From: Psychroserpens damuponensis
Lineage (GTDB): Bacteria; Bacteroidota; Bacteroidia; Flavobacteriales; Flavobacteriaceae
Length of the DNA: 64,000 nucleotides
Assembly: GCF_000826655.1 (NCBI RefSeq)
Contig: NZ_JXJO01000003.1
Coordinates: 1-64,000 of the forward strand
Reading direction: 5' to 3'
Numbering within the stretch: position 1 is the stretch's first letter; each line of letters begins with the position of its first letter. Positions 1 to 64,000 of the stretch are shown here, one piece after another. Position numbers and translations under genes: made by a program. The notes under the pieces were generated by a model. It saw nothing but the letters and a program-made list of their open reading frames with translations, had not been told where the DNA came from and searched no databases.

Positions 1-2184
1 GTTACACCAGACGACACAGTTTCAGGAGAAGTTTGTGTAGGTAATACTTATAACTATGAAGGTATAGAGTATGCTGTTGGATCATATGATATAGAAAAAA
101 TAGATACAAATGGTTGTTTATACACAACAGTATTAACCGTAACAGCTTATGACGTCACACCAGATATTGTAAATGATGTGACGATTTGTGAAGGTGATTC
201 ATATTTTTGGTCAGTAGATGGTTTAACTTATAGTGTAAACGATTCACCAGTTATGTTGAATCTTACAGACGCAAATGGCTGTTCTTATTCAGCAACTTTA
301 ACGATAACAGAAGATGATGCACCAAACGCAGGAGCAAACGGTACATTAACAGTCTGTGAAGGTATTATCCCAACTAATGAAGAGTTATTTGCTTCCTTAG
401 AAGGAGTTCCAAATGAAGGAGGACTATGGAGTGGACCAGTGTCAGACGTTTATACGTATACATTTGCAGCCTCAGGCTCTTGTCCAGAAGTATCTGCAAC
501 AGTTACAGTAGACTACTTTGAAGCCACACCAGACTTAGCGCTTTTAGCTTTAGTTTGTGAAGGCACAACATTCAATTATGAAGGTATTGAATACGAAGTA
601 GGATTATATACTATACCAAAAACAGATGCAAACGGATGCTCATATGCGATTCAATTAGCAGTGACTCCTTTAGATGTTACACCAGACGACACCGCTACAG
701 GAGAAGTTTGTGTAGGGAGTACATTTAATTATGAAGGTACAGAATATGTAGTAGGCTCTTATGATATCCCAAGAACAGATGTAAATGGATGTTCATACAA
801 AACAGTCTTAACCGTATCGGCATATGAAGTTACACCAGACGACACAGCTACAGGAGAAGTTTGCTTAGGGAGTACATTTAATTATGAAGGTTCAGAATAT
901 GCAGTAGGCTCTTATGATATCCCAAGAACAGATGCAAATGGTTGTACATATACAACTATATTAACTGTTAATTCATATGAATCGACACCAAACATAGAAG
1001 AAGATGTTACAGTTTGTGAAGGCGGTACATACACATGGTTATTAAATGGTATGACATATTCCGTATCAGATTCACCAGTTGTAATCGAGTTACAAGATGT
1101 AAACGGTTGTTCATATTCAGCTACATTATACATTACAGAAACACTAGGATTAAATGCAGGAGAAGACGGAGTTTTAACTGTATGTGCTGGCGAAACACCA
1201 ACATTTGAAGAGTTGTTTTCAGCATTAGGTAGCTCAGCAGATGAAGGAGGTGTTTGGAGTCAGGATTCAAATGGAGATTATGTTTATACTTTTGAAGCAA
1301 CAGAAAATTGTCCAGGATCATCAGCTTATGTTAAACTGTATTATTATGAATCGACACCAAACATAGAAGAAGATGTTACAGTTTGTGAAGGCGGTACATA
1401 CACATGGTTATTAAATGGTATGACATATTCCGTATCAGATTCACCAGTTGTAATCGAGTTACAAGATGTAAACGGTTGTTCATATTCAGCTACATTATAC
1501 ATTACAGAAACATTAGGATTAAATGCAGGAGAAGACGGAGTTTTAACTGTATGTGCTGGCGAAACACCAACATTTGAAGAGTTGTTTTCAGCATTAGGTA
1601 GCTCAGCAGATGAAGGAGGTGTTTGGAGTCAGGATTCAAATGGAGATTATGTTTATACTTTTGAAGCAACAGAAAATTGTCCAGGATCATCAGCTTATGT
1701 TAAAGTGTATTATTATGAATCAACACCAAATATTGAAGAAGAAGTAACTATTGCAGAAGGCGCTTCATATACGTGGTCAATTACAAATGAAACATATACT
1801 GTTGAAGATTCTCCAGTTATTGTAGACGTTTTAGATGACAATGGCTGTTCTTACAACGCAATTCTTAAGATTACTGAAGATAATAGTTTGTCAGTAAATG
1901 ATCTGGACATCAACGATATATCAGTTGTGAAGGTGTTTCCAGTACCACATGATCAATTTATAAATATTCTATATGAGTTTGGTTTTGACACAGATGTTTC
2001 AATTCAAGTTATTGATGTAAGAGGAGTGATACTTAAAGACATTAAGATTAATGATTATGGTAGTAACTCAGAGAGAATAACTAAAATTGATCTAAGTAGA
2101 ATTAGCGATCAATTGTTAATCATAAAAGTAACAAGTGATAGAGGAAGTATTATAAAGAAAATAGTTCCTTCAACTAAAAAATAA
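1..2184 (+). CDS. Repeat-rich secreted adhesin-like protein with T9SS C-terminal sorting domain (5' end outside window)
   Basis: The reading frame is open from base 1, so this is the C-terminal 727 residues of a longer protein; the first Met seen (base 178) is not the start. The visible part is built from modules of about 51 residues (VTPDD...GEVC.G...NYEG.EY..GSYDI...D.NGC) and longer modules with a CEGG.YTW...NGMTYS core and NGCSYSATL. Each module carries Cys and NGC motifs, as in extracellular beta-sandwich repeats. Two 123-residue modules are almost identical. The last 80 or so residues (from SVNDLDINDISVVKVFPVP) match a type A T9SS sorting domain: a P-V-P turn, beta-strands and a basic end. 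By family knowledge it would be exported through Sec and T9SS and attached to the surface or released. The ligand is unknown. Confidence 0.85.
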   Translation, partial: VTPDDTVSGEVCVGNTYNYEGIEYAVGSYDIEKIDTNGCLYTTVLTVTAYDVTPDIVNDVTICEGDSYFWSVDGLTYSVNDSPVMLNLTDANGCSYSATLTITEDDAPNAGANGTLTVCEGIIPTNEELFASLEGVPNEGGLWSGPVSDVYTYTFAASGSCPEVSATVTVDYFEATPDLALLALVCEGTTFNYEGIEYEVGLYTIPKTDANGCSYAIQLAVTPLDVTPDDTATGEVCVGSTFNYEGTEYVVGSYDIPRTDVNGCSYKTVLTVSAYEVTPDDTATGEVCLGSTFNYEGSEYAVGSYDIPRTDANGCTYTTILTVNSYESTPNIEEDVTVCEGGTYTWLLNGMTYSVSDSPVVIELQDVNGCSYSATLYITETLGLNAGEDGVLTVCAGETPTFEELFSALGSSADEGGVWSQDSNGDYVYTFEATENCPGSSAYVKLYYYESTPNIEEDVTVCEGGTYTWLLNGMTYSVSDSPVVIELQDVNGCSYSATLYITETLGLNAGEDGVLTVCAGETPTFEELFSALGSSADEGGVWSQDSNGDYVYTFEATENCPGSSAYVKVYYYESTPNIEEEVTIAEGASYTWSITNETYTVEDSPVIVDVLDDNGCSYNAILKITEDNSLSVNDLDINDISVVKVFPVPHDQFINILYEFGFDTDVSIQVIDVRGVILKDIKINDYGSNSERITKIDLSRISDQLLIIKVTSDRGSIIKKIVPSTKK
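676..981 (+). repeat. 153-bp (51-codon) tandem repeat modules
   Basis: Two successive modules begin at 676 and 829 with GTTACACCAGACGACAC and are highly similar. A more diverged copy of the same module starts at base 1. The period of 153 bp preserves the frame. Confidence 0.85.
979..1716 (+). repeat. Two near-identical 369-bp tandem repeats inside the adhesin gene
   Basis: Copy 1 spans 979-1347 and copy 2 spans 1348-1716. They differ at only a few bases (for example around 1143/1512 and 1335/1705). The period is 369 bp = 123 codons, so the frame is kept. Such low divergence beside older, diverged modules implies recent duplication or gene conversion. Confidence 0.93.
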
Positions 2185-2220
2185 AGAGTTGTAAAATTTA
2201 ATTAGTAATTTTATTTAAAC

Positions 2221-2256
2221 AAAAAGTAGTCATAATTTATGACTACTTTTTTGTTT
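2221..2256. terminator. Bidirectional rho-independent terminator
   Basis: A 14-bp perfect stem (AAAAAGTAGTCATA / TATGACTACTTTTT) with a 3-nt loop and a T run on both strands. It lies between the convergent adhesin gene and the hydrolase gene. Confidence 0.85.
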
Positions 2257-2259
2257 TAA

Positions 2260-2901
2260 TTAAATTGTTATAAGGTTTTCAATAAGTTGTGTATTCACTT
2301 CATGAGTGCCACTAAATGGAATGACCTCTAAGTTAGTTCCAAATAAAATTTCAGCTTTTTCAAGTTCCTCCCTCATACGTTCATCGCTGAGGTATTCATC
2401 TTTATCACCATAAATGAGTTTAGCTTTTCCGTAGAAAAAATCAAAATCTTCTTTTTTTAATTCCTTCGGAATTCCACCAGAATGTAACACTAATTGAGAA
2501 CATTGTAGTTGCCGTTTTGCCACATATCGCATGGCAACACTTACGCCTTGAGAGTAGCCTAAAACGATTAAATTTTTCTCTTCGGAAATTTGCTCTCTCT
2601 CAAAAATAGAATCAAAATAAGCCATTATATTTTCGGTTTCCATTGCTGTGTTTTCTCGTGTTAACCAACTGGCTCCAATATGTTTAAATTTTGGAGTGCT
2701 ATAATATTTACTTTGAGCTTGAGGAGCAATAATATAATTTTCATCAGGATGTAAACCTTTAAAATATCTAATAAAATATCTGCTTAAATAACCCATGCCA
2801 TGACAAACAAACCAAACATTTTTGGTTGATGAGGTGAGTTCATTCAAGGTCGTATAACTATTAGTAATGGTATAAGAAATTTCGGTTTCTGTAGAATTCA
2901 T
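2260..2901 (-). CDS. Alpha/beta-hydrolase (carboxylesterase-like)
   Basis: Small alpha/beta-hydrolase of 213 residues. The nucleophile elbow GYSQG, a late Asp in YGDKDEY and a His in GTHEV would form the Ser-Asp-His triad; an oxyanion-side motif CHGMG lies near the N-terminus. GYSQG is typical of the phospholipase/carboxylesterase branch. I prefer the ATG at 2901 over the upstream one at 2931, because the longer start would run through a TATCTTTG promoter box that reads the other way. The gene is divergent from menI-menF-menD. No canonical MenH (SHCHC synthase) is present among the men genes here, so this neighbour is a possible but unproven stand-in. There is no signal peptide, so it is cytoplasmic. 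Confidence 0.75.
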   Translation of the reverse strand: MNSTETEISYTITNSYTTLNELTSSTKNVWFVCHGMGYLSRYFIRYFKGLHPDENYIIAPQAQSKYYSTPKFKHIGASWLTRENTAMETENIMAYFDSIFEREQISEEKNLIVLGYSQGVSVAMRYVAKRQLQCSQLVLHSGGIPKELKKEDFDFFYGKAKLIYGDKDEYLSDERMREELEKAEILFGTNLEVIPFSGTHEVNTQLIENLITI

Positions 2902-2905
2902 TTTG

Positions 2906-2913
2906 TATCTTTG
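2906..2913 (+). promoter_or_regulatory. Candidate -7 promoter box for menI-menF
   Basis: TATCTTTG matches the Bacteroidota -7 consensus TAnnTTTG and lies 38 bp upstream of the menI ATG. No clear -33 TTTG partner was found, only TTTC at about the right distance. Confidence 0.5.
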
Positions 2914-2951
2914 TAGTTCTAAAAAATTCATGCTAAAAATACAGTAATTCT

Positions 2952-3374
2952 ATGCAATTATCTAAACAAGATGTGCTCGATAAAGCAAATGCTGCCAGTA
3001 AAAATACATTGATGGAAACCTTAAATATTGAAATGGTAGATTATGGTGAAAATTTTCTGGTAGCTAGAATGCCAGTGACATCAAGAGTCTATCAGCCAGA
3101 TGGCGTTTTGCATGGAGGAGCAACTGCAGCTTTAGCCGAAAGTGTTGGTAGTTTTGCATCACATATTTTTTTAGATATAGAAAATAAATTTGTTCGTGGT
3201 TTAGAGATTACAGCCAATCATTTAAAAAGTGTAAAAAATGGCTATGTATATGCCAAAGCCACTTTTTTGCATAAAGGTAGAACCACCCAATTGTTAGACA
3301 TTAGAGTAACAGATGATAACGATAATTTGGTGTCAATTTGCAGATTATCAACGATAGCACTTCCTAAAAAGTAG
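2952..3374 (+). CDS. menI: Hotdog-fold thioesterase, probable 1,4-dihydroxy-2-naphthoyl-CoA thioesterase
   Basis: PaaI/YdiI-family thioesterase of 140 residues. The segment GVLHGGATAALAESVGS carries the HGG turn and the catalytic Glu seen in E. coli YdiI (MenI), and the later LEITANHLKS segment also resembles YdiI closely. By family knowledge it hydrolyses DHNA-CoA to DHNA, the step after MenB. The gene is the first of a block with menF (6-bp gap) and menD, which supports the menaquinone role over a general acyl-CoA thioesterase. Cytoplasmic, normal length. Confidence 0.85.
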   Translation: MQLSKQDVLDKANAASKNTLMETLNIEMVDYGENFLVARMPVTSRVYQPDGVLHGGATAALAESVGSFASHIFLDIENKFVRGLEITANHLKSVKNGYVYAKATFLHKGRTTQLLDIRVTDDNDNLVSICRLSTIALPKK

Positions 3375-3380
3375 TAGAAA

Positions 3381-4514
3381 ATGATTCAGAAAGAATTTTT
3401 TCTAAATCTAGAAAAACATCACAAATCTCAATTACCTTTTGTCGCTTTTAGAAAGCCAAATGATTCGTGTGTAAAGGCAATTCTTCAGGAAGACAAAGCC
3501 ATTCATACAGTTACCGATTTTACCGAAAGCGGTTTTGTGTTTTCGCCTTTTGATTCTAAAAAAGATACAATCCTTTTTCCGTTAGAACATTCAAAAACGA
3601 TGTCTTATTCGTTACCATTATCTTCGGAAATATCTAAAACTTCAAATTTTGAGCCTGAAATAAAATCATTTGATAGCTCAAAAGATAATCGTGAAAATCA
3701 TTTGAAATTAGTTGATAGCGGAATTAAAGCCATTCAAAACGGAAGATTTGAAAAAGTAGTATTATCAAGGGTTGAAGACGTGCCAATTTCCGAAGAAAAT
3801 CCTATAAAGACATTTCAAACTTTATTAAAAAACTATACAACTGCATATGTGTATTTATGGTATCACCCAGAAATTGGGCTTTGGTTGGGAGCAACACCAG
3901 AAACACTATTGCATTTAGAAGGTCAGCGTCTTAAAACGATGTCTTTGGCAGGAACACAACCTTATAAAGGAGAAATGGACGTTGTTTGGGACGAAAAAAA
4001 CACCGTTGAACAACACCTAGTTACCAATTTTGTTTTACAATCATTACAGCCTTTAGTAGATCAACTAAAAGCTACAAATGCAAAAACAATTAAAGCCGGA
4101 CAGTTATTGCACTTGCAATCTCGTATTGATGGTGTTTTAAAATCTAAAAATTTAAAACCTATAATAGAAGCTTTACATCCGACGCCTGCAGTTTGTGGAC
4201 TTCCTAAAACAGTGGCGAAAGATTTTATATTAGAACATGAACATTATAATAGAGAGTTTTACACTGGTTTTTTGGGAGAACTTAATATTAAAACTTCAAA
4301 AATAAGAAATACAAATCGTCGTAATGTAGAGAATAACGCTTATAATTTAGTAAAAACGAGTAGCGCGTTATTTGTGAATTTGCGATGTATGCAAATTAAA
4401 GATGATCGTATTTTAATTTATGTTGGAGGCGGTGTAACCAAGCAATCTACTCCTGAGAAAGAGTGGGAGGAAACCGTGAGTAAAACTCGTACAATGATGC
4501 AAGTTATAGCTTAG
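3381..4514 (+). CDS. menF: Isochorismate synthase
   Basis: Chorismate-binding enzyme of 377 residues that converts chorismate to isochorismate, the entry step of menaquinone synthesis. Visible family motifs are VVLSRVEDV, the WLGATPETLL strand, the HPTPAVCGLPK segment, the EHYNREFYTGFLGE region that binds Mg and substrate, and the C-terminal YVGGGVT. The weak N-terminal third is normal for MenF/EntC. Its position directly behind menI and before menD makes MenF far more likely than a siderophore EntC. Two copies of the TTCCGAAG octamer (3622, 3788) lie inside the gene. Confidence 0.92.
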   Translation: MIQKEFFLNLEKHHKSQLPFVAFRKPNDSCVKAILQEDKAIHTVTDFTESGFVFSPFDSKKDTILFPLEHSKTMSYSLPLSSEISKTSNFEPEIKSFDSSKDNRENHLKLVDSGIKAIQNGRFEKVVLSRVEDVPISEENPIKTFQTLLKNYTTAYVYLWYHPEIGLWLGATPETLLHLEGQRLKTMSLAGTQPYKGEMDVVWDEKNTVEQHLVTNFVLQSLQPLVDQLKATNAKTIKAGQLLHLQSRIDGVLKSKNLKPIIEALHPTPAVCGLPKTVAKDFILEHEHYNREFYTGFLGELNIKTSKIRNTNRRNVENNAYNLVKTSSALFVNLRCMQIKDDRILIYVGGGVTKQSTPEKEWEETVSKTRTMMQVIA

Positions 4515-4631
4515 TTTTTAAGTTAGATAAGTCTATTTATTTACAAAAGTTCTATAACGAAAAGTAGTTTGATATGTTCTCATTATAACAAATATAAAGC
4601 GCTAGTTACTTCATAAATTGATACTCTATTT

Positions 4632-4664
4632 TTTGTCTTAAATAGTGTAATCGTTTTATATTTG
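4632..4664 (+). promoter_or_regulatory. Promoter for menD
   Basis: A -33 box TTTG (4632-4635) and a -7 box TATATTTG (4657-4664) are 21 bp apart, matching the Bacteroidota sigma factor consensus. The -7 box ends 7 bp before the menD ATG, so the message would have almost no leader. Confidence 0.7.
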
Positions 4665-4671
4665 CAGTAAG

Positions 4672-6432
4672 ATGATATACTCTAAAATACCGCTTGCACA
4701 AACTGTAATTGAGTTGTGTAAATTAAAAAATATAAAGCACATTATTATTTCTCCAGGAAGTAGAAATGCACCATTAACGCTAGGTTTTACAAATGATGAT
4801 TTTTTCAAATGTTATAGTATTGTTGATGAACGTTGTGCCGCTTTTTTTGCTTTAGGTTTAGCACAGCAAATAAAAGAGCCTACTGCTGTAGTTTGTACTT
4901 CTGGTAGTGCGTTGCTCAATTATTATCCAGCTGTGGCTGAGGCTTTTTATAGCGATATTCCGTTGGTGGTTCTGTCAGCAGATAGACCAAAACACCTCAT
5001 AGGAATTGGTGATGGACAAACCATCAACCAAAAAGACGTTTTTGAAAATCACATCCTATATTCAGCAAACTTAAAACTAGATTTAAAGGATGAAAACAGA
5101 CAATCTAATAAAGAGGATTTGCCTATTTTTAAAAGTATAGAGAACAAATTAGAACGATTTTTAGGTTTGCAGCAAGGCATACAAGTAGACAATGAAAAGG
5201 AAATTAATGCAGCCATAAATTTAGCTAAATTTAAAAAAGGGCCTGTGCATATTAATATTCCTTTTGACGAACCGCTTTATGAAACTGTAACAGATTTAAC
5301 AGTGAACCCGAAAGTTGAAGAGTTAGATATAAAGCCAATAAAAATTGATCAAGCCGAATTGAAAGATTGTATTGATGAATGGTATGTAGCTAAGAAAAAA
5401 ATTATTTTAATTGGTGTTTTGTCGCCTCATCAAATTGAGCAACAATGGTTAGATGATTTGGCAAATGATGATAGTGTGATTGTTTTTACTGAAACAACTT
5501 CTAATGTGCACCATCCTAATTTTTTCACGAGTATCGATAAAATGATTGCGCCTCTAGATGATGAAGATTTTAAAAACCTACAACCAGAAATACTAATCAC
5601 TATTGGTGGTTTAATCGTGTCAAAAAAAATAAAAGCATTTTTACGTCATTACCAACCCAAACACCATTGGCATGTTGGAGAGAAGAATGCGAATAATACC
5701 TTCTTTTGTTTAGACAAACATATTATTGCAAAACCTAATGACTTCTTTGCAGACTTTCTACCAAAAATAACGCATGTTGCAAAAAGTGATTATTTAAACA
5801 CTTGGGCTATTGTAAAAAAACAACGTCATAAAAAGCATTTAGAATATGTAAAGCAAATAGCATTTAGTGATTTTAAGGCATTTAGTATAATATTAAAATC
5901 AATACCTAATAAAACTATTTTACAGCTAGGAAATAGTTCTACAATTAGATATACACAGTTGTTTAATATGAATCCAACTTTAGAAGTGTTTTGTAATCGT
6001 GGTACTAGTGGAATTGATGGTAGCACCTCTACAGCATTAGGTTGTGCTGTAGCTAATGTGAAGCAAACTACTTTTATTACAGGTGATTTAAGCTTTTTCT
6101 ATGATAGTAATGCGCTGTGGAACAATTATATCCCAAATAACTTTAGAATTATTTTAATCAATAATCAAGGAGGTGGGATTTTTAGGATTTTACCAGGTGA
6201 TAAAAACACGAACAATTTTGATAACTACTTTGAAACGACACATCAACTCACGGCAAAACAGTTGTGCGAAATGTATGGCTTTGAGTGTGTTACAGCTCAT
6301 AATGATCAAGATTTAGAAACTGCATTAAAATCATTTTATAATAAATCTAAGCAACCACGACTTTTAGAAGTGTTTACACCTAGAACAGAAAACGATACTA
6401 TTCTTTTAGACTACTTTAAATTTGTGAAATAA
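4672..6432 (+). CDS. menD: SEPHCHC synthase, thiamine-diphosphate dependent
   Basis: 2-succinyl-5-enolpyruvyl-6-hydroxy-3-cyclohexene-1-carboxylate synthase, 586 residues, the usual MenD length. It joins isochorismate and 2-oxoglutarate using ThDP. Visible features are the N-terminal SPGSRNAPL motif, TSGSALLNYYPAVAEA, LSADRP, the GTSGIDGSTSTALG segment, and the ThDP/Mg motif running from GDLSFFYD to NNQGGGIF. The catalytic Glu of the Pyr domain fits the DERCAAF segment. It has its own promoter although it follows menF, so it may be transcribed both ways. Confidence 0.95.
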   Translation: MIYSKIPLAQTVIELCKLKNIKHIIISPGSRNAPLTLGFTNDDFFKCYSIVDERCAAFFALGLAQQIKEPTAVVCTSGSALLNYYPAVAEAFYSDIPLVVLSADRPKHLIGIGDGQTINQKDVFENHILYSANLKLDLKDENRQSNKEDLPIFKSIENKLERFLGLQQGIQVDNEKEINAAINLAKFKKGPVHINIPFDEPLYETVTDLTVNPKVEELDIKPIKIDQAELKDCIDEWYVAKKKIILIGVLSPHQIEQQWLDDLANDDSVIVFTETTSNVHHPNFFTSIDKMIAPLDDEDFKNLQPEILITIGGLIVSKKIKAFLRHYQPKHHWHVGEKNANNTFFCLDKHIIAKPNDFFADFLPKITHVAKSDYLNTWAIVKKQRHKKHLEYVKQIAFSDFKAFSIILKSIPNKTILQLGNSSTIRYTQLFNMNPTLEVFCNRGTSGIDGSTSTALGCAVANVKQTTFITGDLSFFYDSNALWNNYIPNNFRIILINNQGGGIFRILPGDKNTNNFDNYFETTHQLTAKQLCEMYGFECVTAHNDQDLETALKSFYNKSKQPRLLEVFTPRTENDTILLDYFKFVK

Positions 6433-6520
6433 ATTTGTGACGCTCCAACTTTTTGTGTGTCTAATAATTGTCTATATTTATAGAGCAAAAGATGTATTAA
6501 CCTAAAAAATAACAACTAAG

Positions 6521-6862
6521 ATGAGTAAAAGAGATGATTTAATTACAAAATATGCTGCAGATTTAAAAGATAAATGTGGTGTAACTCCAGACATGGATTT
6601 ATTAACTAAAGTAACGATTGGTTGTGGACCATCTATCTATAATGCAGATGCAGCTACTGTTTCTGGAAGTGACGATTCTGAGTTAGCTACCGTAAAAAAT
6701 AATTTCTTAATAAAAAAATTAGGATTAACAGATAGTGCAGACTTAGATAAGGCTATTGATTCTGTAATGGAAACATATGGTAAATCAAATAGAAATAAAT
6801 ACAGAGCAGTTGTGTATTATTTATTAGCAACACATTTCAAAAAAGAATCTGTTTATAAATAG
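6521..6862 (+). CDS. DUF2853 family protein
   Basis: Small soluble protein of 113 residues recognised as DUF2853. It starts SKRDDLITKYAADLKDKCG, carries TKVTIGCGPSIYNADA in the middle and ends with RAVVYYLLATHFKKESVY. The family is helical and of unknown function. There is no signal or membrane segment. It is monocistronic, between menD and a clear terminator. A degenerate TATATTTA box lies upstream. Confidence 0.85.
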   Translation: MSKRDDLITKYAADLKDKCGVTPDMDLLTKVTIGCGPSIYNADAATVSGSDDSELATVKNNFLIKKLGLTDSADLDKAIDSVMETYGKSNRNKYRAVVYYLLATHFKKESVYK

Positions 6863-6883
6863 AATAGTTTTAAAACTATAAAT

Positions 6884-6910
6884 AAGCGTTGCGAAAGTGA
6901 CGCTTTTTTT
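6884..6910 (+). terminator. Rho-independent terminator after DUF2853 gene
   Basis: Stem AAGCGT/ACGCTT with a 10-nt loop, followed by a run of T. Confidence 0.75.
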
Positions 6911-7035
6911 TATTCCGAAAATTTAAATCTCCAATTGTAGTTAAGTAAAATAGAAAGATGAGATGCTTTTAAAAAATATAGCAATTAGAGTTGCCTTTAC
7001 TTAAAAAGTAAGTCTGTCTAAAACTCTTTTTTGCA

Positions 7036-7043
7036 TATCTTTG
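7036..7043 (+). promoter_or_regulatory. -7 promoter box immediately before the S1-protein start codon
   Basis: TATCTTTG is a perfect TAnnTTTG box and ends only 4 bp before the ATG at 7048. If it is used, transcription would begin at or inside the start codon, giving a leaderless mRNA. Confidence 0.55.
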
Positions 7044-7047
7044 CTGC

Positions 7048-7884
7048 ATGATAAGATTAGGAGATTACAATATACTAGAAATAATACGAGAAAGTGAGCA
7101 AGGCATTTATTTGTCAGATGCAGAGGATAATGAGGTTTTACTTCCAAATAGGTACGTACCAGAAACCTTTCAAATTTGGGAAAAACTAGAAGTTTTCGTG
7201 TATTTAGATAACGAAGAACGTCTTGTAGCTGTTACAGATGACCCTTATATTATTCGCGACGATTTTGCATTACTGCGCTGTAACCAAGTTACCGAACATG
7301 GTGCATTTTTAGATTGGGGAATGGTTAAAGAACTTTTCTGTCCGTTTAGTGAGCAAGCGTTCAAAATGAAAGCTGGTGGTTGGTATCTCGTGCATTGCTA
7401 TCTCGATGAAAAAACAGATAGATTGGTGGCTTCTAGTAAAACAAATCGATTTTTAGATAATAATGACCTAACGGTTCAGCAATTTGATGAAGTTGAGTTG
7501 ATTGTGTCTCATCCGTCAGATTTAGGAATGAATGTTATAGTAAATAACCAACATTTAGGTTTGATTTTTTCCGAAGATATATTTAAAGATGTTAGTGTAG
7601 GAGATCGCTTAAAAGGCTTTGTTAAAAAAGTACGAAATGATAATAAATTAGATATCGTGCTTGGTAAAATTGGTTATAGAAAAATTGAACCTAATGCAGA
7701 TTTAGTGATGCAACATCTTGAAGATAGTGCAGATGGTTTTCTTGGTCTCAATGATAAATCAAATCCTGAGGCGATTAAGCGAGAACTACAAATGAGCAAG
7801 AAAACCTTCAAAAAAGCGATTGGAACCTTGTATAAACAGCGTTTAATTACTATTGAAACCGATGGTATTAGATTACTTGATTGA
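7048..7884 (+). CDS. cvfB: S1-like RNA-binding protein of the CvfB family
   Basis: Protein of 278 residues with the CvfB/YitL layout: an N-terminal S1-like domain (GDYNILEIIRESEQGIYLSD), a second OB segment (ALLRCNQVTEHGAFLDWG), a third S1 segment (VGDRLKGFVKKVRNDNKLDIVLG), and a C-terminal winged-helix region (SNPEAIKRELQMSKKTFKKAI). Family members bind RNA, and the Staphylococcus member affects virulence gene expression; the role in Bacteroidota is not established. The last 12 bp overlap the convergent gene on the other strand. Confidence 0.85.
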   Translation: MIRLGDYNILEIIRESEQGIYLSDAEDNEVLLPNRYVPETFQIWEKLEVFVYLDNEERLVAVTDDPYIIRDDFALLRCNQVTEHGAFLDWGMVKELFCPFSEQAFKMKAGGWYLVHCYLDEKTDRLVASSKTNRFLDNNDLTVQQFDEVELIVSHPSDLGMNVIVNNQHLGLIFSEDIFKDVSVGDRLKGFVKKVRNDNKLDIVLGKIGYRKIEPNADLVMQHLEDSADGFLGLNDKSNPEAIKRELQMSKKTFKKAIGTLYKQRLITIETDGIRLLD

Positions 7885-8301
7885 TACTGGCAAATGCTTT
7901 AGCACTCTTTTAAAAACGATATCCATACCTTCATAGATATTATCAAAACTGATGTTGCTTGATGCGCAGTAATGACTTTCAATTTCAGCGTTCATTCGTC
8001 CGGCTTCATTATGACTTACAATGCCATAAGCTACTAAATTTGGGAAAATAGATTTTACTTCGTTAGTTTCTATTAATTCTATAGAGTATGAGTTTATTCT
8101 ATTAGAAATAAGCCCAAAAGGTTTCGTGTTTCCGAAGTAATTAAGAAGATCGTGAACAATTTTTCTACCCGAATTTAAGTCTAAATGAATGCCTTCATTA
8201 AATTCGGCTACTGCCATATTATTAAAAAAGTGTAATGTTCCTGCAGCAGAGGTTTCTTGCTTTACAATTTGTGACGCAAGGTTTGATTTTGTAATTGTCA
8301 T
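7873..8301 (-). CDS. Conserved hypothetical protein, possibly STAS/SpoIIAA-like
   Basis: Soluble protein of 142 residues with no signal peptide or membrane helix. The strand-helix pattern (LHFFNNMAVAEFNEGIHLDL, then HDLLNYFG, then PFGLISNRINSYSIE) and the GLISNR turn resemble the small STAS-like proteins common in Flavobacteriaceae, but I cannot name a family with confidence. It is convergent with cvfB, overlapping by 12 bp. A TTCCGAAG octamer copy (8130) falls in its FG codons. Confidence 0.6.
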   Translation of the reverse strand: MTITKSNLASQIVKQETSAAGTLHFFNNMAVAEFNEGIHLDLNSGRKIVHDLLNYFGNTKPFGLISNRINSYSIELIETNEVKSIFPNLVAYGIVSHNEAGRMNAEIESHYCASSNISFDNIYEGMDIVFKRVLKHLPVSIK

Positions 8302-8472
8302 GTCCCTAAAGTATTTTAATTAACTAATTATTGTGCATTTTAAATGGATGCCTATTTTAAGACACAACAATTATTAATAAGTCACATAAAATTTTTATTA
8401 TGAGGTAATTAAACTATTATGAGACCATTTTACTAGGTTTAATAATCAAAAAATATTGTACAGAAATGATAT

Positions 8473-9579
8473 TTAATGTACCAAAAGCTTAGTTTTAATT
8501 GCATTTGGCATAGCGTCTTTATGAATTAAAATAGAGATTGTTTTTAACTTAAAATAAGCTTCACTCATATAAATGTAACCATCTTTACGAACTCCTTTTT
8601 TGCCCCAAGAATTTTTTACTTTATAATATGTAGTGCCGTTTTGGTCTTTAAGCATACCTGTAATATGCATTAAATGATCGTCTGTAGTATTAAAGTTTTC
8701 AAACTCTTGTTGTCTATATTCTGGTGTAATGTCTTTTTCTTCAGATACTGTTATCAATGCATCTACAGTATCATTAGCAGGAATAATGGCAAGACCATGT
8801 TGTGATGAAAACGTCTTTTCACTTACATCACAATCTAACTCTATACTAAAACCATTTTGTAAAGCGTGATTTGTAACGGCAACTAAATCATCTAAAGTGA
8901 CATTGTAAAAATCACCATTTGAAAAGTTATCAGGAATATTTAAAACAAAATTTGAGTAGTACGGTTTATGAGTAAACGAAGTAATGCTTATATAATCTTT
9001 AGGATTAAGAGTCGTCATTTCTAAAAATGATTGAGGTGTATATGTTTTACCATCATATGTAAAGGTCTTAATATCTTTTCCTAAATAAAAGTCTAAGGTG
9101 TGCTCTACATCTTGTTTCCAATTAGAAGGGTAGGCTTTAGTATCATCTAAATATGTGGTTACTACTGTTTTTAAAGAATCTGCAAGTTTAGAGTGATTGT
9201 GTTTTATCTCATCATTTGATAAACCTGTATAGACATTATTTGGTACAAGACCATATTGTGACATACTATTAATCACATCATGACCTAGACCTCCTTGACT
9301 AAATTGTGCTTTACCTTGGCGCATGACGTAATTCCATGCTTTATCAACGTAGGTGTGCTTAACGGTATACATTTCAGATAAATCAATGTATTTTCCTGTA
9401 AGCCTAGTGATTTCACTTTCAAGAAAAGAAGATGTAGAAAAACTCCAACATGTACCAGTATTTCCTTGGCTTATAACATCTGTAGTCTCTAAATCAATAG
9501 TGGTTTCAAACTCATATGATTGAGAAAAGCTAAACAAACAAGTTAACGTAAAAAGGGAAAGTAAAAGATTATTTTTCAT
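8473..9579 (-). CDS. Secreted C1 family cysteine peptidase (bleomycin hydrolase/PepC-like)
   Basis: 368 residues with a Sec signal peptide (MKNNLLLSLFTLTCLFSFSQ). The active-site Cys lies in QGNTGTCWSFS, the His in DDHLMHITGM, and the Asn in VKNSWG, in the order expected for the papain fold of C1B peptidases. Bleomycin hydrolase/PepC enzymes are usually about 450 residues and cytosolic, so this is a shorter, exported form as seen in Bacteroidota. It probably trims peptides in the periplasm. It is divergent from menB. Confidence 0.88.
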   Translation of the reverse strand: MKNNLLLSLFTLTCLFSFSQSYEFETTIDLETTDVISQGNTGTCWSFSTSSFLESEITRLTGKYIDLSEMYTVKHTYVDKAWNYVMRQGKAQFSQGGLGHDVINSMSQYGLVPNNVYTGLSNDEIKHNHSKLADSLKTVVTTYLDDTKAYPSNWKQDVEHTLDFYLGKDIKTFTYDGKTYTPQSFLEMTTLNPKDYISITSFTHKPYYSNFVLNIPDNFSNGDFYNVTLDDLVAVTNHALQNGFSIELDCDVSEKTFSSQHGLAIIPANDTVDALITVSEEKDITPEYRQQEFENFNTTDDHLMHITGMLKDQNGTTYYKVKNSWGKKGVRKDGYIYMSEAYFKLKTISILIHKDAMPNAIKTKLLVH

Positions 9580-9609
9580 GGTAAATCAATTCGTTACTGT
9601 AAAATATTT

Positions 9610-9617
9610 TATTTTTG
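9610..9617 (+). promoter_or_regulatory. -7 promoter box for menB-menA
   Basis: TATTTTTG matches TAnnTTTG and lies 15 bp before the chosen menB ATG at 9633, which argues against the upstream TTG at 9615. Confidence 0.5.
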
Positions 9618-9632
9618 ACTAAAATAATAAAA

Positions 9633-10472
9633 ATGAATAAAGCAAATTGGGTTACTGCTAAAGAATATGAAGACATAACCTACAAAAAATGCGATGGTGT
9701 TGCTAGAATAGCATTTAACCGTCCAGATATTAGAAATGCGTTTAGACCAAAAACGACTAAAGAATTATACGATGCGTTTTACGATGCTGGAGAAGACGTA
9801 AATATTGGTGTTGTATTATTATCTGCCGAAGGTCCTTCAACAAAAGATGGCATCTGGAGTTTTTGCTCTGGAGGTGATCAAAAAGCAAGAGGACATCAAG
9901 GATATGTTGGTGAAGATGGCTACCATAGACTTAATATTTTAGAGGTACAACGTTTAATTCGTTTTATGCCAAAAGCTGTGATTGCAGTGGTGCCAGGTTG
10001 GGCAGTAGGAGGAGGACACAGTCTTCATGTGGTTTGTGATTTAACTTTAGCGAGTAAAGAACATGCTATTTTTAAACAAACAGATGCAGATGTTACGAGT
10101 TTTGATGGTGGTTATGGATCTGCGTATTTAGCTAAAATGGTTGGGCAAAAAAGAGCTCGTGAGATTTTTTTCCTCGGAAGAAATTACTCAGCTCAAGAAG
10201 CCTATGAGATGGGAATGGTCAATGCCGTAATTCCTCATGACGAATTAGAAGATACAGCTTTTCAATGGGCTCAAGAAATATTAGAAAAATCACCAACATC
10301 AATTAAAATGTTGAAATTCGCTATGAATTTAACAGATGATGGTATGGTTGGTCAACAAGTATTTGCAGGAGAAGCAACCCGTTTGGCATATATGACAGAT
10401 GAAGCAAAAGAAGGTCGTGATGCGTTTTTAGAAAAGCGTAAGCCCAACTTTGATAAAAAATGGATTCCTTAA
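9633..10472 (+). CDS. menB: 1,4-dihydroxy-2-naphthoyl-CoA synthase
   Basis: Crotonase-fold enzyme of 279 residues that closes the ring of O-succinylbenzoyl-CoA to DHNA-CoA. Visible motifs are AFNRPDIRNAFRP, the oxyanion region FCSGGDQKARG, the GGGHSLHVVCDLTLAS segment and the C-terminal MLKFAMN. The family-typical SFDGGYGS loop with its catalytic Asp is present. I chose the ATG at 9633 because 9615 is a TTG inside the promoter box. It is followed 15 bp later by menA. Confidence 0.95.
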   Translation: MNKANWVTAKEYEDITYKKCDGVARIAFNRPDIRNAFRPKTTKELYDAFYDAGEDVNIGVVLLSAEGPSTKDGIWSFCSGGDQKARGHQGYVGEDGYHRLNILEVQRLIRFMPKAVIAVVPGWAVGGGHSLHVVCDLTLASKEHAIFKQTDADVTSFDGGYGSAYLAKMVGQKRAREIFFLGRNYSAQEAYEMGMVNAVIPHDELEDTAFQWAQEILEKSPTSIKMLKFAMNLTDDGMVGQQVFAGEATRLAYMTDEAKEGRDAFLEKRKPNFDKKWIP

Positions 10473-10487
10473 ATATAAAGCTATTTG

Positions 10488-11393
10488 ATGTTTACAAAAA
10501 TAAAGCCATGGCTTTCTGCTTTTAGATTACGCACCTTGCCGCTTTCTGTATCTGGGATTATTGTTGGTTCTTGTTTTGCCTACTATAATGGGAAGTTTGA
10601 CTGTCTCATTATGATCATTGCTATTTTATTAACGATAGCATTGCAAATCCTTTCAAATCTTGCCAATGATTATGGAGACGGAATTAGAGGTACAGATAAC
10701 GACAATAGAATAGGACCAGAGCGTGCTATTCAAAGTGGAGCAATTACTCCCGAAGACATGTTTGATGGTATTAAAAAGAATATACTCATTGTTATTATTC
10801 TCACAGTAGGACTCGTATTCACATCATTTGGTAGTAAATATTTAATATATACTTTAGTGTTTTTCGTACTAGCAGGTTGCTCTGTTTATGCTGCAATAAA
10901 TTATACCGTAGGAAACTCTCCATACGGCTACAAAGGTTTAGGAGATGTGTTCGTTTTTACTTTCTTCGGAATAGTAAGCGTCGTAGGTAGTTATTTTTTG
11001 TACACAAAACAAATAGATCATCATGTTTGGTTACCAGCAATCTCTATTGGTTTGTTAAGTATGGGAGTTTTAAATCTCAACAATATGAGAGATATCGAGT
11101 CTGATAAATTATCAAATAAGGAAACTCTTGCTGTCAAATTAGGAAAAAGTAAAGCTAAGACTTATCATATCGTTCTTATTGTTTTAGCCATGGTAATAGC
11201 TATTTTGTTTTCAATTTTATACTATTCTAGTCCTTTCAATCTTTTGTTTTATATCGCTTTTGTTCCCTTAACGATTCATCTAAATAAAGTCGTAAAAGCA
11301 ACGAATCCAATAGATTATGATCCACAATTAAAAGTACTCTCGTTAACCACATTTTTGTTTTCCATACTCCTTGCTATAGGTTATATTTTATGA
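10488..11393 (+). CDS. menA: 1,4-dihydroxy-2-naphthoate polyprenyltransferase
   Basis: UbiA-family membrane prenyltransferase of 301 residues that attaches the polyprenyl tail to DHNA to give demethylmenaquinone. The two Asp-rich motifs are visible: NLANDYGDGIRGTDND and NNMRDIESDK. About eight or nine hydrophobic helices follow each other along the chain. A TTG directly precedes the chosen ATG. It is co-transcribed with menB. Confidence 0.95.
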   Translation: MFTKIKPWLSAFRLRTLPLSVSGIIVGSCFAYYNGKFDCLIMIIAILLTIALQILSNLANDYGDGIRGTDNDNRIGPERAIQSGAITPEDMFDGIKKNILIVIILTVGLVFTSFGSKYLIYTLVFFVLAGCSVYAAINYTVGNSPYGYKGLGDVFVFTFFGIVSVVGSYFLYTKQIDHHVWLPAISIGLLSMGVLNLNNMRDIESDKLSNKETLAVKLGKSKAKTYHIVLIVLAMVIAILFSILYYSSPFNLLFYIAFVPLTIHLNKVVKATNPIDYDPQLKVLSLTTFLFSILLAIGYIL

Positions 11394-11466
11394 TTTCTTT
11401 AACATAAATATTTGTTTATCAGGTTATTAATTTTTATATTTATACTGAAATTTTGTAGGTAGATAC

Positions 11467-11544
11467 ATTTTATTATTGTGTCAACAATAAAATTTGGGGC
11501 TTAAAAACTCAGACAATTTTTTAAAATCTGTCTGAGTTTTTTTT
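11467..11544 (+). terminator. Two successive hairpins, the second a strong terminator
   Basis: Hairpin 1 (11467-11493) pairs ATTTTATT with AATAAAAT. Hairpin 2 pairs AAAACTCAGACA (11504-11515) with TGTCTGAGTTTT (11529-11540) and is followed by T's. The pair sits 70-150 bp after menA and directly before the next gene. It could simply end the menBA message, or be a short RNA or attenuator in front of the 11577 gene. Confidence 0.75.
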
Positions 11545-11576
11545 GTATTTTTCAGTTCTATAATTAAACCCTTATT

Positions 11577-13070
11577 ATGAAAAGACTATTCCTTGTTTTA
11601 TTTACAATTTCAATGCTTACAGCTCAAGCGCAAAAAACCAGTAAACTTAATGTAACTGAGAGCGAACAATATAAAGATGATGTCAAAACGTTTTCTATAA
11701 AATCCATTCACACAACCACATCAAATTTAACAGGAATTGTTAGAGAAAGTAAGCGAGATATTTTGTTTGATATTTTTGATAACAACCTTAAAAAAACGTT
11801 TTCTAAAGTTGTAGATAGAGAAAAGAAAGAACGATTTGTTGGCGAGTTATTTTTTGGTGATGAAATTAAGTACTTTACAGTCTACTCTCCTAAAAAGAAA
11901 GAGCGTATTGTGTATTGTCATACCTTTAATATAGCAACAAAGTCTTATAATAAAAAAGAAATTTTTAGTGCTACAGTCGAAAAAAATCAAGGCTTATTTT
12001 CAGGACGTAATAAACGTCAAACCAGCTTCGCCTTGTCTCCAGATGGTCAATATTTTGCAATGGCTACAGATGATATAAAGAAAAACTTAAATAGTTACAC
12101 CATTCGTGTCTATAATGCTCAAACATTAGAGATGCAGTACAAACAATCTTATCGAGAAGATGCAGAGCGCTATTACCAACCTAATGATTTAACAGTATCT
12201 AATGAAGGAACAGTATACTCGTTAGGAAAATTATTTAAAAAAGGAAAACGACAAAAAAAAGGAGGTGAGGCTAATTATGAATTTGTACTTAATGAAATCT
12301 CAAAAGGATCAGTTAAAGACGTATTTATTGGCTTAGGTGAAGATGAACACATCCAATCACTAACCATTACAGATATTGATAATGAACTACATTTAATAGG
12401 ATTCTATTCCGAAAAAAATGTAGGTCGAATCAAAGGAGGTTGTAACTTTATGATTGATACTAATAACCTTTCAGTAAAAAATAAAAAGCTATTAGCATTA
12501 CCTCAAGAAGTATACGATGATTTGTACGGATACCGTAAAGCAAAACGTAAAAACGATAAAGAACTATCTAATTTTTATATAGATTACGTCTTAACAGATG
12601 GTCAAGGTACCACGTACATGCTTGCCGAAGAATTTTACGTTACAAGCCATTATGTATCTACAGGAACAACAGGTGGTTATTGGACATACACGTATCACTA
12701 TGATGATGTATTAATTATTAAATTTAATGCCGAAGGTAATCTAGATTGGGGACGAAGTATTTTCAAACGTTCAACAGCACCTTCTTACAATGCATTTATG
12801 AAAAATGGAGAATTGCATGTCATTTTAAATTCTGGTAAAAACCTAAAAGAGAAAAAAGATGGTCGTACAAAAGCCTCTACAGGTTGGTTTGAGTCCTCTT
12901 CATTGTACGATTTTGTATATAGTGCTTCTGGCGAAGTAAGTTATGACAAAATCCAAGATAATAAAGGCAATACCTTCTATACACCATTCTATGGCACATT
13001 TGAAAATGAGAAATTTATCATGATGAGTAATAGAAGGAGTAAAAAGAAACAATTTATGACATTAGAATAA
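11577..13070 (+). CDS. Secreted protein of unknown function, beta-propeller-like
   Basis: 497 residues with a Sec signal peptide (MKRLFLVLFTISMLTAQAQ). The rest alternates short beta-strands with segments such as ALSPDGQYFAMATDD, TVSNEGTVYSLGKLF and VLTDGQGTTYMLAEEF, which look like blades of a beta-propeller (WD40/TolB-like). I recognise no named family and see no T9SS domain or lipobox, so it is probably periplasmic. It is flanked by a terminator upstream and lies 28 bp before the UPF0173 hydrolase gene. Confidence 0.7.
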   Translation: MKRLFLVLFTISMLTAQAQKTSKLNVTESEQYKDDVKTFSIKSIHTTTSNLTGIVRESKRDILFDIFDNNLKKTFSKVVDREKKERFVGELFFGDEIKYFTVYSPKKKERIVYCHTFNIATKSYNKKEIFSATVEKNQGLFSGRNKRQTSFALSPDGQYFAMATDDIKKNLNSYTIRVYNAQTLEMQYKQSYREDAERYYQPNDLTVSNEGTVYSLGKLFKKGKRQKKGGEANYEFVLNEISKGSVKDVFIGLGEDEHIQSLTITDIDNELHLIGFYSEKNVGRIKGGCNFMIDTNNLSVKNKKLLALPQEVYDDLYGYRKAKRKNDKELSNFYIDYVLTDGQGTTYMLAEEFYVTSHYVSTGTTGGYWTYTYHYDDVLIIKFNAEGNLDWGRSIFKRSTAPSYNAFMKNGELHVILNSGKNLKEKKDGRTKASTGWFESSSLYDFVYSASGEVSYDKIQDNKGNTFYTPFYGTFENEKFIMMSNRRSKKKQFMTLE

Positions 13071-13098
13071 TCTCCATAACAAATTAATACGCACGAGT

Positions 13099-13776
13099 AT
13101 GCAAATTACATTTTACGGTCACGCAAGTTTAGGCATCAAAATTGAAGATGTTCATATTCTCGTAGATCCATTTATTTCTGGAAATCCAAAAGCAGCGCAC
13201 ATTGATATAGAATCACTTAAAGCCGACTATATTTTGGTTACGCACGCACATCAAGATCATATTTTAGATGTTGAAGCCATTGCAAAACGTACAGGAGCTG
13301 TTGTAGTTTCTAATTTTGAAATTGCGACACACTATGATAAATTAGGTATAGAAAATCACCCAATGAATCATGGCGGACAATGGGATTTTGAATTCGGAAA
13401 CGTAAAATACGTCAATGCCATACACACCTCATCTTTTCCAGATGGTAGTTATGGTGGGCAACCAGGAGGTTTTATTATAGAAGGTGAGCATAAAAACATT
13501 TACATCGCAGGAGATACAGCCTTAACAATGGATATGAAACTTATCCCATTATTCACCAAACTCGATTTAGCCATTCTGCCGATAGGTGATAATTTCACGA
13601 TGGGAATTGACGAAGCTATTCTAGCCAGTGATTTTGTAGGCTGTGACAAAGTGTTGGGTTACCATTTTGACACCTTTGGTTATATAGAAATTGATCACGA
13701 AGTTGCCAAACGTAAATTCTTTGACAAAGATAAAGACCTCATGTTATTAGATATTGGTGAAAGTATTGAGTTGTAG
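13099..13776 (+). CDS. UPF0173 metal-dependent hydrolase (metallo-beta-lactamase fold)
   Basis: 225 residues, the normal family length. The metal motif THAHQDH (HxHxDH), an upstream VDPFISGNP, the later H in AIHTSSFPDGSYGGQPGG, the Asp in YIAGDTALT, and the C-terminal YHFDTF are all in place for a binuclear zinc centre. The substrate is not known for the family. It is cytoplasmic and shares strand with the preceding secreted protein gene. Confidence 0.88.
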   Translation: MQITFYGHASLGIKIEDVHILVDPFISGNPKAAHIDIESLKADYILVTHAHQDHILDVEAIAKRTGAVVVSNFEIATHYDKLGIENHPMNHGGQWDFEFGNVKYVNAIHTSSFPDGSYGGQPGGFIIEGEHKNIYIAGDTALTMDMKLIPLFTKLDLAILPIGDNFTMGIDEAILASDFVGCDKVLGYHFDTFGYIEIDHEVAKRKFFDKDKDLMLLDIGESIEL

Positions 13777-13860
13777 TTTTTTTGATTACCACGGAAATAT
13801 CCACTCTTACCAAACTGTTGCTATTCAAAATAGAATGTAGCTTATCACCTAATTGATTTA

Positions 13861-13886
13861 AAGCGCTCGTCCTTAACGAGCGTTTT
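13861..13886. terminator. Terminator hairpin between convergent genes
   Basis: Stem CGCTCGT/ACGAGCG with a 5-nt loop, flanked by A's on the left and T's on the right. It serves the UPF0173 gene and perhaps the convergent SDR gene. Confidence 0.7.
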
Positions 13887-13896
13887 GAATTAAATG

Positions 13897-14688
13897 TCAC
13901 CTAACTTTACTGCGCATCACCAATTTATGAATCAATCTAGGTGACAATCGTTTTACAAGCACGCCAAAGCGTTCAAACTTGCCAATATAGGCTTCAAATT
14001 TTTCTTTTTGTATGGCTGTAATCATTTTTTTAACAAAAACATCCACATCCAATCCGTTTTCTGTCATATCATCTTGATGCGTTTGTTTGCTGCCATCACC
14101 AGTTAAAGCATTTCTTGCGACATTGGTATTTACAAAACCAGGACAAATTAAAGTCACTTTTATGTTATCTTTATCATGTTCTAAACGCATGGCATCAAAA
14201 AAGCCATGTAAGGCATGTTTTGCACCACAATAGGCAGAGCGATAATGCGAACTAAATTTTCCCATTAAACTAGATACCACCACATAATGACCAGATTGTT
14301 GCGCAATAAAATGAGGTAATACAGCTTTAGATAAAGCAACGGTTCCTAAATAATCAACTTCCATGAGTTTTCGATCTACAGCAATCGTAGTGTCTATAAT
14401 TGGAGAACGCTGACTAATACCACCATTATTAACCAAAACATCAATACGACCAAATGCCGAAATAGCGTGCTCTGCAATTGGTGTCATAGTATCAGTTTCT
14501 GCCAAATCTAAAGGCAATACCATAACCTTTTCAGGCTGTTTACAAAGTGATTTCACCTGTTCTAATACTTCAGTTCTTCTGGCAGACAAGATTAATTTAC
14601 AGTCATATTGTGATAAGGCGATGGCTAAGCTTTTTCCAATTCCGCTAGAAGCTCCAGTAATCCAAACCACTTTGTTTTTAAATGTCAT
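13897..14688 (-). CDS. SDR family NAD(P)-dependent oxidoreductase
   Basis: Short-chain dehydrogenase of 263 residues. The cofactor motif TGASSGIG is at the N-terminus, then the NNGG motif, the catalytic Ser in VVVSSLMGK and YCGAKHA (YxxxK). The C-terminal part resembles the DHRS7-type branch acting on lipid or steroid-like alcohols, but the substrate is unknown. It lies 82 bp downstream of the fatty-acid hydroxylase gene on the same strand, with the heptamer array in the gap, so both may act on lipids. Confidence 0.88.
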   Translation of the reverse strand: MTFKNKVVWITGASSGIGKSLAIALSQYDCKLILSARRTEVLEQVKSLCKQPEKVMVLPLDLAETDTMTPIAEHAISAFGRIDVLVNNGGISQRSPIIDTTIAVDRKLMEVDYLGTVALSKAVLPHFIAQQSGHYVVVSSLMGKFSSHYRSAYCGAKHALHGFFDAMRLEHDKDNIKVTLICPGFVNTNVARNALTGDGSKQTHQDDMTENGLDVDVFVKKMITAIQKEKFEAYIGKFERFGVLVKRLSPRLIHKLVMRSKVR

Positions 14689-14706
14689 ATCCTATTTTTT
14701 TAACTT

Positions 14707-14769
14707 ACCAAACACCAAACACCAAACACCAAACACCAAACACCAAACACCAAACACCAAACACCAAAC
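14707..14769. repeat. Nine-copy heptanucleotide tandem array (ACCAAAC)n
   Basis: Nine perfect 7-bp units with no interruptions (GTTTGGT on the minus strand), plus a 2-base remainder. It begins one base after the stop codon of the hydroxylase gene and ends 18 bp before the SDR start codon, so copy number sets the distance between two same-strand genes. On the minus strand every unit contains TTTG, the Bacteroidota -33 word. Confidence 0.95.
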
Positions 14770-14770
14770 A

Positions 14771-15673
14771 CTATTTCCTATCCACAGATTCTATCCACTC
14801 ACGCCTCAAATCATCCGAGGATTGTCCTGTACCATCATGTCGCCAACCAGGAGGTTTAAATAGATAAAGGATTCTTGATTTTAACGATTTCCGACCAAAA
14901 AAAGCATCTTTACATAAGTGATACCATTCTTTAAAAGCAATCGTTATTGGATTATAGCTATTAATGTTTGTCACCAAGCCATACACCACTTTTTCTTCTT
15001 TTAATTCAGCTTGAAACGTACCAAATAAGCGATCCCAAATAATTAAAATTCCTGCGTGATTTCTGTCTAGATATAAAGGATTACTTCCATGATGAACACG
15101 ATGGTGAGAAGGCGTGTTAAAAACGGCTTCAAACCAGTTTGGGAGTTTGTCAATGGTTTCAGTATGAATCCAAAATTGATACAATAAACTAATAGACATT
15201 TGTAATAAAATCATACCAGGATGAAAACCTAAAAGTGGTAACCATAACCAAAACACGAAAGAGTAAAATCCGCCAGACCAGGTTTGGCGTAATGCAGTAC
15301 TTAAATTGTAATGTTGGGACGAGTGATGTACCACATGAGAAGCCCAAAATAAACGACATTCATGTGAAATGCGATGAAACCAATAATAAGCAAAATCATC
15401 GGCAAAAAATATTAAAATAAAACTCCACCAAGTAACAGGTATAGTGAATACTCTAAAGTGTTCATAAATGTAAAAAAAGGCCAATAATACTATGGCTTTG
15501 CTAAAAAAACCAAGAATTACATTGCCTAATCCCATAGCAATTGAGGAAAAGGCGTCTTTAGATTCATAGGTTTTAGCACCTTGTTTGATGGTTACATACA
15601 ATTCTAATGCCATGGCAATTACAAAAAACGGAATGGCAAATAAAATAATATTAGGAAAATTTGGGTCTTGCAT
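14771..15673 (-). CDS. Sterol desaturase/fatty acid hydroxylase family membrane protein
   Basis: Integral membrane di-iron enzyme of 300 residues. The His clusters HRISH, HHSSQHYN and HHRVHH match the three-motif family pattern (HxxxH, HxxHH-like, HxxHH), between four or so hydrophobic helices. It oxidises a lipid C-H bond by family knowledge; which lipid is unknown. The stop codon abuts the heptamer array, and the SDR gene follows on the same strand. Confidence 0.9.
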   Translation of the reverse strand: MQDPNFPNIILFAIPFFVIAMALELYVTIKQGAKTYESKDAFSSIAMGLGNVILGFFSKAIVLLAFFYIYEHFRVFTIPVTWWSFILIFFADDFAYYWFHRISHECRLFWASHVVHHSSQHYNLSTALRQTWSGGFYSFVFWLWLPLLGFHPGMILLQMSISLLYQFWIHTETIDKLPNWFEAVFNTPSHHRVHHGSNPLYLDRNHAGILIIWDRLFGTFQAELKEEKVVYGLVTNINSYNPITIAFKEWYHLCKDAFFGRKSLKSRILYLFKPPGWRHDGTGQSSDDLRREWIESVDRK

Positions 15674-15784
15674 GTGAATTGATACTTTTAGCTAAAGTAC
15701 AAAATTGTTAAACATCTGTTATTTGATGCTTTCAATTTTTAAAGTTAATTTATGCACATTATTTTTACAAAAAAACCACTAACT

Positions 15785-16474
15785 ATGAAATTAAAGCTTA
15801 CACTGCTCATTCTTTTATGTATCTCAATTAAATCTTTTGCTCAAGTAGAATCTGGTAAAACAGGTGCATGGTATATGTATTTTTATGATACACAATTTAA
15901 AGACAGTAAATTTGGTATGCAAGGAGATATTCAATACCGAAATTGGAATCTTGGAGGCGATTTAGAGCAATTATTATTACGCTCTGGATTAACCTATAGA
16001 CCAGAAGGCGTCAATGCAAAATTTACCTTAGGTTATGCACATATTACGTCTGGAGCATTTGGAGATAGTGATGATACATCAACCGAAAGCCGAATTTATC
16101 AAGAAGCATTAATTCCACAAAAATTAGGAAATCGTGTGTACTTAACACATCGTTTTAGATACGAGCAGCGTTTTGTAGAAGATCAAGATTTTAGAACGCG
16201 TTACCGTTACAACCTATTTATGAATGTACCTTTTAATAAAAGTGCTCTAGAAAAAGGAGCCATTTATGCTGCATTATACAATGAGCTTTTTGTAAACGGA
16301 CAACGCGATATTGGTGATAATAGAGACGTAGAATTTTTTGATCGCAATAGAACCTATTTAGGTGTGGGTTACATCTTAAAAAAAGGAATGAAATTTCAAT
16401 TAGGTTGGATGAACCAAAAAACAAATAGTGTTGGTAAAGCACAATTACAATTGAGTTTTCATCATAATTTCTAA
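15785..16474 (+). CDS. DUF2490 domain outer-membrane-like protein
   Basis: 229 residues from the ATG at 15785, which gives a clean signal peptide (MKLKLTLLILLCISIKSFAQ); the longer start at 15752 would bury it. The rest is amphipathic beta-strand with aromatic girdles (GAWYMYFYD, GDIQYRNW, YLTHRFRYEQRF, FQLGWMNQ) and ends with Phe, as in small outer-membrane barrels. I recognise it as DUF2490. The function is unknown. menC begins 29 bp downstream. Confidence 0.8.
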   Translation: MKLKLTLLILLCISIKSFAQVESGKTGAWYMYFYDTQFKDSKFGMQGDIQYRNWNLGGDLEQLLLRSGLTYRPEGVNAKFTLGYAHITSGAFGDSDDTSTESRIYQEALIPQKLGNRVYLTHRFRYEQRFVEDQDFRTRYRYNLFMNVPFNKSALEKGAIYAALYNELFVNGQRDIGDNRDVEFFDRNRTYLGVGYILKKGMKFQLGWMNQKTNSVGKAQLQLSFHHNF

Positions 16475-16503
16475 ATTTAGCATATCTAATTATTGGTCGC
16501 ACA

Positions 16504-17556
16504 ATGATACAAGCATCATTTAAACATTACAAACTCCAGTTTAAAAACCCAAGCGGAACTTCTCGAGGCATACTAAAAATCAAAGACACTTGGTTTATCA
16601 TTTTAACAAAAGATGGCAAAACTGGTATTGGAGAATGTGGCATGTTCAAAGGCCTTAGCGTTGATGATACACCAAATTATGAGCAAAAACTACAATGGGC
16701 TTGTGACAATATCAACTTAGGTTTAGAAAAACTTCTTGTTGAGCTTATCCATTTTCCGAGCATTCAAATAGGCTTAGAGATGGCGTTTAAATCTCTACAA
16801 AGTGAGAATGGTTTTCATTTGTTTCCGTCGAGTTTTACTCTAAACCGAGCGCCAATTTCAATAAACGGATTGATTTGGATGGGAGACAAAGCCTTCATGA
16901 AACAGCAAATCAAAACTAAATTAGATGCTGGTTTCACGTGTATAAAATTAAAAATTGGTGCTATAGATTTTTCTTCGGAAATGGAACTTCTTAAATCTAT
17001 TCGTCAAGAATTTTCAGCAAAAGATATAGAACTTCGCGTTGATGCTAATGGTGCATTTGCTCCTAATGAAGCATTAGAAAAACTAAAACACTTGTCTGCA
17101 TTTGATTTACATTCTATAGAGCAACCTATAAAACAAGGACAATGGGAAGCTATGGCCAGATTATGTGAAAGTACGCCTTTGCCTATTGCTTTAGACGAAG
17201 AGTTGATTGGTATCGTTTCCGAAGAAAAAAAGAAAGAACTTTTGTCGGTTATTAATCCGCAATACATCATTTTAAAACCAACTTTGGTAGGCGGATTTAA
17301 AGGTAGCGAATCATGGATTGCCTTAGCAGAAAATGCAAATATCAAATGGTGGATTACAAGCGCACTAGAAAGTAATATTGGACTAAATGCCATTGCACAA
17401 TGGACATTTACACGACATAATAAAATGCCACAAGGTCTAGGCACAGGAAGTTTGTTTTCTAATAATTTTGATTCGCCATTAATTGTAAAAAATGGTACAT
17501 TGCAATACGAAAATAATCGAGATTGGAACACCTCACTTCTCGATATTAAACTCTAA
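16504..17556 (+). CDS. menC: o-Succinylbenzoate synthase
   Basis: Enolase-superfamily enzyme of 350 residues that dehydrates SHCHC to o-succinylbenzoate. The catalytic Lys pair is visible in CIKLKIG and in IILKPTLVGGF. Metal ligands lie in RVDANGAF, HSIEQP and ALDEELIG. It precedes the CPBP protease gene by 5 bp and is in the same run as menE. Two TTCCGAAG octamers (16973 and 17217) lie inside. Confidence 0.93.
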   Translation: MIQASFKHYKLQFKNPSGTSRGILKIKDTWFIILTKDGKTGIGECGMFKGLSVDDTPNYEQKLQWACDNINLGLEKLLVELIHFPSIQIGLEMAFKSLQSENGFHLFPSSFTLNRAPISINGLIWMGDKAFMKQQIKTKLDAGFTCIKLKIGAIDFSSEMELLKSIRQEFSAKDIELRVDANGAFAPNEALEKLKHLSAFDLHSIEQPIKQGQWEAMARLCESTPLPIALDEELIGIVSEEKKKELLSVINPQYIILKPTLVGGFKGSESWIALAENANIKWWITSALESNIGLNAIAQWTFTRHNKMPQGLGTGSLFSNNFDSPLIVKNGTLQYENNRDWNTSLLDIKL

Positions 17557-17561
17557 TAAAA

Positions 17562-18731
17562 ATGAATAAATTTATTGCACAAGCCTTTAAAGTAGAGCAT
17601 GATTTTTGGAAATACTTAATGGGATCAATGATTGTTTTTATAGCAGCTATAGTTGGTCAATTTCCATTATTAGGAGCAGTAATTATAAAAGTGATTCAAG
17701 ATGGTGGAAACCTGCAACTAATTGACGAATCATCTATGTATTCTCTATTAGATTCTAATGTGTTTTTGCTTTTAGCTCTATTGTCATTTGCAGTTGGTTT
17801 TATAGGCTTATATTTAGCAGTAAAATTTATTCATAAGCAAAAAATGACAGCCATTGCCACCTCTAGATCAAAACTAGATTGGAAACGTATTTGGTTTGCT
17901 TTTTTCTTTTGGGGAATCTTGTCATCTGCACTCGTTTTGGTAGACTATTTTTACTTAGCTCCCGATGGTTATGTTTACAATTTTGAAATGCAACGCTTTA
18001 TTATTCTTGCAGTCATCGCCATTGCCTTAATCCCAATACAAACTAGTTTAGAAGAATATTTGTTTAGAGGTTACTTAATGCAGGGTTTTGGAGTGGCAAC
18101 TACAGATAAGTTTTTTCCATTTGCATTTTTAATCTCGTTGATTACAATACCAATGTTTATTATTGTTAATATTAAATATACGATTGGATATTTACAAAAT
18201 AGCTTACTGTTAATAGCTGTAATTACAGTTGGTATAATTGTATTTCAAATCATTAAAAAAACGAATGGTTTTGAATCTCAAACTTTCAATAGCCTTAGAA
18301 ATATTTGTCAACGTAATTGGTCGCCTCTATTGATAACATCGGCTATTTTTGGCTTACTACACATTGCCAATCCCGAAATAGGAAAACTAGGTTACTCGTT
18401 ATTAATTTATTACATAGGTACAGGTTTGTTTTTAGGAATTATGACCCTTATGGATGAAGGTACAGAGTTAGCGCTAGGCTTTCATGCCGCTAATAATTTG
18501 TTTACGGCCTTATTGGTAACTTCAGATTGGACGGCTTTTCAAACGCATTCCATCTTAAAAGATATTGCTGAACCAAAATTAGAATTAATTGACATGGTAG
18601 TGCCAGTGTTTATAATGTTTCCAATAATACTTTTTGTGTTTTCTAAAGTGTATAAATGGACCAATTGGAAAGAAAAATTATTTGGTAAAATTGAAGAGCC
18701 ACCAAAAGATGACTATAAAATCATAGGTTAA
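17562..18731 (+). CDS. CPBP family intramembrane glutamic endopeptidase
   Basis: Membrane protein of 389 residues with about eight hydrophobic helices. The ABI/CAAX-protease motifs are visible: SLEEYLFRGYL (EExxxR), the FGLLHIANPE His motif and GFHAANNLF. By family knowledge it cleaves within the membrane; the substrate is unknown. It sits between menC and menE with 5-bp and 23-bp gaps, an arrangement that implies co-transcription but not necessarily a menaquinone role. Confidence 0.9.
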   Translation: MNKFIAQAFKVEHDFWKYLMGSMIVFIAAIVGQFPLLGAVIIKVIQDGGNLQLIDESSMYSLLDSNVFLLLALLSFAVGFIGLYLAVKFIHKQKMTAIATSRSKLDWKRIWFAFFFWGILSSALVLVDYFYLAPDGYVYNFEMQRFIILAVIAIALIPIQTSLEEYLFRGYLMQGFGVATTDKFFPFAFLISLITIPMFIIVNIKYTIGYLQNSLLLIAVITVGIIVFQIIKKTNGFESQTFNSLRNICQRNWSPLLITSAIFGLLHIANPEIGKLGYSLLIYYIGTGLFLGIMTLMDEGTELALGFHAANNLFTALLVTSDWTAFQTHSILKDIAEPKLELIDMVVPVFIMFPIILFVFSKVYKWTNWKEKLFGKIEEPPKDDYKIIG

Positions 18732-18754
18732 TTATTGTTTTAAACCGAAATATT

Positions 18755-19816
18755 ATGACTCCAACATTTGATAAAGTTCATTTAAAATTTAAACTCAACG
18801 GAAACAATTATGACCATGAGGATCTTAAAGAAGTTGCTTATAGTTTGGTGAAAGAAGGTGAGCCTTTTGAAAAGAGTACAGGAGACTTCTTGTTAGATTG
18901 GTTAAGCGAAAAAGACTTTGTGTTAGCGCAAACCTCTGGATCTACAGGAACACCAAAAATAATAAAGCTAAACAAGCAGGCTATGGTCAACTCCTGTATT
19001 GCCACAGGTAATTATTTGGGTTTAGAACCTGGTGATACATCATTACATTGTTTGCCCACGCAATATATTGCCGGTAAAATGATGTTGGTACGTGCTATGA
19101 TTTTAGGTTTAGAGGTAGATCTTGTTGAGCCAACTTCTCAACCTATATTTGATTATGAAAAGAAATATAGCTTTTGCGCTATGTTGCCCATGCAATTAAA
19201 ATCTACATTAAGTTATTTGCATAATGTAGATGTTATGATTGTAGGTGGATCATCGGTATCTAAAAATCTTATAGCATCTACTCAAAACTTAAAAACTAGA
19301 GTATATGCAACGTACGGTATGACAGAAACTGCTACGCATATAGCTTTGAAACCATTAAACAACGGACAACAGCAACCACATTTTGAAATTTTACCAAATG
19401 TGACCATTTCTCAAGATGACAGAGAATGTTTGGTGATTGATGCACCCAAAGTAGCATCAACACAAGTGGTAACTAATGATATTGTGAAATTACACTCTAA
19501 AACCACTTTTGAGTGGATTGGTCGTGTTGATAATGTTATAAATTCGGGTGGATTAAAATTATTTCCAGAGCAAATAGAAGAGCAATTAAAAGGCCTTATT
19601 AAAACACAATTTTTTATTGCTTCAGAGCCTAATGACACTCTAGGAGAGCAACTTATATTAGTTATTGAAGCCGAAGATACAACATTGGATAAAACGGTGT
19701 TTAACGGATTAGCAAAACTTGAAATTCCGAAGAAAACATATGCAGTACCTCAATTTGTAATGACAGATACAGGGAAAATACAGCGTAAAGAGACGCTAAA
19801 AAAAATTAAAGCTTAG
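18755..19816 (+). CDS. menE: O-succinylbenzoate-CoA ligase (compact)
   Basis: ANL-superfamily adenylate-forming enzyme of 353 residues, about 100 shorter than most MenE because the N-terminal part is reduced. The P-loop TSGSTGTPK, ATYGMTETATH, GRVDNVINSGG hinge and C-terminal TGKIQRKE with the catalytic Lys are all present. It activates o-succinylbenzoate for MenB. The context with menC supports MenE. The last 11 bp overlap the convergent MFS gene. Confidence 0.92.
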   Translation: MTPTFDKVHLKFKLNGNNYDHEDLKEVAYSLVKEGEPFEKSTGDFLLDWLSEKDFVLAQTSGSTGTPKIIKLNKQAMVNSCIATGNYLGLEPGDTSLHCLPTQYIAGKMMLVRAMILGLEVDLVEPTSQPIFDYEKKYSFCAMLPMQLKSTLSYLHNVDVMIVGGSSVSKNLIASTQNLKTRVYATYGMTETATHIALKPLNNGQQQPHFEILPNVTISQDDRECLVIDAPKVASTQVVTNDIVKLHSKTTFEWIGRVDNVINSGGLKLFPEQIEEQLKGLIKTQFFIASEPNDTLGEQLILVIEAEDTTLDKTVFNGLAKLEIPKKTYAVPQFVMTDTGKIQRKETLKKIKA

Positions 19817-21086
19817 TTGTTTTAGTTTTTGGTAAACGAAACAATGCATAAGCAGCAACAAGACCAATACCTGCAAAAATAGACATTATGCCAAACGTAT
19901 ACTGTAACCCTAATGCTCCTGGATATTTGTCTAAATAATATCCCATTAAAGGACCTGCAAAAATATCTGGAGTATAGCCAACTATAGATATAAAACCTAC
20001 TGCAGTACCTGTTAGAGCTATTGGGATTTTGCCTTCTTCTAAGGTTGCAAAATAAAGTACTCTTGCAGAATATACACCTATGGCCATAACTCCAATGGAA
20101 AGCATAAACATTAATGTTGCGGTATCATCTATTAATCCGCTTGCAAAAACTGTACTAGTTATTAGCATAAGCAAAAAGCCTATAACAATCCATAATGATG
20201 CTTTGGTTCGATCTGCAAGTACACCTATGATAACTCCAATTATGGGTCGCATATACAATAGATATGTGCCTACTTTAGCAGCTTCTATATCATTATAATT
20301 CATAACACCTTTAGCATATAAACTAAATACATCTGTCATTTTATATGCGAAGTAAGCACAAAGTATAATGATCATCAATAACCAAACTGAAGGTGTTTTC
20401 ATGACAATTTTAAAATCTGAAAAAGTCAATTTAGGTTTTGTAATACTTATATTTTCTTCGGAAGGATTAAGGCCTTTCAAGAAAAAGAAAACGAGTATGC
20501 TTACAACACAGATAGCTAAAGAGGTATAAATAATGACTTGTTTGAAGGCTTCTTGACGCTCAATTAGTGTGGTTTGTTCAATTTCCGAAGTAATAAATAA
20601 GGAAAATATAATTACACCAACCGATCCAAAAAGAGCAGCAACTAAGCCACGACCTCCATCTAAAAACCCAAAAGCAATGCCTTGTTTGTCTGTTCCTCCC
20701 CAAAGTCTTGTGGCTTTAATCATGGCAGCCCAAAAAAGAAAAATGGTTGTGAATCCCCAAAACCCATATAAAATATGAAGATTTATGAGTGACGGGTAAG
20801 TGGCAAGATAAAATCCGCCACAAGCTGTGAGCATTAAGGCTACAGACATTAAAACGTGTGGTTTAAATTTGTCGGCTAATGGTCCTCCAAAAAAATAGGA
20901 GAAAAATGCAACTGTGCCATACACCGAAAAACAACTGCCTAATTGCACATTGTTAATAGCAAATGTTTCTAGAAAAGTTGGTCTAAATATGCGTTGTAAT
21001 ACAAAAGGTAATATAAAAACGGCTTCTCCTGCTAAAATTAGAAGGATGATAATGTATGCTGGAGATTTAGTGGTTTTATTTTTCAA
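19806..21086 (-). CDS. MFS transporter
   Basis: Major facilitator of 426 residues with 12 hydrophobic segments. The loop motif GGPLADKFKPH lies between helices 2 and 3, and an ADRTKA motif lies in the central loop. The start is TTG at 21086, overlapping the TGA stop of the upstream gene (TTGA), so translation is probably coupled; the next in-frame ATG is about 80 codons later and would delete two helices. The substrate is unknown. It is last in the operon with the carboxylase and two DUF2927-like genes. Confidence 0.85.
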   Translation of the reverse strand: MKNKTTKSPAYIIILLILAGEAVFILPFVLQRIFRPTFLETFAINNVQLGSCFSVYGTVAFFSYFFGGPLADKFKPHVLMSVALMLTACGGFYLATYPSLINLHILYGFWGFTTIFLFWAAMIKATRLWGGTDKQGIAFGFLDGGRGLVAALFGSVGVIIFSLFITSEIEQTTLIERQEAFKQVIIYTSLAICVVSILVFFFLKGLNPSEENISITKPKLTFSDFKIVMKTPSVWLLMIIILCAYFAYKMTDVFSLYAKGVMNYNDIEAAKVGTYLLYMRPIIGVIIGVLADRTKASLWIVIGFLLMLITSTVFASGLIDDTATLMFMLSIGVMAIGVYSARVLYFATLEEGKIPIALTGTAVGFISIVGYTPDIFAGPLMGYYLDKYPGALGLQYTFGIMSIFAGIGLVAAYALFRLPKTKTTKL

Positions 21087-21964
21087 TTATCTGGATAATG
21101 AAATCTATGAATGGAATGCGTGTGTTTACTCATGGTTTCTTTTACGCTTTCATGTTGCGCTTCAAAGGTACCTAGTGATGTTCCTTTACAAATTCCATAA
21201 CAATAATGGTATTGGAGTAATTCGTAATCAAAATCGGTTATTTGTTTATTTTCAGAGAAACAGTTTGAAAAATAACTATTACAATTAAGTTCATTAGATA
21301 GTTCAAAATATCCTAATGACTGAAATAGAAGTTCTTTGATTTTAGCAATTCTCAGTGATTCGCTAAAATATTTCTCATTGTTTATTTTTATTGCTCCTTT
21401 GTATAATTGATTGTTATTGTACCAATACACCCAAAAATTAGCATTATTGTATTTTTTTAAATTGACATCATACTCATAATCACTAGAATAATAGATGGTG
21501 TAATTAGAGTCTGAATGGTTTTTTGCCTCATATATATGTAACGAATCTACTTTTTTTGAAATTTCCTTAGCGAAAGATAAAATAGATTTTTTCTCTTTTT
21601 TAGAAATAGACTTAGCAAAAAATAATTTGATGTCTTTTTTCCAATACTTCATGCTTGTTTCGTTATCTATACTATCACTTTTATGATTAAACGCAACTTT
21701 TTTATACTGATTTAAAAATGTTGAATCTTTAAACACATAGTCTACATAAGTCCCTTTAGTTTTCATTTTTTTTGTAATTAAGACTAATGTTTTATCATTT
21801 CTAACTATAAAATTTAGAGAATCCTTTTTGGTTAAAGGCGTTTTATATGTTTCGTGGTAGACCTCTAGAGGTGTATAATGACGCTCAACGACTTTAGGTT
21901 TTCGTTGAGAAAAACAAGTTATAGAAAAGAGAAAAAGTAATGCAAAACTAAGTGTTGATTTCAT
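21083..21964 (-). CDS. Exported DUF2927-like protein, paralogue B
   Basis: 293 residues from the ATG at 21964, which exposes a signal peptide (MKSTLSFALLFLFSITCFSQ). The C-terminal half (ELLFQSLGYFELS..., S-F segment, DFDYELLQYHYCYGI) aligns by eye with the neighbour gene and with the DUF2927 pattern (Q-x-LG, then D-x-x-x-L-x-x-L-Y). DUF2927 is an uncharacterised family that I recall as zincin-related, but no HExxH is seen here. The gap to the upstream paralogue is 10 bp. It overlaps the MFS start. Confidence 0.6.
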   Translation of the reverse strand: MKSTLSFALLFLFSITCFSQRKPKVVERHYTPLEVYHETYKTPLTKKDSLNFIVRNDKTLVLITKKMKTKGTYVDYVFKDSTFLNQYKKVAFNHKSDSIDNETSMKYWKKDIKLFFAKSISKKEKKSILSFAKEISKKVDSLHIYEAKNHSDSNYTIYYSSDYEYDVNLKKYNNANFWVYWYNNNQLYKGAIKINNEKYFSESLRIAKIKELLFQSLGYFELSNELNCNSYFSNCFSENKQITDFDYELLQYHYCYGICKGTSLGTFEAQHESVKETMSKHTHSIHRFHYPDN

Positions 21965-21974
21965 ATGATCTCGT

Positions 21975-22814
21975 TTAATTGGTATGGAAAAGATTTTCAA
22001 AATCAGTTCCATCAATTCGTCTATTATATAACTGATAATAGTGTAATTTTAAAAGTGATACATCTAAATCACTAAGTACAGGATTATTAACATAAATGGT
22101 ATTAGTTAACAAACTTTCATCTATTAATTTAGGATTCATGAAAAAGCGACCTAAGCTTAAAAATATGCCTTGTTTTATATTTGAAAGTAAATAATCATCT
22201 GTTTTTAATTGTTCGCGGTTTATTTTTAAGGTACAACCAATAACGCCATCGCTGTTATCTTTAATTACAGAATAGCTGCAAAAATCAAAGAAATGAGTAA
22301 ATTTCTGATACTTTTCAAGGTTATCGTAATTTATAGAATTAGTATTAAACGTGTCGCTTGTAATTTTAATTCTATAGTTAGCTTTATTTATATTGTTTGT
22401 AAATGAGACACTTAAATTGTCAACGTTTTCAATTTGTTTATAAAACGTTTTAACTTCTTTTTTTATCCTATTGGGAATTTCTTTATCAAAGTAAATGACC
22501 ACAGGTACCTTCCATTGTAATAAACGATATGTTCTTTTTGATCGTTTTTGCGAATTAAAAAAAACAGATGTTTTATAACGTTCTATTAGCTTTGGTGTTT
22601 TCTCTTTATCATATTGAAATGTACTTAAATCTAGAAATTTCTGTTTTTCAAGATAAAATGTATCCTTATTAGAAATTGTATAACTCAATGCGGTATCGTT
22701 AAATTGTTTTGAATTTAATGTATGAAATTCAAATCTAGGATTTACGCTATTGTTTTTAGATTGAGAAAAACTAAAACTAGAATAAAGGCACCATAAAAAG
22801 AGAATATATTTCAT
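21975..22814 (-). CDS. Exported DUF2927-like protein, paralogue A
   Basis: 279 residues with a signal peptide (MKYILFLWCLYSSFSFSQ). The region from KKEVKTFYKQIENVDNLSV through VIGCTLKINREQL and GIFLSLGRFF to LSDLDVSLLKLHYYQLY matches the same order of segments in the next gene, so they are tandem paralogues that have diverged strongly. Only 3 bp separate it from the carboxylase gene upstream. The function is unknown; the DUF2927 resemblance is by eye. Confidence 0.6.
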   Translation of the reverse strand: MKYILFLWCLYSSFSFSQSKNNSVNPRFEFHTLNSKQFNDTALSYTISNKDTFYLEKQKFLDLSTFQYDKEKTPKLIERYKTSVFFNSQKRSKRTYRLLQWKVPVVIYFDKEIPNRIKKEVKTFYKQIENVDNLSVSFTNNINKANYRIKITSDTFNTNSINYDNLEKYQKFTHFFDFCSYSVIKDNSDGVIGCTLKINREQLKTDDYLLSNIKQGIFLSLGRFFMNPKLIDESLLTNTIYVNNPVLSDLDVSLLKLHYYQLYNRRIDGTDFENLFHTN

Positions 22815-22817
22815 AAA

Positions 22818-24446
22818 TTAAACTTGTAAAACGCCCATATTAAAAGGTTTTTCAATAGGAGCGTGGTTGGCAGCTTCTATTCCCATACTAATCCAAGTTC
22901 TGGTGTCTAACGGATTGATCACGGCATCTGTCCAAATACGCGATGCAGCATAATAAGGCGACACTTGATTATCATATCTATTTTTAATATTGTCAAAAAG
23001 CTCTTTTTCTTTCTCTTCGGAAATGTTCTCACCCTTTTTAAGTAGTGATGCTTTTTCAATTTGTAGCAAAACTTTAGCTGCAGAGTTTCCACTCATTACG
23101 GCTAATTCTGCACTTGGCCAAGCCGCAATTAATCTTGGGTCATAAGCTTTTCCGCACATAGCGTAATTTCCTGCACCATAACTATTTCCGAGGATAATAG
23201 TAAATTTTGGTACCACAGAGTTACTCACTGCATTTACCATTTTTGCACCATCTTTGATAATACCTCCATGTTCAGATTTACTTCCTACCATAAAACCGGT
23301 AACATCTTGCAAAAACACTAACGGAATTTTCTTTTGGTTACAATTGGCAATAAAACGTGTGGCTTTATCTGCACTATCATTATATATGACACCTCCAAAT
23401 TGCATTTCGCCTTTTTTGGTTTTTACAAGTTTACGTTGGTTGGCAACAATCCCAACGGCCCAGCCATCAATGCGAGCGTAGGCTGTAATGATTGTTTTTC
23501 CGTAACCTTCTTTATATTCATCAAACTCACTATTGTCAACCAATCGTTTGATGATTTCTTTCATATCGTATTGGTCTGCACGAGATTTAGGTAAAATTCC
23601 GAAGATATCATCAGGATTTTCTTTTGGTTTTTTAGCATCAGTTTTATTAAACCCAGCTTTATCATAGTCACCAATTTTATCCATTAATCGTTGTATGGTT
23701 TCTAATGCATCTTTATCGTCTTTAGCTTTATAATCGGTAACGCCAGAAATCTCGCAATGTGTAGTTGCACCACCTAAAGTTTCGTTATCAATTGATTCTC
23801 CAATAGCCGCTTTCACTAAATAACTACCAGCGAGAAAAATACTTCCAGTTTTATCTACAATGAGAGCTTCATCACTCATGATTGGCAAGTATGCTCCACC
23901 TGCGACACAACTTCCCATAACGGCTGCAATTTGTGTTATTCCCATGCTACTCATCACCGCATTATTTCTAAATATGCGACCAAAGTGTTCTTTATCTGGA
24001 AAAATTTCATCCTGCATTGGTAAATACACACCAGCGGAATCGACTAAATATATAATGGGTAAACGATTTTCAATAGCTATTTCTTGAGCACGAAGATTCT
24101 TTTTTCCAGTAATAGGAAACCATGCTCCAGCTTTTACCGTAGCATCATTGGCAACAACAATACATTGCTTGCCTTTAACGTATCCCATTTTTACTACAAC
24201 GCCTCCAGATGGGCAGCCGCCATGCTCCTCGTACATGCCTTCACCAGCAAATGCACCAATTTCGATAGATGGTTTTTTTGAGTCTAAAAGAAAGTTAACA
24301 CGTTCTCTAGCTGTCATTTTTCCTTTTGCATGGTGTTTTTCTATGCGCTTTTCACCACCTCCAAGTTTAACTTTAGCTAACCTTTTTTTAAGGTCTGACA
24401 GTAGTAATTTATTGTGATCTTCGTTTTTATTGAAGTTTAAATCCAT
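22818..24446 (-). CDS. Acyl-CoA carboxylase beta subunit (methylcrotonyl-CoA carboxylase-like)
   Basis: Biotin-dependent carboxyltransferase of 542 residues. The two crotonase-like halves carry the oxyanion turns around MGSCVAGGAYLPIMSDEA and GNSYGAGNYAMCGKAYDPR. The ending (GIEAANHAPIEKPFNMGVLQV) and GGCPSGGVVVKMGYV are closest in style to methylcrotonyl- and geranyl-CoA carboxylases, which act in leucine or isoprenoid breakdown; the propionyl enzyme is the main alternative. No alpha (biotin carboxylase) gene is visible in this window. Confidence 0.88.
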   Translation of the reverse strand: MDLNFNKNEDHNKLLLSDLKKRLAKVKLGGGEKRIEKHHAKGKMTARERVNFLLDSKKPSIEIGAFAGEGMYEEHGGCPSGGVVVKMGYVKGKQCIVVANDATVKAGAWFPITGKKNLRAQEIAIENRLPIIYLVDSAGVYLPMQDEIFPDKEHFGRIFRNNAVMSSMGITQIAAVMGSCVAGGAYLPIMSDEALIVDKTGSIFLAGSYLVKAAIGESIDNETLGGATTHCEISGVTDYKAKDDKDALETIQRLMDKIGDYDKAGFNKTDAKKPKENPDDIFGILPKSRADQYDMKEIIKRLVDNSEFDEYKEGYGKTIITAYARIDGWAVGIVANQRKLVKTKKGEMQFGGVIYNDSADKATRFIANCNQKKIPLVFLQDVTGFMVGSKSEHGGIIKDGAKMVNAVSNSVVPKFTIILGNSYGAGNYAMCGKAYDPRLIAAWPSAELAVMSGNSAAKVLLQIEKASLLKKGENISEEKEKELFDNIKNRYDNQVSPYYAASRIWTDAVINPLDTRTWISMGIEAANHAPIEKPFNMGVLQV

Positions 24447-24523
24447 AGTGTTTTTTTATTTCCTACGAATTTACGAAACCCTAAACATATTATAAAGCGA
24501 ATATTTTGTTAAAATAACTTACA

Positions 24524-24569
24524 TGGAAATATTTTCCTAGGAATATATAATAATTTTGTTTTATATTTG
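24524..24569 (+). promoter_or_regulatory. Promoter and palindromic operator candidate of the DoxX operon
   Basis: A -7 box TATATTTG lies at 24562-24569. Just upstream are two overlapping inverted repeats: GGAAA-TAT-TTTCC (24525-24537) and the perfect palindrome TTCCTAGGAA (24534-24543). They occupy the -33 region, where a repressor would block the polymerase. The operon encodes a MarR regulator, the obvious candidate ligand-responsive repressor. Confidence 0.6.
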
Positions 24570-24592
24570 TACCCTAACTAACACCTTATAAA

Positions 24593-24949
24593 ATGAAAAG
24601 AGATAAAATTATTTACTATATCGCAACTGGATTATTAACATTGTTAATGCTGTTTTCGGTAAGCATGTATTTTTTTAAGCATGATGATGTATCGGCAATG
24701 TTCAGGAATTTTGGTTATCCAACCTATATCATATATCCTTATGCAGTAGCCAAACTATTGGGACTTGTAGCATTGTGGATGCCTAATTTCAAAGCACTAA
24801 AGGAATGGGCTTATTCAGCATTCTTTTTTGCTTTTATATTAGCATTTTTTGCGCATTACATGATAAGTGACGGAGAACAAACAGGAGCTTTAGTCGCTCT
24901 AATATTATTAGGAGTATCATACGTATTTTACAAAAGAATTAATAAATAA
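24593..24949 (+). CDS. DoxX family membrane protein
   Basis: 118 residues with four hydrophobic helices and the DoxX-like pattern: an N-terminal helix, the amphipathic FRNFGYPTYIIYPYAVAKLLG segment and ALWMPNFKALKEWAY. Related proteins are linked to quinone or thiol redox balance in the membrane. It leads a unit with an FMN reductase 5 bp downstream and a MarR regulator. Confidence 0.85.
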   Translation: MKRDKIIYYIATGLLTLLMLFSVSMYFFKHDDVSAMFRNFGYPTYIIYPYAVAKLLGLVALWMPNFKALKEWAYSAFFFAFILAFFAHYMISDGEQTGALVALILLGVSYVFYKRINK

Positions 24950-24954
24950 TAGAC

Positions 24955-25485
24955 ATGAAAAAAATTATAGCATTTGCTGGAACTAACAGTGTAAAATCGA
25001 TAAATAAGCAATTAGCCGTTTATGCATCATCTTTGGTAGAAGATGCAGAGGTCACGGTTTTAGATCTCAATGATTTTGAATTACCGGTTTACGGAATAGA
25101 TTACGAAGTACAACACGGTATTCCTGAGAACGCAAAAGTGTTTTTGGAGCATATAAAATCTTCAGATGGATTACTTCTTTCTTTAGCAGAGCACAATGGA
25201 GCTTATGCAACAGTTTTTAAAAATATTTTTGATTGGATGTCTCGTATTGATGGAAAATTATGGAGTGATAAACCTATGTTATTAATGGCAACTTCTCCAG
25301 GAGGTCGAGGAGGAGCTAGTGTTTTAGATATTGCTAAAGGTCGTTTTCCTTATATGGGAGGACATATTGTTGGTCAATTTTCTCTACCGTTGTTTGGGGA
25401 TAACTTTTCCGAAGGAAAAATAACGAATAACAAATTAAGAGAAGAGCTTTTAAAAGAAGTTACAAAATTTCAAGATAGTTTATAG
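24955..25485 (+). CDS. NAD(P)H-dependent FMN reductase
   Basis: Flavodoxin-fold oxidoreductase of 176 residues. The FMN phosphate loop AGTNSVKSINKQLA, the LLLSLAEHNGAYATVFKN segment (in place of the usual PEYN), and ATSPGGRGGA near the isoalloxazine are visible. By family knowledge it reduces quinones, azo dyes or FMN with NAD(P)H. Its neighbours (DoxX, MarR, pirin) suggest a response to quinones or electrophiles. Confidence 0.88.
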   Translation: MKKIIAFAGTNSVKSINKQLAVYASSLVEDAEVTVLDLNDFELPVYGIDYEVQHGIPENAKVFLEHIKSSDGLLLSLAEHNGAYATVFKNIFDWMSRIDGKLWSDKPMLLMATSPGGRGGASVLDIAKGRFPYMGGHIVGQFSLPLFGDNFSEGKITNNKLREELLKEVTKFQDSL

Positions 25486-25542
25486 ACTGTTTTACAGTAT
25501 AATTACATTGGATGCCTTTATTAAACATTGACTATTAATTTT

Positions 25543-25980
25543 ATGGGAGATTTAGCAAGAGATATCAATTCAAAATTTGAGAATAATAGGGTAAAAGCTA
25601 TGCTCAACATTATTTATACTGCAAACTGGATTACGAGTACTCAAAATGAATTTTTTAAAGATTTTGGTATATCACAGCAACAGTATAATATACTTAGAAT
25701 TTTAAGAGGAGCAGGAGAACCATTAAATGTTCAAACGATAAAAGATAGAATGTTAGAACGCTCGCCAAATGCGACGCGATTAATGGATAAATTATGTGCC
25801 AAAGAACTCATTGAACGTTTACCATGCCCAAATGATAGACGTGTTGTACATATTAATATTACTAAAAATGGTTTAGATCTATTAATTGCAATATCTAATA
25901 AGAAACCTAAAAATTTGTTAGAAAATATTACAGTAGAAGAGGCTACTCAATTAAGCGATTTATTGGATAGAATTAGATAA
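25543..25980 (+). CDS. MarR family transcriptional regulator
   Basis: 145 residues from the ATG at 25543 (the alternative at 25528 is a TTG). The winged helix-turn-helix is clear: FGISQQQYNILRILRGAG, the recognition helix NATRLMDKLCAKELIER and the wing CPNDRRVVHINITKNG. MarR proteins are usually local repressors released by small aromatic or oxidising compounds. The palindromes in front of the DoxX gene are its most likely site. Confidence 0.88.
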   Translation: MGDLARDINSKFENNRVKAMLNIIYTANWITSTQNEFFKDFGISQQQYNILRILRGAGEPLNVQTIKDRMLERSPNATRLMDKLCAKELIERLPCPNDRRVVHINITKNGLDLLIAISNKKPKNLLENITVEEATQLSDLLDRIR

Positions 25981-26013
25981 TTAAAAGAAAAACCACTTAG
26001 GTGTTGAATACAT

Positions 26014-26736
26014 ATGAAAACAATTGTACATAGAGCAAATAATAGAGGTTTTGCCAATCACGGATGGTTGCAAGCACATCATTCGTTTAGTTTTGCAAGC
26101 TTTTATGATAACGAGAAAATAAATTTTGGTGCGTTACGCGTTTTAAATGACGACATAATTGCGCCAAAAATGGGATTTGGAACTCATCCTCATGACAATA
26201 TGGAAATAATAACCATTCCTTTAAAGGGTGTTTTAAAGCACAAGGATGATATTGTTCATGACGATTGGCAAGAAGTTTTGCCAGGTGAAGTTCAAGTAAT
26301 GTCTGCAGGAACAGGTGTACAGCATTCAGAAATTAATGGGTCGATTAATGAGCATTTGAGCTTATTTCAAATATGGATTATACCTAATCAATATAATGTA
26401 TCACCTCGATACGATCAAAAACATTTTAATAAAAAAGATAGAGAGAATAAGCTTCAAATTTTAGTGTCATCAATGGATGATGCTAATGATGATGTCTTAA
26501 AAATTCATCAAGACGCTAAGATATCTCGATTGTATTTAGATGAGAGTAACATGTTTGATTATACTTTAAAAACTGAAAATCATGGCGTTTATGTTATGGT
26601 AATAAGTGGAGCAGTTACAATGGATAATCAAATTTTAGGACCTCGTGATGCATTAGGAGTTTATGCTACACACAAATTTTCGTGTTTAGCTAATGAAAAT
26701 TCGGAATTGTTGTTCATTGAGGTTCCAGTAAATTGA
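26014..26736 (+). CDS. Pirin family protein (YhhW/quercetinase-like)
   Basis: Bicupin of 240 residues. The N-terminal cupin holds the metal ligands in GFGTHPHDNMEIITIPLKG, followed by the QVMSAGTGVQHSEIN motif with the fourth ligand. The C-terminal cupin is degenerate, as in the family. E. coli YhhW and human pirin show quercetin 2,3-dioxygenase activity; the native substrate is unknown. It lies 33 bp after the MarR gene and closes the redox unit. Confidence 0.9.
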   Translation: MKTIVHRANNRGFANHGWLQAHHSFSFASFYDNEKINFGALRVLNDDIIAPKMGFGTHPHDNMEIITIPLKGVLKHKDDIVHDDWQEVLPGEVQVMSAGTGVQHSEINGSINEHLSLFQIWIIPNQYNVSPRYDQKHFNKKDRENKLQILVSSMDDANDDVLKIHQDAKISRLYLDESNMFDYTLKTENHGVYVMVISGAVTMDNQILGPRDALGVYATHKFSCLANENSELLFIEVPVN

Positions 26737-26760
26737 GTGAACTTTCGTTAATAAATTGTA

Positions 26761-26791
26761 AAAAAGCATTCAGTAATCGAATGCTTTTTTT
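26761..26791 (+). terminator. Rho-independent terminator after the pirin gene
   Basis: Stem AAAAAGCATTC / GAATGCTTTTT with a 7-nt loop and a T run. It ends the DoxX-to-pirin unit. Confidence 0.85.
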
Positions 26792-26835
26792 GGTTAAAAA
26801 ATACGATATTTGTAATTCGCTTAAAAAAATAGATT

Positions 26836-27018
26836 ATGGCAATGAATAAGAATACAGTATTAGCTTGGGCTACTACAATAATGATAATAGTTGGTTTAAG
26901 TTTAATCGCTTTAGGTGCTTTTAGATACGATGATGTTGCTGGCTGGGGATTTGCAGCAGTAGGTGGTGGATTTTTTTGCATAGCATGGGTATTCAATGCT
27001 TTAAAAGGCAGGATGTAG
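26836..27018 (+). CDS. Small two-helix membrane protein, conserved-type hypothetical
   Basis: 60 residues: a first helix (VLAWATTIMIIVGLSLIALG), a short FRYDDVAGWG loop, then a second helix (FAAVGGGFFCIAWVFNAL) and a basic tail KGRM. A GATATTTG box (7 of 8 matches to TAnnTTTG) lies upstream. The function is unknown. It is followed 41 bp later by ettA. Confidence 0.65.
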   Translation: MAMNKNTVLAWATTIMIIVGLSLIALGAFRYDDVAGWGFAAVGGGFFCIAWVFNALKGRM

Positions 27019-27059
27019 TCATTTTTAACTCAATTTTTTAATTTCAAAATAAAACATAT

Positions 27060-28751
27060 ATGTCTGACGATAAAAAAGTAATCTTCTCAATGTCTGGTTT
27101 AACCAAGACATTTCAAAGTGCCCAAACACCAGTTTTAAAAAATATATATTTAAGCTTCTTTTATGGCGCTAAAATTGGAATATTAGGACTTAATGGTTCT
27201 GGTAAATCGACCTTGCTAAAAATTATAGCAGGTGTAGATAAAAATTTCCAGGGTGATGTTACCTTTTTACAGGACTACTCAGTAGGATATTTAGAGCAAG
27301 AGCCTCAATTAGATGATGAGAAAACAGTAATGGAAGTTGTTCGAGAAGGCGCTGCAGAAACTGTTGCTATACTTGATGAGTATAATAAAATTAACGACAT
27401 GTTTGGTCTTGAAGAAGTCTATTCAGATGCAGATAAGATGCAAAAGTTAATGGATAGACAAGCTGTACTTCAAGATGAAATAGATGCTGCCAATGCATGG
27501 GAATTAGATACCAAATTAGAAATTGCTATGGATGCATTACGTACTCCAGATGGTGATAAAAAAATTGGAGTGCTTTCTGGTGGTGAGCGTCGTCGTGTAG
27601 CCTTATGTCGCTTGTTGCTGCAAGAGCCTGATGTTTTATTATTAGATGAGCCTACCAATCACTTAGATGCTGAATCTGTACACTGGTTAGAGCATCACTT
27701 AGCGCAATATAAAGGAACAGTAATTGCCGTGACTCACGATAGATACTTTTTAGATAATGTTGCAGGTTGGATTTTAGAACTCGATAGAGGAGAGGGGATT
27801 CCTTGGAAAGGAAATTATTCTTCATGGTTAGATCAAAAATCTAAACGTATGGCTCAAGAAAGTAAAACCGCTTCTAAGCGTCAAAAAACATTAGAACGTG
27901 AGTTAGAATGGGTTAAACAAGGTGCAAAAGGTCGTCAAACAAAGCAAAAAGCACGTTTAAAAAACTATGACAAATTGATGAGTCAAGATCAAAAACAACT
28001 TGACGAAAAACTTGAAATTTACATTCCAAATGGCCCTCGTTTAGGAACCAATGTTATTGAAGCCAAAGGTGTTAGCAAAGGTTACGATGATAAATTGTTA
28101 TATGAAGATTTAAATTTTAATCTTCCTCAAGCAGGTATTGTTGGAGTTATTGGACCAAATGGTGCTGGTAAAACAACAATTTTTAGAATGATAATGGGAG
28201 AAGAAACTCCAGATAAAGGTGAATTTAAAGTTGGTGAAACAGCTCAACTAGCCTATGTAGATCAAAAACATTCTAATATTGATCCCGAAAAATCAATTTG
28301 GCAAAACTTTAGTGATGAGCAAGAAATGGTAATGATGGGAGGAAAGCAGGTGAATTCTAGAGCGTATTTAAGTCGCTTTAATTTCTCTGGAAGTGAACAA
28401 AACAAAGCTGTTAAATTATTGTCTGGTGGTGAGCGTAACCGTTTGCATTTGGCAATGACATTAAAAGAAGAAGGTAACGTTTTACTTTTAGATGAGCCTA
28501 CCAATGACCTTGATGTTAATACGTTGCGAGCATTAGAAGAAGGTTTAGAGAATTTTGCAGGTTGTGCTGTGGTGATTTCTCACGATAGATGGTTTTTAGA
28601 TCGTATTTGTACACATATATTAGCGTTTGAAGGAGATAGTCAAGTCTATTTCTTTGAAGGTAGTTTCTCAGATTATGAAGAGAACAAAAAGAAACGTTTA
28701 GGAGGTGATTTAATGCCTAAGCGTATTAAATATAAAAAATTAGTGAGATAA
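27060..28751 (+). CDS. ettA: Energy-dependent translational throttle protein, ABC-F ATPase
   Basis: 563 residues, with two ABC domains and no membrane part. Walker A motifs are GLNGSGKST and GPNGAGKTT, signatures LSGGERRRV and LSGGERNRL, and Walker B LLLDEPTNHLD and LLLDEPTNDLD. The Arm insert in domain 1 and the EttA-type spacing are present. EttA binds the ribosomal E site and gates the first elongation steps according to ATP/ADP level. It is followed by a perfect palindromic terminator. Confidence 0.93.
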   Translation: MSDDKKVIFSMSGLTKTFQSAQTPVLKNIYLSFFYGAKIGILGLNGSGKSTLLKIIAGVDKNFQGDVTFLQDYSVGYLEQEPQLDDEKTVMEVVREGAAETVAILDEYNKINDMFGLEEVYSDADKMQKLMDRQAVLQDEIDAANAWELDTKLEIAMDALRTPDGDKKIGVLSGGERRRVALCRLLLQEPDVLLLDEPTNHLDAESVHWLEHHLAQYKGTVIAVTHDRYFLDNVAGWILELDRGEGIPWKGNYSSWLDQKSKRMAQESKTASKRQKTLERELEWVKQGAKGRQTKQKARLKNYDKLMSQDQKQLDEKLEIYIPNGPRLGTNVIEAKGVSKGYDDKLLYEDLNFNLPQAGIVGVIGPNGAGKTTIFRMIMGEETPDKGEFKVGETAQLAYVDQKHSNIDPEKSIWQNFSDEQEMVMMGGKQVNSRAYLSRFNFSGSEQNKAVKLLSGGERNRLHLAMTLKEEGNVLLLDEPTNDLDVNTLRALEEGLENFAGCAVVISHDRWFLDRICTHILAFEGDSQVYFFEGSFSDYEENKKKRLGGDLMPKRIKYKKLVR

Positions 28752-28763
28752 AACGCATTAAGG

Positions 28764-28801
28764 ATATTAAAAAGAAAGCCAGCTGGCTTTCTTTTTAATA
28801 T
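28764..28801. terminator. 38-bp perfect palindrome, bidirectional terminator
   Basis: A 19-bp half site centred between 28782 and 28783, with core GAAAGCCAG/CTGGCTTTC and flanking A and T runs. It ends ettA on one strand and the small-protein operon on the other; the stop of the 65-residue gene lies inside its right arm. Confidence 0.85.
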
Positions 28802-28992
28802 ATATGACCTGAACCCATTTTGTAATCATTGGAGTGGTCTATCTTTTTTAAGGTCTCTAAGTTGGTTTCAAATGTGTCTTGTTCTTTTTGTATTGAATGT
28901 TCGTGTTCATAAACATAAAGATGTTTTTTTACTTTAAGTGCAAAAAATATAGTAATAAGCACAGAGACACTAGGAGCGATAAGATCTAACAT
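28795..28992 (-). CDS. Small single-span membrane protein
   Basis: 65 residues: an N-terminal hydrophobic segment (APSVSVLITIFFALKV), then a charged region with YEHEHSIQKEQDTFETNLETLKKI, probably helical. It starts 2 bp after the stop of the gene upstream. I recognise no family. The stop codon lies inside the palindromic terminator, which is unusual but compatible with transcription ending just after the coding region. Confidence 0.6.
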   Translation of the reverse strand: MLDLIAPSVSVLITIFFALKVKKHLYVYEHEHSIQKEQDTFETNLETLKKIDHSNDYKMGSGHIY

Positions 28993-28994
28993 AA

Positions 28995-29225
28995 CTAATT
29001 ATTGTTATCATATAAATGTCCATCAGTAAAATCTTGATAGCTCTTGTCAATTTCAGACTTGTAAAAACTGTTATCTAGTAAACGTTTGTTTTCTGCTTTT
29101 AATTTATACATCTTAATTATTGCTACAGCAATAAAAACTAAGAAAATCGTGGCAGTGACAATAAGTACAATCGTAAGCTGCATTGTGCTAACAAGTAATG
29201 TATTTGATATATAAGTCTTTAGCAT
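28995..29225 (-). CDS. Small single-span membrane protein
   Basis: 76 residues from 29225, or 62 from the internal ATG at 29183 (MQLTIVLIVTATIFLVFIAV), which places the hydrophobic helix at the very N-terminus. The rest is a charged tail (KLKAENKRLLDNSFYKSE). A -7 box (TACCTTTG) lies upstream. It forms a two-gene unit with the 65-residue gene. The function is unknown; paired tiny membrane proteins can be partners or regulators of a larger complex. Confidence 0.6.
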   Translation of the reverse strand: MLKTYISNTLLVSTMQLTIVLIVTATIFLVFIAVAIIKMYKLKAENKRLLDNSFYKSEIDKSYQDFTDGHLYDNNN

Positions 29226-29253
29226 ATCGCTATATTTATAATGATTTGGTTAT

Positions 29254-29261
29254 CAAAGGTA
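29254..29261 (-). promoter_or_regulatory. -7 promoter box of the small membrane protein operon
   Basis: TACCTTTG on the minus strand matches TAnnTTTG, 28 bp before the ATG at 29225. No clear -33 word was found. Confidence 0.45.
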
Positions 29262-29356
29262 CAAAATAAATGCATATAAAAGCACTTAGTCTGAAAAAAA
29301 ATACACTTTATCGATAAAACTTATAAACAATTAAATAAAAATAATTAACAATTGTA

Positions 29357-30154
29357 CTATTTATACCATTCTAATTGCACGACTTCAATGCTTTCATCAC
29401 CCTGATTTACAAGGGTTTTAAATAATTCTATATCACTTAACCCATCTGTTCCTCTATAATGATAAGGGTAAACTTGCTTAGGTTTAAACTCTAAAACAGC
29501 ACCTACAGCGCTTTCTACAGTCATTGTATAAGGTAGATTCATGCATACAAAAGCTTTGTCAATAGCTTTAAGATTTCTCATTTCAGGAATATCTTCAGTA
29601 TCACCAGAGATATAAATACGTTCATCATTTATTGTTAAAACATATCCGTTTCCTCGACCTTTAGGATGATATTTTAGCGCTTCTTCCCTTAAGTTATACA
29701 TTGGGATAGCTTCAAACGTGTGGCCATTCAACGTTATAGAGTCACCATTATTGAGAGTCACCGTTTTTTCTACTTTTAAATCCTTCGGAAATTTATCAAC
29801 TACAGCTTTTGGAGCTATAACAGTAGCATTAGTTAAATCTAAGCCTTGTAAAGTTTCAATATTTAAATGGTCACCATGAATATCTGTGATCAGTACAATT
29901 TCCGGAGAAGAAAAACTTTTAAAAGCATCAGCACCTCCTGTAGGATCTACATAAATATCATCGTCACCATATGATAATACCATGGTTGCATGAGAAACAG
30001 GGTGAATTAATAGTGTATCGTCTTGAGTTGATTGTTGCGCAACCAAATCTTTTGTGCTGGTTGTCATAGCTTTAATAGGTTGTTTTTTAGTCTCTGTTTT
30101 ACATGAAAGTACAACAACACATAATGTTAATAAGAGCAAATAAGTATTTCTCAT
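29357..30154 (-). CDS. Lipoprotein of the metallo-beta-lactamase fold
   Basis: 265 residues. The N-terminus MRNTYLLLLTLCVVVLSCK is a lipoprotein signal with Cys at the lipobox. The body has HPVSHATMVLSYGDDDIYVDP, then ITDIHGDHLN (HxDH), YISGDTED and a C-terminal YPYHYRG, the UlaG-like arrangement of metal ligands. It is probably anchored in the periplasm or outer membrane. The substrate is unknown. It is a distant relative of the cytoplasmic UPF0173 enzyme at 13.1 kb. Confidence 0.82.
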   Translation of the reverse strand: MRNTYLLLLTLCVVVLSCKTETKKQPIKAMTTSTKDLVAQQSTQDDTLLIHPVSHATMVLSYGDDDIYVDPTGGADAFKSFSSPEIVLITDIHGDHLNIETLQGLDLTNATVIAPKAVVDKFPKDLKVEKTVTLNNGDSITLNGHTFEAIPMYNLREEALKYHPKGRGNGYVLTINDERIYISGDTEDIPEMRNLKAIDKAFVCMNLPYTMTVESAVGAVLEFKPKQVYPYHYRGTDGLSDIELFKTLVNQGDESIEVVQLEWYK

Positions 30155-30328
30155 AATAGATATTTTTATTAAAAACTAAAGATAACAACTATTCGATGAA
30201 GAATATAATTTGTAACAAAACATTACCTTTTGCTACATATATTTTAAGTAGTTTATGTTTTTAAAATCATATTTTTTAACGAAATTGCTAGTCTTAAATA
30301 GTGTTCAACCTTAATACATGTTATAAAT

Positions 30329-31678
30329 ATGTCTGATGATTTTGATTTATTAGAAACAAATTCCAACGAAAAAACCGAAAAAGTTGATGTCAATTGGGGA
30401 AAAGCCATTGACCAAATGAAGTCAAAGCTTGCTCAAGAAGATGATCCTGAAAGTCGTCAAAAAATCTTAAACGCTACATTAGATAATGTTGTTGATATGG
30501 CAGAAAAAGATCGTTCTACTTTACTAGATGCGATTAAGGATTTGACAGATTATCAAGATGAAGTTGGTATTATGTTTGAAGGGTTCTCAGCTTTAAACGC
30601 GTCAGAACAAAAAATCATTGACGATGCTGTAAAGCGATTAGAACGTGCAAAAATAGAATTAGAAGACGCTAACGCTAAACCCGATACATTTTGGAATAAC
30701 CTCTTTGGAAGAAAAGGTAAAATAAAAGATGCAGAGCAAGAGTTAGCAGCTGCAAAAAAAGTTCGTGAAGGCGCAGATAATAAAGCAAAAGCAATGTTTC
30801 AACAACGTATTGAAACTGCAGATGTTCAAACCTTATTAAATGAACTATCATTTAAAAGTCAAGCAGCCATTAAGCGTCTTAAAGATAGAGAGGTTGAAAT
30901 CAAAGAAGTCGAGGAGAGCTTAAAAACAGCTATTGTAGAAGCAAGTAATAACCATACAAAAGCACTTCAGAAGAAAAAAGAAGTAGAAGACAAGCTAGAA
31001 GAACAATACGCTATTTTAAAACAAGCGCGTCAAGCCTTAGAAGAAGTTGCAGACAAACAATCTACAGAGTATTCAGAAGCCTTAAGCAAAGTAACAACAC
31101 TAGAACAAAAAGTAGAAGAGTTAGAAGGACTTAAAAACGCCTATACTACTCTTGCCGCTTCAAAAGATAGTTTTGTGCACAAACATAATTTAACCATTAA
31201 AGTATTAACATCATTACGTAGTAACTTACAAACACATCGTGCAAAGTTAAAAAGTGATACCGATGAGCGTCTCAAATATTATGACGGTTATGTAGTAGCT
31301 TTAAAAGCACGTACAGATCAAGAATTTGCTGCAATTTTAGAGCATCTAGGTGTTAAAACCGATGAGCATATTGGAGAAACCTTAGCATCTATGCATACAG
31401 CAAGCGCGAGAGCACGTCAAGAAATGATGGATAATATTCCGGTGCACGAAAAAGTAATGCAAGGCGTTTATGGTAGTTATGCCGAGGCTCTTAACGAAAT
31501 TAGAGAAAAAGATAAATCTATTCAAAAGAATTTTGCCGAGCGTTACGGTATCGATATGAAAGAGATTTTTGAAGATTACTATTCGGCAGATGCTAATGCA
31601 CCTTCAGGAGATGATGGAGCAGGAGAACCAGCAGGTGAGCCAAAACCAGAAACTAACAACGACGATTTATTGTCTTAA
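30329..31678 (+). CDS. Soluble coiled-coil protein, possibly TelA-like, first gene of the AAA+ cluster
   Basis: 449 residues, strongly charged and almost entirely helical. Long heptad-like stretches run from about residue 105 to 300 (KRLERAKIELEDAN, KKKEVEDKLEEQYAILKQARQ, LSKVTTLEQKVEELEGL). The segment DNIPVHEKVMQGVYGSYAEALNEI near the end recalls the C-terminal motif of TelA/YaaN proteins, but the match is weak. The acidic tail from about residue 430 looks disordered. There is no signal or membrane segment. Its place in front of an AAA+ ATPase gene suggests a structural partner or substrate, as PspA or ESCRT-III proteins are for their ATPases; that is inference. Confidence 0.55.
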   Translation: MSDDFDLLETNSNEKTEKVDVNWGKAIDQMKSKLAQEDDPESRQKILNATLDNVVDMAEKDRSTLLDAIKDLTDYQDEVGIMFEGFSALNASEQKIIDDAVKRLERAKIELEDANAKPDTFWNNLFGRKGKIKDAEQELAAAKKVREGADNKAKAMFQQRIETADVQTLLNELSFKSQAAIKRLKDREVEIKEVEESLKTAIVEASNNHTKALQKKKEVEDKLEEQYAILKQARQALEEVADKQSTEYSEALSKVTTLEQKVEELEGLKNAYTTLAASKDSFVHKHNLTIKVLTSLRSNLQTHRAKLKSDTDERLKYYDGYVVALKARTDQEFAAILEHLGVKTDEHIGETLASMHTASARARQEMMDNIPVHEKVMQGVYGSYAEALNEIREKDKSIQKNFAERYGIDMKEIFEDYYSADANAPSGDDGAGEPAGEPKPETNNDDLLS

Positions 31679-31711
31679 AATAATTGTAATGGTAAGTCCA
31701 ACTGCGCTTTA

Positions 31712-31840
31712 GTAACGTTGGGCGTTACCTTTTGCAATTGAGGTCATTCAGCTTGTTAAAGTATAGCACAGCAAAAGGTCAGGCTCTCGGCAGTCGCTCT
31801 CTTCGAGGAGCTTCAACAAATGCCTCCATCCTTAACGCGC
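31712..31840. repeat. Dispersed flavobacterial intergenic element (degenerate copy)
   Basis: Ordered blocks are visible: GTTGGGCGTTACC (31718-31730), AGGTCAGGCT (31776-31785), GCAGTCGCT (31790-31798), and CATCCTTAACGC (31827-31838). From memory, flavobacterial genomes contain many intergenic elements with the same order (GGGCGTTACC, GGTCGGGCT, a CCGCT block, CATCCCTAACGC). The ends GCGTTA and TAACGC can pair, and GTAACG-TTGGG-CGTTAC forms a perfect small hairpin. It is more GC-rich than its surroundings. It may correspond to the Rfam Flavo-1 RNA motif, which I cannot verify. Confidence 0.6.
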
Positions 31841-31875
31841 TTACTCAAATACGCACTCAAAACTCAAAAACAGTT

Positions 31876-32058
31876 ATGAAGCAAACCATTGTGTTTTCAA
31901 TATCAGTGATTTTAGTTTCAATTATCGCAATTCTTTGTATACATGATTCTAATAATCATGACGAGTGTTCTCAAATCCAAGAAATTAAAATTTCAGAAGA
32001 CCGAACAAAATCAGTAACAACAAACAAACACGTTTGTAAAGAGACATATAACTTATAA
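31876..32058 (+). CDS. Small membrane-anchored peptide in the AAA+ cluster
   Basis: 60 residues from the ATG at 31876. A hydrophobic helix (TIVFSISVILVSIIAILCI) follows three residues after the start, then a polar tail with HDSNNHDECSQ and a second Cys pair region. An upstream in-frame start at 31732 exists, but its extra 48 codons would be translated repeat element, so I reject it. I recognise no family. It lies 57 bp before the 342-residue gene. Confidence 0.5.
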   Translation: MKQTIVFSISVILVSIIAILCIHDSNNHDECSQIQEIKISEDRTKSVTTNKHVCKETYNL

Positions 32059-32115
32059 AAACCATAGTTTGCTTATGGCTAATTGCCAATAACTAAAAGC
32101 TAAGAGCGAAAAAAA

Positions 32116-33144
32116 ATGATTGTAACACCATTAGATTCTGCAATATTAGACTCCAAAGAGCAATATATATTTTACCATAAAATGGTAGATTTTTCGCTTA
32201 AAGAACTCATTGTTGCCGTTCAACAAAAGCAAATCTTAGAAAAAACAGAGATTTTATTGTTTAAGCAATATTCCGATTTACTCTTGTATTCTATTGAAGC
32301 CATGCGTGTAAAATACATGTATGATGATGAAGAGAATATGAAAGTTGATTTAACCGATTCTGGTTTTCCTAATTATTTAGAATTTAGATATTTGTTTAAC
32401 GATTTGGGTTTGCGTGATGATTATTTAGAAAAACTTACAGATGTAGCGGTTTTAAAAGAAGAATTTCTAGATACACTTTTAAGAAAAAAAGAACCCATTT
32501 CAAAACGTAAGTTGTTTCAAGCATCATCAATTGTATATTATAAATCGGCTAAAAAAGAATTTATATTTAATCGTTTTGTACAAGGTAAAATCATTGATGC
32601 ACCACAAGAATCTCCTGCTGAATATATGGTAAGTTGGAGTTTTTATGATGTCTCACACAATAGGCCATTTATTTGCTACATGTATTTTAATTATGATGGC
32701 AACCCTATAAAAGATAGAGGTGATATTTACCATGCTTTAAAAACAATTGCCGATCGAGAAATGGCTATGGACACCATGGCTTATGGCATTGATAAACGAC
32801 TCCCAAAACTGTTTCCAAAGCTTATAAAACGGGTAGATTTAGGGCCAATTCATAATGTGTTTGCTAAAGATGAAAATAAAGTAACACATGCTATTTTAAC
32901 TGGTATTGCCGAAAAAGCAATTCCGTTAGAATCTTATGCCATATCCTTTAAAATAGACGAAGTAACGTCACAAAGCGAGTTTAAAGAAGGTAGTTTTTTT
33001 AATAAACAAACCTTTCAAAAATGGAGTACCGTTTTTAGACAACGCTATGTGTTTGCTCCTCATAGAATTATACAATTGTTATACAATAAAACACCTGAGA
33101 TTATGAATAAGTTAGCTAAAGGCCAATTCAAATTGCAGACTTGA
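32116..33144 (+). CDS. Conserved-type hypothetical protein in the AAA+ cluster
   Basis: 342 residues, soluble, with no signal peptide. The first half is helical (HKMVDFSLKELIVAVQQKQIL, DDYLEKLTDVAVLKEEFLDTLLRKK). The second half has beta-type segments such as EYMVSWSFYDVSHNRPFICYMYFNYDG and ends helical (APHRIIQLLYNKTPEIMNKLAKG). I recognise no domain. Its position between the coiled-coil gene and the AAA+ gene, in the same orientation, suggests an adaptor or component of the same machine. Confidence 0.6.
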   Translation: MIVTPLDSAILDSKEQYIFYHKMVDFSLKELIVAVQQKQILEKTEILLFKQYSDLLLYSIEAMRVKYMYDDEENMKVDLTDSGFPNYLEFRYLFNDLGLRDDYLEKLTDVAVLKEEFLDTLLRKKEPISKRKLFQASSIVYYKSAKKEFIFNRFVQGKIIDAPQESPAEYMVSWSFYDVSHNRPFICYMYFNYDGNPIKDRGDIYHALKTIADREMAMDTMAYGIDKRLPKLFPKLIKRVDLGPIHNVFAKDENKVTHAILTGIAEKAIPLESYAISFKIDEVTSQSEFKEGSFFNKQTFQKWSTVFRQRYVFAPHRIIQLLYNKTPEIMNKLAKGQFKLQT

Positions 33145-33234
33145 AAATGAAAAAATAAATAATAGAATCAATTCCTTCAAAAGGAAGAGAATGAAATAGA
33201 TAATTTTAAATAATAATAAGTCGTAAGAGTACAT

Positions 33235-33270
33235 ACTGAAAACTGAAGACTGCCAACTGAAGACTAAAAC
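33235..33270 (+). repeat. Short intergenic direct repeats of AACTGAAGACT
   Basis: The gap before the AAA+ gene contains ACTGAAAACTGAAGACTGCC and then AACTGAAGACT again, a low-complexity string ending at the start codon. The gap before the 32116 gene has a similar string (AATTGCCAATAACTAAAAGC). There is no obvious promoter box here. Confidence 0.6.
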
Positions 33271-35232
33271 ATGGAACACAACTCAACATTTCCTATAAAA
33301 CAAAATGAACTCGATATGCTTCGTGATGAAGCTACTTCCTATATAAAAAGTATTCAATGGGAACAAGGTCAGCGTGCAAAAAACAAAGATAAAGACGCTA
33401 AAGATGAGTCTATATTATTGTATTTATCTCGCGCCAAAGGAAATGGAGTAACAGATGTAACTTCGGTTTCAAAAACAATTTTAGAATTAAAAAAGCGGTT
33501 GTTACCAGAGTCTATTGCAATTCCTATTTGTTTAAACCAAACCCTTTATGCTGTTCAAGAAGGTATTACATTAGGGATTTGGGCTAAAGACAGTTACTAC
33601 GATTCTTCAGGTTTATCTAGTTTGTCAGAAAATAGATCTGCCTTAGATAATTCTGGAAAACGAGAATACGAAAGTAAAATGCAAACAGCTACAGCTTTTA
33701 TGTTGTTTTCAACCGCTTATAAGGTTTTACATGATTTAAAAACGGTTGCTTCAGACGATTTAAGCGTCATGAAAAACAAGTTTGCTGGTATCCCAGAAGT
33801 GTCGTTAATGTCACCTTTAAAAGGAATTTCATGTGCATTATTTTATTATGATAAATATTTAGGGCATCCAGAAATCATTAAAACAGATAAAGATGTTATC
33901 GATTTTACTGTCGTGTATTTTGAAGCCTTAATTGCCGAAATTCAAATGCGCAGAGGCAGTTTAGAGTATACAGAAACTATTGTGGATAGAACCTACAAAT
34001 TAGCAAATTCAGAGTTTGCAATTTCAGGTTGGGATAATGTGTTTCAAGGAACCGCTAAAAGTGTTGAGTTTAATAAAATTCAATTTGAGCAAATTGTAGG
34101 AAACAGAGATGCTAAGCATTTTGCACGTCGTTTAACAGAGCGTATGTTGAGTTACGATTTTGAGGCTAAAAAGAATCCGTTTCAAGAATTAGGTGGTTTT
34201 ATGCCAGTATTTATGGGTTATGGTATTCCAGGAACAGGAAAAAGTATGTTGATTGCTGCTATCGCAACACGACTAAAAGAGCATAGTGATAATCTCGATA
34301 TTCCGTTTTTGTTTCACCCAATGCCAGACACGCTAATTTCTACATTTCAAGGAGGTTCTGCCGAAAAAATGGTAGATTGGATGAAACCAATGCAAGATCC
34401 AAGTAAATTAATTTTTGCTCCAATAGACGATGCCGAAAACAATTTGCAAGAACGTACAGCTCAGGGAGTTTCCGCAGGTGTAAAAGAAGTTATTGGTGTG
34501 TTTTTGAGATATACCGAAGGAGCGTACGCTGTTAACTACGGAAATAGTTCTATAGGATTATTCACGAACTTACCAGAAATGCTAGATAAAGCCGTTATTT
34601 CTCGTGTGCAAGGTCGTTTTAAAATTGATGGTGCGCGTACAGAGCATGATTTCCTAGATCAAGATCATTTGTGGTGGAGAAAACTAGACACGACAATGCC
34701 AGATTTTGTAAACATGCATGGTCCAGAAAACTACAGTTATTTGCAAAATCAAGGTTTGGCAAAAAATATGGGAGAAATCTTTAATGTATCTGATAAACCA
34801 ACCGAAGAACGTGTTTTAGAGGCGTATGATAAAGCGGCAAGCCATTTTAAAACCAATCATCATTTATTTTATGCCAATTTGTATAAAGAGATTCAAAATA
34901 TATTTCCGTTCTTTTCATCTCGTGATGTGCGTAATATTCAAAGTGCTGTGTCGTTACGTTTAACAGATTTTGATTTAGAAGAAGATTGGTTTAATAACCC
35001 AGAAATTTATTTCAAAAAAGATTACGATACCAAGTTCAATATGTTACAAGAATTGATGCGTGCTAATATGAAAGGTTTAGATTTTTCTGAAATTAGACGT
35101 CAAGAAGTCGTGCGCTATTTAGATAACGTAGCAACGATTGCAGATACCGATTTTAAACGAAAAGTAGATGCTAGAATTAATCAATTAAATATAGAAACCG
35201 AAGCTAGAGAGCAATTTGGACAAAAATCATAA
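33271..35232 (+). CDS. AAA+ ATPase with unusual Asp-Asp Walker B, core of uncharacterised cluster
   Basis: 653 residues. The N-terminal 300 or so residues are a helical domain of unknown type. The AAA+ module follows: Walker A GIPGTGKS (from about residue 318), Walker B LIFAPIDD (about 380-387) with Asp where the catalytic Glu normally stands, sensor 1 Asn in GLFTN (about 433), and Arg in AVISRVQGRF (about 445) in the arginine-finger context. The 170-residue C-terminal part is helical. The order resembles single-ring AAA+ remodelling ATPases. Slow hydrolysis, or a different catalytic acid, is implied by the Asp-Asp. The next gene begins 2 bp downstream, so translation is probably coupled. Confidence 0.8.
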   Translation: MEHNSTFPIKQNELDMLRDEATSYIKSIQWEQGQRAKNKDKDAKDESILLYLSRAKGNGVTDVTSVSKTILELKKRLLPESIAIPICLNQTLYAVQEGITLGIWAKDSYYDSSGLSSLSENRSALDNSGKREYESKMQTATAFMLFSTAYKVLHDLKTVASDDLSVMKNKFAGIPEVSLMSPLKGISCALFYYDKYLGHPEIIKTDKDVIDFTVVYFEALIAEIQMRRGSLEYTETIVDRTYKLANSEFAISGWDNVFQGTAKSVEFNKIQFEQIVGNRDAKHFARRLTERMLSYDFEAKKNPFQELGGFMPVFMGYGIPGTGKSMLIAAIATRLKEHSDNLDIPFLFHPMPDTLISTFQGGSAEKMVDWMKPMQDPSKLIFAPIDDAENNLQERTAQGVSAGVKEVIGVFLRYTEGAYAVNYGNSSIGLFTNLPEMLDKAVISRVQGRFKIDGARTEHDFLDQDHLWWRKLDTTMPDFVNMHGPENYSYLQNQGLAKNMGEIFNVSDKPTEERVLEAYDKAASHFKTNHHLFYANLYKEIQNIFPFFSSRDVRNIQSAVSLRLTDFDLEEDWFNNPEIYFKKDYDTKFNMLQELMRANMKGLDFSEIRRQEVVRYLDNVATIADTDFKRKVDARINQLNIETEAREQFGQKS

Positions 35233-35234
35233 TC

Positions 35235-35816
35235 ATGAGCAATCGCGTAAAAGATATTAAACGTCACATCTTATCTCATAAGTTTTTTAAGCTATCACAA
35301 ATAACCTTTGATTATCAACTTAAAAATGAGCAATGGGTAACCAATACGTGGGAAGTTTTAGAGCGTGGTAATGCTGCTGCAGCTTTACTTTATAATTTAG
35401 AAAATCGTAGCATTATTTTAGTAAAACAGTTTAGGTTACCAGCGTATTTAAATGGTCACGACACTGGTTTTTTATTAGAAGTTCCTGCAGGAGTCATTGA
35501 TAATAACGATGTATCTTCTAAAATAGCCATGCAAAGAGAACTTCTTGAAGAAACAGGTTATCATATTACTAATCTAAAAAAAGTATATGAGGCATATGCA
35601 ACTCCAGGAGGTAGCACAGAACGTTTTTCTTGTTTTGTTGGAGCTTATGATGCGTCAATGAAAATTGAAAAAGGAGGTGGACTCGATTCTGAAAATGAAG
35701 ATATCGAAATCATTGAAATGGCTTTTGATGAAGCCTTAGATTTACTAGAAAATGGTAAAATTATCGATGCTAAAACAATTATGCTATTACAGCATGCTCA
35801 AATAAAAATATTTTAA
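35235..35816 (+). CDS. Nudix hydrolase (NudK/ADP-ribose pyrophosphatase type)
   Basis: 193 residues. The Nudix box is GVIDNND...RELLEETGY: the second half REx2EExG is perfect, but the first Glu (Gx5E) is Asp and the spacing is one residue longer. The upstream strand EVPAGVIDN and the downstream ATPGGSTERFSCFVG fit the NudK/ADP-sugar branch, whose members hydrolyse GDP-mannose or ADP-ribose. The 2-bp gap to the AAA+ gene argues that it belongs to the same system, perhaps removing a nucleotide-sugar signal; that is inference. Confidence 0.85.
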   Translation: MSNRVKDIKRHILSHKFFKLSQITFDYQLKNEQWVTNTWEVLERGNAAAALLYNLENRSIILVKQFRLPAYLNGHDTGFLLEVPAGVIDNNDVSSKIAMQRELLEETGYHITNLKKVYEAYATPGGSTERFSCFVGAYDASMKIEKGGGLDSENEDIEIIEMAFDEALDLLENGKIIDAKTIMLLQHAQIKIF

Positions 35817-35876
35817 AATTATTAAATAGATTACCACTTAAGTTTATCTTAAGCGGAGCCGAAAGACCGATACAAG

Positions 35877-37112
35877 ATGCAAAAACTAAAAGCAGCTAAT
35901 TTATATAGAAGTGAGTTAATTCCGGTGAGTGGTAAACTGGTTGAGCGTTATAATAAATGCTTAAAAAAGTTGGGCTTCACCGAAACCAAATTAACGCATT
36001 TTCATATAGATGGTATGGGTTGGAGTCCGGAAATTTCCGAAGAAAAAAACAACGGCAACTATTTATGTAATGGAGAATCCAATCCGCATGGTATTATTAT
36101 TTCGCCTCTTCAACATAAAAAACCAGTGTATATTCCTTATCATACTTTTGATAGAGAAATGATGCAATCTGTATTTAAAGTTCATGGAGAACGCATTAAT
36201 GATATTACTAGAGATTCTGCAATATGTATTGATTTTGATCAAAGTATTGATGCTTTTTATGAGCCATTAGATGTGTTGCGTTATCAAATTGTGACAATAA
36301 AATTTCATCTTATTGATAATCTAGATCATGTAAGAGAGGATCAATTAGCACTTATAGAAAAGTTTAAAACAGGTAATAATTTTATTGATGAAGATTTACA
36401 AAATCAATTATTAGAATCTGCTAATAAATATGGTGATTTAAGAGAACGTGATTTAGAATTGCGATCGGTAAATTATGTTACAGACTCATTTTACACCAAA
36501 TCATTTGGAGGTGTGTACGTGCTTAGAGATTTTATTACACCAATAGTTGTGTTTGAAGATATGAAATGGTATAAAGAAGCTATTAAAGATACGTTTCAAG
36601 AGGTTACAATATTTCATATTTCGCAACCAGAACTCATGGAGAAACTTCGTGATCATATCATTATCGCCTATGATTTGGAAGAGATTGTGCAAACAAAACG
36701 TTATGAACGTATCAAAAAATTTGAATTTTCACAACATTTAAAAGATACGCAACATCCAATTAGAGATATTTTAAATGATCCTTTATTATTTAAAAGTTAT
36801 TTGAATAAAGTTGATATTGATACGCGTAAAAAAGTGATGAGTGTTGAGCGGTATTTAGAAAAACTAGAATCTAGTAATCAATATAAAATTTCAGATATTA
36901 TAGATGACGATGTATTTGCTGCCATGCACGAACCACATTCTAGCTTAAGTCCTGCACATCAAGATTTAATTTGGAAGCTGCTTATTAATATTGCACCAAA
37001 GGATGTGTTGTTTTTATATTGGTATGATAAAGAAGAGTTTTATAAACAATATGTAACTTGGGATGATTCTTTAAAAGACTGGGTGATCGAAAGGATTAGT
37101 AACAATATTTAA
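35877..37112 (+). CDS. Conserved-type hypothetical protein in the AAA+ cluster
   Basis: 411 residues, soluble. The distinctive N-terminal part (LIPVSGKLVERYNKCLKKLGF, then HIDGMGWSPEI, then NPHGIIISPLQHKKPVYIPYH) suggests a conserved catalytic or binding core with several His and Asp. The middle is helical (REDQLALIEKFK...) and the C-terminal part contains LWKL-type helices. I have a weak memory of a Bacteroidota family of this kind (DUF6638) but cannot confirm it. It is co-oriented with the Nudix gene, 60 bp after it. Confidence 0.6.
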   Translation: MQKLKAANLYRSELIPVSGKLVERYNKCLKKLGFTETKLTHFHIDGMGWSPEISEEKNNGNYLCNGESNPHGIIISPLQHKKPVYIPYHTFDREMMQSVFKVHGERINDITRDSAICIDFDQSIDAFYEPLDVLRYQIVTIKFHLIDNLDHVREDQLALIEKFKTGNNFIDEDLQNQLLESANKYGDLRERDLELRSVNYVTDSFYTKSFGGVYVLRDFITPIVVFEDMKWYKEAIKDTFQEVTIFHISQPELMEKLRDHIIIAYDLEEIVQTKRYERIKKFEFSQHLKDTQHPIRDILNDPLLFKSYLNKVDIDTRKKVMSVERYLEKLESSNQYKISDIIDDDVFAAMHEPHSSLSPAHQDLIWKLLINIAPKDVLFLYWYDKEEFYKQYVTWDDSLKDWVIERISNNI

Positions 37113-37238
37113 TAAAATTAGACTAATTTTATAGATGACTGTCAAGCCGTTAAAAAATTGAAATAGACAGTACAAAATTAATTTGAGTAAGGTAGGGAAT
37201 GTTAAACGTCGTGCTTACAACATTAAACTTTTTTAAAC

Positions 37239-37781
37239 ATGGGAATAGAAATAATAATATTTATTGCAGCAGTACTTTTTGGGATTTTTCTCTATTGGAG
37301 AGAATCCAATGGAAACGGAATGTATCGCTTCGTAAATAAAATAGTTAATAGTAAAGAATTGCAAATGGCTCCAGATAGTAAAAAGGGATTCATTTATCAG
37401 CAATCACTCATACCTCGTATATTATTTATTGTAACCGTTGTATTAATTGCAGCATTAATTGTTGAGTTTTTAACGCCTATTTCTATATTTAGTAGTTACG
37501 TAGGTATTTCGGCATTTGCTTCATTTGCTGTTGGTACTTTAATTGGAACTTATGTTGCCAACTTTGTTTTAAAATCAGGTCAAGTGATAGAAGAGCAAAG
37601 CGAATCGTTAGAAGATAAGTTTGAGAATGCAGTAGAAAAAGGCAAAGATTTTATTGAAGATTTAAAAACTAAAGAACCTAAGGTTGTTGAAGAAGCTAAA
37701 AAAGAAATCAAAACTGAACCTACAGAGACTATAAAAGAAAAGTCTGCACGTGACCGATTGAAAGATAAGGGTCTTATGTAA
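37239..37781 (+). CDS. Membrane protein with charged cytoplasmic tail in the AAA+ cluster
   Basis: 180 residues. An N-terminal hydrophobic segment (IEIIIFIAAVLFGIFLYW) is followed by a basic loop and two more helices (about residues 64-82 and 88-115). From residue 120 on it is a highly charged Glu/Lys tail (LEDKFENAVEKGKDFIEDL...), probably a helix or disordered, ending LKDKGLM. The tail could be the docking site for a soluble partner such as the AAA+ ATPase or coiled-coil protein; that is inference. No family was recognised. Confidence 0.6.
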   Translation: MGIEIIIFIAAVLFGIFLYWRESNGNGMYRFVNKIVNSKELQMAPDSKKGFIYQQSLIPRILFIVTVVLIAALIVEFLTPISIFSSYVGISAFASFAVGTLIGTYVANFVLKSGQVIEEQSESLEDKFENAVEKGKDFIEDLKTKEPKVVEEAKKEIKTEPTETIKEKSARDRLKDKGLM

Positions 37782-37855
37782 CAATAACTGCTGTTATTAT
37801 TAAATAATAAACTAACACACTTGCTGTTTGATAGCAAAAAAAATATACGTTTTCA

Positions 37856-39553
37856 ATGATCAAATCATACTGGAATAAAGGCGGAAAGCAAAAATTTATA
37901 GTCATCTTATTGGGATTAATTTTACTCATTGCATTATTTGCATTTCGAGATGATTACCAACCTGGATTATTATTTCTTCGGAAATATATCTTCATCATAC
38001 TATTAAGTCTGTTGGTGTTATTTTTCGGACTTAAAAAATTCCGAAGTTCGGCAAGTACAGGAACGCGCTTAGGTGTTTTAGCAATACTCATCATATTTTT
38101 TGGCCTCATTTATGTTACAGGATGGCATTATAAGATGTATGATTATATGAGAACCTACAATGTGTTTAATGATTTAGATAAGGTTGAAATAAACGAATTG
38201 CCATTAACTCAAAATGAACGCATTCAACCATTACGAAACATATTTTCTATGGCAAATGAAAGCGTTGGTGAAACTAAAGATGTCTCCTTACCTCATTTGG
38301 TACGTGTAGATGATCAAAATAAATGGACGATGGCCATACAACCATCAGAAAAATATGTCATGCAACAAATAAGTGACAATACCGAAGAGGTGTTTTCTGT
38401 ATCTAGTACAACCCCTTTTCCTCGTTTTTCTAATGAAAATCGTATTCCTGTGACATTCTCAATTGGTGAGTCCTTAAAATTTAGTCGCAATACGTATAAT
38501 GCAGTTGTGCAACGTTTTAACCCTTGGATGCTTTTTAATTATGAACCAAGTGATACATTTTACATGAAAAACGATGCTGGAGATTGGGTTCAAGTGGTGA
38601 GTTTAATTAAATGGAAAGGCTTTTTCTTTCCTTATCCAAGTTTTGGAGGTGTAATGGTTATTGATAGTGGAGAGCATGATATTAACGATTATATGGAGCG
38701 TATTACGATAGGAAAAGGAACGTATATTTCTCCAGATGACATGCATAAATTTCCATACCTCACAAAGCAAAATACCTTATCAGAAAAAGTATCACAGCTA
38801 CAAGCCGAATCTTTAAAATTTTTAGGCGGATTTAGTGATCCATTACCATGGAACATGGAAACAGCTGTTAAAATACCAGAAATGCCAAAAGATCAAAACC
38901 AACAACCTTACGTAACCGATTTTGATTTTGCAGGTTCAGAAAGTGATGCTTACAGTGGTTTATATCATTGGTTCGGTTTAGAACCAGTAGGAGAAGAGCG
39001 CACAAGTTTGAGTTATAGTGTATTTGTACCAGCAGATGGCACAGATAAATTATACTATTACGACCACGCAACTAAAAAACAAGGATATGCAGGCGTTTCT
39101 GCCATGCCTTTAAAAGTTAAAGAGTCTAGAAAAGAAATTGACTGGACAGCCAATACTCCTGTAGAATTTAGACCTTATATAAAAGATATCGCTGGACGCA
39201 AACGTATGTTCTTTTTAGGAACAATCTCTGCTATTAGTGATACAAATGCTAAACAATTTGATGGTTCGGCAACACCAGATTTAGTGCTTATTGATAGTGA
39301 ATATCGTGATGTCATTTGGATTGATGTTAAGCATCCTAGTACTTGGGATGAAGAAGTATATAACCAATTAGGAGAAGCTTGGAGAGCAAGTGAAGGGATT
39401 GGCTATTACTACCAAAAAGAAATTACTGATGAAGATTTACAGCGCATCGTAGATTCATTAACCGTCATACCAAAAGTGAATGACAAGACCTCTGAGATTG
39501 AAGCATTACAGCGTAAGTTAGATTCTTTGAAAGCTTTAGATGAGGGTAATTAA
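37856..39553 (+). CDS. Large membrane-anchored protein in the AAA+ cluster
   Basis: 565 residues. Three hydrophobic helices lie in the first 90 residues (FIVILLGLILLIALFAF, YIFIILLSLLVLFFGL, LGVLAILIIFFGLIYVTGW). A long globular part follows, rich in aromatic and polar residues (VQVVSLIKWKGFFFPYPSFGG, DDMHKFPYLTKQN, VIWIDVKHPSTWDEEVYNQ), probably outside the membrane. The end (TSEIEALQRKLDSLKAL) is a short coiled coil. I recognise no family. It is the last intact gene of the cluster. Confidence 0.6.
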   Translation: MIKSYWNKGGKQKFIVILLGLILLIALFAFRDDYQPGLLFLRKYIFIILLSLLVLFFGLKKFRSSASTGTRLGVLAILIIFFGLIYVTGWHYKMYDYMRTYNVFNDLDKVEINELPLTQNERIQPLRNIFSMANESVGETKDVSLPHLVRVDDQNKWTMAIQPSEKYVMQQISDNTEEVFSVSSTTPFPRFSNENRIPVTFSIGESLKFSRNTYNAVVQRFNPWMLFNYEPSDTFYMKNDAGDWVQVVSLIKWKGFFFPYPSFGGVMVIDSGEHDINDYMERITIGKGTYISPDDMHKFPYLTKQNTLSEKVSQLQAESLKFLGGFSDPLPWNMETAVKIPEMPKDQNQQPYVTDFDFAGSESDAYSGLYHWFGLEPVGEERTSLSYSVFVPADGTDKLYYYDHATKKQGYAGVSAMPLKVKESRKEIDWTANTPVEFRPYIKDIAGRKRMFFLGTISAISDTNAKQFDGSATPDLVLIDSEYRDVIWIDVKHPSTWDEEVYNQLGEAWRASEGIGYYYQKEITDEDLQRIVDSLTVIPKVNDKTSEIEALQRKLDSLKALDEGN

Positions 39554-40011
39554 TAAAGTTTAAATTAGTCTATGTTCTTCATATATTTATTGTTGCAATA
39601 TTTTTTGCTTCAATAACTATTAATGTATGGAATTTTAATAGATTACTTGAATTAGGAGGAATTTCTATTTCAGAAGTTAGAACAAGTTATATTTTTTAAA
39701 AATTATATTTTATTAGTCTTCCTACGATTGCGTTGCTAGGCGTTTTTATAAAAAAACCTCTAGGTTGGTTTATGATAACTCAATATTTGTTTGTCTTGTT
39801 TTTTAGTATTTTAATTAGAGTTTATAGCGATCAGGAAGACACTAATATTTATTTTGTAATAATTTTAATAGCTATGCTAGGTTTTATTGCATTAAGTAAC
39901 CATAAGGAGATCAGCAATTTTTATAAGTTTAAATCATTTAATTTTATTAGAAATAACTTAATTTCTGTTGTAATTGGTTTTAGTATGATAACTTTTGTTT
40001 TGAATAATTAG
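39550..40011 (+). pseudogene. Decayed multi-span membrane protein gene (lost start, in-frame TAA)
   Basis: One reading frame runs from just after the stop-frame TAA at 39547 to 40011, broken by a single TAA at 39697-39699. Before it the frame reads FKLVYVLHIFIVAIFFASI and ends SEVRTSYIF; after it the frame continues LYFISLPTIALLGVFIKKP with more hydrophobic helices to the natural stop. The first half has no ATG, GTG or TTG start; ATA AAG TTT AAA stands where an ATG start would be expected. This looks like a four-helix protein inactivated by a start loss and a nonsense change. A reading starting at TTG 39733 would give only the last 92 residues. Confidence 0.65.
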
Positions 40012-40058
40012 ACATTTGTTATTTGCACTTGATGAGTAATAAACCATTAAATCAAATT

Positions 40059-40709
40059 ATGAGAAAAATTTTAATCTTAGCACTTTCTATTATTTTTATT
40101 GGATGTAGTAGTGACAAAGAAGAAGTGATTACTACCTTCAATAATTTTAACAAAGCTAATATTGAATTAAATGGGGAGAAGATTTACCAATTGAGCGACT
40201 CAAATTCTCATGAGTACTATAAAAATCTATTGAATAAAATATTAAAATTGGATTCTATTGGAGTGTCCAAATTAAACTTATCTGACAAGGTAAATTTATT
40301 ATCTGCAAGAGCAGTAATTGAAGATTCTATTATAAAAAAAATAAGTTCAAAGGAGTTAATGATTAAAATGTATACTGAGGTAAGTTCAATGGATACTATA
40401 AAAATAAATTCCATTAAAAAATCAGGGATTACTAACATTAGCATTGAAAACAAAAACGCTAACAGTGATTTTACAATAAATGAAAAAACCTTGTCGCCAA
40501 ATGTTAATTTGAAATTTTCAAAAGAAAATGGAAAATGGAAATTTAATGTAGTATCAATGGCAGATTTTACTGAAAAACAACTTAACGCTATTTGCGAACA
40601 AAATGGATTTAGCCATATAGATTTTATACAATGGATTTTTTCAGCTTCAAATATTGGAGATAAAAAAATCAAAGAACTAGATGACATTTGGAACCCGATA
40701 ATTATATAA
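40059..40709 (+). CDS. Lipoprotein of unknown function
   Basis: 216 residues from the ATG at 40059, which gives a lipoprotein signal (MRKILILALSIIFIGCSS) with the Cys directly after FIG; the upstream start at 40023 is a TTG. The mature part is polar and helical with a central beta segment (ITNISIENKNANSDFTINEKTL). I recognise no family. Base composition is even more AT-rich than its surroundings. It lies between the decayed membrane gene and a remnant of a second copy of it, so the pair was probably once duplicated. Confidence 0.65.
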   Translation: MRKILILALSIIFIGCSSDKEEVITTFNNFNKANIELNGEKIYQLSDSNSHEYYKNLLNKILKLDSIGVSKLNLSDKVNLLSARAVIEDSIIKKISSKELMIKMYTEVSSMDTIKINSIKKSGITNISIENKNANSDFTINEKTLSPNVNLKFSKENGKWKFNVVSMADFTEKQLNAICEQNGFSHIDFIQWIFSASNIGDKKIKELDDIWNPIII

Positions 40710-40710
40710 C

Positions 40711-40779
40711 TTTACGTTGTTAAGATATGTTGAATTTGTGGCTGCAGTCTTAGGTTTTACTATGATATTCTTGTTTTAA
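40711..40779 (+). pseudogene. Remnant of a second copy of the decayed membrane-protein gene
   Basis: The frame reads RYVEFVAAVLGFTMIFLF and stop, resembling the end of the 39550-40011 gene (FIRNNLISVVIGFSMITFVLNN and stop). The DNA match continues past both stops: after 40011 TAGACATTTGTTATTTG, after 40779 CAGATATTTGTCATTTC. Only the tail of the copy survives. Confidence 0.55.
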
Positions 40780-40884
40780 ATAATCAGATATTTGTCATTT
40801 CGTACTTCATCCCAAAATCATTAAAATACCACACAATTTTCGTAACAAAACCTATGGTTTTCAGACTTATAAGTAAAGTCTATT

Positions 40885-41379
40885 ATGGGAGGTTATATGG
40901 GATTTGGTATGTCATCCTGGATTTATAAACAAGGTCCAAGAAAAGCGTTTTCTAAACGAAAGCGACGTCCAACATGTAATACATTATCAACTTATGATAG
41001 AGCGTTCAAACTTCAGCCTTCAAAAAAATCAAGCAATTTATATATCGTATTCAGTATTCTATGTATTGGACTAGTAGCTGTTGGCTTGCATTATAGAATC
41101 CCTGAGTTTACAAAATATAATAGTATTAGAAATGTACAAAAGCGAGAACGTATAAAGTTAAAGAAAAAAGGAACTTTTAATTTTTTAATGCATTCTGGAC
41201 AAAATAGGTTAAGAGCAAATAATTTAGTTGGTGCGCATTCTGAATTTAAACTAGCAAAAGCTATCTACCCCAAAGATGAACTTGTTAATCAATTGTTAGT
41301 AGAAACATTGGTAGCTTTGTGTGAAGATAATAATACATATTGTGATGAATTACATGTCATTTTAGAAAATTCATTATGA
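40885..41379 (+). CDS. Single-span membrane protein, conserved-type hypothetical
   Basis: 164 residues. A basic N-terminal part (SSWIYKQGPRKAFSKRKRR) precedes one hydrophobic helix (LYIVFSILCIGLVAVGLHY). The C-terminal half is helical, with NRLRANNLVGAHSEFKLAKAIYPKDELVNQLL resembling a TPR-like pair of helices. The N-terminal GGYMGFGMSSWIYKQ motif seems typical of small flavobacterial proteins. The function is unknown. Confidence 0.6.
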   Translation: MGGYMGFGMSSWIYKQGPRKAFSKRKRRPTCNTLSTYDRAFKLQPSKKSSNLYIVFSILCIGLVAVGLHYRIPEFTKYNSIRNVQKRERIKLKKKGTFNFLMHSGQNRLRANNLVGAHSEFKLAKAIYPKDELVNQLLVETLVALCEDNNTYCDELHVILENSL

Positions 41380-41393
41380 GTTTGTCATTACGA

Positions 41394-41446
41394 CGTTAGG
41401 AGGAATCTCACATAAAAATGATATATCTCACTGCGTTCAATATGAC
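41394..41446. repeat. Palindromic dispersed repeat of the GTCATT type
   Basis: GTCATTACGACGTTAGGAGG at the left end and CTCACTGCGTTCAATATGAC at the right end are imperfect inverted repeats around an AT-rich loop, with AATCTCA inside. From memory this follows the widespread bacterial intergenic palindrome GTCATTGCGAGC...GCAATCTC. It fills the gap between two convergent genes and could act as their terminator. Confidence 0.6.
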
Positions 41447-41459
41447 GAACTAGATAGCT

Positions 41460-41927
41460 CTAAAATTTCAACTCCATTTTAATATCACTGCGTTTATAAG
41501 GACTATCTTTTTCTAAATCTAATACTACAAAACCAAACTTTCTATACATATAAATTGCATTCTCTAATTTGGTGGCCGAGTAGAGCATGAGCGACTCAAA
41601 ATTATTGGCTTTAGCAAAATCAATACAATGTTGGAGTAGACGTTGCCCAATTTTTTGTCCGCGTTGACTCGGTAAAACTGCCATTTTGGTGAGTTCAAAT
41701 ACCAACGGGTTATGAGTTGGCATTAAAGCCACAGTCCCTAAAATAGTTTGGCCAGATCTTGCAAAAAAAATATGACCACCTGTATTGATGATATACGTTT
41801 CGGGTTGACTTAGTACTTCCTCATCAAAAGGCTCAACATAGAAATAGGTTTTAAGCCACTCTATATTTAATTGGTAGAAGTTTTTAGAATACGTTCTATC
41901 AAAAGGTATAATCTCAAATACTTTCAT
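41460..41927 (-). CDS. GNAT family N-acetyltransferase
   Basis: 155 residues. The acetyl-CoA motif A is visible as KMAVLPSQRGQKIGQRLLQHCIDFA (R/Q-x-x-G-x-G/A type), preceded by the beta strand VALMPTHNPLVFELTKMAV and followed by LMLYSATKLENAIYMYRKFGF. The substrate is unknown. The start overlaps the end of hutG by 14 bp, so it belongs to the hut transcription unit and could act on an amino-acid derivative. Confidence 0.85.
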   Translation of the reverse strand: MKVFEIIPFDRTYSKNFYQLNIEWLKTYFYVEPFDEEVLSQPETYIINTGGHIFFARSGQTILGTVALMPTHNPLVFELTKMAVLPSQRGQKIGQRLLQHCIDFAKANNFESLMLYSATKLENAIYMYRKFGFVVLDLEKDSPYKRSDIKMELKF

Positions 41928-42936
41928 GAGCTCTTATAAAATCTGTAATAAGGTAGGAAATAAGCTTACCTACTTGAGTTTCGTTATCTTGAGTAGGAGC
42001 AGCTTCACAAATGTGTAAATAAGAGACCTGTTCCTGCTTTCCAAAACAATTAACAAATGCCCTTGTTTTGTTGACGGCAAATCCGCTTGGTGTCATGGCA
42101 CTACTTGGCATATCTTGTATGGCATCACAATCTATTTCTAAGCCAAAAGGCTTTGATGCAATATGGTCTAAGGCACGTTCCATTTCTGCGTCAAATGATT
42201 TTTCTCGTCGCACCATCATACTTTCAAATGTATTGTATTTTACGTTTTTCACCTTTTTTAAGGTTCTAAAAATTCTATCAGAAGTATAATTTTCGTGCAA
42301 TCCAAAAATGAAGTAGTTTTTTAGAAAGCCTTCAGCAAATGCATAACTAAAACCGTTGCCACTATGACGACCTTCTTCTGCTCTAAAATCGTGGTGCGCA
42401 TCAAAATTGATAGCATTTATTGGCTTTTTAAGCGCTAATGCAGTGCCTTTAATATTTCCGTAGGCATTATTATGACCACCTCCAATAAGGATAGGAATTT
42501 TACCTGCGCTAACTATTTGTGAAACCCAAAAAGAAACTGATTCATCTATTGCTGCCACTTTTTTTCTGGCTTTTGCAATGTCCTTTTTCTTATGTTGATC
42601 TAAAGCACTTATTTGTTCTTGGTACTTCGGAAATTCTAAACATCCTAAAATTGCTATTTGTTTTGCATGAGTATAGGCATTACTTTGTATGTTTAACAAA
42701 ATTTTAATGACAGCATCCCAAGCATTGTAAGTTCCTGAATTACCGTAATTTGCGAACACTCCAACATCTTCTTTAATACCTAAAATAACATAAGAAACGT
42801 CTAATTTTACTAATTGTTCGTATATATTATTAGAATTAGGAAATATTGAGATATGTTCTCCAAGTTTGGTTTCTTTAGAGCGTTTTTTCAGAATAGATTG
42901 TAATTCTGAAGTTGTAAAAAGTTTTAAGTTATCCAT
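41914..42936 (-). CDS. hutG: Formimidoylglutamase (ureohydrolase family)
   Basis: 340 residues from the ATG at 42936; the ORF beginning at 42942 would start with TTG. It belongs to the arginase/agmatinase fold: manganese ligands in GGGHNNA, INFDAHHDFR and EIDCDAIQD. The flavobacterial version is annotated as formimidoylglutamase, the last step of histidine breakdown to glutamate and formamide. The nearby hutI on the same strand supports the assignment over arginase or agmatinase. Confidence 0.85.
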   Translation of the reverse strand: MDNLKLFTTSELQSILKKRSKETKLGEHISIFPNSNNIYEQLVKLDVSYVILGIKEDVGVFANYGNSGTYNAWDAVIKILLNIQSNAYTHAKQIAILGCLEFPKYQEQISALDQHKKKDIAKARKKVAAIDESVSFWVSQIVSAGKIPILIGGGHNNAYGNIKGTALALKKPINAINFDAHHDFRAEEGRHSGNGFSYAFAEGFLKNYFIFGLHENYTSDRIFRTLKKVKNVKYNTFESMMVRREKSFDAEMERALDHIASKPFGLEIDCDAIQDMPSSAMTPSGFAVNKTRAFVNCFGKQEQVSYLHICEAAPTQDNETQVGKLISYLITDFIRAHESI

Positions 42937-43053
42937 TAACAAAATTGTTTAATTTTGGCGATTTAAAAGTACAGTTTTTTTATTTTCAAATTCAATAACT
43001 ATACACTAAATTAATGATTAACTTGTTAATATAATTTAAACAAAAAGTAACTT

Positions 43054-43935
43054 ATGGATAATTCAAAAAGTAATGGTATCGGTTTAAAAATTGCGTTAGG
43101 TGTTTTACTCGCTTTATTTTTAGGTACCGGATTTTACACATCTAAATTGTACAACGAGAAAAAAGAAAATGAAGCTTCTCTAACTCGTGAGAAAGAGCAA
43201 GTTATGGCAGATTTGAGCACAATGGCAAAACAATATGATGTGGCTATTGGTGAAAATGAAGTTTCTAATGAACGTTTAGAAGAAGCCAGAGGACGTATTC
43301 AAGGTTTAATGGATTCATTAAAAATTTCTCAAAATAGCGTGAGTAGTCTTTGGAGATATAAAAAGAAATTCATGGCTTTACAAGAAGAGATGAATGTGTT
43401 AATGAAAGAAAATGACAACCTTAAAGTTGAAAACTCTTTACTGGCAACATCTTTAGATAGTACTACAGTTCAATTGGCAGAGCGTACTGTTTTTACAGAT
43501 TCATTATTAGTACAAAACACACAACTAGCAGAGGTTGTTGAGAATGCAGCAGTTTTACAAACTACAGATCTTAAAGGGTTTGGGGTGATTGAAAGAAGCT
43601 CAGGTAAATTGATACCAACAGAACGTGCTAAACGTAGTGATAAAATAAAAGTATGTTATACGGTTGCAAAAAATAGATTGGTAGGAGCTGGAGATAAAGA
43701 ATTATATGTGCAAGTTTTAGATCCTAAAAACAATGTTTTGGGCTCTAATGACCAAATTCAGTTTGATGATACCATTTTAAACTATAGCTTAATTAGTAAA
43801 TTTAATTATGAAAATAGAAATTTAAATATTTGTGAGTATGTCGCTCCAAATGATGATTTTGAAAAAGGACGTTATATTGTAAACGTTTTTAACAATAAAG
43901 AATTAATTTCTTCTTCAGAATTTATAATGAAATAA
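43054..43935 (+). CDS. Membrane-anchored coiled-coil protein
   Basis: 293 residues. One N-terminal helix (LKIALGVLLALFLGTGFY) is followed by a long coiled coil from about residue 35 to 155 (NEKKENEASLTREKEQVMADL, QEEMNVLMKENDNLKVENSLL). A C-terminal beta domain follows (LKGFGVIERSSGKLIPTERA, KIKVCYTVAKNRL). Homologues are sometimes labelled chromosome-partitioning proteins, but no ParA motif is present. It is probably a periplasmic-facing structural protein of unknown role. Confidence 0.65.
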   Translation: MDNSKSNGIGLKIALGVLLALFLGTGFYTSKLYNEKKENEASLTREKEQVMADLSTMAKQYDVAIGENEVSNERLEEARGRIQGLMDSLKISQNSVSSLWRYKKKFMALQEEMNVLMKENDNLKVENSLLATSLDSTTVQLAERTVFTDSLLVQNTQLAEVVENAAVLQTTDLKGFGVIERSSGKLIPTERAKRSDKIKVCYTVAKNRLVGAGDKELYVQVLDPKNNVLGSNDQIQFDDTILNYSLISKFNYENRNLNICEYVAPNDDFEKGRYIVNVFNNKELISSSEFIMK

Positions 43936-43964
43936 GAAAAATAGAGTAGGTTAGGTTGAAAAAT

Positions 43965-43998
43965 CTGGAGGTTCAATTGAGCTTTCAGGTTTTTTTTT
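43965..43998. terminator. Rho-independent terminator with wobble pairs
   Basis: Arms CTGGAGGTTCAA and TTGAGCTTTCAG pair with three G-U pairs, followed by a run of eight T. It ends the coiled-coil gene; the convergent gene ends at 44002. Confidence 0.7.
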
Positions 43999-44001
43999 GC
44001 T

Positions 44002-44565
44002 TTATTCTGAAAGTTGAGCAATGCATAATTCTCTTACTTTCCAAAGGTCGTTATAACTTAATGATATATTTTGATTTACTAACCAAGATTTTAAGTAAGC
44101 TTGATGCCATTTTAACTTATAGTCTCCAATTTGCTCTGGTGTGATTAATGCCTCGTGTACTAACGTTTTAGCAAAAATGGGTGCTTCATTAGTATTGAAT
44201 GTGATGTCTTTAATGACGTTGTTTAATTTTAAATAGCAATGCGCTTCTGGAATGTAATCTAATTTATGAGCATCTAGTATGGAGCTAATTTTTGATGTAT
44301 TCTCCTTATTCATTTTAAAAATACCCATATACAATTGTAAATCTTCATAATTGTTTTCGAGGGCAATAGCCTTTAAAAATGCGTGTTTTGTAGAGCAAGT
44401 ACCCTTTCGTTCTTTTAAAATAAGTGTGTAATCACTTCGGTTGGTATTACGACCATAAGGTAATTGCTTAACAAATTCATATACAGACTCAAAATTAGTG
44501 AGACCTAAAGCAATACATTGTTTAGAAAGCGGTTTGCTATCCAGTAAATTAAAATACTTGACCAT
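44002..44565 (-). CDS. Transglutaminase-like cysteine protein
   Basis: 187 residues from the ATG at 44565. A Cys in KERKGTCSTKHAFLKAIA, a His in PEAHCYLKL and the Asp in VIKDIT appear in the order of the transglutaminase/papain-like triad, and KGTCSTKHAFL resembles the active-site helix. The first codons overlap the end of hutI by 17 bp, so translation is coupled. A role in histidine use or in peptide processing is not known. The family name is inferred from the triad only. Confidence 0.6.
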   Translation of the reverse strand: MVKYFNLLDSKPLSKQCIALGLTNFESVYEFVKQLPYGRNTNRSDYTLILKERKGTCSTKHAFLKAIALENNYEDLQLYMGIFKMNKENTSKISSILDAHKLDYIPEAHCYLKLNNVIKDITFNTNEAPIFAKTLVHEALITPEQIGDYKLKWHQAYLKSWLVNQNISLSYNDLWKVRELCIAQLSE

Positions 44566-45784
44566 TGATAATGACAGTTTCAATGTGATTATCACCAAAA
44601 GCATATGGTAAATGATAATAACTAGGAAGCTCTTTGGTAATGATTAAGTTTGCAATTTTTCCTCTACAAATACTTCCGTATCGGTTTGAAATTCCCATTG
44701 CATGTGCTCCATTTATGGTTGCAGCATTGATAGCTTCTTCTGGAGTTAATTTCATTTTAATACATGCTGTAGAGACTACAAAATTCATATTTCCACTAGG
44801 CGTAGAACCAGGATTATAATCTGTTGCTAAAGCGAGAGGCAATCCTGCATCTATAATTTGTCGTCCTGGTGTATATGGAATACTTAAAAAATACGAGCAA
44901 GAAGGTAAAGCGACAGGTATGGTATTTGATGTTTTTAATACAGAAATATCGTCGTCATTCAGTTCTTCTAAATGGTCTACAGAAAGTGCATTGTATTTTA
45001 CACCAATGGCAATACCACCAAAGGCGTTAAATTGATTCACATGAATTTTTGGTATCATTCCGTGTTCAATGCCTGCTTTTAAAATACGTTCGGTATCTTC
45101 TAAATCAAAATATCCTTTTTCACAAAAGACATCTATATAATCCGCTAAATGTTCTTTTGCAACTGCAGGAATCATTTCATTAACTACCACATCAATAAAA
45201 CCAGTTTTATTATCTTTAAACCCTTCAGGAATGGCATGCGCTGCTAATAGTGTAGGTTTAATACTTATTGGGAAATCATGTTTTAGTTTTTTGATAACCC
45301 GAAGCATTTTTAATTCGGCTTCTACAGTCAAACCATAACCAGATTTTATTTCAATAGCTCCTGTTCCTAGTTTTATAACATTGTGAAGTCGTTTAGCTGC
45401 TTGGTCATACAACGCATCTTCTGAAGTATTTTGTAACGTTTCCGCAGAATTTAAAATTCCACCACCACGATTTGCTATATCTTCATAGGATAAGCCATTA
45501 ATTCTATCAACAAACTCTTGAGTGCGATCTCCTGCATAGACAATATGTGTGTGTGAATCACACCAAGTTGGCAATACAATTTTACCAGTGGCATCAATAA
45601 CTTCATCTGCATCAAGATCTTCAAAATCATCCATGCTACCAAATTCAACAATAGTATCATGTTCAATTAAAACATAGGCATTTTTTAGTATCGGCAAGAC
45701 CTTCATGTCTTTACCTTTAACGATGGTTACATTTGTATCTCTAACTTGAAGAAGTTCTTTGATGTTTTTAATAAGTAATAGCAT
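44549..45784 (-). CDS. hutI: Imidazolonepropionase
   Basis: Amidohydrolase of 411 residues, third enzyme of histidine degradation (imidazolone-5-propionate to N-formimidoyl-glutamate). The metal motif DSHTHIVYAGDR lies near residue 75, followed by the Lys in EIKSGYGLT, the His in LLAAHAIPEGF and the Asp in ALATDYNPGS. Length matches HutI. It is in the same minus-strand region as hutG; hutH and hutU are not in this window. Confidence 0.93.
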   Translation of the reverse strand: MLLLIKNIKELLQVRDTNVTIVKGKDMKVLPILKNAYVLIEHDTIVEFGSMDDFEDLDADEVIDATGKIVLPTWCDSHTHIVYAGDRTQEFVDRINGLSYEDIANRGGGILNSAETLQNTSEDALYDQAAKRLHNVIKLGTGAIEIKSGYGLTVEAELKMLRVIKKLKHDFPISIKPTLLAAHAIPEGFKDNKTGFIDVVVNEMIPAVAKEHLADYIDVFCEKGYFDLEDTERILKAGIEHGMIPKIHVNQFNAFGGIAIGVKYNALSVDHLEELNDDDISVLKTSNTIPVALPSCSYFLSIPYTPGRQIIDAGLPLALATDYNPGSTPSGNMNFVVSTACIKMKLTPEEAINAATINGAHAMGISNRYGSICRGKIANLIITKELPSYYHLPYAFGDNHIETVIINGQVF

Positions 45785-45844
45785 AGTATAGTTCTAGATT
45801 ATAAATTTATAAATTAATCTAAAACTAAAGTAGGCTAGAGGTCT

Positions 45845-47257
45845 CTATTTTTTAATAAACTTAAATACGGTATTAGCATTGTTAATTTTTAGATAGTAGA
45901 TACCTGTTGTTAATTCTGAAACATCCAATGCGTCATGTAATTGCACGTGTTGAGATGTTATGATGTTACCAAGACTATTAAAAACAGTAATTTTTGAGGT
46001 TTCAGTCATTCCTGTAAAATAGAGTTTATCCTGTGTTGGGTTAGGAAACATAGTGATGTTAGCTTGCTTAATATCTGATACCGATAATACTATGTTTTGG
46101 TTGTTAAACATATTTACTGCATCGTCATTATAAGCTATGGTTGAGATGTCTAAATCGCCATCATTTTCAAAGTCGGCAAATGTAATGGTATAGGCTTGAC
46201 TTTGAGTAGCATCAATAATTTGTTCTGGTCCAAAACCACCAACACCATCGCTTTTAAACCAAACGATGTCGTTTCCAGCACCAGAAGCTGCACTGGTCAA
46301 AATAAAATCATTTAAATTATCGTTATCTAAATCTCTTAAATCTAAACATGCAGGATTGGAGATACTTGTACTTATAACAGTTTCTGCATAGGTTGCCGTA
46401 CCAGGAGATATTTCGGTGCGTTTAAACCAAGAGGCATCTCCTGTAATATCTGTCACTAAAATATCTAAGCTAGAATCGTTATCGACATCTTCTGCCATGA
46501 TACTAAAAATATAGTCTTTAGTATTTAGAGACACTACATTGGTATCTGCTGTGAAATTACCGTCGCCATCATTATAGAATACTTCAATTCTACAATCATT
46601 TGGGACACCATAAGCAATTGCATTACCAATGACACTATCAATATCACCATCAAAATCTATATCTTTCATGGCAAAGGCTCCTGGATTTATAATGGTATTG
46701 TTAATAATATTTTTTGTTCCAAAATTTCCTGAGCCATCATTTGCAAACCAAATGACTTCATTTCCATTATACGCTGCAACAGCAACATCTAAAGTTGTAT
46801 TATTATCTATGGTTCTAACGTAAACTTGACCTGGACCATTAATCGTAGCGCTAATTATTTGAGCAGCGCCAAAATTTCCTAGACCATCATTGGCGAACCA
46901 TACTAAGGTACCGTCACCAGATGATGTAGATACGACATCATTAAATCCATTTCCGTTTATATCGGCGATTGCAACGCCTCCTGCGTTACTTAATAATCCA
47001 ATAGGAGTTGATTGTATGTTAAAATTACCTGCACCATCATTTTTTAACCAATATACAGTGCCTCCAATGGTTGTGCTTACTACTAAATCAGGAAAAGCGT
47101 CATCATCAATTAATCCAGATGCGATGTTATAAGGCGCGTTTCCACCAGGTTGAGGCAACGCAATAGACTGCGTTTTATTAAATATAGTTTGGGAATAACC
47201 ATTAAAATTTCCGAAGAAAATTAAAATACTATAGAATAAAAAATTTTGTAAGTTCAT
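45845..47257 (-). CDS. FG-GAP/VCBS repeat secreted protein with T9SS sorting domain (A)
   Basis: 470 residues from the ATG at 47257 (the longer start is TTG), giving a signal peptide MNLQNFLFYSILIFFGNFNG. The body has about six repeats of the type GLIDDDAFPDLVVST, IADINGNGFNDVVST, DIDFDGDIDSVIG (calcium-binding D-x-D-x-D-x-D loops) alternating with VWFANDGLGNFG, as in FG-GAP/VCBS beta-propellers. The end (ITMFPNPTQDKLYF...GIYYLKI...FKFIKK) is a type A T9SS sorting domain. A surface or secreted adhesin or matrix role is likely. A TTCCGAAG copy (47209) lies in the signal region. Confidence 0.88.
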   Translation of the reverse strand: MNLQNFLFYSILIFFGNFNGYSQTIFNKTQSIALPQPGGNAPYNIASGLIDDDAFPDLVVSTTIGGTVYWLKNDGAGNFNIQSTPIGLLSNAGGVAIADINGNGFNDVVSTSSGDGTLVWFANDGLGNFGAAQIISATINGPGQVYVRTIDNNTTLDVAVAAYNGNEVIWFANDGSGNFGTKNIINNTIINPGAFAMKDIDFDGDIDSVIGNAIAYGVPNDCRIEVFYNDGDGNFTADTNVVSLNTKDYIFSIMAEDVDNDSSLDILVTDITGDASWFKRTEISPGTATYAETVISTSISNPACLDLRDLDNDNLNDFILTSAASGAGNDIVWFKSDGVGGFGPEQIIDATQSQAYTITFADFENDGDLDISTIAYNDDAVNMFNNQNIVLSVSDIKQANITMFPNPTQDKLYFTGMTETSKITVFNSLGNIITSQHVQLHDALDVSELTTGIYYLKINNANTVFKFIKK

Positions 47258-47329
47258 AGAAAATGGGTTGAAACTAAACAAGCAAGTAAATAGAGATTCA
47301 CTTGCTTGTTTTATGGTATGAATGAATTT

Positions 47330-49288
47330 TTATTGTTTGATAAACTTTCTTGTAAAATTAGAGTTGTTATCTTTTATAAAATAGATTCCATTATTTAATT
47401 GGGACACATCTACGTGGTCTCCAGAAGTAATTTTATTTGATAAAACAACTTGACCTAAGGCATTATATACTGAAATATCTAATACATTATTAAAATTACC
47501 AGCGAAGGTTAATTTATCTGTAGCTGGATTTGGGTAAATGATAAAATTGTTAGAATCAATGAAATCTATTGATAATGTTGATGAATATGTGCCAATTGGA
47601 AAAGGTGTAGAAGCAGTAGCATTATTTGTACCACCTTCTAATTCGTCTATTCCGCTAAAGTTCCAGTTTCCTGGTACAAAAACGACACCATCAGGACCTG
47701 TTGCAACAACTCTATAAGCCCAACCATCGGTATAATCCCAAACTTCACCATCACCATTGGTATTAATATCTCCATAAGTGTCTATAACGACTCCGTTTTC
47801 AAATAATTCAATAGCATCATCACCATTTATGTTCATTGCGTTGTCTGCATAATCAGTTGATTGTCCAAAAAATGCGGAAAATTGAGTTGATTCACTAGAC
47901 ACGTATATAAACTGACCAGTTGTAGCTGCTACTGCAGGAAATGAGAATTCTAGTCCGTCAGATCCACCACCATTGTTAGCGCTTCCTAATCCGAAGACAC
48001 TTAAATCTGGAATATCTTGTAAAACAAATATTTCAACACCTTTTGGCAATCCTCCAGATAGAGATCCATCAAAAACACCAGTTAAAACTAGAGCATTAGT
48101 TTTAGTGACTTTTAGGTTTTCTAAATAATTAAGGTCATCTTGGTTATAAGCGCAACTTGCAATGTCTAAATCACCATCTGCATCATAATCTGCAACATCA
48201 AATATAAATGCTTGGCTAGATGTATCATCTATAACTTGTTCTGTACCATAAGTTCCACCATTGTTTTTAAACCAAACAATGTCGTTACCAGCACCCGAAG
48301 TTCCACTACTTAAAATAATATCTTTAAGACCATCATTATCTAAATCTTGATGTTGTGCAAAGGCAGGATTTACTAATGAGGTCACAAAAGTGGTTTCTGT
48401 ATATCCACCAGCACCATCATCTTCATACCAATAGAAGTTACCAGTTGGGCCTCCACCATATGAAACTTCTGATACAAGAATATCTAAATTGGCATCGCCA
48501 TCTAAATCTTCAAAAGTAGCATTGAAAATACCATTTTTACCTGTAGTAACAGATGTAGCATCTTTAATAAAAGCAACTGTGCCACCAGGAATTAAATCAT
48601 TTCTAAAAATCTCTATGACATCTCCACTATAAGCTGCAGTTGCAACTATTGCATCTAAATCACCATCACCATCTATATCTTTCATGTTTACAACTCCAGG
48701 AGATGATAATGTATTGTCAATAATATTTGGACTACCAAAATTTCCTGCGCCATCGCCAGAGAACCAAAGAACTTGATTGTTAACTGAAGACGTTACAGCA
48801 ATATCTAAGTGACTATCACTATCTATGTTACCAACAAAAGAGCCGCTTAAACCATCATAAGCATCGGTAATTAATTGCTCTGTAGCAAAATTCCCAGCGC
48901 CATCATTTGCATACCAAACTAGTTTACTGTTTTGACCGTATGTTGCAGTAACATAACTACCAAAACCACTTGCAAGGACATCTTGAAAACCATCACCATT
49001 AATATCGACAAGCTTAACAGAACCTACATTTGTAAGTGTATTTGTAATTGGCGTTTGCTTTACAAATGTACCATCTCCATTACCTTTATACCAAACGATA
49101 ACATGATCTGCATCTGTACCAATTATAATATCTAAAAAAGGATCAGCATCTATTAATCCTGTAGCGATAGTGTAAGGATTATTTCCAGTATTAGCGTCAA
49201 TAGTTACTTTAGGTTCAAAAGTAGTTTGCGCAAATATTGATGTACAAGCACCAATTAATGTTAAAAAGCTAAGTAATTTTTGTTTCAT
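47330..49288 (-). CDS. FG-GAP/VCBS repeat secreted protein with lamin-tail-like insert and T9SS sorting domain (B)
   Basis: 652 residues. The signal peptide is MKQKLLSFLTLIGACTSIFAQ. The first 390 residues are VCBS/FG-GAP repeats like those of the downstream paralogue (LVDINGDGFQDVLA, DIDGDGDLDAIVA, VWYKGNGDGTF). Then comes an extra region (residues ~395-565) resembling a lamin-tail domain, with GDDAIELFENGVVIDTYGD and a WDYTDGWAYR motif. A T9SS sorting domain (FIIYPNPATDKLTF...RKFIKQ) closes it. It lies 72 bp upstream of the other copy, so a tandem pair created by duplication is likely. Confidence 0.88.
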   Translation of the reverse strand: MKQKLLSFLTLIGACTSIFAQTTFEPKVTIDANTGNNPYTIATGLIDADPFLDIIIGTDADHVIVWYKGNGDGTFVKQTPITNTLTNVGSVKLVDINGDGFQDVLASGFGSYVTATYGQNSKLVWYANDGAGNFATEQLITDAYDGLSGSFVGNIDSDSHLDIAVTSSVNNQVLWFSGDGAGNFGSPNIIDNTLSSPGVVNMKDIDGDGDLDAIVATAAYSGDVIEIFRNDLIPGGTVAFIKDATSVTTGKNGIFNATFEDLDGDANLDILVSEVSYGGGPTGNFYWYEDDGAGGYTETTFVTSLVNPAFAQHQDLDNDGLKDIILSSGTSGAGNDIVWFKNNGGTYGTEQVIDDTSSQAFIFDVADYDADGDLDIASCAYNQDDLNYLENLKVTKTNALVLTGVFDGSLSGGLPKGVEIFVLQDIPDLSVFGLGSANNGGGSDGLEFSFPAVAATTGQFIYVSSESTQFSAFFGQSTDYADNAMNINGDDAIELFENGVVIDTYGDINTNGDGEVWDYTDGWAYRVVATGPDGVVFVPGNWNFSGIDELEGGTNNATASTPFPIGTYSSTLSIDFIDSNNFIIYPNPATDKLTFAGNFNNVLDISVYNALGQVVLSNKITSGDHVDVSQLNNGIYFIKDNNSNFTRKFIKQ

Positions 49289-49366
49289 AGTATATGATTT
49301 ATTACGCTAAGATAGTTAAAAACCTCTAGACATCATCGTTTAATCGGTATTTGTAACGCTTTATCG

Positions 49367-50764
49367 TTATTTTAGAGAGCCAACCATGTTTTCAGGTTTT
49401 ACCCATTCATCGTATTCTTCAGCAGTAACATACCCAAGATTTATAGCTTCTACTTTTAAAGTTGTTCCGTTTTTATGTGCAGTATTAGCTATTTCCGCAG
49501 CCTTATAATATCCAATTTTGGTATTAAGTGCAGTAACCAACATTAATGAGTTGTTAAGTAATTGCTTTATTACTTCATGATTAGGCTCAATACCAGCAGC
49601 ACAATGTTCTTCAAAACTCACACAAGCATCACCTATAAGTTGTGCACTTTGTAACACATTTGCAGCCATCATTGGTTTAAAGACGTTAAGTTCATAATGA
49701 CCTTGAGTACCACCAACAGTGACAGCAACGTCGTTACCCATAACTTGAGCACACACCATTGTTAACGCTTCACATTGCGTAGGATTTACTTTTCCTGGCA
49801 TAATAGAACTTCCAGGTTCGTTAGCAGGAATAATAATTTCTCCAATACCACTTCTAGGCCCAGAGGCCATCATTCTAATGTCATTCGCGATTTTATTTAA
49901 CGACACGGCTAATTGTTTTAAAGCACCATGCGTTTCTACCAATGCATCGTGAGCAGCAAGAGCTTCAAACTTATTATCTGCGGAAACAAAAGGTAAATCG
50001 GTGAATTTTGCAATATAATCTGCAACAAGTTCGCTATATCCATCAGGAGTATTTAGACCTGTACCAACTGCAGTTCCTCCAAGAGCGAGTTCACTTAAAT
50101 GCGGAAGTGTGTTTTCTAAAGCTTTCAATCCGTGATCTAATTGTGATACGTATCCCGAAAATTCTTGTCCTAAAGTTAAAGGTGTAGCATCCATTAAATG
50201 AGTACGACCAATTTTAACTACATCTTTAAATGCGATAGATTTATTATGGAGTGTATTTCTTAATTGAATCACACCAGAGATGGTAGTTTCTACCACTTTT
50301 TTATAGATAGCGATATGCATTCCAGTAGGAAACGTATCATTAGATGATTGCGATTTATTAACATCATCATTTGGCTGAATCGTTTTTTCACCTTCACCAA
50401 TCACTTTACCAGCAATTTGATGTGCTCTATTAGCAATAACTTCATTGACATTCATATTACTTTGTGTGCCAGAACCCGTTTGCCAAATCACCAACGGAAA
50501 TTGATCATCATGCTTGCCTTCTAAAATTTCTTCACAAACCTGAGCAATCAAATCACGTTTTTCATTAGCCAAAACACCTAATTCACAATTAGTATAAGCA
50601 GCAGCTTTTTTAAGATAGGCAAATCCATAAACAATTTCTAAAGGCATGGATGCAACTGCTCCAATTTTAAAGTTGTTGCGAGAACGCTCAGTTTGAGCTC
50701 CCCAAAGTTTATCTGCAGGCACATTAACGTTACCCATTGTATCTTTTTCTATTCTATACTCCAT
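49367..50764 (-). CDS. fumC: Class II fumarate hydratase
   Basis: 465 residues, fumarase/aspartase superfamily. Visible are [18 protein letters not shown], the substrate loop [17 protein letters not shown], and the signature [15 protein letters not shown] with the catalytic Ser. It hydrates fumarate to malate in the TCA cycle. Length and motifs fit FumC rather than aspartase or argininosuccinate lyase. Monocistronic as far as seen. Confidence 0.95.
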
Positions 50765-50766
50765 AA

Positions 50767-51206
50767 TTGTTTGTGTTTTTTAAGTTATAAATTTGTTGAC
50801 ACTATTTAAATTGTAATAAAAATTAGCAATTTTTAGCCATTTAAAATTGTGTATTTAAATTCAAGGTAAAGTTAAGAGTTTTGATTGTTTTTTTAGAAGG
50901 ATTTTTTCTTTTATTACTTCGGAAATTGGAACCTTTAATTTTTTGTCTATTAATTGAAAGTGTAGGCTCTAAACAGGTAAATATACGGTAACATTTTATG
51001 CTCTTATTAGTTATTTTTCAGATTTATAAATCAACACCCCAAAATCAATAACATTCAATTTAGTGATGACCGTTAGTGTTTTATAGACGGTTTTTTAGAG
51101 TTGTAAAGATGATAGAAGTGATGTAAAACATAATTTTTTGACTCTTTGTTAATTTGGATAATTCTAATGCCATTGGTCAAAAGAACCTATAGAAAAACGA
51201 TTATAA
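50767..51206. other. 440-bp intergenic region without a recognisable gene
   Basis: No credible ORF, tRNA or clear hairpin was seen. It separates the divergent fumC and 51207 genes, so it should hold both promoters, but I found no perfect TAnnTTTG box. One TTCCGAAG octamer (50917-50924) lies here, one of only two copies outside genes. Confidence 0.5.
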
Positions 51207-51680
51207 ATGAATCTAGATACCGATATACTTAATAAAATTATTAATTTTTTAAACGATATTCACATCGATGTTATTAAAACAGAATTACCTAGCGATACGT
51301 TTTTACCAGGATTAGAGCTTAAAGGTCAAGCAATACAATTAGATGTGAAAAAATTAAAATACCCAGGAGATTTATTACATGAAGCAGGTCATATCGCAGT
51401 TACACAAAAAGAAAAACGACCACTAATTGGTACAAAAACAATAGGTGAGGATTGGCCTAGTTTGGGTGATGAAATTGTAGCTATATTATGGTCATATGCT
51501 GCATTAAGTTATTTACAACTAGATCCAAAAGTTGTATTTCACTCAGAGGGTTATAAAAACGCCTCGTCTTGGTTTATAGAACAATTTAGCAGTGGAGTTT
51601 ATATGGGATTGCCACTTTTGGAATGGATGGGTATTTGTGATGCTAGTGAATTTCCTAAAGTCAAGCAGTGGTTACGATAA
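51207..51680 (+). CDS. Hypothetical protein with HEAGH zinc-protease-like motif
   Basis: 157 residues, soluble. The segment LKYPGDLLHEAGHIAVT contains an HExxH motif, and a later Glu in SLGDEIVAILWSYAALSYL could be the third ligand, as in IrrE/ImmA-type or other small zincins. No signal peptide is seen. The substrate is unknown and no known family name can be given. It has its own upstream region. Confidence 0.6.
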   Translation: MNLDTDILNKIINFLNDIHIDVIKTELPSDTFLPGLELKGQAIQLDVKKLKYPGDLLHEAGHIAVTQKEKRPLIGTKTIGEDWPSLGDEIVAILWSYAALSYLQLDPKVVFHSEGYKNASSWFIEQFSSGVYMGLPLLEWMGICDASEFPKVKQWLR

Positions 51681-51893
51681 AAGTTAATGTAAGTGTGAAA
51701 TTATATCAAAATAATTACTTTTCATTTCAAACTAAAATATTTGTTATGCGCAACGTTATAGAGTTTATACTTAAAAACTAATGTTGTTGATGCCTCTAAG
51801 TGTTTAAAGATTTAAGCATCATGTCATTGAGTTGTCCTTAAATTAGCCTTTTATGTATTCAACAATGCATTGTTAATAAAACTCAATTTTCTT

Positions 51894-51925
51894 ATTGCAA
51901 AATAAAACCCTTTATTATATCTTTG
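51894..51925 (+). promoter_or_regulatory. Promoter of the 60-residue membrane protein gene
   Basis: The -33-like ATTG (51894-51897) and TATCTTTG (51918-51925) are 20 bp apart, 20 bp before the ATG at 51946. This decides the start against the longer reading from 51895. Confidence 0.6.
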
Positions 51926-51945
51926 CCTTAACAAAAAATAAGCAC

Positions 51946-52128
51946 ATGTTCGATTTTGACCAATATTTAGGATTTTTAGCATTTTTAAGTATACTTACTT
52001 TAGGATTCTGGTTGATGATTTTCCTCATCACCTTTGTAATTCCTTACTGGATTGGTGGAGCACTTATTGAACGTTTAGGTGAAATGAAAGAAGAAAGAAA
52101 AGCAAAACGAGAAGCTGCAACACATTAA
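51946..52128 (+). CDS. Small membrane protein
   Basis: 60 residues from the ATG at 51946, chosen because it lies directly behind the promoter and removes an unlikely 17-residue extension. One long hydrophobic stretch (FLAFLSILTLGFWLMIFLITFVIPYWI) is followed by an amphipathic charged helix (ERLGEMKEERKAKREAA). The function is unknown. Confidence 0.6.
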   Translation: MFDFDQYLGFLAFLSILTLGFWLMIFLITFVIPYWIGGALIERLGEMKEERKAKREAATH

Positions 52129-52152
52129 GTAGTCTCTTTAGTTAATACATAT

Positions 52153-52188
52153 AAAAAAAAGGAAACCAATTTGGTTTCCTTTTTTTTA
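52153..52188. terminator. Palindromic terminator after the small membrane protein gene
   Basis: Stem AAAAAAAAGGAAACCA / TGGTTTCCTTTTTTTT with a 3-nt loop; A and T runs make it symmetric. Confidence 0.8.
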
Positions 52189-52258
52189 TTGTCACAATTT
52201 AAATAAAACTAATTTTTTACTTTTCTCTTTATTAAAAGAGGCCTTATTTGTTCTTAGT

Positions 52259-52316
52259 TGAAAAAACAAAGATGGAAAGTTAATTTGATATGCTTGTTTC
52301 AAATCAACTTTCCATC
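52259..52316 (-). terminator. Long-stem terminator in the 3' region of the TonB receptor gene
   Basis: Arms 52271-52288 and 52299-52316 form an 18-bp stem with one mismatch and a 10-nt loop. On the minus strand it is followed by TTTGTTTTTT. It lies about 130 bp after the receptor stop, leaving an unusually long 3' untranslated tail. The ORF read across this gap is not credible. Confidence 0.7.
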
Positions 52317-52449
52317 TACAATAATCTTTATGAAATTTAAATTCAACCGCTTTTATAATTAGTGAAGCAATTATTTTAGTAATATAGGTATTGCAATTTT
52401 CACCTAAGACTTTTAACAATAACTGTAAGCACTACACATTAAAAATTGA

Positions 52450-54879
52450 CTATCCTTCAAAATCAAAATTATCTCCACCAGAATCACCGCCTCGGTTATC
52501 ACGTTGACGCGATTTTTGTTGATTAAATCTATAGGTGAAAGAGACATTAAAACTACGTTGTCTCCATTGAAATTCACTGTCGTTAATAAAAGTATCTGTT
52601 GTAGAAGTTGATTGTCGTTTTCTAGAATTAAATAAATCTCTAACATTTAAAGCAAGAGAGGCTCTGTCTCCTAATAAATCTTTGCTAAATGCCATATCTG
52701 TTGATAAAATACCTTTTTGCGTACTTTGAGCATCTTCTCTTGGTCCACGATAGAAAACACGAGTTTGCCAATCTATGTCTCCTGGTAACGTATATTTATT
52801 ATTGATTCTTGCAAACCAACTAAAATTTTCTGCCCCAAAATCGGTGCCTTCATATATACCTTCGGTTTTATTTTTAAATAGGTTAATGTTTCCGTTAAGG
52901 TTCCATTTTTTTGAAGGTCTATAGGTTAAGGTAAATTCAAATCCGAAACGATCTTCTGTAGCTAAATTTATAGGAGAACGTCTAATAATAGGAACTTCTG
53001 TTCCTCCAACGACAGTGGTTTCTCCAGTGTCTAATGTTACAAACGTGAAAACATCTGTAGCTCGTTGATAATAGATAGAAGAGTTAAGTGTTATTTTTCC
53101 GAAGCGATTTAAATACCCAAAATCAAATGAGTTTGAGTAACTAGGATCTAAATCTGGGTTACCTTGAAAAATATTTGTGGCACTACTTCTAGAAGGAAAC
53201 GGATTAATGAATCTTGATCTTGGACGTCTAATTCTACGATTATAACCTAAGGTTAAATTTTGTTTTTCGTTAATTTCAAAACCTAAATTTATTGTAGGGA
53301 AAAGTCCTGTGTAATTTTTACGTTGTAAATCGTTAGTAGTTATTTGGTTAACAGTAACACGAGATTGCTCCATACGAAGTCCTAATAAATAGGAGAATTT
53401 ATCTTTTACCTTACTTCCAAATTGAGTGTATAAAGCGTTTACGTACTGACGAAAAATTAAGTTATTACTAACATCTGTATCTAAAACAAAATCACCATTT
53501 TCATTAAACTCTAGAGTATAATCTGTATCTGTTTCTTCGTAATTTCCTCTAAAACCAAATTCAAAACTACTTTTTTCACCAATAGGACGTGTATAGTCTA
53601 ATTGTAAAAGAACTTCATCTTGGTTTTCAATTGTTCTTACACGCTCGGCAGCACTGCCATCCTGTGCAATGATAGATTTTTCTTCTTCACCATTATCTTC
53701 ATACTGAAAATCTATAGTTAAACGATGTTGACTATTGCCATCAAATTGTTTGTCAAAATTAACGGCATATTGTCGTGTTGCATCTGTTTCTTCTTCAGGA
53801 TCTAAACGAAAGGAATCTGAGATAAGATTGTTGTTACTATCAAATTCTTGAATTATATTTGAATTATCATTGTTTTGATCACTATCTCTGTATACAAAAG
53901 AGGTCACTACAGATGTCGTTTCATTGATATACCATTCTACCCCTAGATTAGTGTTAAAACCTTTACTTTGTCTGTCAAATTCTCGTGATTCTTTAAAAAA
54001 GGTACTTGGATCATCACCATTAAAATACTCTGTATTTGTAGTCGCATTTCCTGGAGATTCTCTATATCGATATCCAGATGTATTAAAGAAATTGAAATCT
54101 CCTGTTCTGTAATTTATATTTCCAGAAACACCGGCTTCTGTAGGATCTCCTGCGCTTAAAGTAACTGCACCATTAAGTCCTTGAAGTTTACTACGACGCA
54201 AAATAATATTTAGAATTCCGGCTGTGCCTTCGGCATCATAACGAGCAGAAGGTGATGTAATCACCTCAACACGTTCAATAGATTCGGCTGGTAATTGTCT
54301 AAGTGCGTCTGTAGAGTTTAAACCAACTAATCCTGATGGTTTACCGTTAATAAGTATCGTCACGTTATCATTTCCACGTAGAGCAACATTACCTTCAACA
54401 TCAACCGAAACCGATGGCACGTTGTCTAGCACATCGCTTACAGTACCACCTCTAACAGTTAAATCACTTCCAACATTATAAATCTTTTTATCTAATTTGA
54501 TTTCTACTGTTGTTTTTTCGGCAATAACTTCAACAGCATCAAGAGCTTCTAAATTTAGAGATAATGAGACTGTACCTAAATTAATATCTTTAGAAAGTGA
54601 TTTATTATCATAACTTTTTGTTTTATATGAAAGGTATTCAACTTTCACATCATAAACACCAGGTGCTACTTCAATTTTAAATTCGCCTTTAGCATCTGTG
54701 ATGCCTCCAGTAACAGTTTTATTTAATTTTTTGCTAAAAAGTGAAATGGTAGCATATTCTAATGGATAATTTCCATCAGCATCAAGCACAGTTCCTGAAA
54801 CGGTAATTTCGTTTTGTGCGATACCAAATGCAAAACTAAAAAAGGATAATAATAGTAGATAAGTAGTTTTTTGTAACAT
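52450..54879 (-). CDS. TonB-dependent outer-membrane receptor (CarboxypepD_reg/OMP_b-brl_3 type)
   Basis: 809 residues from the ATG at 54879, giving a signal peptide MLQKTTYLLLLSFFSFAFG. A carboxypeptidase-regulatory-like domain (GTVLDADGNYPLEYATISL...) spans residues ~25-110. The plug follows (TVSDVLDNVPSVSVDVEGNVALRGNDNVTILINGKPSG), then a beta-barrel with Gly-Phe/aromatic strands to FNVSFTYRFNQQ. The type lacks a SusC signature and usually has no SusD partner; the substrate is unknown. The extreme C-terminus is a short charged Gly/Asp tail after the last strand. Confidence 0.9.
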   Translation of the reverse strand: MLQKTTYLLLLSFFSFAFGIAQNEITVSGTVLDADGNYPLEYATISLFSKKLNKTVTGGITDAKGEFKIEVAPGVYDVKVEYLSYKTKSYDNKSLSKDINLGTVSLSLNLEALDAVEVIAEKTTVEIKLDKKIYNVGSDLTVRGGTVSDVLDNVPSVSVDVEGNVALRGNDNVTILINGKPSGLVGLNSTDALRQLPAESIERVEVITSPSARYDAEGTAGILNIILRRSKLQGLNGAVTLSAGDPTEAGVSGNINYRTGDFNFFNTSGYRYRESPGNATTNTEYFNGDDPSTFFKESREFDRQSKGFNTNLGVEWYINETTSVVTSFVYRDSDQNNDNSNIIQEFDSNNNLISDSFRLDPEEETDATRQYAVNFDKQFDGNSQHRLTIDFQYEDNGEEEKSIIAQDGSAAERVRTIENQDEVLLQLDYTRPIGEKSSFEFGFRGNYEETDTDYTLEFNENGDFVLDTDVSNNLIFRQYVNALYTQFGSKVKDKFSYLLGLRMEQSRVTVNQITTNDLQRKNYTGLFPTINLGFEINEKQNLTLGYNRRIRRPRSRFINPFPSRSSATNIFQGNPDLDPSYSNSFDFGYLNRFGKITLNSSIYYQRATDVFTFVTLDTGETTVVGGTEVPIIRRSPINLATEDRFGFEFTLTYRPSKKWNLNGNINLFKNKTEGIYEGTDFGAENFSWFARINNKYTLPGDIDWQTRVFYRGPREDAQSTQKGILSTDMAFSKDLLGDRASLALNVRDLFNSRKRQSTSTTDTFINDSEFQWRQRSFNVSFTYRFNQQKSRQRDNRGGDSGGDNFDFEG

Positions 54880-54915
54880 TCTCAAGTAGTTATGGTTTGT
54901 GTTAATTTTAAAACA

Positions 54916-54923
54916 CAAAGTTA
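54916..54923 (-). promoter_or_regulatory. -7 promoter box of the TonB receptor gene
   Basis: TAACTTTG on the minus strand matches TAnnTTTG, 36 bp before the chosen ATG. No -33 word was found at the expected distance. Confidence 0.45.
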
Positions 54924-55040
54924 GGACTACTAAAGGTGGTGTGCGGTTAATGTTTTGTTAAACAAAAATGAGAGCTATGTTAAAAATATAGAATTAGTCT
55001 ATAATGAAGTATTGGTTTAGATGCTCAAAAGATTGATTAA

Positions 55041-55463
55041 TTATGACTTGTCTTTTCTTTTACGTTTTTTCTCTTTCTTTTTCTTCTTTTTCTCTTCATT
55101 ATGATTCCATTTTCCTTTTAAAGCATCCATGATTTTAGACATTTGTTCTTCTGTAATCATCGCTTTTAAATCTCTAAAATGGTTATCATCGAGATTTTGA
55201 ACATACGTTTTTCTTTCAAATTCTTTTAAACCAAGCATATTAATTTTTTGAAACTCTACAAAGTAAGTTTCCATTTGTTGTTTGATAATTTCCTTTTGAA
55301 AGTCATCAACTTTTAATGTTCCAACAAAATCATTGATATATTCTTTCTTTTTCATTTCCATCTCAGCTTCGTATTTAAGGCGGTCTTTTTCTGCTTTAGC
55401 TTGAGAAAAACTGTTACTGATAAATACCACTGAGCAAAAAATTGAGATAAGTACTGTTTTCAT
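55041..55463 (-). CDS. Exported helical protein with polylysine tail
   Basis: 140 residues with a signal peptide (MKTVLISIFCSVVFISNSFSQ). The mature part is helical and charged; VQNLDDNHFRDLKAMITEEQMSKIMDAL resembles the helix pairs of CpxP/Spy-like periplasmic proteins. The last 30 residues are mostly Lys/Glu/Arg (EEKKKKKKEKKRKRKDKS). It lies 10 bp after the arsC-like gene, so it is likely co-transcribed. The function is unknown. Confidence 0.6.
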   Translation of the reverse strand: MKTVLISIFCSVVFISNSFSQAKAEKDRLKYEAEMEMKKKEYINDFVGTLKVDDFQKEIIKQQMETYFVEFQKINMLGLKEFERKTYVQNLDDNHFRDLKAMITEEQMSKIMDALKGKWNHNEEKKKKKKEKKRKRKDKS

Positions 55464-55473
55464 TTTGTAAAAA

Positions 55474-55815
55474 TTAAATAATGTCTAATATGTTTTGTGG
55501 CGGACGACCAATTGTAGCATTCTTACCGTTGATAACAATTGGACGTTCTATTAATTTAGGATGCGTAATCATAGCCTTTAAAATTTGAGCATTTGTTAGC
55601 GATTTACCTTTAAAATCAGATTTCCAAATGGCCTCGTTTTTTCTAACGAGTTGAATAGGTTCAATTTTTAGAAGAGAAATAATAGTTTTTAATTTTTCTT
55701 CGGAAATTGGCTCATCCAGATACTTTATCACTTCAAATTCTTTGCCAGAATTTTCTAAAAGGGCTAAGCCTTCTCTAGATTTTGAGCATCTTGGGTTGTG
55801 AAGTATTGTAATCAT
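55474..55815 (-). CDS. arsC: Arsenate reductase (ArsC/Spx family, glutaredoxin-coupled type)
   Basis: 113 residues, thioredoxin fold. The N-terminal HNPRCSKSRE holds the catalytic Cys, and the C-terminal LIERPIVINGKNATIGRPP matches ArsC. Distinction from YffB-like relatives is not certain, and no arsenic operon surrounds it, so arsenate may not be the real substrate. It lies directly downstream of prfB on the same strand (36-bp gap). Confidence 0.85.
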   Translation of the reverse strand: MITILHNPRCSKSREGLALLENSGKEFEVIKYLDEPISEEKLKTIISLLKIEPIQLVRKNEAIWKSDFKGKSLTNAQILKAMITHPKLIERPIVINGKNATIGRPPQNILDII

Positions 55816-55851
55816 AGCTATTTCCCGAGAAAGCGGGCACCTTATTTTAAT

Positions 55852-56962
55852 TTATAATTCGTTTGGGTTGTCTTCTTTTTGTCCCATCATCATCAAATAC
55901 GCTTTTAAAAATGGTTCTATATCACCATCCATTACGGCATCTACATTACCAGTTTCATGCGCAGACCGTACATCTTTAACTAATTTATAAGGATGCATGA
56001 CATAGTTTCTAATTTGGCTTCCCCATTCTATTTTCATTTTTCCAGCTTCGATATCCTCACGCTGCGCCATTTGTTTTTGCAGCTCTATTTCATAAAGCTG
56101 AGATTTTAACATTTGCATAGCTCGAGATCTGTTATCGTGTTGTGAACGCGTTTCAGAACATTGTATTTGAATTCCTGTAGGTTTATGTAATAACTGTACT
56201 TTAGTTTCTACTTTATTAACATTTTGTCCTCCAGCACCACTAGATCTGGCAGTTGTAATTTCAATGTCGGCAGGATTAATAGCAATTTCGATAGTATCAT
56301 CTACTAAAGGATATACATATACCGATGCAAAACTAGTATGACGTTTGGCATTACTATCAAAAGGAGAGATTCTCACCAAACGGTGTACGCCATTTTCACC
56401 TTTAAGCCAGCCAAAAGCATAATCGCCTTCAATTTCTAAAGTTACTGTTTTTATACCTGCAACATCGCCTTCTTGGTAATTGAGTTCCTTAACTTTGAAT
56501 CCGCTTTTTTCAGCATACATTAAATACATACGCATAAGCATACTAGCCCAATCACAAGACTCTGTACCTCCAGCACCTGCAGTAATTTGAAGTACAGCAC
56601 TGAGTGAGTCCCCTTCTTCAGACAACATGTTTTTAAACTCTAATTTCTCAATGAGAAGAAGTGCTTTGTCATATCTACTTTGTACATTTTCGGCAGGAGC
56701 TTCATCTTCTTTGAAAAACTCATAAATAACTTCTAAGTCTTCTATAAGTGTTTGTGCAGTATTGTAATCTTCAACCCAAGCCTTTTTAGTTCTAATTGAT
56801 TTCATGACCAACTCTGCTTCTTTGGAATTATTCCAAAAATTGGGATCAAAGGTTTGCTCTTCTTCGTTAGTAATTTCTATTAATTTGGCATCAATGTCAA
56901 AGGTAGTGCCTAAGTTTATCGAGGCGTGTATTGAGATCTTTTATTTGATCTGATGTTATCAT
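55852..56962 (-). CDS. prfB: Peptide chain release factor 2 with programmed +1 frameshift
   Basis: The full protein is 369 residues. Zero frame starts at ATG 56962 ([21 protein letters not shown], 21 codons in all) and meets UGA at 56899-56897. A +1 shift at CUU UGA C continues with [15 protein letters not shown] and runs to 55852. The SPF anticodon tripeptide ([10 protein letters not shown]) and the GGQ motif ([11 protein letters not shown]) are present. RF2 terminates at UAA/UGA; the frameshift is the classical autoregulation, in which low RF2 lets the ribosome slip. The downstream frame alone would give a truncated protein from 56811. Confidence 0.97.
56896..56908 (-). promoter_or_regulatory. 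prfB frameshift site (CUU UGA C)
   Basis: Read on the minus strand: CTT (56902-56900), TGA (56899-56897), C (56896). The words AGG and TAC lie upstream, with AGG acting as the internal Shine-Dalgarno-like element but followed by CACTAC rather than the E. coli GGGTAT. Confidence 0.93.
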
Positions 56963-57131
56963 TATGAGGAATTTTCGGTAAAATTAATATTTTATTATTC
57001 AGTAGAAAATTTAAACAAGAATAACTTATTGTTGATTTTTAACATTTCCGTAGAAAAACTAAGAGAATGTAGGTTTAATTTGCTACTAAAGTTTAGCTAA
57101 AAATAAGTAAATTTATAGCTTTACGTAAACT

Positions 57132-59540
57132 ATGAAACATCATCTCTTTTGTGCGCTCGCTTTTTTAATGATTTTAAATGGATTTTCTCAAAAATTAGAG
57201 TCTAAAACATTGAAAGATTATAACGGTTTTTTTAACTTTCATTATGAAGCATCTACAGACAAAATTTATCTTGAAGTTAAAGACTTAAACAAAGAATTTT
57301 TATATGTTAATTCTCTAGCAACAGGAGTGGGCTCAAATGATATTGGTTTAGATAGAGGGCAAATAGGGCAGGAGCGATTGGTTGCATTTAAAAAAGCTGG
57401 AAACAAATTATTATTAGTACAGCCCAACCTAAAATTTAGAGCCATTACAGATAATCAATTAGAGAAGACAAGTATTGAGCAAGCCTTTGCCAAATCTGTA
57501 CTTTATGGGTTTAAAATTATAGAAAATAATAATGGTGTTTATACCATTGACTTTACGCCATTTTTACTTCAAGATGCACATGGTGTAGAAAATCGCTTAA
57601 AAGGCGAAGGAAGTTATAAGTTAGACTTAAGCAAGAGTGCCTTATCATTGGAGCGAACAAAAGCGTTTCCAAAAAATGTAGAATTTGAAGCTTTATTGAC
57701 GTTTAAAGGAAGTCCTAAAGGCCAAAATATTAAAAGTGTGACGCCAACATCAACATTAGTTAGCGTCATACAACATCATAGTTTTATTGAACTGCCAGAT
57801 GATGGTTATAAAATGCGTGAGTTTGATGTACGTAGTGGAGCCATTTCAATGTCTTTTTTAGATTATGCATCACCAATACAGGAGCAAATTAAAAAGCGAT
57901 ATATTATTCGTCATCGTTTAGAAAAGAAAAATCCAAAGGCTCAAATCAGTGACGCTATAGAACCTATTATTTATTATCTCGATCCTGGAACTCCAGAGCC
58001 TGTGCGATCTGCATTATTAGAAGGCGCTCGTTGGTGGAATCAAGCCTATGAGTCTATAGGTTTTAAAGATGCATTTCAGGTTAAAATGTTACCCGACGAT
58101 GCCGATCCAATGGATTGTCGTTATAATGTCATCCAGTGGGTACATCGTTCAACTAGAGGCTGGAGTTATGGTGCAAGTGTTGTAGACCCAAGAACAGGAG
58201 AAATCATCAAAGGTCATGTGAGTTTAGGGAGTTTACGAATTCGACAGGATTTTATGATTGCGCAAGCCTTAATGAACAAACCGTTTGCAGAGCGTGACGA
58301 TAATTATCAACCTATGTTAGAGATGGCTTTGGCTAGAATTCGCCAGTTGAGTGCTCACGAAGTTGGTCACACCATTGGCTTTGCGCACAATTTTGCTGCG
58401 AGTGCAAATGGTAGAGCTTCAGTTATGGATTATCCACATCCTACAATTTCTATTCTCGACGGAAATATCAACTTCTCAAACGCTTATGCTGTTGGAATAG
58501 GAGCTTGGGATAAGGTGACTGTAGCCTATTCGTATTCGGAATTTAATAACAATGAAAACGAAAACGCGAAGTTAAACGCTATTCTTGAAACTGCTAATAC
58601 AACAGGTTTGCAGTTTATCTCAGATAGTGATGCTAGAGCACAAGGAGGAGCTCATGCGTTTGCACATCTTTGGGATAATGGAAAAAGTGCTTCCGAAGAG
58701 TTGAAAAATGTATTAGAAGTAAGAGCACAAGCTATTTCAAATTTTTCTAAGGATAATATTCGTCAAGGCGAACCGTATTCGGTTTTAGAAGATGTGTTTG
58801 TGCCTTTATATTTTTTCCATCGTTTTCAAGTAGAAGCTGCGACAAAAGTTATTGGAGGCTTAGATTATAATTACGCAGTAAAAGGTGATAATCAAACCAT
58901 TGTAGAACCTGTTGATGTCAACATTCAAAAGGAAACCTTAACTCAGGTTTTAAACACGATTTCTGCTGAGGCGTTAGCAATTCCGAAGAAAACATTACAA
59001 TTGTTTCCACCACGAGCTTACACGTACAGCAGAACTCGAGAATCATTTAAAGGAAAAACAGGAGTGGCTTTTGATGCTATGAGTACAGCTGTGACAGCAA
59101 GTGATATGACATTGAAACTATTGTTACATCCGCAACGAGCCAATAGAATCATTCAGCAAAAAAGTTTAGATGAAAAGCAATTGGGATTTGATGAGCTGTT
59201 GAAACAGGTTTTAAATAATTCCTTCGGATTAACATATGATGATGCTTACCTAAATGAAATTCAACAACTAATTAACGAGCGTGTATTGATACATATGATG
59301 AATTTAGCCGTGAGTAATCAATCCATTTTTCAAGTAAAAGCAAAAGCGAATAATGCAATTAACACGTTAATTAGAGATTATCTATCTAACAAGAAAAAAC
59401 CTTCGCTATATGCTTCACAATATAGATTGCTAATAAGAGAATTTAGAGAACATCCAGAACAATTTAAAATAGAAAATGCTCCAAACATACCAGATGGTTC
59501 ACCAATTGGAAGTGATTTTTGCAATTATAATGAGAATTAA
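57132..59540 (+). CDS. Secreted zinc-dependent metalloprotease (DUF5117/DUF4953 type)
   Basis: 802 residues with a signal peptide (MKHHLFCALAFLMILNGFSQ). The metal motif HEVGHTIGFAHN (HExxHxxGxxH) lies at about residue 409. The N-terminal half (FNFHYEASTDKIYLEVKDLNKEFLYVNSL..., YFLDP-type strand) matches DUF5117, with DUF5118/4953 segments around it. This is a Bacteroidota-typical large metalloprotease of unknown substrate. It has no sorting domain, so it is probably periplasmic. It is followed 3 bp later by the aldolase gene. Confidence 0.88.
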   Translation: MKHHLFCALAFLMILNGFSQKLESKTLKDYNGFFNFHYEASTDKIYLEVKDLNKEFLYVNSLATGVGSNDIGLDRGQIGQERLVAFKKAGNKLLLVQPNLKFRAITDNQLEKTSIEQAFAKSVLYGFKIIENNNGVYTIDFTPFLLQDAHGVENRLKGEGSYKLDLSKSALSLERTKAFPKNVEFEALLTFKGSPKGQNIKSVTPTSTLVSVIQHHSFIELPDDGYKMREFDVRSGAISMSFLDYASPIQEQIKKRYIIRHRLEKKNPKAQISDAIEPIIYYLDPGTPEPVRSALLEGARWWNQAYESIGFKDAFQVKMLPDDADPMDCRYNVIQWVHRSTRGWSYGASVVDPRTGEIIKGHVSLGSLRIRQDFMIAQALMNKPFAERDDNYQPMLEMALARIRQLSAHEVGHTIGFAHNFAASANGRASVMDYPHPTISILDGNINFSNAYAVGIGAWDKVTVAYSYSEFNNNENENAKLNAILETANTTGLQFISDSDARAQGGAHAFAHLWDNGKSASEELKNVLEVRAQAISNFSKDNIRQGEPYSVLEDVFVPLYFFHRFQVEAATKVIGGLDYNYAVKGDNQTIVEPVDVNIQKETLTQVLNTISAEALAIPKKTLQLFPPRAYTYSRTRESFKGKTGVAFDAMSTAVTASDMTLKLLLHPQRANRIIQQKSLDEKQLGFDELLKQVLNNSFGLTYDDAYLNEIQQLINERVLIHMMNLAVSNQSIFQVKAKANNAINTLIRDYLSNKKKPSLYASQYRLLIREFREHPEQFKIENAPNIPDGSPIGSDFCNYNEN

Positions 59541-59543
59541 AAT

Positions 59544-60560
59544 ATGATTATAGATTTAAGAAGTGATACAGTAACAAAACCAACAAAAGGCATGTTGGAT
59601 GCTATGATGACAGCAGAAGTTGGAGACGATGTATTTCAAGAAGACCCAACAGTGACTGCGCTAGAAGAACGTTTAACAACAATGTTTGGTAAAGATAAGG
59701 CCTTGTTTTTTCCATCGGGAAGTATGGCTAATCAAATCGCTATTAAATTACATACCAATCCTGGAGAACAAGTTATTTGTGATAAATATGCACATATTTA
59801 TAATTATGAGGTTGGAGGTGTTGCTTTTCATAGTGGAGCATCTTGTAAATTGATAGATGGAAATAGAGGTATGTTTACAGCAGCTCAAGTTAAGGAGGCT
59901 ATTAATCCACCAGAATATTATTATAGTCAATCCAGTTTAGTTGAAGTTGAAAATACAACAAATAAAGGAGGAGGTGCTTGTTGGGATTTTGAAGAATTTG
60001 AAAAGATAAAAAACGTTTGTAAAACCCATGATTTAGGGTTTCATATTGATGGTGCTCGTATTTGGAATGCTATGATTGCAAAGAACGAAACGGCCTTACA
60101 ATACGGAAATACTTTTGATACTATTTCGGTGTGTTTAAGTAAAGGTTTAGGTTGTCCTGTTGGTTCGGTATTAATTGGTGACGAGCAAATTATGAAACAA
60201 TCATTAAGTTTGCGAAAACTCTTTGGAGGCAATATGAGGCAAGTTGGCTATTTGGCTGCAGCTGGATTATATGCTCTAGATCATAATATTGAACGATTAG
60301 CTGAAGATCATAGAAAAGCTAAAGACATTGGTAACGCATTAGAAGATATGTCTATTATTAAAAAAGTGGAGCCCATTGAAACTAATATTGTCATTTTTGA
60401 GTTAGAATCTCATGTAGATGACAGCGAGTTTATCAATCAATTAGCAGAACAGGATATTAAAATTATTGGTATGGGAAGCAACAAGTTACGTATGGTCACA
60501 CATATGGATTATACAAATGTGATGCATGAGCGATTGTTGGAGGTTTTGAATGCGTTTTAA
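59544..60560 (+). CDS. ltaE: Low-specificity threonine aldolase (GntG family, PLP-dependent)
   Basis: 338 residues, fold type I PLP enzyme. It begins with the SDTVTKPTKGM motif, has DDVFQEDPTV, the DGARIWNA segment (Asp for the pyridine N), and the PLP Lys in VCLSKGLGCPVGS. It cleaves L-threonine or allo-threonine to glycine and acetaldehyde. Its close gap to the metalloprotease gene suggests one message. Confidence 0.92.
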   Translation: MIIDLRSDTVTKPTKGMLDAMMTAEVGDDVFQEDPTVTALEERLTTMFGKDKALFFPSGSMANQIAIKLHTNPGEQVICDKYAHIYNYEVGGVAFHSGASCKLIDGNRGMFTAAQVKEAINPPEYYYSQSSLVEVENTTNKGGGACWDFEEFEKIKNVCKTHDLGFHIDGARIWNAMIAKNETALQYGNTFDTISVCLSKGLGCPVGSVLIGDEQIMKQSLSLRKLFGGNMRQVGYLAAAGLYALDHNIERLAEDHRKAKDIGNALEDMSIIKKVEPIETNIVIFELESHVDDSEFINQLAEQDIKIIGMGSNKLRMVTHMDYTNVMHERLLEVLNAF

Positions 60561-60561
60561 A

Positions 60562-61488
60562 TTATCTCACAATAACCTTTTTCACTGTACTATTTGTTCC
60601 ATTGCTAAACTTGAAAAAGTAAATGCCTGATTCTAAATTAGAATTATTCATTTCAATATAGTTTAAGCCATCAATTTTTTTAGTAATTATAGTTTTACCT
60701 GTGACGTCAAAGACAATTAATTTTTTGATCGTTTGCTCTTCATCAATAGATATTGTGAAATCATCCACAATTGGATTTGGAAAAATGGTTATACTATTTT
60801 CAAGATTTATATCAATAATTGATAATCCAGATTCACTACAATCTAGTTCTATAAATTCGATAGCTTGTAAATAATCTTTCAAGAATGGAACTAATAAATC
60901 TGAATTGGATACAATTGTTAAACCACGTTGTAAATTTTCTTGAGAAGATGCAGGAAATGTTCTGTAGACTTCTACAATAACAGAGTTTAAAAATGCAATG
61001 TCTTCAGTTGTGATAGAACTGTTTAGTTCTAAATGTTGGATATAATCGGTCTTGTCAAAATCCGTAGGAGGAATGTCGTCAATAACTAATCTCGAATAAT
61101 ATTCGTAAAACCCACTAGTAAATAAGCAATCGCAATATATGGTCACATTGCTTACAGAATCTACATACATACTTAAAAAAGTATCTAAGGAGTCGTTAGT
61201 AGCTGTTATGTAAAATACTCTTTGTAGAGTTTCTGTTGTAGCATAGGGATATGATCTAAATACATCAATAATGTTTTCATTCATAAATTGAACATCAACT
61301 GTTGAAGCATTGCTATTCGTTTCTAATTAACTTATGAAATCAGCTTTATCAAAATCTATGGAAGGTTCATTGTCTATTATTAATAACAATGAGTAATGAT
61401 AATTTCCATCAGAGAAATCACAAGAAGAATTTTGCGAAAAGAGATTAATTGAAACAAATAATAAGATAAATGGAAGCAATTTCTTCAT
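60562..61488 (-). pseudogene. T9SS-sorted secreted protein interrupted by an in-frame TAA
   Basis: One frame runs from ATG 61488 (signal peptide MKKLLPFILLFVSINLFSQ) to 60562, broken by a single TAA at 61329-61327 after 53 codons. The sequence before (PSIDFDKADFIS) and after (LETNSNAS) aligns with an intact second copy of the same module (PTDFDKTDYIQ-H-LELNSS), where the stop aligns with His. Two modules of about 100 residues are followed by a T9SS sorting domain (ITIFPNPIVDDFTI...KKVIVR). A restart at 61284 would give 240 residues without a signal peptide, so the product could not be exported. Confidence 0.8.
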
Positions 61489-61524
61489 AATTACAATGAT
61501 TTAAATTTTATTTAAAGATATAAA

Positions 61525-61848
61525 TTATTTAAACAAATCCATACCAGGAATATTTGGCATACCTTCTTTTGCAACAGCAGCTACTTCAGTCTCGTGTAGA
61601 GTTGTTGCACGAGCTATAGCTTTGTTAATTGTAAGAATCAAATAATCTTCTAACATATCTTTATCTTGAAGTAATTCGTCATCTATTTCAATAGATTTCA
61701 GCGTACGATTTGCAGTAATAGTAACTTTTACCTTCTCGTCATGACTTTTCATGTCAATTAAAACGGTGTGTAAACGTTCTTTCGTTTCCTCAACTTTTTT
61801 TTGAGCATCTTTGAGTTTGCCCATCATTCCCATCATATCTCCAAACAT
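61525..61848 (-). CDS. YbaB/EbfC family nucleoid-associated protein
   Basis: 107 residues from the ATG at 61848 (the longer start adds a hydrophobic leader not seen in the family). It starts [21 protein letters not shown], a helix rich in Met, and continues with [25 protein letters not shown]. YbaB proteins form tweezer-like dimers and coat DNA. The C-terminus [11 protein letters not shown] is typical. Confidence 0.88.
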
Positions 61849-61875
61849 AATAATCTGTATTAAATATTTAAACAA

Positions 61876-61883
61876 CAAAATTA
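61876..61883 (-). promoter_or_regulatory. -7 promoter box of the YbaB gene
   Basis: TAATTTTG on the minus strand matches TAnnTTTG, 27 bp before the chosen start. Confidence 0.45.
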
Positions 61884-61944
61884 CTAAATTGCAACGCTTT
61901 TAAAAAGAAAAAATGCTATCGCATTAGTTTCCGAAGATATATAT

Positions 61945-64000
61945 ATGAAGAAAACCATTGAAGCTCCTGTAGCTAGAATAATTCCGAAGGAATTAGAAAT
62001 CCATAACGACTTAAGAATAGATAATTATTTTTGGCTTAACCAAAGAGACGATCAAAATGTGTTAGATTATCTCAATGCAGAAAATGAGTATTATGAGAAA
62101 GAAACAGCGCACACCAAAGAATTTGAGGTGCAGCTTTTTGAAGAAATGAAAGCTAGAATCAAGGAAGATGATTCTTCAGTTCCTTATAAATACAATGGGT
62201 ATTGGTACATTGTTAGATATGAAAAAGGGAAAGGTTACCCTATTTATACACGAAGAAAAGAAACGCTAGATGCTGAAGAAGAATTGCTTTTTGATTGTAA
62301 TAAAATGGCAGAAGGCCATGCTTATTTTAAATTAGTTGGGTTAAGTGTGAGTCCAGATAATACTATGATTACTTTTGGTATGGATCTCACTGGTAGACGA
62401 CAATATACATTACAAATTAAGAGCTTGATTACAAATGAGGTGTTTTCAGATGCCATTGAAAATACGACAGGTTCTTCTACTTGGGCAAATGATAATTCAA
62501 CCTTGTTTTATGCTAAAAAAGATGAGCAAACCTTAAGGTCTAATGAAATTTATAAGCATAAAATTGGTGATTCTGAAAAGCAAGATGTGTTAGTTTTTAC
62601 AGAAGAAGATGATACCTTTGGCGCAGCAGTCTATAAAACAAAATCTAGAAAATATATTGTTATTGCTTGTTACAGTACATTAACAAATGAATTTCATATT
62701 TTAAATGCAGACACTCCTGATGAGCCTTTTAACTTATTTCAACGACGAATTCGAGGACTAGAATACAGTATATCACATTTTGGTGATCACTTTTATATGT
62801 TGACAAATAAAGACGAAGCCATCAATTTTAAATTGATGAAAACATCAGAAACAAAAACTGAAATTGATAATTGGGTTGAGGTAATCGCACATCGTGAAGA
62901 GGTTTTGTTAGAAGATATTGAGATATTTAAAGATTATTTAGTAATCAACGAGCGTACCAATGGCTTAAATGAGATTAGAATCACACGTTGGGATAAAACC
63001 GAAGATTATTACTTTCCTTTTGATAATGAAACGTACACCGCAAATACTGGAACCAATGTTGATTTTGATACCGAAATTTTAAGATTTAGTTATAATTCGC
63101 TAACTAATCCAGCTTCGGTAATTGATTTCAATATGCGCACCAAAGAACGAGAAATCAAAAAAGAGCAACAAGTAATAGATGCTAGTTTTGACAAACATAA
63201 TTATACATCTGAGCGTATTTGGGCAACTGCCAATGATGGTACAAAAATCCCAATGTCTATTGTTAGACGAAAAGACACTAAGCTCAATGGTAATGCACCC
63301 TTACTTCAATATGCCTACGGAAGTTATGGTTCTACAATAGATCCTTACTTCTCTACCATACGATTAAGTTTATTAGATAGAGGTTTTATTTATGTAATAG
63401 CTCATGTTAGAGGAAGCGAGTACTTAGGCAGAGATTGGTATGAAAACGGAAAACTCCTAAAAAAGAAGAATACGTTCACCGATTTTATAGATTGCTCGAA
63501 ACATTTAATTGAGAACAATTATACTTCTGCAGCACATTTATACGCAATGGGAGGAAGTGCAGGAGGTTTATTAATGGGAGTAATCCTTAATGAAGCTCCA
63601 CAATTATATAATGGTATCATATCACAAGTACCTTTTGTGGATGTTATTTCTACAATGCTAGATGATACAATCCCTTTAACAACAGGAGAATATGACGAAT
63701 GGGGAAATCCTAATGATAAAGACTATTATGAGTATATAAAGAGTTATTCTCCTTATGATAATGTTAAGGCTCAAGATTATCCACATTTACTGGTTACTGC
63801 TGGTTTAAATGATTCTCAAGTACAATATTGGGAGCCAGCAAAGTGGGTAGCAAAGCTAAGAACATTAAAGAAAAATAATAACAAATTATTTTTTAGTACT
63901 AATATGGATGCTGGTCATGGTGGAGCTTCAGGAAGATTCGAATCTCTTAAAGAAGATGCTCAAGAATATGCATTTTTACTGGATTTAGAAGGTATTTTGG
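61945..64000 (+). CDS. ptrB: Oligopeptidase B, S9A serine peptidase (3' end outside window)
   Basis: 685 codons are visible; the frame runs off the window, probably about 20-25 codons before the end. The N-terminal beta-propeller part (YNGYWYIVRYEKGKGYPIYTRRK, TFGMDLTGRRQYT) is followed by the alpha/beta-hydrolase domain: nucleophile motif YAMGGSAGGLLMG, Asp in VTAGLNDSQVQYWEP, and His in NMDAGHGGASGR. Members cleave short peptides after basic residues. No signal peptide is seen. Two TTCCGAAG octamers (61929 in the leader, 61982 in the 5' coding region) lie close together. Confidence 0.93.
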   Translation, partial: MKKTIEAPVARIIPKELEIHNDLRIDNYFWLNQRDDQNVLDYLNAENEYYEKETAHTKEFEVQLFEEMKARIKEDDSSVPYKYNGYWYIVRYEKGKGYPIYTRRKETLDAEEELLFDCNKMAEGHAYFKLVGLSVSPDNTMITFGMDLTGRRQYTLQIKSLITNEVFSDAIENTTGSSTWANDNSTLFYAKKDEQTLRSNEIYKHKIGDSEKQDVLVFTEEDDTFGAAVYKTKSRKYIVIACYSTLTNEFHILNADTPDEPFNLFQRRIRGLEYSISHFGDHFYMLTNKDEAINFKLMKTSETKTEIDNWVEVIAHREEVLLEDIEIFKDYLVINERTNGLNEIRITRWDKTEDYYFPFDNETYTANTGTNVDFDTEILRFSYNSLTNPASVIDFNMRTKEREIKKEQQVIDASFDKHNYTSERIWATANDGTKIPMSIVRRKDTKLNGNAPLLQYAYGSYGSTIDPYFSTIRLSLLDRGFIYVIAHVRGSEYLGRDWYENGKLLKKKNTFTDFIDCSKHLIENNYTSAAHLYAMGGSAGGLLMGVILNEAPQLYNGIISQVPFVDVISTMLDDTIPLTTGEYDEWGNPNDKDYYEYIKSYSPYDNVKAQDYPHLLVTAGLNDSQVQYWEPAKWVAKLRTLKKNNNKLFFSTNMDAGHGGASGRFESLKEDAQEYAFLLDLEGIL

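Follow-up and report, generated by a model that had tools for sequence, protein, structure and literature searches.

What keeps one octamer abundant in a bacterial genome? The question is raised by the window, the whole 64-kb stretch of Psychroserpens damuponensis DNA that was analysed, in which TTCCGAAG occurs 28 times. Uptake words are known in Pasteurellaceae and Neisseriaceae, where the reason for their existence has long been debated; the USS of Pasteurellaceae has an A/T-rich flank. HIP1 of cyanobacteria is a palindromic, very abundant and dispersed octamer found in all coding phases, and Chi words are strand-biased relative to replication.

Abundance of the word

The window has a G+C content of 32.7%, and its plus strand reads TTCCGAAG 16 times and CTTCGGAA 12 times, the first copy starting at 2464 and the last ending at 61989. 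Markov models of orders 0, 1, 2 and 3 predict 1.17, 1.07, 0.71 and 1.59 copies, respectively, an 18 to 39-fold excess that bears out the roughly 20-fold figure of the original prediction, and the word tops the z ranking of window 8-mers with at least 6 occurrences at orders 1, 2 and 3. The expectation climbs to 5.1 at order 4 and 14.9 at order 5, but the word's own parts are then already inside the model. The enrichment extends beyond the window: the genome of 3,945,764 bases (G000) carries 779 copies on one strand and 741 on the other, 1,520 in all, compared with 72 + 103 = 175 for the reversed word used as a control, which excludes the idea that enrichment is absent elsewhere. In a 382,575 bp sample of the same genome the count is 163, where order 3 predicts 7.9 and order 4 predicts 29.2. 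In G000 and the richest genomes the density is one copy per 1.4–2.6 kb.

All 28 copies are exact matches. On the minus strand they lie at 2464..2471 (where the context was inspected), 2580..2587, 3622..3629, 10964..10971, 16973..16980, 20456..20463, 23015..23022, 29783..29790, 37976..37983, 42625..42632, 50917..50924 and 55698..55705. Those on the plus strand lie at 3788..3795, 7569..7576, 8130..8137, 17217..17224, 19725..19732, 20583..20590, 23597..23604, 25407..25414, 36035..36042, 38039..38046, 47209..47216, 53097..53104, 58691..58698, 58981..58988, 61929..61936 and 61982..61989. Four inverted pairs with outward-pointing tails are formed by the copies at 3622 and 3788, 16973 and 17217, 20456 and 20583, and 37976 and 38039.

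Coding context, strand and motif

The simplest explanation, that codon usage, amino-acid composition or biased mutation generates the word as a by-product, found no support; order 5 does predict 14.9 of the 28 window copies, but this model contains the word's parts. When synonymous codons were rearranged within genes, with protein and codon usage preserved, 60 shuffles gave 6.0 +/- 2.7 copies (maximum 13) compared with 144 in the real genes, as expected from the earlier claim that the enrichment is not protein-driven. This refutes the by-product explanation, to which we assign a negligible probability, and the conservation of sites and the near-background counts of several congeners described below also argue against it. 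All six classes of phase and orientation are occupied (45, 41, 33, 18, 4 and 3 copies), so the word does occur in every coding phase and on both strands, as had been noted by eye. Of the 163 sites, 144 lie inside ORFs and 19 do not, the latter share (11.7%) matching the 11.8% of the DNA that is non-coding.

A hot-spot of recombination or repair that RecBCD/AddAB-type enzymes recognise, as they do Chi, would also be an over-represented octamer all along the chromosome. The strand bias of Chi relative to replication is not seen here, however: in the complete G006 chromosome the G-rich strand carries 96 sites and the other strand 101 (p 0.78, tiles with clear skew), in line with the near-equal strand counts across the G000 genome. 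Near-background counts in congeners would likewise be unexpected of such a hot-spot, and we consider this explanation improbable. Within genes there is a weak gradient of orientation, the reverse word tending towards 5′ gene ends (p 0.017 in G006, p 0.025 for five genomes combined), which is absent in G000 (p 0.89); so slight a gradient speaks against an uptake word.

The octamer is embedded in an extended asymmetric motif, approximately T-TTCCG(A>C,T)AG-AAAA. In the 382-kb sample, position −1 is T at 109 of 163 sites and G at just 4 of 163, and position +10 is A at 117 of 163, within an A-rich stretch reaching to about +16. The suggestion that the core might be shorter thus did not hold up, since the flanks lengthen the motif and other NNCCGAAG words are at most 3.8-fold enriched (TGCCGAAG, 22 observed and 5.7 expected; TACCGAAG, 20 and 7.9). 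The word differs from its own reverse complement and carries its A-rich tail on one side only. Core and tail match in G006 (256 copies compared with 11.2 expected in 21 tiles). In G322, G057 and G285 the core is kept and the tail is shorter or weaker (137/16.0, 136/16.6 and 61/6.7 observed/expected), the tail flank of G057 being weaker than in G000 and G006; the most relaxed core position is 6 in Psychroserpens and 4 in these three genomes.

Spacing and close pairs

Spacing is close to random save for one 38-kb gap (CV 0.86, exponential not rejected), and the relative orientation of close copies is strongly non-random. Among the 132 pairs closer than 200 bp, outward-facing inverted ones (CTTCGGAA...TTCCGAAG) are over-represented, with 70. 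The four close pairs named in the original prediction are all present, but closeness itself shows no clear excess, with 17 of 160 neighbour gaps in the species' own DNA below 200 bp compared with 13.6 expected.

The over-representation of inverted pairs within 200 bp could point to a hairpin or transcription-terminator element. The placing of 144 of 163 copies within ORFs argues against such an element, as do the small number of short neighbour gaps and the finding that most of the 17 listed pairs closer than 60 bp (own and G006 DNA) fall in ORFs; we regard it as very improbable.

Conservation between species

Sites were compared in 12 relatives, scoring exact matches out of the total and using words of the same letters as controls. 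They are retained in word-rich species and lost in word-poor ones. In G006, at 76% DNA identity, 17 of 25 sites are exact compared with 99 of 961 controls (68% and 10%, p 2.5e-11), a disparity that a by-product of composition would not give. Retention also exceeds that of controls in A. luteus (9/11 and 78/414, p 1.7e-5), G014 (10/24 and 145/1033, p 0.001), G016 (8/19 and 117/892, p 0.002) and G009 (7/21 and 96/961, p 0.004). In three others that are among the better-stocked relatives the difference is not significant (G018, 5/14 with controls at 109/645; G005, 3/20 and 91/944; G003, 1/5 and 36/334). The word-poor relatives retain one site or none: 1/19 in G002 (controls 81/900), 1/22 in G020 (86/913), 0/18 in G013 (49/665) and 0/15 in G022 (62/722). 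The conserved fraction rises with the relative's word count (rho 0.89, n=11), but higher conservation likewise accompanies closer overall relatedness (rho 0.81). Mismatches average 3.7 per word site in G013 and G022 and 2.3 per control, which indicates that the words occupy fast-evolving positions.

Distribution in the family and low-copy regions

Strong enrichment is sporadic: 32 of 397 Flavobacteriaceae genomes show it, spread over 21 of 237 genera, and none of 166 genomes sampled elsewhere in the order does. Copy number reaches about 2,700 in some relatives, and within one genus it spans about 8-fold (278 to 2,174 copies), several congeners lying near background (for example G013, with 293 copies compared with 269 for the control). 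By the coarse test of a single 20-kb tile, the word is the top 8-mer in G006, G322, G057 and G327 and is not in the enriched genomes G287, G409, G084, G285, G145, G158, G122, G072 and G310. A candidate dialect in Dokdonia, TTCGCGAAAG, was rejected because it forms one half of a palindrome of 14 bp; a palindromic word is present in 578–664 copies in the Dokdonia-like genus g11.

Five of 74 tiles of 20 kb are low outliers: two are glycan clusters, one carries ParB, DUF932 and efflux genes, one is prophage-like and one copper-resistance-like. These five tiles, the only ones in which foreign content was surveyed, look like exchangeable or acquired DNA, and the word could possibly be used as a tracer of foreign islands.

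The main competitor to a word read at uptake is a HIP1-like maintenance word, recognised by an intracellular protein (a solitary methylase, a nucleoid protein or a mismatch-repair factor) and kept by selection or biased repair. Foreign DNA would then be without the word merely because it is new, and near-random spacing, strand neutrality, site conservation and a low count in new DNA are expected alike under both explanations. The outward inverted pairs could suit a protein bridging two sites, and the palindromic word of the Dokdonia-like genus is a further point in its favour. The present word, however, shares with HIP1 its great abundance, dispersal and occurrence in all coding phases but is not palindromic and has an oriented A tail, and the 8-fold range within the genus and the 21 sporadic genera would, on argument, better fit gain and loss of competence. 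We judge a HIP1-like word unlikely, though a more serious contender than the others. The original prediction had likened the word both to HIP1 and to uptake words; the second likeness is supported, while HIP1 is the poorer comparison because of the missing palindrome and the oriented A-rich tail.

Competence genes and candidate readers

G000 encodes ComEC, DprA and a protein with two HHH matches, together with counterparts of RS04915 and RS04920, two atypical genes for transformation in Riemerella, recognised by their domains and gene order or adjacency rather than by comparison with Riemerella sequences. ComEC was found in 316 of 330 near-complete family genomes, DUF5689 in 309 of 330 and DprA in 11 of 11 tested; being so widespread, they do not explain a sporadic word, and ComEC presence was rejected as a discriminator of word-rich genomes for this reason. 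All 14 near-complete genomes with no ComEC match have a word/control ratio below 1, but 0 of 14 word-rich is not significant when word-rich genomes are so few.

The search for a reader led us to reject several candidates. The DUF5689 surface lipoprotein (counterpart of RA0C_RS04920) was discarded because its type does not follow the word count within the genus: that of G000 is 86% identical to the one in word-poor G002 and 32% to the one in word-rich G006, and word-rich G345 (830 copies) is not among the DUF5689 matches listed. A second DUF5689 protein, of the T9SS type, is present in 8 of the 10 genomes of the genus that are richest in the word and in none of the 13 poorest. It was not accepted: several of its carriers are G000's closest relatives; G008 and G009, with 858 and 958 word copies, lack a second match; and outside the genus most word-rich genomes have a single DUF5689 match. 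The small membrane protein adjoining the lipoprotein shows no clear link with the word across all 23 genomes of the genus, and none of the ComEC neighbours (LpxB, NlpC/P60, thioredoxin, peptide transporters, DPP-IV) is a suitable candidate.

A putative uptake signal word

ComP of Neisseria is a minor pilin. From its sequence features, TTCCGAAG, together with the A-rich tail that follows it on the 3′ side, is probably a DNA-uptake signal word, and the best reading of the comparison is a word like USS and DUS yet of separate origin in Bacteroidota. Behind this stand the word's abundance and motif, its even use of both strands, its independence of codon usage, its pattern of conservation and loss, the low foreign-looking tiles and the core competence genes. 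We infer from them that uptake is the step at which the word is read, that the species are competent and that the build-up is driven by uptake. In naturally competent Psychroserpens, and in about 20 other Flavobacteriaceae genera, a surface DNA-binding protein would prefer fragments bearing the word, and such DNA would recombine into the chromosome more often, so that copies would accumulate and persist where homologous DNA is exchanged. Build-up would proceed on both strands, mostly at weakly constrained protein positions, and words would decay in a lineage where competence was lost or the reader changed. Fragments with TTTCCGAAGAAAA would be favoured in uptake over fragments with a scrambled core; our literature search turned up no report in which uptake or transformation was assayed in these species.

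The likeness to USS (for example AAAGTGCGGT) includes an asymmetric core of 8–10 bp with an A/T-rich flank, presence on both strands and in coding and non-coding DNA, conservation among relatives sharing the word and scarcity in foreign-looking DNA. In Pasteurellaceae the reverse word leans towards the 5′ ends of genes (van Passel 2008, PMC2346458), to which the weak gradient seen here may correspond. USS and the present word differ in phylum and sequence and in the outward-facing pairs within 200 bp found here. With DUS it shares a genome-wide word, sporadic in the family, with slight variants between genera. Dialects of DUS are described in Neisseriaceae (PMC3630211), DUS scarcity marks mobile DNA (PMC7371117), as the foreign-looking low tiles do here, ComP is the DUS reader (PMC3868556) and the minor pilin ComN is the predicted reader in Pasteurellaceae (PMC12616744), whereas four of the proteins needed for transformation in Riemerella belong to a different class (PMC8459023). 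The absence of a described equivalent in Flavobacteriaceae, part of the original prediction, agrees with the literature entries covered, in which none was seen. Putative DUS have been reported for Riemerella anatipestifer, R. columbina and F. johnsoniae, in the same broad group, and R. columbina reportedly prefers its own DNA; the words are frequent A-rich k-mers such as AAAAATAAAA (301 against 56) and differ from ours in the part of the table covered (PMC7965970).

More tentatively, Flavobacteriaceae may have evolved self-recognising uptake of their own, separate in origin from the pilin-based systems in Pasteurellaceae and Neisseriaceae, with the word TTTCCG(A/C/T)AG-AAAA, genus dialects and outward-facing pairs, import by Riemerella-type machinery of a TonB-receptor-like protein and a surface lipoprotein, and a separate palindromic word serving Dokdonia-like genomes. 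If true, this would be a third, separate case of an uptake word, in another phylum and sporadic in one family. It would allow a comparison of which gene switches as the word appears or fades, and would test the word as a mating barrier against the word as a receptor by-product. The word in donor DNA would also offer a practical handle for transforming genetically recalcitrant strains, and its distribution would show which DNA marine flavobacteria exchange.

Abundance of the octamer and its relation to genes

The octamer TTCCGAAG had been noted as over-represented on both strands, and the counts bear this out: the window holds 28 exact copies (16 plus, 12 minus), where Markov models of orders 0–3 give expectations of 1.17, 1.07, 0.71 and 1.59, and among window 8-mers with at least six occurrences it has the top z score at orders 1, 2 and 3. 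The enrichment is genome-wide, with 1,520 copies (779 and 741 by strand) in the P. damuponensis assembly (G000; 3,945,764 bases, 106 contigs), against 175 of a control word, the octamer reversed without complementing. A sample of 382,575 bases of this genome (contig C1, 100 kb of C2 and the window) carries 163 copies, with 7.9 expected at order 3 and 29.2 at order 4.

A mechanical gene model spans 88.2% of this sample. It places 144 copies in ORFs and 19 outside, an outside share of 11.7% compared with 11.8% expected; the intragenic copies divide 67 and 77 by orientation, and all six phase classes are represented. When synonymous codons were reshuffled in 60 rounds that preserved both the proteins and their codon usage, 6.0 ± 2.7 copies remained, and at most 13, against the 144 observed. 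Thus the enrichment is not protein-driven, as originally proposed, and neither protein nor codon usage drives the abundance of the word.

The word shows no polarity relative to replication: its strand does not track GC skew in G006, a word-rich congener with a complete chromosome (26 tiles; rho −0.19, p 0.35), and in its tiles with clear skew the G-rich strand carries 96 versus 101 sites. Strand sums across 32 enriched genomes are 17,251 and 17,101, although these say little because contig orientation is arbitrary.

An extended motif with tolerated variants

A core shorter than the octamer had been suspected; instead, the motif extends past eight bases. Of the 163 sites, 109 have T at position −1 and just 4 have G; positions +8, +9 and +10 are A in 89, 104 and 117, and A/T richness 3′ of the word tails off at about +16. 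Tolerance to change was gauged on the 24 one-letter neighbours of the word in the same DNA, observed versus expected. Changes at position 6 are the most enriched (TTCCGCAG, 23 vs 3.0; TTCCGTAG, 28 vs 4.1; TTCCGGAG, 6 vs 1.3), followed by neighbours at 1.9 to 3.8-fold (TGCCGAAG, 22 vs 5.7; TTCGGAAG, 28 vs 7.9; TACCGAAG, 20 vs 7.9; TTCTGAAG, 35 vs 18.7; TCCCGAAG, 4 vs 2.1), while most of the remainder are at or below expectation, for example TTCCGAAC (0 vs 4.5). G006 repeats this motif: 21 tiles of 20 kb contain 256 copies of the word against 11.2 expected, with position-6 variants TTCCGCAG at 82 vs 7.5 and TTCCGTAG at 66 vs 7.0. For G322, G057 and G285, word-rich genomes from three other genera, the core is unchanged, and the balance of tolerated changes is shifted to position 4, with TTCTGAAG at 96 vs 20.3, 46 vs 14.1 and 45 vs 8.5, respectively, and TTCGGAAG at 64 vs 16.0, 59 vs 16.6 and 27 vs 6.7; position-6 variants are merely 1.5 to 3.8-fold above expectation. 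These differences between genera look like sub-dialects.

Spacing and paired orientation

Single gaps between copies are near random when a 38-kb gap is excluded (CV 0.86, KS p 0.47). Orientation was scored in tiles from G000, G006, G322, G057 and G285. Among 132 pairs within 200 bp, 70 read CTTCGGAA...TTCCGAAG, with tails outward, 12 have the opposite arrangement, and 29 and 21 are tandem; assuming independent pairs, the outward excess has p 5e-12 against 25%. Below 300 bp the excess is singly significant in G000 (p 0.0012), G006 (7e-8), G322 (0.0014) and G057 (0.035), though not in G285 (0.16), and it weakens at longer distances. Nine control words were scored: ATTTCCGA, which overlaps the word, has an outward bias of 11 to 0; GAAGAAAA overlaps with the tail and tends outward (11 to 4); the remaining seven lack the bias. 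A reader gripping two sites is one candidate explanation for the outward pairs; none is firm.

Conservation of sites between relatives

Window genes were codon-aligned to 12 relatives and exact survival of the word was scored, with all other words of the same letters as the control. Survival differed significantly from the control (p <0.005) in G006 (17 of 25 sites; control 99 of 961), Arcticiflavibacter luteus (9/11; 78/414), G014 (10/24; 145/1033), G016 (8/19; 117/892) and G009 (7/21; 96/961). Not among the significant cases were G018 (5/14; 109/645), G003 (1/5; 36/334), G005 (3/20; 91/944) and the word-poor congeners G002 (1/19; 81/900), G020 (1/22; 86/913), G013 (0/18; 49/665) and G022 (0/15; 62/722). 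G006 is less similar to G000 in DNA identity than is G018 (76.3% vs 81.6%), yet retains more sites. In 11 relatives, the share of sites retained correlates with word count (rho 0.89) and with overall identity as well (rho 0.81), so relatedness contributes to site survival; its effect by itself can be read from the control words. In G013 and G022, word positions average 3.7 mismatches against 2.3 for controls, indicating that the words occupy protein-variable positions.

Distribution among relatives

The word-bearing genus of G000 appears to be Psychroserpens; by one protein, A. luteus, P. burtonensis DSM 12212 and Psychroserpens sp. SPM9 tie as nearest named relatives at 96%. Counts in 22 other genomes of the genus run from 278 to 2,174, the latter in G006. 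With word-rich defined as at least 500 copies and at least 2.5 times the control, 32 of 397 family genomes, in 21 of 237 genera, are word-rich (highest count 2,678), two of which (G246 and G429) are less than 80% complete. Outside the family, none of 166 genomes exceeds 431 copies (196 genomes were drawn from the order). Among 8-mers in named loci of roughly 20 kb, the word ranks first in A. luteus (15 copies), in two Psychroserpens (9 each) and in Ulvibacter litoralis (19), and does not rank first in the loci of Olleya, Lacinutrix and Winogradskyella (0–2 copies). Some genomes of another family of the order (f5) are mildly enriched, roughly two- to threefold over the control, including G589, G526 and G539, with word/control figures of 431/183, 333/116 and 359/136; a weakly related word may lie behind this.

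Likeness to uptake words and the competence machinery

The word shares most of the sequence-readable features of uptake words, although the evidence for an orientation gradient within genes is mixed; HIP1 differs in being a palindrome, and Chi in being strand-biased. On these features we lean towards reading it as an uptake-signal-like word. Among the open-access literature matches listed, none describes a word of this kind in Flavobacteriaceae, and the sole proposal among them is of A-rich k-mers (PMC7965970).

Transformation of Riemerella anatipestifer requires ComEC, DprA, ComF, RecA and four unusual proteins, which include the CarboxypepD_reg outer-membrane protein RS04915, the DUF5689 surface protein RS04920 and an HHH protein (PMC8459023). 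G000 encodes ComEC, DprA and a protein with two HHH matches. Furthermore, a 926-residue protein with a CarboxypepD_reg and a weak Plug match (L224:6631–9411), TonB-like receptor in type, adjoins a DUF5689 lipoprotein gene (L224:9392–10873), and from domains and adjacency alone we call this pair putative counterparts of RS04915/RS04920. Such genes are common in the family whatever the word abundance, and so are permissive evidence only. The 14 near-complete genomes that lack a ComEC match all have word/control ratios of 0.3–0.9. Within genus g50, G075 has neither a ComEC nor a DUF5689 match, a DprA match covering just positions 81–209 of 212, and 91 words, whereas its congener G300, with matches to all three, carries 516; this contrast is suggestive, though only one such case.

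The DUF5689 lipoprotein was considered as the reader and rejected, as its identity within the genus (25–99%) is not sorted by word count. The G000 type is rare and is common to G002 (86%) and G020 (62%) (loci L193–L215); EttA, by contrast, is 92–99% identical to that of G000. The lipoprotein is apparently exchanged or under diversifying pressure. A second DUF5689 protein (L222, G000:C16:272759–273250; also L216–L221), whose G000 copy has a T9SS sorting tail, is present in 8 of the genus's 10 genomes richest in the word and in 0 of its 13 poorest, a distribution that clade membership may explain.

Low-copy tiles and putative foreign DNA

Five enriched genomes supplied 74 tiles of 20 kb, of which five were too poor in the word (Poisson tail <0.01 against the genome's median). 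Two adjoin in G000, in a 38-kb glycosyltransferase/Wzt cluster; one in G006 carries ParB_N, DUF932 and efflux genes; and G057 has a prophage-like tile (AAA_24, DUF5906, N6_N4_Mtase) and one with multicopper oxidase and AcrB/OEP efflux genes. From five to eight proteins per tile, read for the low tiles alone, we infer that these are acquired or exchangeable DNA.

A different word, the 14-bp perfect palindrome GCTTTCGCGAAAGC, occurs 578, 664 and 609 times in three genomes of genus g11 (G032, G286, G437; control 0), dispersed within and between mechanical ORFs (loci L037 and L160; Dokdonia loci L085, L106 and L129), and these g11 genomes, where examined, contain few copies of the octamer (7, 5 and 10). 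The shared palindrome, rather than a name, putatively links g11 to Dokdonia; the open-access literature searched yielded no report of TTTCGCGAAA together with Dokdonia. Six copies of the palindrome lie in G057:C18:82640–174379, within which a sampled 20 kb (L243, G057:C18 120001–140000) has copper-resistance-like genes and one copy of the octamer. This stretch may derive from a Dokdonia-like donor; if so, such words may trace where islands came from.
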